NCBI RefSeq assembly: GCF_003865375.1
Contig: NZ_RQVS01000020.1
Span: 1-32,431, forward strand
Length of the DNA: 32,431 nt
Origin: Gulosibacter macacae
GTDB taxonomy: Bacteria; Actinomycetota; Actinomycetes; Actinomycetales; Microbacteriaceae
Direction of reading: 5' to 3'
Within the stretch, counting starts at the first letter, position 1; every line of letters starts with the position of its first letter. Both the position numbers and the translations under genes were made by a program. The notes below the pieces were generated by a model that ran no database searches, had not been told where the DNA came from, and saw only the letters and a program-made list of their open reading frames with translations. This document shows, in pieces, positions 1-32,431 of the stretch.

Positions 1-81
1 ACCTCACAGCCGCTCTACACCCTCATCTGGGAAGAGCCGTTTATCGACGATGGCACTGCCATCACGCCATCTCAGCGATAA
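1..81 (+). CDS. C-terminal end of an unidentified protein (partial)
   Basis: The reading frame is open from base 1 to a TAA at 79-81 and encodes the last 26 residues of a protein, ending ...EEPFIDDGTAITPSQR. The start lies outside the window. A strong hairpin follows 30 bases downstream, which supports a real gene end. I do not recognise the family from so short a tail, and a chance open frame is possible. It is convergent with the thiolase-fold gene. Confidence 0.4.
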   Translation, partial: TSQPLYTLIWEEPFIDDGTAITPSQR

Positions 82-110
82 CAACACTGCGCTACGTGTG
101 GGACGAAGCT

Positions 111-139
111 GGCGCGGGGGTGCGTCTCGCCCCCGCGCC
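111..139. terminator. Bidirectional hairpin terminator between convergent genes
   Basis: A perfect 10-bp inverted repeat, GGCGCGGGGG (111-120) and CCCCCGCGCC (130-139), has a 9-base loop. It sits between the end of the partial + strand gene (81) and the end of the minus-strand thiolase-fold gene (161). There is no clear U tract, which is usual for GC-rich actinobacterial terminators. Confidence 0.65.
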
Positions 140-160
140 GGCCCGGGCCAACGGAACGGC

Positions 161-1324
161 TCAGGGCAGTTCGTTCGAGAGGATCACCGTCGCCGCGGCG
201 CTAAACATCGCGCCGACGCCCTGCACGAGGCTGGTGGTGACGCCCTCGACCTGCACGCACGCCTCGCCGCGCAACTGGCGCACTGCTTCCTGCAGCGCGA
301 ACATGCCGTACATGCCGCTGTGGGTGTACGAGAGGCCGCCGCCGTTCGTGTTCATGGGGAGTGTCCCGCCCGGTCGGGTGTGCCCGTCGGCGATGAAGGC
401 TCCCGACTCGCCGAACCCGACGAACCCGAGATCCTCGAGACCGTAGAGCGGCAGGTGCGCGAATGCGTCATAGACCATGAGGTGGTCGATGTCTGCCGGC
501 CCGAGTCTGGCGGCTCGGAATGCATCGGCCGAGGATCGGCGGAACGCGCCGAAGCTGCCGAGGTCGTCCATTTCGACGATGAGGGTTGATTCGGCCGACT
601 CACCCGAGCCGAGTACGTGCACGAGCCGATCTGCATTCCGCATCGATCGTGCTCGAGCGGCGCTTGTGAGGATGAGCGCGCCGCCCCCGTCGGTGACGAC
701 GCAGACCATGTCCTTGGTGAACGGGTAGGCGAGGTCGCGCTGCGCGAGCACCTCGTCGACCGTGATCGGTTCTCGACGGGAGGCCCGCTCGTTCGGCATC
801 GCCCACTCGCGCTGCGCGACGACGACCTCGGCGAGGTCGCGGCGATGCATTCCGCGCTCTTCCAGGAAGGCGAGCACTGGGGTGGTGAACGTCGCGTAGG
901 GCGCAATAGCGCCGTACACGTCTTGGAACTGTCCGGTGACCGTCGAGAAGTCCGTGCCAAACGGAAGCGGTGGCGCGGCGATCATCGATCGTCCTGATTC
1001 CCCATGGGTGATGAGCACGACCTCGGCGGCGCCAGTCGCGATCGCTGCGGCCGCGTGCCGAATGTGCGCGATGAAGCTCGTGCCGCCGATGTGCGTGCCG
1101 TCGATCCATCGCGGCCGGATGCCGAGGGCATCCGACACCTCCCACGGGAACACCGGACCGGCGGTCGCCACGCCATCGACGTCGATCGGACGGAGTCCTG
1201 CATCCGCGAGGGCGTTGCGGGCGGCCTCGCAGTGGAGGCCGACGTACGATCGGTCGGGCCGCACTCCGACCGTTGTGGTCTCGGCCGCCCCCACGATCGC
1301 GACGGCACCTCGGTGCATGTTCAT
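161..1324 (-). CDS. Thiolase-fold (lipid-transfer/SCP-x-like) protein without the nucleophilic cysteine
   Basis: This 387-residue protein of the thiolase superfamily starts at ATG 1324, which overlaps the upstream DUF35 gene by ATGA. Superfamily landmarks are present: an N-terminal VAIVGAAET segment, GGTSF at residues 80-84 where thiolases carry the active-site Cys, TDGGGALILT near 211-220, and an N..GGG....H segment with His335. Classical thiolases have Cys in the GGTSF position; this protein does not. It therefore belongs to the nonthiolytic lipid-transfer group. Some members of that group pair with a DUF35 protein and perform retro-aldol cleavage of side-chain CoA thioesters, as in steroid Ltp2/ChsH2. 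The adjacent DUF35 gene makes that pairing likely here (inference). The reaction and substrate are not proven. Confidence 0.85.
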   Translation of the reverse strand: MNMHRGAVAIVGAAETTTVGVRPDRSYVGLHCEAARNALADAGLRPIDVDGVATAGPVFPWEVSDALGIRPRWIDGTHIGGTSFIAHIRHAAAAIATGAAEVVLITHGESGRSMIAAPPLPFGTDFSTVTGQFQDVYGAIAPYATFTTPVLAFLEERGMHRRDLAEVVVAQREWAMPNERASRREPITVDEVLAQRDLAYPFTKDMVCVVTDGGGALILTSAARARSMRNADRLVHVLGSGESAESTLIVEMDDLGSFGAFRRSSADAFRAARLGPADIDHLMVYDAFAHLPLYGLEDLGFVGFGESGAFIADGHTRPGGTLPMNTNGGGLSYTHSGMYGMFALQEAVRQLRGEACVQVEGVTTSLVQGVGAMFSAAATVILSNELP

Positions 1325-1746
1325 CGGCGTGCCTCCTCGACCGCGGGGTGAAACATCGGCAGCCACTGCTCCCCGCGGGTGACGAAGTCGACCTCGAGGG
1401 GCATGTTCAGGACGAGCAGTTCCGGATCGGGATCGACGCCGATGAGATTCGTCATCATCCGTGGCCCCTCGTCGAGCGTGACGATGGCGATGATCTGGGG
1501 CTCGGTCACCTCGAACATCGGCAACGGCCGGTGGTTGATCACGTAGGACGACAGGCGCGCGCGTCCCGACACGACGGTCCACTCGACGGCGTCGGAGGCG
1601 CAAGTCGGGTCGGGGCAGAACGGGCGAGGATGGAAATAGTGCTTCCCGCACGCCGTGCAGCGCTGGATGCGCAGTTCACGTCGCGCGGTGCCTTCCCAGA
1701 ACTCCCGCGTCTCGGGGGTGGGGATGGGGGCTGGAGCGGGTGCCAT
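1321..1746 (-). CDS. DUF35 zinc-ribbon / OB-fold protein, probable partner of the thiolase-fold protein
   Basis: This 141-residue protein has the two-part layout of the DUF35 family. An N-terminal rubredoxin-like zinc ribbon carries four cysteines (RCTACGKHYF around residues 29-38, then CPDPTC around 44-49). A beta-rich OB fold follows (SYVINHRPLP...PQIIAIVTLDEGPRMMTNL). Members of this family bind CoA thioesters and form complexes with thiolase-fold enzymes. Its stop overlaps the start of the thiolase-fold gene by ATGA, so the two are translationally coupled. The Shine-Dalgarno sequence before ATG 1746 is weak. Confidence 0.85.
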   Translation of the reverse strand: MAPAPAPIPTPETREFWEGTARRELRIQRCTACGKHYFHPRPFCPDPTCASDAVEWTVVSGRARLSSYVINHRPLPMFEVTEPQIIAIVTLDEGPRMMTNLIGVDPDPELLVLNMPLEVDFVTRGEQWLPMFHPAVEEARR

Positions 1747-1773
1747 GGGCGGCTCTCTCGATCGGTGCGGTGA

Positions 1774-1813
1774 CCGGCGCGGCCCGGCGCGCAGCGTTGC
1801 CTGGCCGCGCCGG
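1774..1813 (-). terminator. Intercistronic hairpin, possible attenuator
   Basis: A perfect 11-bp inverted repeat, CCGGCGCGGCC (1774-1784) and GGCCGCGCCGG (1803-1813), has an 18-base loop. It lies in the 100-bp gap between the DapA-like gene and the DUF35 gene. On the minus-strand transcript it follows the DapA-like stop by about 33 bases. It could partly terminate transcription or protect the upstream mRNA. No U tract is present. Confidence 0.4.
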
Positions 1814-1846
1814 ATGGCGCAGGTTGTTCGGGGAGGGGGAGGCCGA

Positions 1847-2866
1847 TCAGGCCTGCACTCGCCCCTTGACGAATTCGCTGTCGGGGAGATCGGTGACGGG
1901 CAGCCCTGAGGCTTCCAGTGCCGACCGCGCCTGCTTCATGAGTCGGTCGGGGATGCGGGGGGCCGAGGCACGGAGGGCGCCGCCATTGAATCCGGCGAGC
2001 CACTCCTGATACTTCCAGCCGGTGCGGTTGATGACCGTGGTGCCCACCGCCGAGCCGGTGAGGATGGCGGTGTTGGCGGCGCGGGCGGGCGCGACCTGCC
2101 ACCACAGCTTCATTGCCGCCTCCCAGTCGCCGCGCTGCGCGAGCTCGAAGGCGCGCGGGAAGTAGTCGCTCATCCAGTTGGTGTTCGACGTACCCGAGAA
2201 CTGGAAGTCGATCACCGACATGAGTGGGATCGTCTCGCTTTCGATCGGGCAGGAGATGATCACCTCGTCGCTGAAGTGGTGCTGCATCTCCATGATGCCG
2301 CCGATGGTGGGGTAGCCCTGCTCCGCCTTGATCGCGACGATGTTCGGCACGGCGTCGAGCAAGCTGCGCACGAACGGCACCGGCATGCCGGCATTGTCGA
2401 TGCGTTCGAAGCCCCACGCCGGCAGGCCGAACAGCATACAACCGAGGTCGGTCGAGTCGGCGAGCGCCTTCGTGTAGTCGAACACCTCTTGGTGGGTGGT
2501 TGGCCAGAACGTCGTCGGGTACGACATGAGAACGCTGTCGACGCCCTCGGCCTCCGCGAGCTTGAGTGCCGAGATGTTCTTCTCGAGCGTGTCGAACGCG
2601 GCGTGGAAGAACAGCTGGAAGTCAGGGCCGGCTGCTTCGCGCGCGACCGCGGTGAACCGCGCGTTCTCTTCGGGAGTGATCGCGAGCTCGGTCACGAGGA
2701 GCGTCCCGGCGAATCCGAGTTCCTTGAGCTTGAGGATGTCGTGGCGGATCGCATTCTCGTTGAGTCGCTCGAAATCGGGTGTGTACGACGGCATCGTGAC
2801 GGCGATGGCACCCTTCCAGTGCTCCTTCGCCCAGGCGCGAGCCTGATCTTTGGTGTAATCGACCAT
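1847..2866 (-). CDS. Dihydrodipicolinate synthase (DapA/NahE) superfamily lyase
   Basis: This 339-residue TIM-barrel protein belongs to the class I pyruvate-type aldolase superfamily. The predicted Schiff-base lysine is Lys180 in NIVAIKAEQGYP. The substrate-loop region corresponding to GTTGE...L..EE is VTELAITPEE (residues 58-67). The segment that usually reads LYNxP reads LFGLP (145-149), so the catalytic tyrosine of DapA is replaced by Phe146. Length and an extended C-terminus fit the hydratase-aldolase branch that releases pyruvate and an aldehyde from aromatic breakdown products, but several other reactions occur in the superfamily. A good Shine-Dalgarno (AGAGGAAG) precedes ATG 2866. It is 15 bp downstream of the cyclodeaminase-family gene. 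The divergent aldehyde dehydrogenase could oxidise a released aldehyde (inference). Confidence 0.82.
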   Translation of the reverse strand: MVDYTKDQARAWAKEHWKGAIAVTMPSYTPDFERLNENAIRHDILKLKELGFAGTLLVTELAITPEENARFTAVAREAAGPDFQLFFHAAFDTLEKNISALKLAEAEGVDSVLMSYPTTFWPTTHQEVFDYTKALADSTDLGCMLFGLPAWGFERIDNAGMPVPFVRSLLDAVPNIVAIKAEQGYPTIGGIMEMQHHFSDEVIISCPIESETIPLMSVIDFQFSGTSNTNWMSDYFPRAFELAQRGDWEAAMKLWWQVAPARAANTAILTGSAVGTTVINRTGWKYQEWLAGFNGGALRASAPRIPDRLMKQARSALEASGLPVTDLPDSEFVKGRVQA

Positions 2867-2881
2867 GAGTTCTTCCTCTAC

Positions 2882-3895
2882 TTACTTTGCGGTGGTGACG
2901 ATTCCGACGGGCAGGTCGGTGCCGAGGCCCCGTTCGCGAGCGAGATCGACGAGGGCCTCGGCCACGACGATGTCTTGCAGGCCTGCCCCGGTGGACTTGT
3001 AGATTCGAATGCCGCGCGTCCGATCGATCTCGCGCTCGCCGAGCAGCACGTCGTTGAGCGAAGCGGTGAGCGCATCGACATCGACGCCGGCCGCGCGGGC
3101 GGCGAGCATGTCGCCGCTGCCGTGTACGACCTCGTCGACGCCGTCGGCCACCACGAGCGCGGCGCGGGCAAGGAGTTCGGCGGGGAGCTCGCGCTGGCCC
3201 GGTGTCGTCGATCCGATCGAAACGACCGTCGCGTCGGCGCCGATCCAGTCGGCCTCGACAGTCGGGGTCTCGTCTCGCGAGCGGGCTGCGCACAGCACGA
3301 GGTCGGCGTCCCTGACCGCCACCTCGGCCGAATCGACCGCGTGCACGGGCACGCCGAGCTCGTCGGCGAATCGCTCGGCGAACGCGACTCGGTTGCGCGG
3401 CGTGGGGCTGTAGACCCGGATCTCGGACAGTTCGACGACTTCGGCAAGGGCCGACGTGTGCGACTGCGCCTCGAACCCGGAGCCGACGACGGCGAGCACG
3501 AGCGGACGCTCGGGTGCGATCGTCGCGGCGCCGACGGCGCTGGTCGCTGCGGTCCGCAGACCGGTCACCCGATTGCCGTCGACGAGCGCGACGAGATCGG
3601 CGGTCTCCTTGTCGAAGAGCGAGATGAGGTAGCTCACGCGCAGGCCGTCGGCGAACGAGCCGTTGATCGACTTCGCGCCGAACAAACGACCACTCGTCGG
3701 GACCGAGGGCATCGTTCGCTGCCACTCCCGGCCGCTGTCCGCGAAGATGCGACCAGGATTGCGCGCATCATCGACCGGGGCCGAGTAGGCGGCGCGGATC
3801 GCGCGGATTGCGCTCGGCAAATCGGCGAGTTCGGCGACATCGGCGTCGGTGAGGAACAGCGTGGGTGCGGCGGGGGGCCGGGTGTCGGTGCTCAC
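2882..3895 (-). CDS. Ornithine cyclodeaminase / mu-crystallin family protein
   Basis: The protein has 337 residues, about the usual family length. It carries the Rossmann NAD(P) motif VVGSGFEAQSH (residues 136-146) and family signatures FGAKSING (72-79) and TGLRTAATSA (111-120). The lysine and arginine of those motifs match substrate-binding residues of the family. The start is GTG 3895, with AAGGAG six bases upstream. Members act as ornithine cyclodeaminases, ketimine reductases or alanine dehydrogenases. In a catabolic cluster it may reduce or deaminate an imine or amino acid intermediate, but the substrate is unknown. It is the first gene of the minus operon and shares a divergent promoter region with the aldehyde dehydrogenase, including a 15-bp inverted repeat. 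Confidence 0.85.
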   Translation of the reverse strand: MSTDTRPPAAPTLFLTDADVAELADLPSAIRAIRAAYSAPVDDARNPGRIFADSGREWQRTMPSVPTSGRLFGAKSINGSFADGLRVSYLISLFDKETADLVALVDGNRVTGLRTAATSAVGAATIAPERPLVLAVVGSGFEAQSHTSALAEVVELSEIRVYSPTPRNRVAFAERFADELGVPVHAVDSAEVAVRDADLVLCAARSRDETPTVEADWIGADATVVSIGSTTPGQRELPAELLARAALVVADGVDEVVHGSGDMLAARAAGVDVDALTASLNDVLLGEREIDRTRGIRIYKSTGAGLQDIVVAEALVDLARERGLGTDLPVGIVTTAK

Positions 3896-3942
3896 GTGTC
3901 ACTCCTTCGTGATCGTGGGGTTCAAAGTCGCTCTTTAAACAC

Positions 3943-3957
3943 GATACGTAGCGTATC
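3943..3957. promoter_or_regulatory. Predicted operator, site 1 (GATACG-TAG-CGTATC)
   Basis: This perfect inverted repeat has 6-bp arms and a 3-bp spacer, and extends to 7 bp with the flanking C/G. It sits in the 109-bp divergent region between the cyclodeaminase-family gene and the aldehyde dehydrogenase, so it could control both. Variants of the same 15-bp element occur at 6445, 15185 and 23271, each at a promoter. A TANNNT-type -10 candidate for the + gene is TATGCT at 3967-3972. The cognate regulator is unknown. Confidence 0.72.
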
Positions 3958-4004
3958 GCATTGCGCTATGCTGGGCAAGACATCCACTCGACGAGGAGCG
4001 CAAG

Positions 4005-5381
4005 ATGGCGATCGCGACCGTGAACCCCACCACCGGCAAGACCGAGATGCTCATTGAGCCGCACTCCGCGGCCGAGGTCGACGAGCGCATCGGGCAGGCG
4101 CACGCGGCTGCCGCAGAGCTCGGTCGAACGACATTCGAGCAGCGCCGTGCCTGGATGCACGCTGCGGCGGACTTTCTCGAGGGCCACGCCGAGGGTCTCG
4201 GCGAGCTCATCACGGTCGAGATGGGCAAGCCGATCGCGCAGTCGGTCGCTGAGGTGCGCAAGTCGGTGAAGGCGATGCGCTTTTACGCCGATCACTCCGA
4301 GACGTTTCTCGCAGATGTGCCGCTCGACGATCCTGCGCGGGTCGGCGCGTCAGCGGCCTGGTCGGTCTACCAGCCGCTCGGCGTCGTGCTCGCCGTGATG
4401 CCGTGGAACTACCCGATCTGGCAAGTCGTCCGCTTCGCGGCGCCAGCGCTCATGGCCGGAAACGCGGGGCTGCTCAAGCACGCGTCGAACGTGCCGCAGG
4501 CGGCGATGCTGTTCGACGACCTCTTCGAGCGCGGTGGTTTCCCGAAGGGGTCGTTCCGCACGCTCCTCATCGGCGGCGGCGAGGTCGCGCGCGTCATCGC
4601 TGATGACCGCGTTGCGGCCGTCACCCTCACCGGCTCCGAGTCGGCAGGGCGCTCGGTTGCGGCGACGGCCGGCGATCACCTGAAGAAGGCGGTGCTCGAG
4701 CTCGGTGGTTCCGACCCGTTCGTCGTGCTGCCCTCGGCGGACATCGCGGAGGCGGCGAAGACCGCGGTGGCGGCTCGCGTCAACAACAACGGCCAGGCCT
4801 GCATCGCGGGCAAGCGCTTCATCGTTCACACCGACGTCTACGAGGAGTTCGCCACCGAGTTCGTCCGGCGCATGTCCGAACTCGTGGTCGGCGACCCGCT
4901 CCGCCCTGAGACGGAGGTCGGCCCGATGGCTACCGAGCAGGGGCGGCAGGACGTCGTCGATCTCGTCGAGGACGCCCGGGCCAAGGGCGCGACGATCCTC
5001 ACCGGCGGTACGCTGCACGACGGTCGCGGCTGGTTCTATGCACCGACCGTCATCGCCGATCTCCCGAATGACGCCAGACTCGTGCAGGAGGAGGCCTTCG
5101 GTCCGGTCGCATCACTCTACCGCGCGTCCGACGTCGGCGACGCGCTCCGCATCGCGAATCAGACGACGTTCGGCCTCGGGAGCGCCGTGTGGACGAATGA
5201 TCCGAGCGAGCAGGAGCGATTCACCCGCGAGCTGGATGCCGGCGCCGTCTTCATCAACGGCATGACCGTGTCGTACCAAGAGCTGCCGTTCGGTGGCATC
5301 AAACGGTCGGGATTCGGTCGCGAGCTGGCCGAGGTCGGCCAGCGCGAGTTCTGCAACTTGAAGACCGTCTGGAAGGCCTGA
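4005..5381 (+). CDS. NAD(P)-dependent aldehyde dehydrogenase, succinate-semialdehyde dehydrogenase type
   Basis: This 458-residue aldehyde dehydrogenase has the length and features of the GabD1-type succinate-semialdehyde dehydrogenase subfamily. The oxyanion Asn135 is in MPWNYP, Lys158 is in LLKHASN, the general base Glu232 is in LELGGSDP, and the nucleophile Cys266 is in [11 protein letters not shown]. The C-terminal signature [11 protein letters not shown] is intact. It oxidises an aldehyde to the acid in the cytosol. In this cluster the aldehyde probably comes from the divergent aldolase-type operon or from ring-fission products (inference). The gene follows operator site 1 and has a GAGGAG Shine-Dalgarno before ATG 4005. 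True substrate range cannot be deduced. Confidence 0.92.
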
Positions 5382-5433
5382 CCGGAGCGGCGCGTTCGAT
5401 TCGGCCGATCGGCGGGGAACCGAGGGCACCCTC

Positions 5434-6348
5434 ATGGACTACAACCTTCTGCGGCCGTTGAGGGCGCTTCTCGAGGAACGCAGCGTCACCCGTGCCGCCG
5501 AGCGCCTACACCTGTCGCAGCCGTCGATGTCAGGCGCTCTCGCGAAGCTCCGAGCTCACTACGAGGACGAGCTGCTCGTGCGGCGCGGCAATCTTCACGA
5601 GCTCACGCCGCTCGCCGAGCGGCTGCTCGGCGTGCTGCCCACCGCGATTTCCGAAGTCGACCACGTCCTTCGGCTGCAGTCGGGTTTCGAGCCCGCTTCG
5701 AGCGAGCGCACGTTCGTCATCGCCGGGGTGGATGCGGCCATCGCGCGCGTCGCGCCGCCCCTCCTGCAGCTGGTCGCCGCGGAGGCTCCGGGAGTTCGGT
5801 TCGAGTTCCCGGCCGTCGACGGCCGACTCGTCGCGTCCGTGCCCGATTCGCTTCGCACGATCGACGGGGCCGTCCTTCCGCACGGGTACGCGTCGGGACT
5901 CGCGCGTCTCGATCTCCCGCCCGAATCCTGGGTGTGCTTGGTCGACGCCGAGGCGGGGGAAAAGGGGCTGCTCGATCGGCCGTGGGTCGAGACCATTCCC
6001 GCGCGAGAAGGCCTGCCGCCCGCGGCGATGCAACTGCGGATGCGCGGCATCGAGCTCGTGACCGTTGCGGCGACCCCGCACTTCTTCGTCCTGCCGTCGC
6101 TGTTGATCGGAACCGACCGGGTGGCGCTCGTGCCACGCGATCTTGCGGAGCGCGTAGTCGCGAACATCGACCGATTGCGGATGGTGGCGACGCCGGTCGA
6201 GCTCGAGCCGATTCGCGACGCATTCTGGTGGCACGGCGATCACGAGCGCGATGAGGGCCATCGGTGGCTCCGCGGTGCCCTCGCGGTGGTGCGGGACGGG
6301 CTCATCGGCGGGACCGATGGCGACTATCGCGGACTCGATCTTCAGTGA
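5434..6348 (+). CDS. LysR-family transcriptional regulator
   Basis: This 304-residue protein has an N-terminal winged helix-turn-helix (LRPLRALLEERSVTRAAERL, then HLSQPSMSGALAKLR; residues about 5-40). A periplasmic-binding-type effector domain follows (about 90-300). The N-terminus resembles the NodD/PcpR/LinR branch, which often responds to aromatic compounds. It starts 53 bp after the aldehyde dehydrogenase and precedes the hydroxylase operon, from which a strong hairpin separates it. It is a candidate activator of the flanking operons. The 15-bp shared operator is not a typical T-N11-A LysR box, so LysR is not its obvious reader. Confidence 0.9.
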   Translation: MDYNLLRPLRALLEERSVTRAAERLHLSQPSMSGALAKLRAHYEDELLVRRGNLHELTPLAERLLGVLPTAISEVDHVLRLQSGFEPASSERTFVIAGVDAAIARVAPPLLQLVAAEAPGVRFEFPAVDGRLVASVPDSLRTIDGAVLPHGYASGLARLDLPPESWVCLVDAEAGEKGLLDRPWVETIPAREGLPPAAMQLRMRGIELVTVAATPHFFVLPSLLIGTDRVALVPRDLAERVVANIDRLRMVATPVELEPIRDAFWWHGDHERDEGHRWLRGALAVVRDGLIGGTDGDYRGLDLQ

Positions 6349-6354
6349 TGATCA

Positions 6355-6389
6355 GTCGCGTGCGAGCCTGAGTGCAGGTCGCACGCGAC
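6355..6389 (+). terminator. Hairpin terminator after the LysR gene
   Basis: An 11-bp perfect inverted repeat, GTCGCGTGCGA (6355-6365) and TCGCACGCGAC (6379-6389), encloses a further 4-bp CCTG/CAGG stem with an AGTG loop. It starts 7 bases after the LysR stop codon and separates that gene from the promoter of the hydroxylase operon. Confidence 0.75.
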
Positions 6390-6413
6390 GAGGGTCGAGA
6401 CGGCGCATGGATG

Positions 6414-6442
6414 CTGACAACTGGGCCTTCCATGGGTAAGAT
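6414..6442 (+). promoter_or_regulatory. Predicted sigma-70-type promoter of the hydroxylase operon
   Basis: The -35 element CTGACA (6414-6419) matches 5 of 6 consensus bases. It is separated by 17 bp from a -10 element TAAGAT (6437-6442), which fits TANNNT. Transcription would start near 6449, inside operator site 2, an arrangement suited to repression. Confidence 0.65.
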
Positions 6443-6444
6443 AC

Positions 6445-6459
6445 GAAACGATACGTACT
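6445..6459. promoter_or_regulatory. Predicted operator, site 2 (GAAACG-ATA-CGTACT)
   Basis: This variant of the 15-bp inverted repeat overlaps the predicted transcription start of the hydroxylase operon. It matches site 1 at most arm positions and keeps the central CG-N3-CGTA core. The overlapping 10-mer ACGATACGTA (6448-6457) is identical to bases 3941-3950 of site 1, although offset relative to the repeat centre. Two GATACG half-sites lie at 6440 and 6450. Confidence 0.55.
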
Positions 6460-6478
6460 GGACACAAGGAGGTGTCTG

Positions 6479-7999
6479 GTGGTGGAAGCAATTGACGTGG
6501 ACGTCGTCGTGATCGGCGGCGGTCCGGCGGGCGTCGCGGCGCTCGCGCAACTCGGCGACGCCGGACTCACCGCAATCGGATTCGAGCGGGACGCCGACAT
6601 GTGGCCGACGGCTCGCGCCGTGCACTTCGATGGCGAGACGATGCGCTCACTGCAGCGTCTCGGCGTCGCTGAACAGTTCGCGGGCATCACCGTGCCCATG
6701 CGAAGCGTCGAGATCATCAACGAGGCCGGCGAGGTGCTCGTGCACGCCGACACCGATCGCCTCGGCTCGCAGGCGTGGAGTGATCACATCAGCTTCCATC
6801 AGCCCGACATCGAACGGCTCATGCGCACGGTGGTCGACGCCGCCGAGGGCGTCGAGCTTCGTCTCGGCCATCGGGTGACCGGGGTCCACGAAATCGACGG
6901 CGCGGTGAACGTCCGCACCGTCGACCGCGAGGGTGCAGAACGAGTCACGGTCGCCCGCTGGGTGATCGCCGCGGACGGCGCCCGCTCCGAGACGCGTCAG
7001 CGGCTCGGCATCACCGGTGAGAAGTTCGGCGAAGATGCCCAGTGGCTCGTGGTCGACGGCCAGCTCGTCGACGCGCCGGGCTACGCCGCCGACATGGTGC
7101 AACTCGGCGCCTACACGCGACCTGCGCTGTGGCTGCGGCTCCCCGGCACCCGCGTCCGCATGGAGTTCATGCTCATGCCGGGTGACGACCCCGACGAGAT
7201 CGTGACGCCCGAGGCCATCGAGCGGCTCAGTCGCGGGGTGCTCCCCGCGGACCGGTTCGCGCCCGATCGTCGCGCGATCTACACCTTCCGTGGCCGGATT
7301 GCCGAGCGTTGGCGCGACGGCCGCATCTTCCTCGTCGGCGACGCCGCCCACCAGGCCCCGCCGCTGTTTGGTCAGGGTTTGTGCGCCGGCATGCGCGACG
7401 TCGAGAATCTCGTCTGGAAGCTCGACCTCGTGGCGCGCGGCAAGGCCGACGAATCGCTCCTCGACACCTACGAGAGCGAGCGCAAGCCCCACGCCACCTA
7501 CTGGGTCGAGACCGCCGCGAACCAGGCCGTCATCATCCAGACCACCGACCCGGTGGTCGCCGCCCAGCGCGACGAGTTCATCAAGGCGCACCCCGAGGCC
7601 TCGGCCGAGCCGAGTGCCCCGCCGCTCGGCCCCGGTCTCCACGAGGGCGACCGGGACGAGCGCGCCGGCCGCCTCGGGATGCAGCCGATCCTCGCCGATG
7701 GGGTGCGCCTGGACGACATGGTGCGCCGCCGTTTCCTCGTCGCGACCACGCGCGAGCTCTACGACGGGCTCTCCGACGACGTGAAGTCGATCCTCGACGC
7801 CGATGACGAGACCGTCGTGCTGCTCGACCCCGCCAAAGTGTCACAACTGCTCGACGACGTCGGCGCCAGTGCCGTCGTCCACCGACCCGACCACTACGTG
7901 CTCGGCGTCGCCGACACGCCCGCCGACCTCGAACGCCTCGTGCGTCGCATCCCCACGCTCGCCCCCTCGCCCGCCGCGGTCGCGGCCCAGGCCAACTAG
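6479..7999 (+). CDS. FAD-dependent aromatic hydroxylase, MhpA-like
   Basis: This 506-residue class A flavoprotein monooxygenase has all three diagnostic motifs: GGGPAG (residues 13-18) for the FAD ADP moiety, the DG motif VIAADGARSETRQRLG (162-177), and the GD motif around FLVGDAAHQAPPLFGQG (284-300). The C-terminal thioredoxin-like region also fits the 3-(3-hydroxyphenyl)propionate hydroxylase (MhpA) group. The expected reaction is NAD(P)H- and O2-dependent ortho-hydroxylation of a phenol, making a catechol for the extradiol dioxygenase encoded next. An AAGGAGG sequence (6466-6472) precedes GTG codons at 6479 and 6482; either could be the start. It is the first gene of a five-gene operon. 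The exact phenol is unknown. Confidence 0.88.
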   Translation: MVEAIDVDVVVIGGGPAGVAALAQLGDAGLTAIGFERDADMWPTARAVHFDGETMRSLQRLGVAEQFAGITVPMRSVEIINEAGEVLVHADTDRLGSQAWSDHISFHQPDIERLMRTVVDAAEGVELRLGHRVTGVHEIDGAVNVRTVDREGAERVTVARWVIAADGARSETRQRLGITGEKFGEDAQWLVVDGQLVDAPGYAADMVQLGAYTRPALWLRLPGTRVRMEFMLMPGDDPDEIVTPEAIERLSRGVLPADRFAPDRRAIYTFRGRIAERWRDGRIFLVGDAAHQAPPLFGQGLCAGMRDVENLVWKLDLVARGKADESLLDTYESERKPHATYWVETAANQAVIIQTTDPVVAAQRDEFIKAHPEASAEPSAPPLGPGLHEGDRDERAGRLGMQPILADGVRLDDMVRRRFLVATTRELYDGLSDDVKSILDADDETVVLLDPAKVSQLLDDVGASAVVHRPDHYVLGVADTPADLERLVRRIPTLAPSPAAVAAQAN

Positions 8000-8016
8000 T
8001 CCCATTGGAGATCGTC

Positions 8017-8958
8017 ATGTCGTTCAGCCCGATAACCCACATCCGCCACTTCGACCTCGCCGTGCCCGACTTCGATCAGCAGGTCGAGTTCTACAAGAAC
8101 CACTGGGGCCTGACCGTGCAGCACGACGACGGCGACGTCGTCTACTTCGCCGCCGAGGGCTCGCCCGAGCAATACATCACGCGCGTGCGCCGCTCGCCCG
8201 ACAAGCGGCTCGACCTGGTCGCCTTCGGCGCGGCGGATCGCGCCTCGGTCGACCGGCTTGCTCAAGAGCTCGGGTCCAAGGGCATCCGGCTCGTGTCCGA
8301 GCCCGGCGACCTGCAGACCCTCGGTGGCGGCTACGGCTTCCGGTTCTTCGACCTCGAGGGCCGCACCATCGAGGTGTCGGCGGAGGTCGAGACCCGCAAG
8401 CACCGCAAGATCGAGGAGCGCGAGTCGATCCCCGTGCGGCTCTCGCACGTCGTGCTCAACTCGTCGCAGCCCGAGAAGATGCTCGCCTGGTACGAGGAGC
8501 ACCTCGGATTCCGGCTTTCCGACACGCTGAACCACCCGCACGTCGGTGACCTGTTCTACTTCCTGCGCTGCAACTCGCAACACCACTCGATGGCGATCGC
8601 CCGCGGGCCGCACGCGTCACTCCAGCACGCGTCCTTCGAGCTGCGCGGGCTCGACGAGTACATGCGCGGGAGCGGGCGGATGATTCGCGCGGGGTACCGG
8701 AAGATCTGGGGCCCGGGCCGACACGCGGCCGGCGACAACACGTTCACCTACTTCGTCGACCCGAACGGCAACACGATGGAGATGACGACCGAGCTCGAGA
8801 TGATCGACGAGGACACCTGGCACCCGACGATCTTCGACGTGCAGGAGCCCGAGACTTCCGACCAGTGGGGCACCGGCGGCGACATGGACGAGTTCATCTC
8901 GAACGAGATGTTCAACGACTCCGACAACGCCCACCTCTTCGTCGCCCCTCCCGTGTGA
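8017..8958 (+). CDS. Type I extradiol ring-cleavage dioxygenase (VOC superfamily)
   Basis: This 313-residue two-domain vicinal-oxygen-chelate protein has the length and fold of BphC-type extradiol dioxygenases. The C-terminal domain keeps the iron ligands His144 (RLSHVVLN), His204 (LQHASFE) and Glu255 (NTMEMTTE). It also has a His189/His190 pair in the catalytic His position and Tyr245 before FVDPNGN. It should cleave a catechol next to its hydroxyls with Fe(II) and O2. I chose ATG 8017 because GGAG lies 6 bases upstream; an in-frame TTG at 8005 lacks support. It lies 17 bp after the hydroxylase gene, so hydroxylation and ring cleavage are co-transcribed. The ring-fission hydrolase expected next is not in this operon; FAH-family genes elsewhere may fill that role. 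Confidence 0.9.
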   Translation: MSFSPITHIRHFDLAVPDFDQQVEFYKNHWGLTVQHDDGDVVYFAAEGSPEQYITRVRRSPDKRLDLVAFGAADRASVDRLAQELGSKGIRLVSEPGDLQTLGGGYGFRFFDLEGRTIEVSAEVETRKHRKIEERESIPVRLSHVVLNSSQPEKMLAWYEEHLGFRLSDTLNHPHVGDLFYFLRCNSQHHSMAIARGPHASLQHASFELRGLDEYMRGSGRMIRAGYRKIWGPGRHAAGDNTFTYFVDPNGNTMEMTTELEMIDEDTWHPTIFDVQEPETSDQWGTGGDMDEFISNEMFNDSDNAHLFVAPPV

Positions 8959-8965
8959 GCCCACG

Positions 8966-9679
8966 GTGACCGTCCGACTGTCCTGCTTCGTGACTCCCGC
9001 GCCGCTGATTGCGGCGCGGGAGCGCGGTCTGCTCGACCATGTCGACCTCGTCGAGCTGCGCTCGAGCGGCAGCCCCGGACAACTGCGCGGTCTGCTCGAC
9101 GGTGAGCTCGACGGCGCGGTGACCGCGATGGACAATCTCTTCGCGTGGGTCGGGGCCGGCACCGAGCTCGCGCTCGTCGGCCAGGTCGAGCCGACCACGC
9201 CGCTCGCGTTCATCGCGCGCGGCGGGCTGCAAGACCTCACCGACCTTGCCGGCCGACGCGTCGCTGTCGACGCCTTCGACAACGGATTCTCCCTCGCCGC
9301 CCGTCACCTGCTCGCCGAGCACGGTATCGAGCCCGAGTGGCACGAGGTCGGTGGCGTGCGCGAGCGGTACGACGCGCTCATCGCCGGCACGACCGATGCC
9401 ACCCTGCTCGGGCCGCCGTTCGATGATGATGCCCTCGACGCCGGTTGCGAGCTCCTCGCCCGGGTGCAGGATTCGCATCCCGCGTTTCCTGGCCAGGGGC
9501 TCGTCGTGCGCGCCGACCGCCTCGGAGACCCCGAGGTCCGTGCCGTGCTCGGGGCGCTCGTGGCGGGCGGTCTGCTGCCCGTCGACCCCGCCGGTCTGGA
9601 CGTGCTCGTACGCATCCGTCGCGAACTCGGACTCCTCGCCGACGACGTCGGTTTTCCCACAATCCTCCGATCCCCTTGA
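8966..9679 (+). CDS. Cytosolic type 2 periplasmic-binding-fold (NMT1/SsuA-like) protein
   Basis: This 237-residue protein resembles NMT1/THI5/SsuA-type substrate-binding domains. Segments include FVTPAPLIAARERGLLD, then GELDGAVTAMDN, then a DLAGRRVAVDAFDNGFSLAARHLL hinge segment. The start is GTG 8966, only 7 bp after the dioxygenase stop. There is no signal peptide or lipobox and no permease or ATPase in this operon, so the product is predicted to be cytosolic. Proteins with this fold but no transport role include 4,5-dihydroxyphthalate decarboxylase and thiamine-precursor enzymes. It could be an enzyme acting on the pathway or a small-molecule carrier or sensor. Function is unknown. Confidence 0.75.
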   Translation: MTVRLSCFVTPAPLIAARERGLLDHVDLVELRSSGSPGQLRGLLDGELDGAVTAMDNLFAWVGAGTELALVGQVEPTTPLAFIARGGLQDLTDLAGRRVAVDAFDNGFSLAARHLLAEHGIEPEWHEVGGVRERYDALIAGTTDATLLGPPFDDDALDAGCELLARVQDSHPAFPGQGLVVRADRLGDPEVRAVLGALVAGGLLPVDPAGLDVLVRIRRELGLLADDVGFPTILRSP

Positions 9680-9689
9680 AAGGTCAACG

Positions 9690-10976
9690 ATGACGAACCC
9701 TGCTGCCGTACTCTCCACGCCCTGGAAGATCAACGGCCTCACGATCAAGAACCGCTTCGTACTCAGCCCCATGGCGGTGCTGCAACCGACCGAGGACGGC
9801 CGGCCGAGCGATCAGTCGATCGCATTCCTTGCGCGGCGCGCCCAGGGGGGTGCCGGGCTGCTCATGGTGGGCGGCGGCGCCGCGACCGCGCGTGGTGTCG
9901 CGGAGGCCCCGTTCCAGCCGCTCATGCGCTCCGACGACGATCGATTCATTCCCGGTCTCAAGCGTCTCGTCGATGCCGTCCACGAGTATGACGTTCCGGT
10001 GATCCATCAGATCTTCCCCAGTTTCGGTGCCATGGGCATCCCCGGCGAAGGGCGGACCACCCGAGCCGCGAGCCCGAAGCCCGTGCACATGGGGGCACCC
10101 CGACTGCCGAACGGTTTCTACATCCCCGGCGGGCGCACGAACCCGACGCCGGTCGAGATCACGAAGGACGAGATCCGCGAGGTGCAGGAGGCCACGGTCG
10201 CCGCCGTCCGCCGCTGCAAGGATGCGGGCTTCGATGGCATCGAGCTGGGGGCGCACATGCGGTACCTCTACTCGTCGTTCCTTTCGCCGCGCACGAACTG
10301 GCGCACCGACGAGTACGGTGGATCGGCCGAGAACCGTGCCCGCATTCTCGTCGACACGATCCGTGCCCTTCGCGCAGAGGTCGGCGACGACTACCCGATC
10401 GGTGTCCGGATGAGCGTCAACGATCACCTTCCCGACGGTCAGGGCCCCAAGGGGTACGCGGAGGTCGCCCAGTTCATCGCTGCGGCGGGCGTCGACTACA
10501 TCGCGCTAACCGACGGCAACTACGAGTCGATGGATGCGAACCTGCCACGCGAATCGGGGGCGATCCTCAGTCACGGCGAGGCGCAGATCTTCCGCGAAGC
10601 GCTACCGGATGTGCCGCTGCTCATCAGCAGCACCTACGACCCGCAGCAAGCGGCCGACGCGGTGGAATCCGGCATCGTCGATGGCTTCATGCTCGCGCGC
10701 CAGTTGCTCGCCGACCCCGACTTCCCGAACAAGGTGATGACCGGGCGCACGAACGACATCATCTGGTGCGACCACAACAACTCGTGCCTTCGCCGTCTCA
10801 TCTTCAACGTGCCGGTGACGTGCTCGAAGAACCGCGAGACCGGGCGCGAGTCGGGCGCAGCGGCGCGCAAGGCGACCCTGCAGCAGAACGTGCTCGTCGC
10901 GGCAGCCGGCAATCCGGCGCTCATGGGCATCGCCGACAAGCTCGCGTCGGCGAAGAACCGGAAGGCGAACGCATGA
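9690..10976 (+). CDS. Old Yellow Enzyme-family flavin oxidoreductase, single TIM-barrel domain
   Basis: This 428-residue protein covers only the FMN TIM-barrel of the 2,4-dienoyl-CoA reductase / 2-enoate reductase group; the C-terminal flavin and NAD domains are absent. Recognisable parts are WKINGLTIKNRFVLSPM (12-28), GIELGAHMRYLYSSFLSPRTN (183-203), DEYGGSAENRAR (207-218) and a GFMLARQLLADPDFPNK segment (332-348). The iron-sulfur motif is odd: Cys360, Cys366 and Cys378 remain, but the usual C-x2-C-x3-C-x11-C pattern is not reproduced, so the cluster may be lost or altered. It probably reduces a conjugated double bond or demethylates a small substrate (family inference). GAAAGG precedes ATG 9690. 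It overlaps the next gene by ATGA. Confidence 0.86.
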   Translation: MTNPAAVLSTPWKINGLTIKNRFVLSPMAVLQPTEDGRPSDQSIAFLARRAQGGAGLLMVGGGAATARGVAEAPFQPLMRSDDDRFIPGLKRLVDAVHEYDVPVIHQIFPSFGAMGIPGEGRTTRAASPKPVHMGAPRLPNGFYIPGGRTNPTPVEITKDEIREVQEATVAAVRRCKDAGFDGIELGAHMRYLYSSFLSPRTNWRTDEYGGSAENRARILVDTIRALRAEVGDDYPIGVRMSVNDHLPDGQGPKGYAEVAQFIAAAGVDYIALTDGNYESMDANLPRESGAILSHGEAQIFREALPDVPLLISSTYDPQQAADAVESGIVDGFMLARQLLADPDFPNKVMTGRTNDIIWCDHNNSCLRRLIFNVPVTCSKNRETGRESGAAARKATLQQNVLVAAAGNPALMGIADKLASAKNRKANA

Positions 10977-11674
10977 ATCAGCAGCCGGCCTACAAGCTTG
11001 TCATCCTGCTCGCTCGCGACCCCCAACGCGACCGCCACGACTTCGCCGCGGAGTTGCTCGAACTCGAGCGCACCGCCCCGATCGCCGCCGCCGGGCTGTT
11101 GCGCAGCGTCGTCACGACCGGTCTCGCCGCGGTGGACCCGGCCGACGAATCGCCGTTCGACGCCGCGATCGAGACCTGGTGGGCACGTAAAAACGATGCC
11201 GCCGACTGGGTCGTGTCGCGTGCCTTCGAGTACGAGTGGCTCGCGCCACGGATGCGGCTGCTCGCAGCGTTGCCGCATGCCATCGCCGGCGAGCCGGGTC
11301 GGCGCTGGGAGGCGGAGGAGCCGTACCCGGAGGGCGCCGTGCAGCTCATCGCGCTCACCACCGCCGTGCGTTCACTGCGGAAGGACGAGTTCGCGACCGC
11401 GTACGCGCGGCACGCCGACCTCGCGCTCGCAGGTGAGGAGTCGACGGCACGCATCGCCAGCCTCGAGTTCACGACCGCTCCGCTGGCACCGCCGTCGCGA
11501 TTCAGCGCCGACCGCGATGACGGCGTCGGCACGATCGTGTTCGCTTCGGCCGACGCGCTCGCCGCTGAAGTCGCGAGCGAGCACTACCGAGACGTCGTCG
11601 CCCCCGACGCGGCGGCGTTCAGCCACGCAGCCAACTCGGATGTGATGGTCGGGACGCCGACCGTCATCGCCTGA
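10973..11674 (+). CDS. EthD-like protein with two ferredoxin-fold repeats
   Basis: This 233-residue protein begins YKLVILLARDPQRDRHDFAAEL, the layout of an EthD (dimeric alpha-beta barrel) domain. A second similar unit occurs around residues 120-150 (LIALTTAVRSLRKDEFATAYARHADLA). EthD-type proteins are small accessory factors or enzymes often found in aromatic and ether catabolic operons. The start overlaps the stop of the flavin oxidoreductase by ATGA, so the two are translationally coupled and may work together. A strong bidirectional terminator follows. The EthD assignment comes from pattern only and is moderately sure; catalytic activity is unknown. Confidence 0.62.
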   Translation: MNQQPAYKLVILLARDPQRDRHDFAAELLELERTAPIAAAGLLRSVVTTGLAAVDPADESPFDAAIETWWARKNDAADWVVSRAFEYEWLAPRMRLLAALPHAIAGEPGRRWEAEEPYPEGAVQLIALTTAVRSLRKDEFATAYARHADLALAGEESTARIASLEFTTAPLAPPSRFSADRDDGVGTIVFASADALAAEVASEHYRDVVAPDAAAFSHAANSDVMVGTPTVIA

Positions 11675-11689
11675 TCCCTGACGATGGCA

Positions 11690-11727
11690 CAAGGGGGCGG
11701 GCACCTGGATCGGTGCCCGCCCCCTTG
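11690..11727. terminator. Strong bidirectional terminator
   Basis: A perfect 16-bp inverted repeat (11690-11705 and 11712-11727) has a 6-base TGGATC loop. AA on one side and TT on the other lie at the stem ends. It separates the convergent hydroxylase operon (ends 11674) and ABC importer operon (ends 11745). Confidence 0.9.
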
Positions 11728-11744
11728 CTCGTGCCGCGAGCGCG

Positions 11745-12569
11745 TCAGTTCGCGGCCGTGCTGCCCGCACTCGCGCGCATGATCATCTTGTGGATTCGCT
11801 CGCGCAACTCGAGATAGTCGGGCCGTGCCTTGGTGGTGAGCTGGTCGCGATCCGGGCCGAGCGGCACCGGGATCGTGGCGGCGACCGAGGCGGGTCGCCC
11901 GAAGAGCACGACCACCTGATCGGCCAGATAGACGGCCTCGTCGATGTCGTGGGTGACGAGGACGATCGTGACGCCGAGCCGGTCGCGGATCGAGAGCATG
12001 AGGTCCTCGAGATCGGCGCGCGTCTGCGCATCGACCGACGCGAACGGCTCGTCCATGATGAGCACCTCGGGGCGGTAGGCGAGTGAGCGCGCGATCGCGG
12101 CGCGCTGCTGCATGCCGCCCGACATCTCCCACGGGTAGAGACGGCCGTTGCCGGCAAGGCCGACCTGCTCGAGCGCCTCGGCGACCCGTGCGTCACGCTC
12201 GGCTCGATCGAGTCGATAGCGTCGCAGCGGCAGCGCGATATTGGCGTCGACGCGCATCCAGGGCATCAGCGAACGGCTGTAGTCCTGGAAGACGACGGAC
12301 ACTTCGGCCGGCGGTTCGGTCACGACGCGACCGTCGACGCGTACTTCGCCCGAGGTCGGTTCGATGAGGCGCGCGAGGCAGCGCAGCAGCGTTGTCTTGC
12401 CGGTACCGGAGGGGCCGACGATGCAGACGAATTCACCGCGATCGGCCTTGAAGGCGAGGTCGCGGAGGACCTCTTTGTCTCCGTACGACTTGCCGAGTCC
12501 GATGGCCTCGAGCTGTGGGACATCGGTCGCCGTGGTGGTGTTCATGGTGGCGGTCACTTCCTCGTTCAT
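11745..12569 (-). CDS. ABC transporter ATPase, SsuB/TauB type
   Basis: This 274-residue ATP-binding subunit has all nucleotide-binding motifs: Walker A GPSGTGKT (52-59), Q-loop VFQDYSRSLMPW (93-104), signature MSGGMQQR (149-156), Walker B VLIMDEP (169-175) and H-loop His207. It energises the importer formed with the two permeases and lipoprotein encoded upstream, and acts on the inner face of the membrane. ATG 12569 overlaps the permease stop by ATGA. An alternative ATG at 12545 has GAGGAAG upstream and would remove eight non-conserved residues. Confidence 0.93.
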   Translation of the reverse strand: MNEEVTATMNTTTATDVPQLEAIGLGKSYGDKEVLRDLAFKADRGEFVCIVGPSGTGKTTLLRCLARLIEPTSGEVRVDGRVVTEPPAEVSVVFQDYSRSLMPWMRVDANIALPLRRYRLDRAERDARVAEALEQVGLAGNGRLYPWEMSGGMQQRAAIARSLAYRPEVLIMDEPFASVDAQTRADLEDLMLSIRDRLGVTIVLVTHDIDEAVYLADQVVVLFGRPASVAATIPVPLGPDRDQLTTKARPDYLELRERIHKMIMRASAGSTAAN

Positions 12570-13327
12570 GCGCGCGACAACCGGTGCCACGACAGGACGT
12601 AGTGCTCGACGACGAGCAGGATGATGTTGAGCAGGTAGCCGATGATGCCGAGCAGCAGCATGCCCGACCACATTTCGGGCAGCGAGAACTGACGCTGCGC
12701 CTGCAGGATGAAGAACCCCATTCCTGCTGACGAGCCGAGCATCTCGCTGGCGACCATGAGGATCACCGACACGGCGAGGCTGGCGCGGATGCCGGCGAAG
12801 ATCTGCGGGGCGGCGGCGGGGAGCACCATGCGGAAGATGCGGTCGACCGGTCGCACGCGGTTGGAGCGCGCGACATCGAGCACGGCGGGATGCACGCCGC
12901 GCACGCCGTCGATCGTGTTCAGCAGGATGGGCCACAGCGCGCCGAGGACGATCACCAGCACTCGCATGCCGAGGCCGAGACCGACGAGCTGGATCGCCAG
13001 CGGGAGCAGGGCGACGGCGGGGAGGTACCGGAGGAATTGCAGCGCGGGACCGACGGCGTTCGCGACCCGGCCATTGAGGCCGAGCGCGACCCCCAGCGAG
13101 ACGCCGAGCACGATCGAGATCCCGAGTCCGAGGCCGATCGCTGCCATCGAGGGCGCGACGTGCTCGGGCACGAGCGAGAAGATCCAGAGCTCGAGGAACG
13201 TCTCGAGGATCTCGGGGAGCGGGGGGAAGTAGATCGACGTGCTCGAGGCGCTCGCGAACCACCAAAGCGCGATGAGCACCACCGGCAGAACGAGGGGGAG
13301 CAGGAAGCGTCCGGCAAACGTTCTCAT
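12566..13327 (-). CDS. ABC transporter permease, SsuC/TauC type (first of two)
   Basis: This 253-residue integral membrane protein has about six hydrophobic segments. It carries the binding-protein-dependent transport signature near residues 155-195 (SNRVRPVDRIFRMVLPAAAPQIFAGIRASL), where the coupling helix meets the ATPase. The ATG start overlaps the previous permease stop by ATGA. Two different permeases suggest a heterodimeric pore; in SsuABC/TauABC systems a single permease normally forms a homodimer. Confidence 0.9.
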   Translation of the reverse strand: MRTFAGRFLLPLVLPVVLIALWWFASASSTSIYFPPLPEILETFLELWIFSLVPEHVAPSMAAIGLGLGISIVLGVSLGVALGLNGRVANAVGPALQFLRYLPAVALLPLAIQLVGLGLGMRVLVIVLGALWPILLNTIDGVRGVHPAVLDVARSNRVRPVDRIFRMVLPAAAPQIFAGIRASLAVSVILMVASEMLGSSAGMGFFILQAQRQFSLPEMWSGMLLLGIIGYLLNIILLVVEHYVLSWHRLSRA

Positions 13328-14133
13328 GCGTGCTCCTTGCGATGTGCGGGGTGCCAGCGCAAGACGACCGACTCGAGGCGCTCAAACAAGGCGTTGATGC
13401 CGACTCCGAGCAGGCCGGCGAGCAGGATGTAGGCATACATCGTCGGGGTCGCGTCGCCGAGGCCGGCCATCACGATCGACTTGCCGATGCCGTCGGCGGG
13501 GATGACGATCTGAGCGCTGATGGTGACGAGCAGGCAGATCGCCGCGGCGAGCCGCACGCCCGTCGCGATGTACGGCGCCGCAGAGGGGAGCAGGAGCCGG
13601 AAGAACCGGTCGAACGGACGGACCCGGAACGACGTGAAGGTGTCGCGCGCGACGGGGTCGGTGTCGCGCGCGCCGTACACGGTCTGCATGATCACCGCCC
13701 ACACGGCGCCGAATGCCGCGAGCAGCACCGTGCTCGGCAATTTTGACCCGAAGAGCAGCACGACGAGGGGCACGAGCACGAGCGCCGGGATGGTGCGCAT
13801 GAAATCGAGGACGAATGAGGAGATCCGATAGGCGAGGCGGCTCATGCCGAGGGGCAAGCCGATGACCACGCCGAGCACGACGGCGATGCTGAAACTGATG
13901 CCCCAGCTCGCGATCGTCAAGCCGAGCGGCTGCCAGATGGCGCCGGTCGCGATTTCGGTGACGAGCGCGCTCACGACCGCGGGCGGAGTGGGCACAGCGC
14001 CGATCGAGCCGGCCGCAGCGGCGAGCCACCAGACGGCGACGAGTCCGGCGAAGACCAGCACCTGGGCGAGCCGCCCTCGTCCGCGGGGCCGGACGCGGCC
14101 CCGCGGACGAGGGCGGACGATCGCGGTGGTCAC
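13324..14133 (-). CDS. ABC transporter permease, SsuC/TauC type (second of two)
   Basis: This 269-residue membrane protein has an Arg/Pro/Gly-rich cytosolic N-terminus (residues about 7-22). About six hydrophobic segments follow, with the family coupling-loop signature (SFRVRPFDRFFRLLLPSAAPYIATGVRLAA). The start is GTG 14133, which overlaps the stop of the solute-binding lipoprotein by GTGA. A longer reading to 14208 would run into the lipoprotein gene and is rejected. The basic N-terminus is encoded by a perfect 20-bp inverted repeat, so its sequence may be shaped by RNA structure rather than protein function. Confidence 0.9.
   Translation of the reverse strand: MTTAIVRPRPRGRVRPRGRGRLAQVLVFAGLVAVWWLAAAAGSIGAVPTPPAVVSALVTEIATGAIWQPLGLTIASWGISFSIAVVLGVVIGLPLGMSRLAYRISSFVLDFMRTIPALVLVPLVVLLFGSKLPSTVLLAAFGAVWAVIMQTVYGARDTDPVARDTFTSFRVRPFDRFFRLLLPSAAPYIATGVRLAAAICLLVTISAQIVIPADGIGKSIVMAGLGDATPTMYAYILLAGLLGVGINALFERLESVVLRWHPAHRKEHA
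14071..14116 (-). repeat. Perfect 20-bp inverted repeat inside the permease 5' coding region
   Basis: Arms 14071-14090 and 14097-14116 are perfect reverse complements with a 6-base loop. On the transcript the hairpin begins 14 bases after the lipoprotein stop codon and spans about codons 6-21 of the permease. Such a stem could block 3' exonucleases and raise binding-protein mRNA over permease mRNA, as known for binding-protein operons with intercistronic stems. It could also attenuate transcription or lower permease translation. Confidence 0.85.
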
Positions 14134-15110
14134 GGCTTGTGCCAGATCAGGCCCGAGGTGTCGAACTCCTCCTCGATGAAGCCGTACTTGACGAGGATGG
14201 CACTCCATGCCTCCAGATCCTCAACGCTCAGGGATGAGTCGTAGCGGCCGAGCACCGCGTTCTCGATCGCGGCTTCCGAGAGCGTGGTGAACTCTGGCAG
14301 CACCGCACGGACCGACTCCGGGTTGTCGTTCGAGAAGTCAGCGGCCTCTTGGATCGCGGCGGTGAAGCGTTCGATCGCCTCGGCGTTGGCGCCGAGGTAG
14401 CTTTCGCTCGCGACCCACGTCATCGCGTTCATCCCCCCGATGCCCTCGGTGAACGGTTGCGCGACGACCTCGAGTCCCGCGGCCTTCGCGTTCGACAGGA
14501 ACGGGTCGACGATGAACGCGGCGTCGACGCGTCCCGCCTCGACCGCAGCGACCATGTCGGGGTAGGCGAGTTCGACGAAGTTCACGCTCGCAAGATCGAC
14601 GCCCGCCTCGTCGAGCAAGACGCGCGTGGCGAGCTCGGGGCCCGACTTGAGGCCGACGATCGCGATCGTCGTGCCGGCCAGGTCGGTGACGTCGGAGATA
14701 CCGCTGTCCGGCTTGACGACGATCGCGGTCGTGTCCTCCGCGGGGTCGGTCGGATAGCGGTCGCTGCCGCTCACGATCTGGATCGGCAGGCCCTTGGAAC
14801 CGGCGGTCACGGCGGCGACGGCGTTGATGAGCGCGACCTGGAGTTCACCGTTGATGAGCGAGGGGATCGCGGTCGACGTGTTCTGCACGACCACCGGGGT
14901 CACGTCCAGGCCGTGACGTTCGAAGATCCCTTCTTCGATGCCGACGTAGACGTTGGCGGCATTGATGATCGGGGTGATGCCCACGTTGATCGCGATGACA
15001 TCGTCGGCGCCGGCATCTGGCGTCGAAGGGGAGGTGCCCGCGGAGCAGCCCGTGAGGGCGAGCAGGGCCGCGGCAGCTGCGGCGAGCGCGGTGAGGCGAG
15101 TTCTGAGCAC
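14130..15110 (-). CDS. ABC transporter solute-binding lipoprotein, SsuA/TauA/NMT1 type
   Basis: This 326-residue binding protein starts with a lipoprotein signal: MLRTRLTALAAAA..., then lipobox LTGC with Cys22 as the lipidation site. It is therefore anchored outside the membrane. The mature part is a type 2 binding fold (INVGITPIINAANVYVGIEEGIFERHGLDV..., DLAGTTIAIVGLKSGPELATR...). It captures the substrate for the two permeases and ATPase encoded next. The start is GTG 15110 with AAGGAG upstream. Operator site 3 is 75 bp upstream, so import is probably co-regulated with the catabolic operons. The family transports sulfonates, nitriles and aromatic acids; the ligand here is not predictable. 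Confidence 0.92.
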   Translation of the reverse strand: MLRTRLTALAAAAAALLALTGCSAGTSPSTPDAGADDVIAINVGITPIINAANVYVGIEEGIFERHGLDVTPVVVQNTSTAIPSLINGELQVALINAVAAVTAGSKGLPIQIVSGSDRYPTDPAEDTTAIVVKPDSGISDVTDLAGTTIAIVGLKSGPELATRVLLDEAGVDLASVNFVELAYPDMVAAVEAGRVDAAFIVDPFLSNAKAAGLEVVAQPFTEGIGGMNAMTWVASESYLGANAEAIERFTAAIQEAADFSNDNPESVRAVLPEFTTLSEAAIENAVLGRYDSSLSVEDLEAWSAILVKYGFIEEEFDTSGLIWHKP

Positions 15111-15184
15111 GGGGTGACACTCCTTCGTGTCGTTGCGGCGGGGGACGTGCGTCCACGGGCCGAATCATTTGGCGCGGACCATTA

Positions 15185-15199
15185 GGTACGGCACGTATC
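15185..15199. promoter_or_regulatory. Predicted operator, site 3 (GGTACG-GCA-CGTATC)
   Basis: This is the same 15-bp inverted repeat as site 1 with one arm mismatch. It lies in the promoter region of the ABC importer operon. On the minus strand two overlapping TATGAT -10-like elements lie immediately upstream (15197-15207 on the + strand), so a bound protein would cover the promoter. Confidence 0.68.
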
Positions 15200-15221
15200 A
15201 TATCATAAGTTTGTGTCCCTG

Positions 15222-15248
15222 CGCCGTGCCCCCATTCACGGCGAATGG
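15222..15248. terminator. Alternative hairpins between the two ABC operons
   Basis: Two competing stems occur: CGCCGTG (15222-15228) with CACGGCG (15237-15243), and CCATTC (15232-15237) with GAATGG (15243-15248). They lie about 65 bp downstream of the end of the ribose-type operon on the minus strand and before the importer promoter. They may mark transcription termination. The remainder of the 15111-15310 gap holds operator site 3 and nothing else clear. Confidence 0.35.
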
Positions 15249-15310
15249 CGTGAGCGAGCGGGGCAGGTGCCGTCGCCGATCCCCGCCCCACCTGAATATC
15301 CCCGTGCCGC

Positions 15311-16339
15311 TCAGAACCGATCGCGCACGTGCCGCTCCCGGCCGTAGAGCGCCACGACGGAGATGATGATGATGCCGTAGACGATGCGCGTCTGTGCCTC
15401 GCTCATGCCTTGACTGATGATGATCGTCGAGAGCACCGTAAGGATGAGGGCGCCGAGCGCGGTGCGCGTGAAGCCGCCTCGGATCGACCCGAAGGTCGTG
15501 CCGCCCACGAGCACTGCGGCGAGACCAGAGAACAGGTACGGCTCGCCGATCGTCATCGTCCACCCCGCCCCGAAGGCGGCGATGAACATGCCCGCGAGCC
15601 CGGCGAAGGCCCCGGACGCCGCGAACACGCCGGCCCAGACGGCCCCGGTGCGGATGCGGGTGAGGCCGGCCGCTCGCGGGTTGACGCCCGTCGCATAGAG
15701 GCGACGTCCGGCGACCGTCTTCGAGAGGAACAGCCACAGCAGCACGCCGAGCACGATCACGATGACGACGACGGGCGGGATCGGGAGGCCGAAGGTCGTC
15801 CCCGTGAGCTGGGCGAGCGCCTTCAGCTCTTGCGGCGGCTGGCCGTTGTAGTCGCCGCCTGCGAGGAAGAGCGATCCGCCTGTCAGTGCCACCCCGAGCC
15901 CGAGCGTGATGACGAGCGGCTCGATGCGATAGCGGTGGCACACCCAGCCGACGAGGCCGCCGATGCCGCCGCACACGACGAGCACCACCACCATGGCGAG
16001 CGGCGTCTGCCACCCGAGCCGGCTCGTGGCCTGCGAGGCGACCATGGCGCCGAACGTGACATAGCCCGCGATCGCCATGTCGAGCCCGCCGAGGATGACG
16101 ACGAGGGTCTGCCCCATGGCGGCGAGGGCGAGCAGCGACGCGATGGTGAGGATCGAGACCGCGGCGATGGGTCGCTCGAGGAAGGCGGGAACGAGCATGA
16201 CGAGCACGATCGACATTGCAATGAGGATCGCGAGCTGCACGAGCGGGGTTTCGAGCAGCACGCGACGCAGGCGCTGCGCTCGGGGCGGATCGTCGACGGG
16301 GAGGGTCAGCGAACGGGTGACGGGAGTGAACTGGTTCAT
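15311..16339 (-). CDS. Ribose-type ABC transporter permease (RbsC-like), intact
   Basis: This 342-residue membrane protein has multiple hydrophobic segments and the RbsC/BPD_transp_2 pattern: VVILGGLDMAIAGYVTFGAM near residues 80-100, VITLGLGVALTGGSL, TGVNPRAAGLTRIRTG and GLAAVLVGGTTFGSIRGG. It starts at ATG 16339 with AAGGAG about 5 bases upstream, overlapping the upstream permease stop by ATGA. It would form a channel with the neighbouring permease. That neighbour and the ATPase are broken, so this gene may be intact but without a working transporter. Confidence 0.9.
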   Translation of the reverse strand: MNQFTPVTRSLTLPVDDPPRAQRLRRVLLETPLVQLAILIAMSIVLVMLVPAFLERPIAAVSILTIASLLALAAMGQTLVVILGGLDMAIAGYVTFGAMVASQATSRLGWQTPLAMVVVLVVCGGIGGLVGWVCHRYRIEPLVITLGLGVALTGGSLFLAGGDYNGQPPQELKALAQLTGTTFGLPIPPVVVIVIVLGVLLWLFLSKTVAGRRLYATGVNPRAAGLTRIRTGAVWAGVFAASGAFAGLAGMFIAAFGAGWTMTIGEPYLFSGLAAVLVGGTTFGSIRGGFTRTALGALILTVLSTIIISQGMSEAQTRIVYGIIIISVVALYGRERHVRDRF

Positions 16340-17295
16340 GACCTGCTCCTTGCGCGACGGGGGTTGAGGAGAGTGGCGCCGATGAGCACGCCGACGACGA
16401 GCACCGCGCCGTAGGCGAACTGCACCATGGCGGGGTCGACGCCGAACGCGGTGAGGAGTTGCTGGACGAGATAGAGCACGAGCGCGCCGAGGAACGTGCC
16501 GAGCAGGCCGCCCCGCCCGCCACCAAGCGCCGTGCCGCCGAGCACCGCGGCGGCGAGGCCGAGGAGCGCGTAGGTCGTGGCGAGTGAGGCCTGCGACGAC
16601 TGCAGCAGCGCGCTCAGCGCGATGCCGGCGACGCCGGCGAACACGCCGCCGGTCGTGTAGGCGAGCGTGCGCACGACGGTGACGTTCACGCCAGAGCCGT
16701 AGGCTGACACGTCGCTTTCGCCGGTGGCGAGGAGGTTGCGCACATACGCGGTCCGGCGCAGGCCGAACCACATCAGGGCCACGATGCCGATCGTGATGAG
16801 CGCCCCGGGGAGGAATCCGATGCGTTGGGAGAGCCCGCTCGACCAGTTCTCGGGCGCGCCCACCGGCGATTTGGAGATCGTGATGGACAGGCCGACGAGG
16901 ATGAAGAGCATGCCGGTCGAGGCCACCACGGGGTGCAGCCGGACCACGGTGACGAGCAGGCCCGTGATGGTGCCGATCGCGGCGGCGGTGACGAGCACGA
17001 TGGGAATCGCGAGGTACCACTCGCCGAGCCCTCACGGCAGGAGGACCGCGACGAAGAAGCAGTTGATGAAGGTCGCGAGCGGTCCCACCGAGACGTCGAT
17101 GCCACCCGAGAGGATCGGGGGAGTGGCGGCGAACCCGACGAGCACGAACGGTGCCAGCGTCGCGAGCGTTGCCGGCAGTCGCTCGGGGGCGAGGAACGAC
17201 GGACTCACGATCAGGTTGATGACGAGCAGGACGGCGGCGAGGAGGCCGGCGAAGGCCCACGAGCGGGTCTGGAGGAAGTCGAGGAAGCGGGTCAT
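16336..17295 (-). pseudogene. Ribose-type ABC permease interrupted by an in-frame TGA
   Basis: The first 87 codons (17295 down to 17035) encode an RbsC-like N-terminus ending ...FVAVLLP, followed by TGA at 17034-17032. In the same frame the sequence continues GLGEWYLAIPIVLVTAAAIGTITG and runs to the normal end at 16336, 318 residues in all without the stop. No frameshift is needed. Downstream signatures are well preserved (VASTGMLFILVGLSI, ATGESDVSAYGSGVNV, LGGTALGGGRGGLLGT). The TGA is either a recent nonsense mutation, a sequencing error, or rarely a readthrough site. A GTG at 16998 could restart translation but has no Shine-Dalgarno sequence. ATG 17295 overlaps the ATPase stop by ATGA. Confidence 0.85.
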
Positions 17296-18623
17296 GCTGC
17301 AGCTCCGGTCTCGTGGCCGAAGTAGGCCGCGACGACGGCCTCCGTCGTGAGTCGGTCGCGAGGGATCTCGGCGAACACGGTGCGATCACGGAACACGAGC
17401 ACTCGGTCGACGAGTTCGACGAGTTCGTCGACCTCGCTCGAGAGCATCACGACGCTCATGCCGTCGGCGCAGAGTCGTTCGAGCGTCGCGTAGATCTCCC
17501 GCTTGGTCATGATGTCGACGCCACGCGTGGGGTCGTTGAGCAGCAGCACCTTCGGATCGGTCGCGAGCCACCTCGCGAGCAGCACCTTCTGCTGACTGCC
17601 GCCGGAGAGGCTCGAAATCGGATCACCCTGATCGGCGAGTCGGATGTTCAGCGCTTTCACGACGTCGGCGAACCGCTCGGCCATCCGTTTGACGTCGAGG
17701 AACGGGCCGTTGGTGTCGAGGCGCATCGTCGGCAGGGCGAAGTTCTCCCGGATCGACATCGTCTCGAACAGCGACTCGCCACGGCGCTCGCGAGGAAGGT
17801 AGGCGACGCCGATCTTCGATCCGTTGCCCTGGTGCACCTCGATGTCGGGAGTCAGGATGCGGATCACCGCGCCCTCGCCGCCCGCGATGCCGCCGAGCCG
17901 CTTGAGGAACAGATCCTGCCCGTGGCCCTCCAGTCCCGCGAGTCCGACCAGTTCGCCGCTGCGCAGCTCGAAGTCGACCGGCTCGGCGTCGGGATGGAGC
18001 CGCACGCCTTCGGCGCGGAGCGTGACGGCGCCGAGCTCGCGGTGCCGCTCCTCACGCTCGAATCGTCCCGCCGTGCCGGTCATGTCGCCGACGAGCCGCT
18101 CGATCGACAGCTCGTCGCGGGTGACGTGCGACACCGTGCGACCCGAGCGCAACACGGTGACGGCGTCCGAGATCTCAGCGACTTCGTCCATCCGGTGGGA
18201 AATGAACAGGATGCTCGTGCCCTCCGCGGCGAGTCGGCGCATCTCGGTGAAGAGCCGGTCCCGCGTGAGCACGTCGAGCGCGGCGGTCGATTCGTCGAGC
18301 ACGAGCACTCGCGGCTCGCGGACGAGGGCGCGCACGATGCAGACGGCCTGCCGCTCGGACAGCGAAAGCGTCCCCGCGGGGCGGTCGAGGTCGATGCCGT
18401 CGACGAGCCTGCCGAGCACGTCGGCGGCGATGCGTCGTTGCTCCTGACGGCTGCGGCGTCTCGTGAACACGCCATCAGCGCCGAGCCAGATGTTGTCGAG
18501 CACCGACTGATTCGCGGCCGTGAGCACCTCTTGGAACACCACGGCGATGCCGTGGTCTGCGGCGTGGCGGGGGCTCCGGAAGTCGGCGGGCTCGCCGTCG
18601 AGGGTGAACTCGCCCTCGTCGGC
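17292..18623 (-). pseudogene. Ribose-type ABC ATPase (RbsA-like), 5'-truncated
   Basis: The frame encodes about 443 residues of a two-domain sugar-type ATPase, normally about 500. Homology starts at ADEGEFTLDGEPADFRSP, so the first 50-60 residues including the N-terminal Walker A are missing. Present are Q-loop VVFQE, first signature LSLSERQ, first Walker B VLVLDES, H-loop FISHRMDE, second signature LSGGSQQKVLLARW and second Walker B LLLNDPTRG. Upstream on the minus strand the frame stays open but runs through the antisense of the binding-protein gene, so no real start exists. With no Walker A in the first domain the protein should be inactive. The missing part probably left with the divergent promoter region. 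Confidence 0.85.
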
Positions 18624-19568
18624 ACGGCGCCCGCGGCTCCGTTCATCGCCGTGTACCAGGAGGCGCTCGCCGCGTCGCTCGAGAGCGCCGGTGTCGAGAT
18701 CGTGCTCAACGTGGCGCCGAACGATCCGTCCGACGTGCCCGGGCAGCTCCAGCAGTTCAGCCAGGCCCTCTCGCTGAACCCCGACATCATCTTCCTCAAC
18801 CCGGTGGCCCCGGAGCCCGCGATCGATCTCGTCAACGAGGCCCACGCGGCGGGCATCCCGGTCGTCTCGCTCGTCGTGCCGATCGACAGCCCCAACGCCG
18901 TCTCCGTCGTCTACAACGCCGTACTCCAGTCGATGACGACCGCGTCGTCGCTCTTCGGCGCGATCGGCGGCTCGGGCGATGTGCTCGAGGTGACCGGCGT
19001 GCCGGGTATCCCGAACCAGCTGTTCTGGGACGCGGGCCGCGATCATGCGCTCGAGCTCTGCCCCGAGATCGAGATCGTCGGTTCTGTGCAGGGCCTGTTC
19101 CAGCCGCCGTTGGCGCAGCAGGCGGTCGTGCAGTACCTCTCGACGAACCCCGCGGGCGTCGACGCCGTCATCCAGACGGGCACGATGGGCTGGGCGGTGC
19201 GCGACGCGTTCGTGCAGTCGGGCCACGAGGTGCCGCCGATGCAGGACGTCGGCGCGTCGCAAGGTATGGCCGCGTACGCGGCGCAGCATCCCGACTACCT
19301 CTACTACGGCTCCATCACCCCGCCGGTGTCGATGGCGCAGGGCGCCGCGCAGATCGGTCTCAAGATCCTGGCGGGTGCCGGGCCGCGGGTGAACCAGGTC
19401 GTCTGGGCGCCGCACATCATCGACAGCAGCACGGTCGGCGACTTCGTCGACCCGTCGTGGACCACCGACGACGGCACCGACCTCACCTCCGACGAGGTGT
19501 ACTTCACCGACGAGCAGACCGCCGAGTTCTTCACGAACCCGGAGCTCGGTCCGCAGAGCGCGGAGTAG
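18612..19568 (+). pseudogene. Ribose-type solute-binding protein (RbsB-like), 5'-truncated
   Basis: About 318 residues of a type 1 sugar-binding-fold protein remain, starting at ALVGTAPAAPFIAVYQEAL and ending at TAG 19566-19568. The signal peptide, lipobox and start codon are missing. Upstream in this frame the sequence is the antisense of the ATPase remnant, with no plausible start or ribosome-binding site. The body is well preserved (DPSDVPGQLQQFSQAL, NPDIIFLNPVAP, AAGIPVVSL, GVDAVIQTGTMGWAVRDAF). It faces the truncated ATPase head to head with a breakpoint within about 12 bp. Without an export signal the product could not serve a transporter. Confidence 0.85.
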
Positions 19569-19575
19569 GGCGCGG

Positions 19576-19612
19576 TCGAGGGCGGATCGGCCGGGCGCCG
19601 GTCCGCCCTCGA
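19576..19612 (+). terminator. Hairpin terminator after the binding-protein remnant
   Basis: Arms 19576-19591 and 19597-19612 pair over 16 positions with one T/G wobble, around the loop CGGGC. It lies 7 bases after the binding-protein stop and ahead of the AraC gene, so the AraC gene probably has its own promoter in the short gap or within this stem region. Confidence 0.75.
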
Positions 19613-19636
19613 GGCGTCCCTCACGGAGGCTTCCTC

Positions 19637-20563
19637 ATGACGATGGTGCTCGACACCCGCGCGGTCGCACCCGCCGAGCGCGCGGCGTACTGGACGGCGG
19701 GAATCTCGAAACGGCTGTTCCCGATGCAGGTCGACTCCCGCAGCGCCGTGTCGTTCGACGCCCGCCTCACCGGCGGCGAACTCGGCCCGATCACGATCTC
19801 GGCAATCAGCGGCGGGCCGCACCGCGTGGGACGAACGGCGCGAATGATCGCGAACGCCGATCCCGAACGGTTGCTGTTCTACCTCGTGCGCCGGGGGGAG
19901 TGCGTGCTGGAGCAGGCGGGCCGTGGCTGCGTGCTGCGCGTCGGCGACCTCGCGGCGCAAGAGACCTCCAAACCCTCCCTGTTCGAGGTGACGACCGGCT
20001 TCGAGATGCTCATGCTCGCGGTGCCGAAGTGGTTCCTCGGCGACGTCGCGCGACACGTCGCCGAGCGCACCGCGACGCGCGCGGCGAGCACCGACTCGCC
20101 ACTGCTGCGGGTTTCGTCGCCGCTGCTCGCGGGGCTCGAGCGGGCCGCCGACGGGAGCGGCTTCGCGAGCGCCGAGGCCGAGTCCGCCGCTCGCATGCTG
20201 CTGCCGTTGATCGGGGCGATCTACGGCGAGCCCGACGGCCCGTCGGCGCGAGGCGACGAGTTGCGTGAGCGGATGCGTCGCTTCGCTCTCGCGAACCTCC
20301 ACGACCCGCAGCTCGGTCCCGAACGTCTCGCCAACGAGCATTTCGTCTCGGTGCGCTACGTGCAGAAGCTGTTCGCCGCCGACGGCGGCGTCTCGGCGTG
20401 GATTCGCGAGCGACGGCTCGAGGGCGCGGCTCGCGATCTGCTCGAGAGCCGCCTCACGGTGGCCAGCATCGCCGTGCGGTGGGGCTACTCCGACGCCGCG
20501 AGCTTCAGCCGTGCCTTCCGCCGCGTGCACGGCGTTTCTCCGCGGGAACTGCGCGCAGCTTGA
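19637..20563 (+). CDS. AraC-family transcriptional regulator
   Basis: The protein has 308 residues. An N-terminal AraC-binding-like sensor domain (about 1-190) is followed by the double helix-turn-helix AraC DNA-binding domain (about 205-305: LANEHFVSVRYVQKLFAADGG, then LTVASIAVRWGYSDAASFSRAFRRVHGVSPRELR). I chose ATG 19637 because CGGAGG lies 7 bases upstream. The layout resembles FeaR/NitR-type regulators, which often respond to aromatic or amine substrates. It is convergent with the VAO-type oxidase gene and could control that gene or the neighbouring transporter (inference). Its target sites were not identified. Confidence 0.92.
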   Translation: MTMVLDTRAVAPAERAAYWTAGISKRLFPMQVDSRSAVSFDARLTGGELGPITISAISGGPHRVGRTARMIANADPERLLFYLVRRGECVLEQAGRGCVLRVGDLAAQETSKPSLFEVTTGFEMLMLAVPKWFLGDVARHVAERTATRAASTDSPLLRVSSPLLAGLERAADGSGFASAEAESAARMLLPLIGAIYGEPDGPSARGDELRERMRRFALANLHDPQLGPERLANEHFVSVRYVQKLFAADGGVSAWIRERRLEGAARDLLESRLTVASIAVRWGYSDAASFSRAFRRVHGVSPRELRAA

Positions 20564-20566
20564 ACG

Positions 20567-20619
20567 ACGGCGAGAGGCGGCCCCCGCATCCGACGGATGC
20601 GGGGGCCGCCTCACGCCGT
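20567..20619. terminator. Strong bidirectional terminator
   Basis: An 18-bp perfect inverted repeat (20574-20591 and 20595-20612, loop GAC) is extended by an outer 6-bp stem, ACGGCG/CGCCGT, after one mismatch. It separates the convergent AraC (ends 20563) and oxidase (ends 20626) genes. Confidence 0.9.
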
Positions 20620-20625
20620 GCGGGC

Positions 20626-22224
20626 CTACTGCTTCGGGAAGCCCTCCTCGCGCAGGCGCGAGCCCCAGATGCCCGACTTGCCGGGGGCGATGATGCCGTT
20701 CGGGTCGAGCGTGTCCTTGATTCGCTCGTTGAACCGCCGCTGGGCGTGATCGTTGAAGCCGAACTGGTCGGCGGCGAGATCCATGAACGACAGGTGCGCG
20801 CGATACTCGCCGTACCCCATCTTGCCCGCCCTTGCGACCATCTTCTTGGCCGCCGCGTAGGCGTTGTCGACCTGTTCGGCGTTCTTCGTGTCGAAGGGGA
20901 TGACGTTGATGAACGTCGTCGACCGGGCGTTGATCGGCAGCAGGCCGCCGAGGTAGTCGATGCCCACCTCGGCGCACATCTCCTCCATGAGCTTCTGCGC
21001 CTCGGCCGCGTGCCGGGACGTGAGCGGGATGACGGGGGAGAAGTCGACGTGTCCGCCCTCCTCGCCGCCCGACCACGAGGCCATCTTGTAGAGGTCGATG
21101 TTGGGCACGCCGATCATGATCTGCTCGTGCGGGTTGGGAAGCGTCTCCCACTCGTCGGCGCCGTACTTCGCTCCGATGATCTCGACGGTGGGGATCTCGA
21201 GGAACCGCGCGCGCAGTCGGGCGTAGTTGTGGTCGACGACGGCCTCGTCGCCGTAGAGGGCGAATCGCATCATCCAGCGGCCGAGCTGCATCTCCTCGGC
21301 GATCTTCTGGATGATCTCGTCGGGCATCTGACCCGGGCCGTCGTACCATTCGGCGCGGGTGGTGAGCATCGACGCCATGATCAGCGTGTTCGAGAGCTGC
21401 GGGCGCATGTCGATGACGCCGGCGAGCATGAGCTCTCGAAGCGCATCAATGACAGCCGGCAGTTGCGAGTCGTCCCAAAGCTTGAGCCACAGTGGCATGT
21501 AGACCTCGGGCTTCGGCATGAGCCAGTAACCCATCTTCGTGACGATGCCGAAGTTGGACTGCATGAACATCTCGGTCGAAGTCGGCCCGAGGCCCCGCTT
21601 GTAGAGCGGCCAGGTCGGGTTGTCGTCCATGGCCCCGTTTCCGGTGCGGATCAGGTCGCCGTCGGGAAGCACGACCTCGAAACCACAGTGGGAGGCCTGG
21701 TCGATCGAGTAGGGCATGTAGGTGAGGCCGTGGTCGAGGGTGTTCGACACGACGCCGCCCCATCCGACGTCGACGATCGAAGCCACGAGGTCATGGCCGC
21801 CCTCTTTGATCGCGGCGTGCAGGTCGATCCAGCTCACGCCGGGCTCGACCATCGCGTAGCCGAGCTCTTCGTTGATCTCGAGCACCTGATTCATCTCCTT
21901 GAAGGAGAGCATCACGGTGCCGCGCACCTGCGGGGCGGCCCCGCCGTAGCCGTTGTTCTTGCCGCGCCCGATCGGCCACAGGGGAATGCGGTGCTCGTTG
22001 GCCAGGCGCACGATGGCTTGCACGTCCTCGGTGCTGCGCGGGCTCACGACCGCCGATGCGAGGTTCTCGGCGGTGCCGGGCACTTGGTACGGGTCCTGGA
22101 ACTCTGCGAGCACCTCGGGGTCGGTGGTGACCTTCTCGGCGCCGATCGCCTCGGCGAACGCGTGCAGGGCCTCGTCGAGCCCGGCCTCGGTGACGCCAGG
22201 AGGGGTTGGTCGTTCGTTGGTCAT
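20626..22224 (-). CDS. Vanillyl-alcohol-oxidase-family flavoprotein (4-alkylphenol oxidase type)
   Basis: This 532-residue protein has the PCMH/VAO layout: an FAD-binding domain (about 50-260, with GRGKNNGYGGAAP) and a substrate cap. Residues matching known catalytic positions are present: Tyr93 in KNNGYGG, Asp152 in VDVGWGG, His392 in GGHVDFSP (the covalent-FAD His of vanillyl alcohol oxidase; the cresol dehydrogenase group has Tyr), and Tyr474-Arg475 in GEYRAH. Overall resemblance is strongest to bacterial eugenol/vanillyl alcohol oxidases. It would oxidise a para-substituted phenol at the benzylic carbon through a quinone methide, using O2 as acceptor. No signal peptide is seen. GAGGA precedes ATG 22224. 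This is a plausible entry enzyme for the cluster. Confidence 0.92.
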   Translation of the reverse strand: MTNERPTPPGVTEAGLDEALHAFAEAIGAEKVTTDPEVLAEFQDPYQVPGTAENLASAVVSPRSTEDVQAIVRLANEHRIPLWPIGRGKNNGYGGAAPQVRGTVMLSFKEMNQVLEINEELGYAMVEPGVSWIDLHAAIKEGGHDLVASIVDVGWGGVVSNTLDHGLTYMPYSIDQASHCGFEVVLPDGDLIRTGNGAMDDNPTWPLYKRGLGPTSTEMFMQSNFGIVTKMGYWLMPKPEVYMPLWLKLWDDSQLPAVIDALRELMLAGVIDMRPQLSNTLIMASMLTTRAEWYDGPGQMPDEIIQKIAEEMQLGRWMMRFALYGDEAVVDHNYARLRARFLEIPTVEIIGAKYGADEWETLPNPHEQIMIGVPNIDLYKMASWSGGEEGGHVDFSPVIPLTSRHAAEAQKLMEEMCAEVGIDYLGGLLPINARSTTFINVIPFDTKNAEQVDNAYAAAKKMVARAGKMGYGEYRAHLSFMDLAADQFGFNDHAQRRFNERIKDTLDPNGIIAPGKSGIWGSRLREEGFPKQ

Positions 22225-22422
22225 GATGTCCTCACATCTCTTCGTTGAGCGAGCGGATGTCGCGGTCGACGACTTCCGGTGTAGCCGGGTGCGGGACATG
22301 TTCGGTGCGACGGTGCATTCCCGGCACCATTCCGTGCAGTTCCGGCACGAACGCGGTCGCGAGCGTCGCGCCGCCGCACACTGGTGCGCACTGACCGCGA
22401 TGACGTGCAAAGGAGAACGAAC
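22225..22422. promoter_or_regulatory. Divergent promoter region with repeated TTCC-GCAC elements
   Basis: This 198-bp gap separates the divergent oxidase and SDR genes. It holds three direct-repeat-like units beginning TTCC: TTCCCGGCAC at 22318, TTCCGTGCAG at 22330 and TTCCGGCACG at 22340. The 13-mer GGTGCGGGACATG (22288-22300) recurs with one change in the palindrome before the TetR gene. AAGGAG (22409-22414) is the SDR ribosome-binding site. No copy of the 15-bp operator was found here, so this pair may have different control. Confidence 0.45.
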
Positions 22423-23199
22423 ATGTCGGAAGGACGCCTCGCAGGCAAAGTGGTGCTGATCACCGGGATCGGCAGCGGAATGGGTCGAGTGACGGCGGAG
22501 CTGTTCGCCGCGGAGGGCGCGACGGTCGTCGGATGCGGACTCAGCGCGGAGGGCTCGACCGAGACGGCGCGCCGCATCGAGGCGGCGGGGGGCATCATCG
22601 ATGCGACGGCGCCGGTCGACCTCTCGGATCGAACCCAGGTAGCGGCATGGATCGACGGGGCTGCCGAACGGCACGGCCGCATCGACGTGCTCTACAACAA
22701 CGCGAGCATGCCGAAGTTCGGGCCGTTCGCCGACCAACCGGTCGAAGATTACGACTTCACGATCCGCAATGAACTCGACCTCGTCTGGCACGCCTGCCAA
22801 CTTGCGTGGCCGCATCTCGCCGCCGTCCGGGGGGCCATCGTGAACATCGCGTCGGTGGCGGGGTTGCAGGGCGCGCGGGCGCTCCCGCAGGCCGCCCATG
22901 CGGCCGCGAAGGGCGGCGTGCTCGCGCTCACGCGCCAGCTTGCCGCCGAGGGGGTCGCCGCAGGGATCCGCGTGAACTCGGTGTGCCCGGGCGTGATGGG
23001 GACGCCGCCGATCCTGCGTATGTACGAGGAACTCGGCGACGCCGCTCCCGTCGCCTCGATCGTCGAGCGCACGATCGACGGCCGGCCGGGGGACCCGAAG
23101 GCGGTCGCCTGGGCTGGGCTCTACCTCGCCTCGGACGAGGCGACGTGGGTCACCGGGGCGAACATCGTCGTCGACGGCGGGGCTGGCGCCTACATGTAG
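22423..23199 (+). CDS. SDR-family oxidoreductase with His in place of the catalytic Tyr
   Basis: This 258-residue short-chain dehydrogenase/reductase has the cofactor motif TGIGSGMG (14-21), the NNAS variant of NNAG (92-95), the catalytic-type Ser144 (NIASVAG) and the substrate-loop PG motif (CPGVMGTPP). The usual Y-x3-K pair reads HAAAK (159-163), so the catalytic tyrosine is replaced by histidine. Activity may be altered or rely on His159. It is divergent from the VAO-type oxidase and could oxidise or reduce that enzyme's alcohol or ketone product (inference). The start ATG 22423 has AAGGAG nearby. The downstream FAH gene has its own promoter. Confidence 0.88.
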   Translation: MSEGRLAGKVVLITGIGSGMGRVTAELFAAEGATVVGCGLSAEGSTETARRIEAAGGIIDATAPVDLSDRTQVAAWIDGAAERHGRIDVLYNNASMPKFGPFADQPVEDYDFTIRNELDLVWHACQLAWPHLAAVRGAIVNIASVAGLQGARALPQAAHAAAKGGVLALTRQLAAEGVAAGIRVNSVCPGVMGTPPILRMYEELGDAAPVASIVERTIDGRPGDPKAVAWAGLYLASDEATWVTGANIVVDGGAGAYM

Positions 23200-23253
23200 G
23201 GCGAACACCGGTCACCTCGGGCCGCCTCGCCTCGAGGGGCTCGGGGTGTCTCA

Positions 23254-23282
23254 TTGACAGGATGCGATGCGGTGCGTAGCGT
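23254..23282 (+). promoter_or_regulatory. Predicted promoter of the FAH-cupin-ligase operon
   Basis: A perfect -35 hexamer TTGACA (23254-23259) is followed after 17 bp by TAGCGT (23277-23282), which fits the actinobacterial -10 pattern TANNNT. Operator site 4 covers the -10. The FAH-family start codon is about 33 bp downstream. Confidence 0.65.
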
Positions 23283-23285
23283 ATT
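23271..23285. promoter_or_regulatory. Predicted operator, site 4 (GGTGCG-TAG-CGTATT)
   Basis: This is the most diverged copy of the 15-bp inverted repeat. The TAG-CGTAT right half matches site 1 except at the last base, and the left arm differs at two positions. It overlaps the predicted -10 element, where a repressor would act. Confidence 0.55.
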
Positions 23286-23315
23286 CATGTACAACCACCA
23301 CTCAGGAGGCAAGCA

Positions 23316-24323
23316 ATGAAGCTTGGACGAATTGCCGTCGACAGTCCCGACGGCGAGCAGATCCGCGTCGTCGCAGTCGAGCCCGACGCCGGTCGCGTCA
23401 TCGATCTCAAGAAGGCGTTTGCGCTCTCGCTCCAGCGCGGAGGTGCGACGGTCGACGGCTCGCGTCACGTCGCCGGTGCCCTGTTCGGCGATCTCACGCA
23501 GGGCATCGCCACGGGCGACTACTTCCTCGCGTCGGCACACGACGCGCTCGCCGCCGCCGATGACGCGTCGCTGCCCATCGAGGAGGTCTCCTGGCGCGCG
23601 GCCATCAAGCCGCCGGTCATCCGCGATGCGCTCACGTTCAACGGCCACATCAAGAACTTCTTCGGCAACGTGATGAAGTCGAAGCCGACCCGTGCCGTCT
23701 ACGAGCGTCCGGGCTACTTCAAGGGCACCACGTCGACGATCTACGGGAACGACGAGACCATCCCCTATCCCGCGTTCAGCGAGAAGCTCGACTACGAGCT
23801 TGAGATCGGGTACGTCGTCGGCAAGCCCGGACGGAATCTCACCCCGGACGAGGCCTGGAGCCGCGTCTTCGGCATCACGATCTTCAATGACTGGAGCCTG
23901 CGCGACGTGCAGAAGCTCGAGTCGCCGATCGGCATGGGCGCGCAGCACTCGAAGGACTTCGCGTACGGCATCGGCCCGTGGATCACGACCATGGACGAGA
24001 TCGACACCGTGATCGGGCTCAAGGGCCAGGTGCGCGTCAACGGCGAAGTGTGGTCGGACACGGCGGTCGAGGACTTCATCTGGACCCCCGAGGAGACCGT
24101 CGCCTTCGCGTCGGAACTCAACGGCCTCCAGCCCGGTGACCTGATCGGTTCGGGCACCATGGCGTTCGGCGCCGGCGTCGAGCTCGGCCGCTTCGTGCAG
24201 CCCGGCGATGTCGTCGAGCTCGAGCTCGAGGCGGTCGGCACGCTGCGCAACCCGATCGCTCCGGAGAAGGAGTCGCCGGCCTGGTGGCCGACGCCGCAGC
24301 ACTACCCCTTCGAGGAGGAGTGA
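23316..24323 (+). CDS. Fumarylacetoacetate hydrolase (FAH) family protein
   Basis: This 335-residue protein carries the FAH catalytic core. Metal ligands are Glu161 and Glu163 in DYELEIGYVVGK and Asp192 in FNDWSLRD, with an upstream His111 in FNGHIKNFFGN and late GDLIGSGT and LQPGD segments. The family hydrolyses or hydrates acylpyruvate-like ring-fission products using Mg2+ or Mn2+. The N-terminal part is longer than in the short bacterial hydrolases. AGGAGG precedes ATG 23316. A cupin and an acetoacetyl-CoA synthetase follow in the same operon, which suggests cleavage yielding a beta-keto acid such as acetoacetate (inference). It could act as the missing hydrolase after the extradiol dioxygenase. 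Confidence 0.88.
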   Translation: MKLGRIAVDSPDGEQIRVVAVEPDAGRVIDLKKAFALSLQRGGATVDGSRHVAGALFGDLTQGIATGDYFLASAHDALAAADDASLPIEEVSWRAAIKPPVIRDALTFNGHIKNFFGNVMKSKPTRAVYERPGYFKGTTSTIYGNDETIPYPAFSEKLDYELEIGYVVGKPGRNLTPDEAWSRVFGITIFNDWSLRDVQKLESPIGMGAQHSKDFAYGIGPWITTMDEIDTVIGLKGQVRVNGEVWSDTAVEDFIWTPEETVAFASELNGLQPGDLIGSGTMAFGAGVELGRFVQPGDVVELELEAVGTLRNPIAPEKESPAWWPTPQHYPFEEE

Positions 24324-24325
24324 CC

Positions 24326-24934
24326 GTGAGCACTCGCAAACCCGTCCGCAGGGTCGTGACCGGCCACGACGACCAGGGGCGCGCGATCATCCTGCGCGAC
24401 GACGCCGACGCCCCGAACACGTTCACGTCAGAGACCATCCCGGGATTCGGGGCGAGCGTGGTGTGGTCGACTCCCGGTGGAGTCATCGACCACGTGGGCG
24501 ACGACGACACCGCGCCCGCCGACGCGAAGATCGACTTCCCGGGGGTCGGCGAGACGGTCGTTCGTATTGCCGACTTCCCGCCGGACGCCGTCTACCCCGA
24601 GAACGCCAGTGAAGCCGTGTTCGACGAGATCGACGGGCATGACGAGCGCGACGCGGGCAGCGCCCATTCGCGGGCCAAGCACTTCTGGTTCCATCGCACG
24701 GAGTCAATCGACTACGCGGTCGTGCTCGAAGGCGAGATCACGCTCCTCGTCGACGAGGGGGAAGTGACGATGGGGCCCGGCGACGTCGCGATCCAGCGGG
24801 CTACCGCTCACGCCTGGTCGAACCGCACCGATCAGGTGTGCCGCATGATGTTCGTGCTCATCGGCACCGAACCGATCAGCCCCGATGAGATCGCCGCGCA
24901 ACGCGCCGGCGCGGTCGCGGGCTCGACGCCGTGA
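24326..24934 (+). CDS. Cupin-domain protein
   Basis: This 202-residue protein has one cupin barrel near residues 115-195: FWFHRTESIDYAVVLEGEITLLVDEGEVTMGPGDVAIQRATAHAWSN in part, with His and Glu of motif 1 and the GPGD..I...AHAW pattern of motif 2. I chose GTG 24326 because GAGGAGG lies just upstream inside the previous gene's end; an earlier in-frame start would overlap the FAH gene by 40 bases. It lies 2 bp after the FAH stop and overlaps the ligase start by GTGA. Small cupins in aromatic operons can be isomerases, dioxygenases or regulators; function is open. Confidence 0.78.
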   Translation: MSTRKPVRRVVTGHDDQGRAIILRDDADAPNTFTSETIPGFGASVVWSTPGGVIDHVGDDDTAPADAKIDFPGVGETVVRIADFPPDAVYPENASEAVFDEIDGHDERDAGSAHSRAKHFWFHRTESIDYAVVLEGEITLLVDEGEVTMGPGDVAIQRATAHAWSNRTDQVCRMMFVLIGTEPISPDEIAAQRAGAVAGSTP

Positions 24935-26910
24935 TCATCGACGTAGCCGCCGCTGACGGGGAGGTCATCTGGAGGCCCGAGGGGCGTTCGGATGACCTCC
25001 CGCAGACGGAGCGCTTCGCCCGATTCCTCAGGAACCGCGGAGAACCCCTGGGGGACGGCTACGAAGCTCTGTGGCAGTGGTCGGTCGATGACCCCGACGC
25101 GTTCTGGTCGGCGCTCGCCGAGTTCGCCGGCGTGCGCCTCGGGGGCGAGCCCGGGCCTGTTCGCGAGGGTGACACGATGCCCGACGTCACCTGGTTCCCC
25201 GGCCGCACCGTCAACTACGCCGAGCATCTGCTCAGCGCTCGAGAGGGCACCGCGCTCATCTCGGTCGCGGAGGATGGCGAACCGTACGAGGTCTCGCACG
25301 ACGACCTCCGCGCGCAAGTCGGGGCGCTCGCGGCGCACCTGCGAGCGGTCGGCGTACGACCCGGCGACCGTGTCGCCGGGATCCTGCCCAATGTGTCCGA
25401 AGCGGCGGTGGCGCTCCTCGCCACCGCTGCCGTCGGCGCGGTGTGGTCGGTGTGCTCGCCGGAGTTCGGGCCGGGCGCGATCGTGTCGCGATTTCGGCAA
25501 CTCGCGCCGAAGGTGGTCATCGCGGCACCCGGCTACCGGCTCGCCGGCCGAGACCGCGATCGCCGGGCCGAAATCGTCGAGGTCCTCGCCGAACTCGAAG
25601 ACGTGCGCGAGGTCGTCTGGGTCACCGGTCGGGCGACGTCGGTCGCCGCGCCCGAGACCGACGTGCCGGCGGTGCGGTGGGACGACGTGGTGTCGACCGC
25701 CGCCGAGCTCGTCTTCGAGCGGGTCGGCTTCAGCCACCCCCTCTGGGTGCTCTTCTCGTCGGGAACCACCGGGATCCCCAAGGGCATCGTGCACGGGCAC
25801 GGCGGGGCGTTACTCGAAACCCTCAACCTGCTGCTGTTCGGCGGCGATCTGCGCGCGGGCGACCGATTCTTCTTCGTCGCCTCGACGAGCTGGGTGGTCT
25901 GGAACTCGCTCATCGGGGCGCTGGCCGTCGGCGCGGTACCCGTGCTGCTCGACGGCAACCCCACCTACCCATCCGTCGATCGCGTGTGGGAGGTCGCGGC
26001 GCGAACCCGCGCGGCCGTGCTCGGGGTCGGCGCCGGATTCATCCACGGCTGCGCGAAGGCGGGGCTCGAGCCCCGCCTCGATCACGACCTCTCGGCTCTG
26101 CGCACGTTGCAGGTCACCGGGTCGCCGCTGTCGCCCGACGGCTTTCGTTGGGTCTACCGCAGTGTCGGCGATGTGTGGCTCGCCTCCATGAGCGGCGGCA
26201 CCGACATCATCGGGTGCTTCGTCGGTGGGGCGCCCACCGAGCCCGTCCGCGTCGGGTACATCCAGGCCCCGGCGCTCGGCGTGAGCGTCGAGTCGTGGGA
26301 CGAGCACGGCGAACCCACCAAGGGGAAGGGCGAGCTCGTCGTCACGAAGCCGATGCCCTCGATGCCGCTCCGGTTCTGGGGCGACGACGACGGTGCACGC
26401 TACCGGTCGAGTTACTTCGATACCTATCCCGGCGTCTGGCGTCACGGCGACTTCATCGAGATCTCCGAGCGGGGCATCCTCATCCTGGGCCGCTCGGACT
26501 CGACGTTGAATCGGCAGGGCATCAGGCTCGGCTCGGCCGACCTCTATGCCACGGTCGAAGCGGTGCCCGTCGTCGCCGAGGCGCTCGTCGTCGGCGCCGA
26601 GATCGGTGCCGAGGGATATTTCATGCCGCTGTTCGTGCACCTGGCCGAGGGCACCGACGAGAGCACGGCGGCCGACGCGATCGCCGCCGCGATTCGCCGC
26701 GACCTCTCGGCGCGCTACCTGCCCGACGAGATCGTGGTCATGCGCGGCATCCCCCACACGAAGACGGGGAAGAAGCTCGAGGTGCCGGTGAAGCGGCTCA
26801 TCCAGGGCGCAGCACTCGACGAGGTCGTCGATCTCGGCGCCGTGGACGACCCGGATCTGCTGCGCGAGTACGCCGACTACGCGGCCCGCCGCGCGACCGC
26901 CACCGACTGA
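24931..26910 (+). CDS. Acetoacetyl-CoA synthetase (acetoacetate-CoA ligase)
   Basis: This 659-residue adenylate-forming enzyme has the length and features of acetoacetyl-CoA synthetases. An N-terminal acetyl-CoA-synthetase-like segment is followed by the A3 motif SSGTTGIPKG (276-285), the family-typical SGGTDIIGCF region, FWGDDDG.RY..SYF before VWRHGDF, and the adenylation lysine Lys614 in KTGKKLEVPVKR. It would activate acetoacetate or a related beta-keto acid with ATP and CoA for thiolysis. The start is GTG 24931, overlapping the cupin stop by GTGA. Co-transcription with an FAH-family hydrolase fits salvage of acetoacetate from ring cleavage (inference). A separate thiolase for acetoacetyl-CoA is not in the window. 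Confidence 0.93.
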   Translation: MIIDVAAADGEVIWRPEGRSDDLPQTERFARFLRNRGEPLGDGYEALWQWSVDDPDAFWSALAEFAGVRLGGEPGPVREGDTMPDVTWFPGRTVNYAEHLLSAREGTALISVAEDGEPYEVSHDDLRAQVGALAAHLRAVGVRPGDRVAGILPNVSEAAVALLATAAVGAVWSVCSPEFGPGAIVSRFRQLAPKVVIAAPGYRLAGRDRDRRAEIVEVLAELEDVREVVWVTGRATSVAAPETDVPAVRWDDVVSTAAELVFERVGFSHPLWVLFSSGTTGIPKGIVHGHGGALLETLNLLLFGGDLRAGDRFFFVASTSWVVWNSLIGALAVGAVPVLLDGNPTYPSVDRVWEVAARTRAAVLGVGAGFIHGCAKAGLEPRLDHDLSALRTLQVTGSPLSPDGFRWVYRSVGDVWLASMSGGTDIIGCFVGGAPTEPVRVGYIQAPALGVSVESWDEHGEPTKGKGELVVTKPMPSMPLRFWGDDDGARYRSSYFDTYPGVWRHGDFIEISERGILILGRSDSTLNRQGIRLGSADLYATVEAVPVVAEALVVGAEIGAEGYFMPLFVHLAEGTDESTAADAIAAAIRRDLSARYLPDEIVVMRGIPHTKTGKKLEVPVKRLIQGAALDEVVDLGAVDDPDLLREYADYAARRATATD

Positions 26911-26934
26911 CGACGGCGGGCGTCGCCGCTCGTC
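26909..26934 (+). terminator. Hairpin after the ligase gene
   Basis: GACGACGGCG (26909-26918) pairs with CGCCG-C-TCGTC (26924-26934) with one bulged base and a 5-base loop. It starts within the ligase stop codon region. It may partly terminate before the MFS gene 96 bp downstream; the operon could read through. Confidence 0.4.
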
Positions 26935-27006
26935 TCCTCCAATCCCATCCCGAGATCGCATCGGCACGCGCGACTGCGCTGACGTGCGACGACCACCGAG
27001 GTTCGC

Positions 27007-28350
27007 ATGACCATGAAAACCGATCTGACCGCATCGACGCGGTCGACGAACGCTGCCCACCTCACCTGGCGGCACTGGCTCTATTTCGTCCTGCTCGCGG
27101 CGATCCTGCTCGCCGATGGCATGGATGTCACCATCGTGAGTCACACCTTCCCTTCGCTCATCAAGGAATGGGGCGTCGAGATCGGCGGCGGCATCGCCCT
27201 CGTCGTCACCGTCGGCTATCTCGCCATGGGGCTCGGTGCGATCGTGGGGGGCCGGCTCGCCGACCGCTACGGCCGCAAGAAGGTCGTGGTGGTGGCCGCG
27301 CTCATCATGTCGATCGGCACCGCGCTTGGCGCGACCGCCGCCGATTTCGGTCAGTTCACCGCGTGGCGCGTGTTCGCCTCGATCGGCATCGGCGCGGTGA
27401 TGCCGCTGGCGATCACGCTGCTCGCCGATCTCGTGCCCGCGCATCGTCGAGGTGCCATGGTAGCGGCCGGCTACGCCGCGGTCGGTCTCGGCACCACGGT
27501 CGGCGCCGCGCTCGCTGCGGCGCTCATTCCGACACAGGGCTGGCGCGGGCTCATGATCGCAGGCGGGGTCGTGCCGCTCGCGATCATCCTGGTGCTCGCG
27601 ATCGTCGTGCCCGAGTCGCCGTCCTTCTACGCCGCCCGCGGGAACGTCGAACGGGCACGAGGGCTCCTCGCAAAGCTCGACCCGACGGCGAGCCTCGAAG
27701 CGTTCGCGCGCCCCGACGCGGGGGAGCGCGCCACGCGCCGGGAAGCGCTCGCCGCAATCCTCGCCCCCGAGCGCCGCTGGACGACCCTCCTGCTCTGGGT
27801 GTTCGGGTTCTTCTCGCTCGGCACGCAACTGCTCATCGCGCAGTACCTACCGACGCTCCTGCAACAGCCGGTTCCAGGGCTCGACACCGTGCAGAGCAGC
27901 ACGATTGTCGGGTGGTACGGCTTCGCGAGCGTGCTCGGCGCGATCGTGCTCGGTGTCATTCTCGGGCGAGTATCGCGGTTCTGGGTGATCGGGGTGAACC
28001 TCGTGCTCGCCGCCGTCATGCTCATCGTGGTGGCACTCGTCCCGAACCCGGGTTTCGAAACGCTCCTGCCTTTGCTCGCGGTGTTCGCGTTCATCGTGCC
28101 CACGGCCGTCGGTCCGACTCGCAATGTGCTCGCCGTCAGCGCGTATCCGACCGAGATCAGGGGCACCGGCGTCGGCGCGACCGAACTCAGCGCTCGATTG
28201 GGCTCCGCGACGGGAGGCGCGCTCGGTGGCACCCTCATCGGCGCCGGTCTCGGCCTCAGCGGCGTCATGCTGGTCTTGCTGGTGCCGATCGCGGTGCTGC
28301 TCGCGAGCCTGGTCGGTATCGGGGCGGCGGCTCGACGTGGCACGAGGTGA
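27007..28350 (+). CDS. MFS transporter, aromatic acid:H+ symporter (AAHS) type
   Basis: This 447-residue membrane protein has about twelve hydrophobic segments. It shows AAHS-type features: DGMDVTIVSHTFPSL at the end of the first helix (the DGxD motif) and GGRLADRYGRKKV between helices 2 and 3 (MFS motif A). The later YPTEIRGTGVGATELSARLGS segment is typical of sugar/acid symporters. It likely imports an aromatic or related organic acid with protons and is predicted to be in the inner membrane. GAGG lies 5 bases before ATG 27007. It gives the cluster a second uptake route besides the ABC importer. Confidence 0.9.
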   Translation: MTMKTDLTASTRSTNAAHLTWRHWLYFVLLAAILLADGMDVTIVSHTFPSLIKEWGVEIGGGIALVVTVGYLAMGLGAIVGGRLADRYGRKKVVVVAALIMSIGTALGATAADFGQFTAWRVFASIGIGAVMPLAITLLADLVPAHRRGAMVAAGYAAVGLGTTVGAALAAALIPTQGWRGLMIAGGVVPLAIILVLAIVVPESPSFYAARGNVERARGLLAKLDPTASLEAFARPDAGERATRREALAAILAPERRWTTLLLWVFGFFSLGTQLLIAQYLPTLLQQPVPGLDTVQSSTIVGWYGFASVLGAIVLGVILGRVSRFWVIGVNLVLAAVMLIVVALVPNPGFETLLPLLAVFAFIVPTAVGPTRNVLAVSAYPTEIRGTGVGATELSARLGSATGGALGGTLIGAGLGLSGVMLVLLVPIAVLLASLVGIGAAARRGTR

Positions 28351-28367
28351 GGACGACTCGCGCCGAC

Positions 28368-28389
28368 CGGTGCGGGACGTGCCGCACCG
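28368..28389. promoter_or_regulatory. 22-bp palindrome upstream of the TetR gene, probable operator
   Basis: A perfect 8-bp inverted repeat, CGGTGCGG (28368-28375) and CCGCACCG (28382-28389), has a 6-bp GACGTG spacer. It is 20 bp before the TetR start codon and 17 bp after the MFS stop, a classic place for autoregulation. Part of it (GGTGCGGGACGTG) recurs with one change at 22288-22300 in the oxidase/SDR gap. A hairpin role at the MFS mRNA end is an alternative. Confidence 0.55.
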
Positions 28390-28409
28390 ACTCGCCATAG
28401 GGTGGCAGC

Positions 28410-28988
28410 ATGGCACTTCGCAGTGAGCACAGTCGGCAATCGATCCTTCAGGCGACGATGAAGCTCATCGACGAACGTTCGCCCGACTCGGTGACCGTGC
28501 AGCAGCTCTCGATCGAGGGCATCGCACGCGAGGCCGGAGTCAGCAAGACCACGATCTACCGATGGTGGCCGAACAAGGCGGACGTGGTCATCGACACGTT
28601 TCTTGAGCACCACATCCTTGCGACCCCGGTGCGCGAAGACCTGCCGGCGATTGAGGCGATGCGCGAGCACATCGTCGCGCTCGCGAACGTTTACTCGGGC
28701 TTCGAGGGGCGGCTCATGGTGCAGCTGCTCGCCGAAGCGCAATACGACGCCGACACGCTCGAGTCGTTCAAACGCCACTTCTGGCGGCCTCGTCGCGAAG
28801 CAGTCGCCCGACTCATCGAGCGGGCCCAGGCCGAGGGCTCATTGCGCGACGATCTCCAGCCCGAGTCGATCGCCGAAACCATCTACTCGCCCCTCTACTT
28901 TCGCCTGCTCTTCCAGGAGGGATCGTTCGAGACCGACGCCGTGCTCGCGGGCTTCGACCTCGTGATGCAGGGGGCCGCCCGCCGCTGA
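28410..28988 (+). CDS. TetR/AcrR-family transcriptional regulator
   Basis: This 192-residue protein has the TetR N-terminal three-helix DNA-binding domain: ILQATMKLIDERS, then the helix-turn-helix IEGIAREAGVSKTTIYRWWPNK (about 35-56). An all-helical ligand domain follows. The YRWWPNKADVV segment is common among actinobacterial TetR proteins with the C-terminal ligand-binding type found near catabolic genes. It follows the MFS gene by 59 bp. It is a candidate reader of either the adjacent 22-bp palindrome or the 15-bp operator shared by four promoters; the sequence does not decide which. Confidence 0.92.
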   Translation: MALRSEHSRQSILQATMKLIDERSPDSVTVQQLSIEGIAREAGVSKTTIYRWWPNKADVVIDTFLEHHILATPVREDLPAIEAMREHIVALANVYSGFEGRLMVQLLAEAQYDADTLESFKRHFWRPRREAVARLIERAQAEGSLRDDLQPESIAETIYSPLYFRLLFQEGSFETDAVLAGFDLVMQGAARR

Positions 28989-29006
28989 GTGAGTCGCTCG
29001 AGGGTC

Positions 29007-29029
29007 GGTCATCGGCAAGACCGATGGCC
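29007..29029 (+). terminator. Weak hairpin after the TetR gene
   Basis: GGTCATCGG (29007-29015) pairs with CCGATGGCC (29021-29029) except for one position that can form a wobble, with a CAAGA loop. It begins 18 bases after the TetR stop. The rest of the 28989-29124 gap shows no other clear signal. Confidence 0.4.
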
Positions 29030-29124
29030 GGCATCGTCGATGTCGTCTTCCCGAATGGACTCGGCTCGACGACGGTGGAGGTGGCAGGACGACGAGGTTC
29101 TGCCCACGAACGGAGGATCCGACG

Positions 29125-29346
29125 ATGCACGCACTGCCGCTCCACGCCAGCTCGACCCAACTCCCCGCCACCGGCCAACGACCAGCCGGTTTGCCCTGTG
29201 CCGGCGGCTGTGGTGCCGGGTCTCGCGACTCGGGCTGCCCCGTGCGCGGTCTGCGCCGCGTCGAGACCATCGCGTCGCTGGGACGCGATGGCCGACTGCC
29301 GGTACGCCGCGACGAATCGCTGGAGCAGTTTGAGCGGTCGGCGTGA
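29125..29346 (+). CDS. Small hypothetical protein with three cysteines
   Basis: This 73-residue ORF has a good ribosome-binding site (GGAGG at 29112-29116, 8 bases before ATG 29125). Its stop overlaps the GTG start of the FAH-family gene by GTGA. Both features argue that it is translated and coupled to that gene. Residues 22-40 read GLPCAGGCGAGSRDSGCPV, giving C-x3-C-x8-C. The rest is Arg-rich with no recognisable domain or signal peptide. It may be a small accessory protein or only a translated leader. I recognise no family. Confidence 0.42.
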   Translation: MHALPLHASSTQLPATGQRPAGLPCAGGCGAGSRDSGCPVRGLRRVETIASLGRDGRLPVRRDESLEQFERSA

Positions 29347-30377
29347 GCGCGATGACCGACGCAGATCGCGCGTCCGACATCTTCGGGATCGGCACGTTCG
29401 ATGCCGGGGCCGGTGTCTTCCCGGCCGTCGTCGTCGGCGACGAGGCCGCCGACCTACGGCCACTGCTGCCACACGTCGCACGCACCGGTGACCTGCTCGC
29501 CGAGTGGGACACCAACCTCGACGCCATCGCCGCCGCGATCGATGGCGGCGACGAGGCGGGGGAGCGCCTGCTCGAGTGGCGGTCGATCCGTGACCTGCAC
29601 GCATTGCCGCCGATGCAGCCGGTGGGCCCGATCCTGGCGGCCGGGGCGAACTACCGTGAGCACATCCTGCAGATGAGCGTCGCGCACCGTCTCGGGCGGG
29701 AGGATGCGACCGAGCAAGAACTGTGGGATGAAGCCGCCATCGAGAACGACCAACGGCGTCGGTCGGGCGATCCCTACATCTGGACCGGCCTCCCATCGGC
29801 CGTGTGTGGTGCGTTCGATGACGTCCAGCTGCCCGACTACGGCGATGACCTCGACTGGGAAGTCGAGCTCGGCGTCGTCATCGGGCGGAGCTGTCACCGC
29901 ATCGCCGCTGACGAGGTGCACGAGGTCGTCGCCGGATACACGATCGTGAACGACCTCACGGCCCGCACGCTGGTGCCGCGCCCCGATATGGCGCTGATCG
30001 GCACCGACTGGTTCCGGGCGAAGAATCAGCCGACGTTCTTCCCGACGGGGCCGGTGATCGTGCCCGCGCGATTCGTGCCCGACCCCACCGCGCTACGCAT
30101 CCGACTCCTGCTGAACGGCGAGGTGAAGCAGGACTCGCTGACCGACGACCTGCTGTTCGACATCCCGAGCCTGATCGCCTACGCCTCGTCGGTCGCGAGA
30201 CTGCAGCCGGGCGACCTGCTCATCACCGGCTCACCGGCCGGCAATGGCTCGCACTGGGGACGATTCCTCCAGGAGGGGGACGTGATGGAGGCCACCATCA
30301 CCGGCCTCGGGACGCAGCGGAACCGAGTTCTCGCAGCACGTGGTGAGCAGCCGCCGTGGCAGGCGTCGCGCGCCTGA
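29343..30377 (+). CDS. Second fumarylacetoacetate hydrolase (FAH) family protein
   Basis: This 344-residue FAH-fold protein differs clearly from the one at 23316. Core residues are His107 in GANYREHI, metal ligands Glu173 and Glu175 in LDWEVELGVVIGR, and Asp204 in IVNDLTART. GDLLITGSPAGNG comes near the end. This pattern fits acylpyruvate hydrolases and 2-hydroxyhepta-2,4-diene-1,7-dioate isomerase-type enzymes. The start is GTG 29343, overlapping the small ORF; ATG 29352 is an alternative. A second FAH enzyme may handle another ring-fission intermediate or another step (inference). The 168-bp stretch after it, up to the DUF222 gene, shows no clear gene or signal. Confidence 0.85.
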   Translation: MSAMTDADRASDIFGIGTFDAGAGVFPAVVVGDEAADLRPLLPHVARTGDLLAEWDTNLDAIAAAIDGGDEAGERLLEWRSIRDLHALPPMQPVGPILAAGANYREHILQMSVAHRLGREDATEQELWDEAAIENDQRRRSGDPYIWTGLPSAVCGAFDDVQLPDYGDDLDWEVELGVVIGRSCHRIAADEVHEVVAGYTIVNDLTARTLVPRPDMALIGTDWFRAKNQPTFFPTGPVIVPARFVPDPTALRIRLLLNGEVKQDSLTDDLLFDIPSLIAYASSVARLQPGDLLITGSPAGNGSHWGRFLQEGDVMEATITGLGTQRNRVLAARGEQPPWQASRA

Positions 30378-30545
30378 CCGACACTCGCGCGGCGTCCCCT
30401 GGGCGTCCGCACCCGCACCCACGCGCCCCCGAGGCAGCGGGACGGAGAGCCGGCCCGTGCCCCGAGGAAGCGAGGAACGAGCGTCTCGAGGTGCGGCCGC
30501 GCAGGGTCGGTCTCGAATGTCGGTGGGTCGTGATCTGCTTGCAGC

Positions 30546-30888
30546 ATGTCGAACCCCACCGATCTCGTCGATACGGCCGCTGAGCCGTTCGCGCGGTTCG
30601 GTGAGGACGCCGACGAGTGGCTGTCCGAGATCGAGTATCTCGACCGGGTCGAGGCCGACTGCAAAGCCCGTCGCCTGCGCGCGATGCGCGCGCTGCGCGA
30701 CCACGCCGAGACCCTCTATCGCGCGGCTCACCCCGTCCCGGATGGGGTGTTCGAGCCGGTCCCCGCCGTGGTCACCGATGGGGTGATCGCCGAGATCGCG
30801 GCCGTGCGCTGCCTGTCCCGCGGCGTGGTGCAGCAGGAGATGGTCGAGGCCACCCAGATCGGGCGCCTGGACGTCGTGCAGGAATGGA
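30546..30888 (+). pseudogene. DUF222/HNH (13E12-type) protein, N-terminal fragment cut by an insertion sequence
   Basis: The first 114 residues resemble the DUF222 N-terminal domain of 13E12/HNH-endonuclease-like proteins of actinobacteria: an acidic start with DEWLSEIEYLDRVEADCKARRLRAMRAL, then VTDGVIAEIAAVRCLSRGVVQQEMVEAT. Homology ends where the IS256-type element begins at about 30889. The frame runs 16 more codons into the element before a stop. The rest of the gene, including any HNH domain, is not found right of the element within the window. The start ATG 30546 has only a weak ribosome-binding site. Confidence 0.72.
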
Positions 30889-32315
30889 GGGCTTGTCAAT
30901 CGGTCTGTGTGCGGGGGTGGGTCACAGGTATCGGTTGATTCGGTCGGGGTACGCGACAGCGAGTTGGGCCGGTGCCTGTTTCCAGTTCGTCGTCACCTGG
31001 CCCTCGACGAGACGGCCAGAGGCTTTTCGCTTTCCGGTCGTGCCGCGTTCTTTCGCGCGTTCACGGGCGCGTTTGTCTTCGATATTGCAGATCGCCAGCC
31101 ACAGCAGCTTGACCACGGAATCATCAGTCGGGAATTGAGAGCGGTTCTTCGTGACCTTGCGCAGCTGGTAGTTCAGCGACTCGATCGCGTTCGTCGTATA
31201 GATCACTCGCCGCAGCGCCGGTGGGAACGCCAGGAAGGGTACGAATCGGTCCCAGGCGTTCTCCCACACCGCTACCGCTGACGGGTACTTCTCGCCCAAC
31301 GAAGAAGCGGCGAACTCGGTGAGCGCCTGTCGCGCCGTGTCTTCGTTCGCTGCGGTATAGATCGCTTTGAGCTCCCGGGAAACGGCTTTGCGGTCGCCGT
31401 AGGCGACGAATCGATTCGCGGCTCGGATCAGGTGGACGACACAGGTCTGGACGAGCGAGTTCGGCCAGGTCGCCTCGATCGCTTCCGGCAGTCCGGTGAG
31501 CCCGTCGCAGCACACGATCAGCACGTCTCGGATACCGCGGTTGGCCAGCTCGGCGCAGACATGGGCCCAGAACGAGGCGCCCTCGGTGTTCTGCACCCAG
31601 ATTCCCAGCACTCGTTTGATGCCGTCCATGTCCACCCCGACAGCGATATGAGCGGCCTTCGATCTCACGTGACCGTTGTCACGGACCTTCACCCGGATCG
31701 CGTCGAGGTAGATCACGGGGTAGAACTCTTCCAAAGGCCGGTTCTGCCATTCCAGCACCGCGTCGAGCACGGCATCGGTGATGTTCGCGATCGTTTCGTG
31801 GGAAAGCTCGGTGCCGATCGTCGACACCAGGTGGTGCTGGATATCACGGAACGTCATCCCGCCGGCATACAGGCTGATGATCATGTCATCGAGCCCGCCG
31901 AGTCGGCGGGATCCCTTCGGCACTAAGCGCGGAGTGAACGACCCGTCCCGATCACGGGGCACCGCGATCTCGACATCACCGGCCTCCGACGCCACGGTCT
32001 TGGCGTAGGAGCCGTTGCGTGAGTTCGCAGTGGCTTTCGCATCCCGGTCGCCGGGCCCGTAGCCCAGGTGCGAAGTCATCTCCGCTTGGAGGCCGCGCTC
32101 AAGCGTCTCCTTGATCAGCGCCGGCACCAGCCCGCCATCACCGGTGAGCTCGACTTCACCGGTATCGATCTTCGAGAACAACTCATCCAGCGCCCCGGAA
32201 TGCTTCAGCTGCTCGACGAGCTCAGCAGCAGACTTCGGATTCCGATGTGCATCAGTCACAGTCACCATCATGTCCTCTCATGAGTGACCCGGTACACAAA
32301 CCATCTGACACCCCC
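30889..32315. mobile_element. IS256-family insertion sequence, about 1.43 kb
   Basis: A single transposase gene is flanked by imperfect terminal inverted repeats. The left end reads GGGCTTGTCAATCGGTCTGT (30889 onward). The right end, read inward from 32315, starts GGGGGTGTCAGATGGTTTGT. They share most of about 20 positions, and similarity continues to a GGGTCAC block further in on both sides. The exact outermost base is uncertain by 1-2 bases. No 8-9 bp target duplication is visible at any of these boundaries. The left flank is a DUF222 gene and the right flank does not continue it. Confidence 0.82.
30922..32271 (-). CDS. IS256-family transposase
   Basis: This 449-residue Mutator/IS256-type transposase contains the DDE residues Asp190 (VIYLDAIRVKV), Asp256 (CCDGLTGLPEAI) and Glu364 (TTNAIESLN). 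It also has the family signature VQTCVVHLIRAANRFVAYGDRK (274-295). Length and motifs are complete, so the element could be active. AGAGGA lies just before ATG 32271, so ATG 32268 or GTG 32265 have better spacing and may be the true start. It is transcribed toward the FAH gene. Confidence 0.93.
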   Translation of the reverse strand: MMVTVTDAHRNPKSAAELVEQLKHSGALDELFSKIDTGEVELTGDGGLVPALIKETLERGLQAEMTSHLGYGPGDRDAKATANSRNGSYAKTVASEAGDVEIAVPRDRDGSFTPRLVPKGSRRLGGLDDMIISLYAGGMTFRDIQHHLVSTIGTELSHETIANITDAVLDAVLEWQNRPLEEFYPVIYLDAIRVKVRDNGHVRSKAAHIAVGVDMDGIKRVLGIWVQNTEGASFWAHVCAELANRGIRDVLIVCCDGLTGLPEAIEATWPNSLVQTCVVHLIRAANRFVAYGDRKAVSRELKAIYTAANEDTARQALTEFAASSLGEKYPSAVAVWENAWDRFVPFLAFPPALRRVIYTTNAIESLNYQLRKVTKNRSQFPTDDSVVKLLWLAICNIEDKRARERAKERGTTGKRKASGRLVEGQVTTNWKQAPAQLAVAYPDRINRYL

Positions 32316-32431
32316 CGATGACCCGCCCCAGACCCCTCAACAGTCCCGGCCGAGTCACCACGGGAATTGCCACCACGCTATGGGACTCGCCCCCGCGGTC
32401 CTCGTGGCGGTAGGCGGCGATCATCCGCTGG
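32316..32431. other. Right-hand flank of the insertion sequence; possible ISL3 transposase remnant
   Basis: On the minus strand, 32431 down to about 32390 can be read QRMIAAYRHEDRG. This resembles from memory a segment near the C-terminus of ISL3-family transposases, after which the resemblance stops. The remaining bases up to the insertion sequence show no recognisable gene. The assignment rests on about 13 residues and is weak. Confidence 0.22.

Follow-up and report, generated by a model that had tools for sequence, protein, structure and literature searches.

A predicted operator set for a PF16859 TetR-family regulator in a duplicated degradation island of Gulosibacter macacae

The window analyzed here, a 32,431-nucleotide stretch of Gulosibacter macacae contig NZ_RQVS01000020.1, carries an aromatic-type degradation island in which similar 15-bp inverted repeats precede four scattered transcription units. 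Do these repeats place the units under one regulator, and which protein would read them? A preliminary description had proposed one controlled pathway and a repressor not obviously identified. Common control now appears supported, in that the palindrome recurs at matching promoters of a second island copy and of four other genomes. The second statement needs amending, as a candidate can be named: the TetR-family regulator encoded at 28410–28988 (plus strand), downstream of the FAH operon genes. We consider it very likely that the four sites are operators of this protein, with repression as the predicted outcome.

The four 15-mers, at 3943, 6445, 15185, and 23271, are present letter for letter as reported, and all lie between genes. 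Predicted operator 1 (3938–3957, AACACGATACGTAGCGTATC; 15-mer, 3943–3957; operators are given without strand) occupies the 109-bp gap of the divergent OCD/ALDH promoter. On its minus-strand side are OCD, of the ornithine cyclodeaminase/mu-crystallin family (2882–3895; Pfam), and then a DHDPS-family gene (1847–2866) and a thiolase-like gene (161–1651; both Pfam); on its plus-strand side are the aldehyde dehydrogenase gene ALDH (4005–5381; Pfam and NCBIfam) and a LysR gene (5434–6348; Pfam). Predicted operator 2 (6440–6459; 15-mer, 6445–6459) lies upstream of the hydroxylase-dioxygenase unit (6479–11674, plus strand), which comprises an FAD hydroxylase (6479–7999, ORF start at 6479), an extradiol dioxygenase (8005–8958), an NMT1-like protein (8966–9679), an FMN oxidoreductase (about 9657–10976), and an EthD-domain protein (about 10970–11674). 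Predicted operator 3 (15185–15204, GGTACGGCACGTATCATATC) lies upstream of the binding-protein ORF starting at 15110 on the minus strand, in an NMT1-type ABC importer unit (11745–15110, minus strand) made up of the NMT1 binding protein (14130–15110), a permease (13324–14208), an ATPase domain within ORF 11745–13436, and a further ORF (12566–13327). Predicted operator 4 (23266–23285, GATGCGGTGCGTAGCGTATT; 15-mer, 23271–23285) lies upstream of the FAH operon (23316–28350, plus strand; FAH, 23316–24323; cupin, 24284–24934; acetoacetate-CoA ligase, 24931–26910; MFS, 27007–28350), after which tetR is the next gene. The island also encodes an AraC protein (19457–20563).

All four repeats had been credited with 6-bp arms, which holds for their register and fails for their pairing. 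Counted by eye, site 1 is the sole perfect 6+6 palindrome, site 3 pairs at five of six arm positions, and sites 2 and 4 pair at three of six each. Sites 2 and 4 had also been placed over a start or −10 element. For site 2 a promoter scan agrees, since its 20-mer overlaps the end of a −10-like TAAGAT (CTGACA-17-TAAGAT), the one promoter-like pair reported over the four regions. Site 4 spans the spacer and −10 of TTGACA-17-TAGCGT when read by eye; the scans reported no promoter there or at sites 1 and 3.

One explanation to weigh is that the sites are chance or compositional palindromes, and some properties of the 15-mer favor it. The consensus, built post hoc from the four sites themselves, has six matches at four places in the window without mismatches (0.10 expected), which speaks against chance; with up to two mismatches the window shows no enrichment (71 matches versus 57.8 ± 9.9 expected, with 11 of 100 shuffles reaching 71). 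Genome-wide, it gives 17 rows versus 12 for the reversed control. These fall at 13 distinct places, six of them in the window or the second island copy and seven elsewhere (five inside long ORFs, one in a 112-aa ORF, one between ORFs). The 15-mer is thus ruled out as a specific genome-wide signature, and the anticipated confinement of its matches to the island did not hold. Matches in coding sequence, such as those at 20802 (where the gene is 92% identical in the second copy), at 31238, and at 29151 of the second copy, were rejected as operators.

The operator unit looks like a longer element of about 20 bp, with the ideal form GATACGATACGTATCGTATC, in which two 15-mers are offset by 5 bp; it probably represents two overlapping sites for dimers. 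Of 28 sites, 20 show a second register at 5 bp that exceeds random flanks; at other offsets (3, 4, and 6–9) the number is 1–2. When the window was scored with a 20-bp matrix from other genomes, ranks 1–4 were the four sites (23.6, 20.3, 20.2, and 15.6 for sites 1–4; next, 9.2), which is hard to reconcile with chance. The training sites in those genomes had first been chosen by likeness to the preliminary consensus, which makes the matrices partly circular; two sites from the second island copy, included in earlier training, were left out of the 20-bp matrix and of a strict cross-genome 15-mer matrix. The null for the 20-bp matrix is 0.06 hits per window at a score of at least 14, and one of 150 null windows got up to 16.4, above the lowest-scoring site, site 4. 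On the strict 15-mer matrix, site 4 reaches 10.4 and is outscored by stretches of this genome off the island (up to 12.9) and by one control cluster (11.5). Scanning the genome for the 20-mer with up to three mismatches gave three places, site 1 of the window and two in the second copy, and none for the control, so that the strongest sites are confined to the two copies of the island. Among the window sites, site 1 alone is close enough to the ideal to be caught by this search; operator 3 differs from it by four mismatches.

The second copy of the island, C36, is diverged from the first (26 kb, 75% identical) and carries the palindrome at the promoters corresponding to sites 1, 2, and 4. Operator 1 lies within a 23-bp block identical in both copies, and the counterpart of operator 2 keeps CGAAACGRTACGTMC. 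The motif is conserved while the surrounding intergenic DNA has diverged, which again argues against chance. For operator 3, the clusters examined yielded no corresponding promoter and the importer is missing from C36; its support comes from its score only.

Recurrence extends to other genomes. G309, G323, G251, and L021 all have the motif upstream of OCD, and the first three also have it upstream of the hydroxylase, where L021 has none. The region upstream of FAH was examined in six clusters (window, C36, G309, G323, G251, and G788), and each has a motif-like site at the FAH promoter; G788 is without site 2. A fixed rule accepted the motif with up to two mismatches and no more than 200 bp upstream of a gene; which genes counted as first and which as other was our own choice. 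By this rule, homologues in four other genomes have the motif upstream in 4/4 cases for OCD, 3/3 for ALDH, 3/4 for the hydroxylase, and 4/4 for FAH. Combined, this gives 14 of 15 versus 1 of 41 for other island genes, the single exception being the LysR gene of G323, which faces the OCD gap. OCD and ALDH share one gap in three genomes, so that 14/15 corresponds to 11 of 12 distinct gaps. In the same test, one of three tetR genes is preceded by the motif, and neither of two sugar-importer ATPase genes is.

A de novo search of 17 promoter regions placed GATACG-N3-CGTATC at the top, in 14 of the 17 (3–5 in 20 resampled sets); these regions were bounded by hand via gene position after the motif places were known, and one, at the G323 sugar importer, was lengthened beyond the mechanical ORF start. 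When all 58 upstreams were searched, operon-internal ones included, the motif (13 of 58) neither came first nor exceeded the resampled sets (9–14 at best), because G+C-rich words dominate. This last result fits a chance origin, yet the promoter counts, the 17-region result, the matrix ranking, and the conservation within diverged DNA lead us to regard such an origin as very improbable. Among 396 genomes drawn from the phylum, matches came from the present genome only; a plasmid search gave four short matches (73–78% identity), and two peptide patterns scanned against the genome contigs found one relative.

Which protein, then, would bind these sites? The protein encoded at 28410–28988 is a member of the TetR family and of its PF16859 (TetR_C_11) subgroup (Pfam; PF00440, 39.8 bits with a cutoff of 24; PF16859, 71.5 bits with a cutoff of 32), and the genome has two PF16859 matches, one per island copy. 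Relatives with 59–70% identity occur in G309, G323, and G788, all three of which have the motif. At E ≤ 1e-35, relatives are found in 4 of 398 family genomes; the near full-length ones (this genome, G309, and G323) all occur with the motif, and the copy in G012 ends at the contig end, with a weaker motif match nearby. G323 has no 20-mer within three mismatches. Across the 398 family genomes, the 20-mer has 10 matches outside the island; six of them are located at the start of a TetR-like ORF, all six of the PF16859 subgroup and from four genera, and no TetR-like ORF was found at the other four. In L062, L063, L066, and L067 the site overlaps or lies inside the mechanical ORF start, and the actual start may be located further inside. 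G788 has a motif-like site immediately upstream of tetR, and G309 a weaker one. In the window (28369) and in C36 (28591), the repeat at this position was rejected as an operator, being hairpin-like and low scoring. The absence of the motif from clusters without TetR counts for little, since those clusters are more distant or incomplete.

The sites might instead be bound by a regulator whose gene lies outside the island, perhaps a TetR from a different subgroup, with the island TetR controlling something else. G251 would fit, as it has the motif and no TetR was found there; this assembly is an 83% complete MAG, and both contigs end inside the cluster. The lack of any further PF16859 match in the genome, the rarity of close relatives, and the presence of the motif with all three near full-length carriers leave this alternative improbable. 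Only marginally better placed, and still improbable, is binding by the island LysR or AraC protein, the sites then serving as activator sites. Control of catabolic operons is common among LysR- and AraC-type proteins, and the two genes, both within the island, have counterparts in C36 and in several relatives. Yet both sites are retained in G251, where no LysR gene lies between ALDH and the hydroxylase, and the motif is retained in G323, whose cluster contains no AraC orthologue (the sole match, of 31%, lies at least 10 kb off). LysR-type operators contain a T-N11-A box (ATAC-N7-GTAT), and the ATAC-N5-GTAT spacing of site 1 rules that form of the reading out. Moreover, the 20-mer is linked to TetR genes in unrelated genomes, where TetR-like ORFs were what we looked for.

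TetR-family proteins typically bind palindromes at their own promoter or at adjacent ones and repress until a ligand releases them; in the island, palindromes co-occur with tetR. The proposed binding of the island TetR has parallels among described regulators. DarR of Rhodococcus and Mycobacterium is presented in PMC10636190 as a TetR-family repressor with a 20-bp operator, GATAC/GTATC half sites, and two dimers on overlapping palindromes. Operator length and half sites are alike here, and the two-dimer overlap and the repression are proposed. The palindromes differ in half-site spacing and sequence (GATACG-N3-CGTATC here, ATACT-N4-AGTAT for DarR), and c-di-AMP binding is given as a DarR feature (PMC10636190). 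Of 15 PDB chains matched by the island TetR, none is named DarR. Ms6564 of M. smegmatis (PDB 4JL3), another TetR-family member, is described as a global DNA damage and repair regulator with a 31-bp site, bound as a dimer of dimers (PMC4150764). The island TetR matches it with 57.5 bits over residues 4–134, and the recognition-helix regions of the two are very similar (GVGKQTIYRWWP versus GVSKTTIYRWWP); unlike the global Ms6564, as portrayed there, the island TetR is proposed as a local catabolic regulator. According to PMC3742746, SAV576 of S. avermitilis, also of the TetR family, represses its neighbors and itself; its palindrome is likewise 15 bp long and placed in a divergent promoter, with one site over a potential −10. 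The CCRTACRVYGTATGS given for it has TAC-N3-GTA, unlike the TAC-N5-GTA of the window sites. The closest solved sequence is the TetR-family regulator 2FQ4 (104.6 bits, residues 8–175), similar in the helix region (TIYKWWPNKAAVV) and recorded under a generic family name only. A longer operator with two overlapping dimer sites is characteristic of the dimer-of-dimers TetR subclass (QacR, CprB, DarR, and Ms6564).

Under the favored reading, in which the island TetR represses through the four sites, its dimers would sit on or beside the promoters when inducer is lacking, probably in pairs at each site on 15-bp palindromes that overlap at an offset of 5 bp, and would block RNA polymerase. The units held off would be OCD-DHDPS-thiolase together with ALDH-LysR, the hydroxylase-dioxygenase unit, the ABC importer, and FAH-cupin-ligase-MFS, with tetR downstream. 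A pathway substrate or intermediate could free TetR from the DNA and thereby induce all units jointly. If tetR is cotranscribed with the FAH operon, extra repressor would then be made and the system would reset.

A bolder extension joins two propositions: that PF16859 TetRs of this actinobacterial family share GATACG-N2-ACGT-N2-CGTATC as a subgroup-wide operator code, which two dimers spaced 5 bp apart would read, and that the two diverged TetRs, 85% identical with the same recognition-helix region, cross-regulate both island copies as one network. We offer it tentatively, at slightly less than an even chance. Among the matches listed, literature on the motif letters with TetR or on the pathway held no description of this operator set, which is very probably a fresh example of familiar bacterial gene control; apart from the duplication and the predicted operator, the regulation proposed is ordinary for bacteria. 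Overall, a degradation island so far uncharacterized gains a named candidate switch, and the PF16859 TetR subgroup gains a predicted operator. With its two near-identical predicted repressors, the duplicated island would provide a case for weighing the insulation of paralogous repressors against operator sharing.

Four 15-mers of the GATACG-N3-CGTATC type lie at positions 3943, 6445, 15185 and 23271, in the promoter regions of the ornithine cyclodeaminase-family (OCD)/aldehyde dehydrogenase (ALDH) pair, the hydroxylase-dioxygenase operon, the NMT1-type importer and the FAH operon, respectively. A check of the sequence placed all four in intergenic DNA, where the preliminary description had put them; its claim that they are inverted repeats held in part, since the sites are present but sites 2 and 4 are, by eye, poor palindromes (3 of 6 pairs). 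The consensus GRWRCGNNNCGTAYY occurs at 4 places in the window (6 strand matches, against 0.10 expected), an enrichment that is only suggestive because the consensus was derived from these very sites; at up to 2 mismatches, the window is not enriched for the 15-mer. Nor did a genome scan with the consensus bear out specificity: the 15-mer gave 17 rows in the 2.82-Mb genome, hardly more than the 12 of a reversed control. These represent 13 distinct places: 6 belong to the window or to a second copy of the island, and the remaining 7, of which 5 are inside long ORFs, lie outside both. On a 15-mer matrix, site 4 scores 10.4 and is surpassed by the best of the off-island stretches (12.9) and of the controls (11.5); it is supported by position more than by score. 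For site 3, no matching site was found in the relatives' clusters that were read.

To look beyond the window, we used the DHDPS-family protein of the OCD operon as a query (E ≤ 1e-60), which matched 11 of 398 genomes of the family, this one included, with a single match in each other genome; among 396 genomes drawn from the phylum, none matched besides this one. A scan of genome contigs yielded one Leucobacter MAG contig (L021, genome G788). In each of the genomes G309, G323, G251 and G788, OCD and FAH are both preceded by the motif, as is the hydroxylase in the first three; in G323, the gene opposite OCD is a LysR gene, not ALDH. A site also occurs immediately 5' of tetR in G788, with a weaker one in G309, and further sites precede thiolase and FMN-oxidoreductase genes. 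We then scanned the 200 bp preceding each window-gene homologue in these four genomes, a rule fixed for all genes, and allowed up to 2 mismatches; neither this test nor the de novo searches below depend on the window's own sites. The motif was present in 14 of 15 upstreams of OCD, ALDH, hydroxylase and FAH homologues, or 11 of 12 if OCD and ALDH, where they share a gap, are scored as one. The rule found it upstream of one of three tetR genes, neither of two sugar-importer ATPase genes, and only 1 of 41 others, the LysR gene of G323 that faces the OCD gap. De novo searches covered all half-sites with gaps of 0 to 10. In 17 hand-bounded promoter regions (2,678 bases), GATACG-N3-CGTATC ranked first, in 14 regions, against best counts of 3 to 5 in 20 resampled sets. 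Over 58 upstreams, most of them operon-internal, it reached 13, level with or below G+C-rich words (resampled sets, 9 to 14), which slightly lowers our confidence that the sites are operators of the TetR encoded in the island.

The sites appear to belong to a longer unit. A second 15-mer copy at a 5-bp offset outscored at least 95% of random flanks at 20 of 28 strong sites, training sites included, compared with 1 or 2 of 28 at offsets 3, 4, 6, 7, 8 and 9, and 9 of 28 at offset 10. The operator would thus span about 20 bp, with GATACGATACGTATCGTATC as its ideal palindrome. A 20-mer matrix built from 18 sites in other genomes scored the window sites at 23.6, 20.3, 20.2 and 15.6, the next-best window score being 9.2; among 150 windows made by resampling, the rate of scores at or above 14 was 0.06 per window (maximum, 16.4). 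Peaks were 4.1 to 12.4 in 11 off-island stretches of this genome and 4.1 to 10.8 in the clusters of six others (G036, G041, G094, G206, G172 and G012). With up to 3 mismatches, GATACGATACGTATCGTATC occurs genome-wide at three places, all within the two islands (control, 0); window sites 2 to 4, at 4 to 6 mismatches, lie beyond the reach of this search.

The second island is a colinear copy at about 104.8 to 130.6 kb of contig C36 of this genome (L001 and L002), which aligns to window positions 163-30383 at 72 to 78% DNA identity (about 75% overall). Protein identities are 62 to 95% for clearly matched genes (50% for one doubtful ORF) and uneven, the dioxygenase and DHDPS-family proteins being at about 95% and the NMT1-like protein at 62%. 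Site 1 sits within a 23-bp block identical between the copies, and the counterparts of sites 2 and 4 are GAAACGGTACGTCCA and GGTGCGTAGCGTATC. In C36, operators 1, 2 and 4 and a sugar-importer site take the four highest 20-mer scores; in fifth place (15.0) is a probable chance match within the coding region of tetR. The C36 stretch has no counterpart of the NMT1-type importer with site 3 or of the MFS gene (27007-28350); the former (11745-15110) lies between genes adjacent in C36, as if inserted. A site also lies in the gap that separates the genes for the sugar-importer ATPase and its binding protein in C36, G309 and G323. At about 18612-18630, the window lacks some 600 bp present there in C36 and G309, including an operator-like site and probably the N-termini of both importer proteins; the stretch may have been truly deleted or lost through faulty assembly. 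Both copies have an inverted repeat upstream of tetR, after the ligase or MFS gene (window 28351-28409; L002 ~8560-8640); that of C36 looks terminator-like to the eye, and the fold of the window repeat is not significant (z -1.36). A Mutator-family transposase gene (30922-32271, minus strand) ends the contig, beyond the second FAH-family gene.

Three regulators encoded in the island could read these sites: LysR (5434-6348), AraC (19457-20563) and TetR (28410-28988, plus strand). The motif is present in G251 without a LysR gene between ALDH and hydroxylase, and the G323 cluster has it but lacks an AraC orthologue. A TetR relative occurs in G309, G323, G788 and both island copies; in G012, which has a weaker motif nearby, it is cut off by the contig end. 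None was found in G251, an incomplete genome whose contigs end inside the cluster, or in G206, G094, G172, G156, G036 and G041; these absences are soft evidence, since several of the last six are incomplete genomes or carry no more than a distant cluster. This genome has two PF16859 matches, one per island, and the TetRs of the window, C36, G309, G788 and G323 share one recognition-helix region, GVSKTTIYRWWP. Across the family, 13 of 398 genomes have a 20-mer match; leaving out this genome, G309 and G251, 10 matches remain, one in each of 10 genomes from 7 genera. Six of these off-island matches, from 4 genera, are found where a TetR-like ORF begins; all six encoded proteins are PF16859 members and retain K-x-T-(I/L)-Y-R-x-W in the recognition-helix region. 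In these loci (L057, L060, L062, L063, L066 and L067), GATACG..ACGT..CGTATC-like 20-bp palindromes stand near position 1501, at the gene starts. Of the other four, two lie near an exonuclease gene in genomes that share a genus (one of the two proteins was scanned); a third has a GDSL lipase gene as its neighbour, and the fourth a resolvase gene with an unidentified ORF. The exonuclease pair, L058 (the one scanned) and L059, carries GAGACGACACGTATCGTCTC at 1501 in the gap beside that gene, with no TetR-like ORF found near it.

As for how the sites act, the preliminary description had sites 2 and 4 overlapping a predicted start or -10 element, and the sequence agrees: operator 2 overlaps a -10-like TAAGAT, and a TTGACA-17-TAGCGT promoter, read by eye, has its spacer and -10 covered by operator 4. 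Operator 1 takes a central position between the starts of its two divergent genes. With operators 1, 2 and 4 so placed, the simplest action would be that of a bound repressor occluding RNA polymerase, though the sites may instead work by activation. According to PMC10636190, two DarR dimers (a dimer of dimers) occupy the overlapping palindromes of a 20-bp GATAC-type operator, and PMC4150764 lists CprB, QacR, CgmR, SlmA and Ms6564 as further dimer-of-dimers binders. The last (4JL3) is a sequence relative of the island TetR. Among the papers listed in searches of an open-access library, we found no description of this operator set.

The island encodes an FAD hydroxylase, an extradiol dioxygenase, two FAH-family proteins, an ALDH, a thiolase-like protein and an acetoacetate-CoA ligase, and from this enzyme set we infer a meta-cleavage type aromatic pathway. 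Judged from sequence, the four sites are very probably operators of the island TetR, which would co-regulate this pathway, and the 20-bp palindrome may be an operator code of the PF16859 subgroup of TetR proteins.
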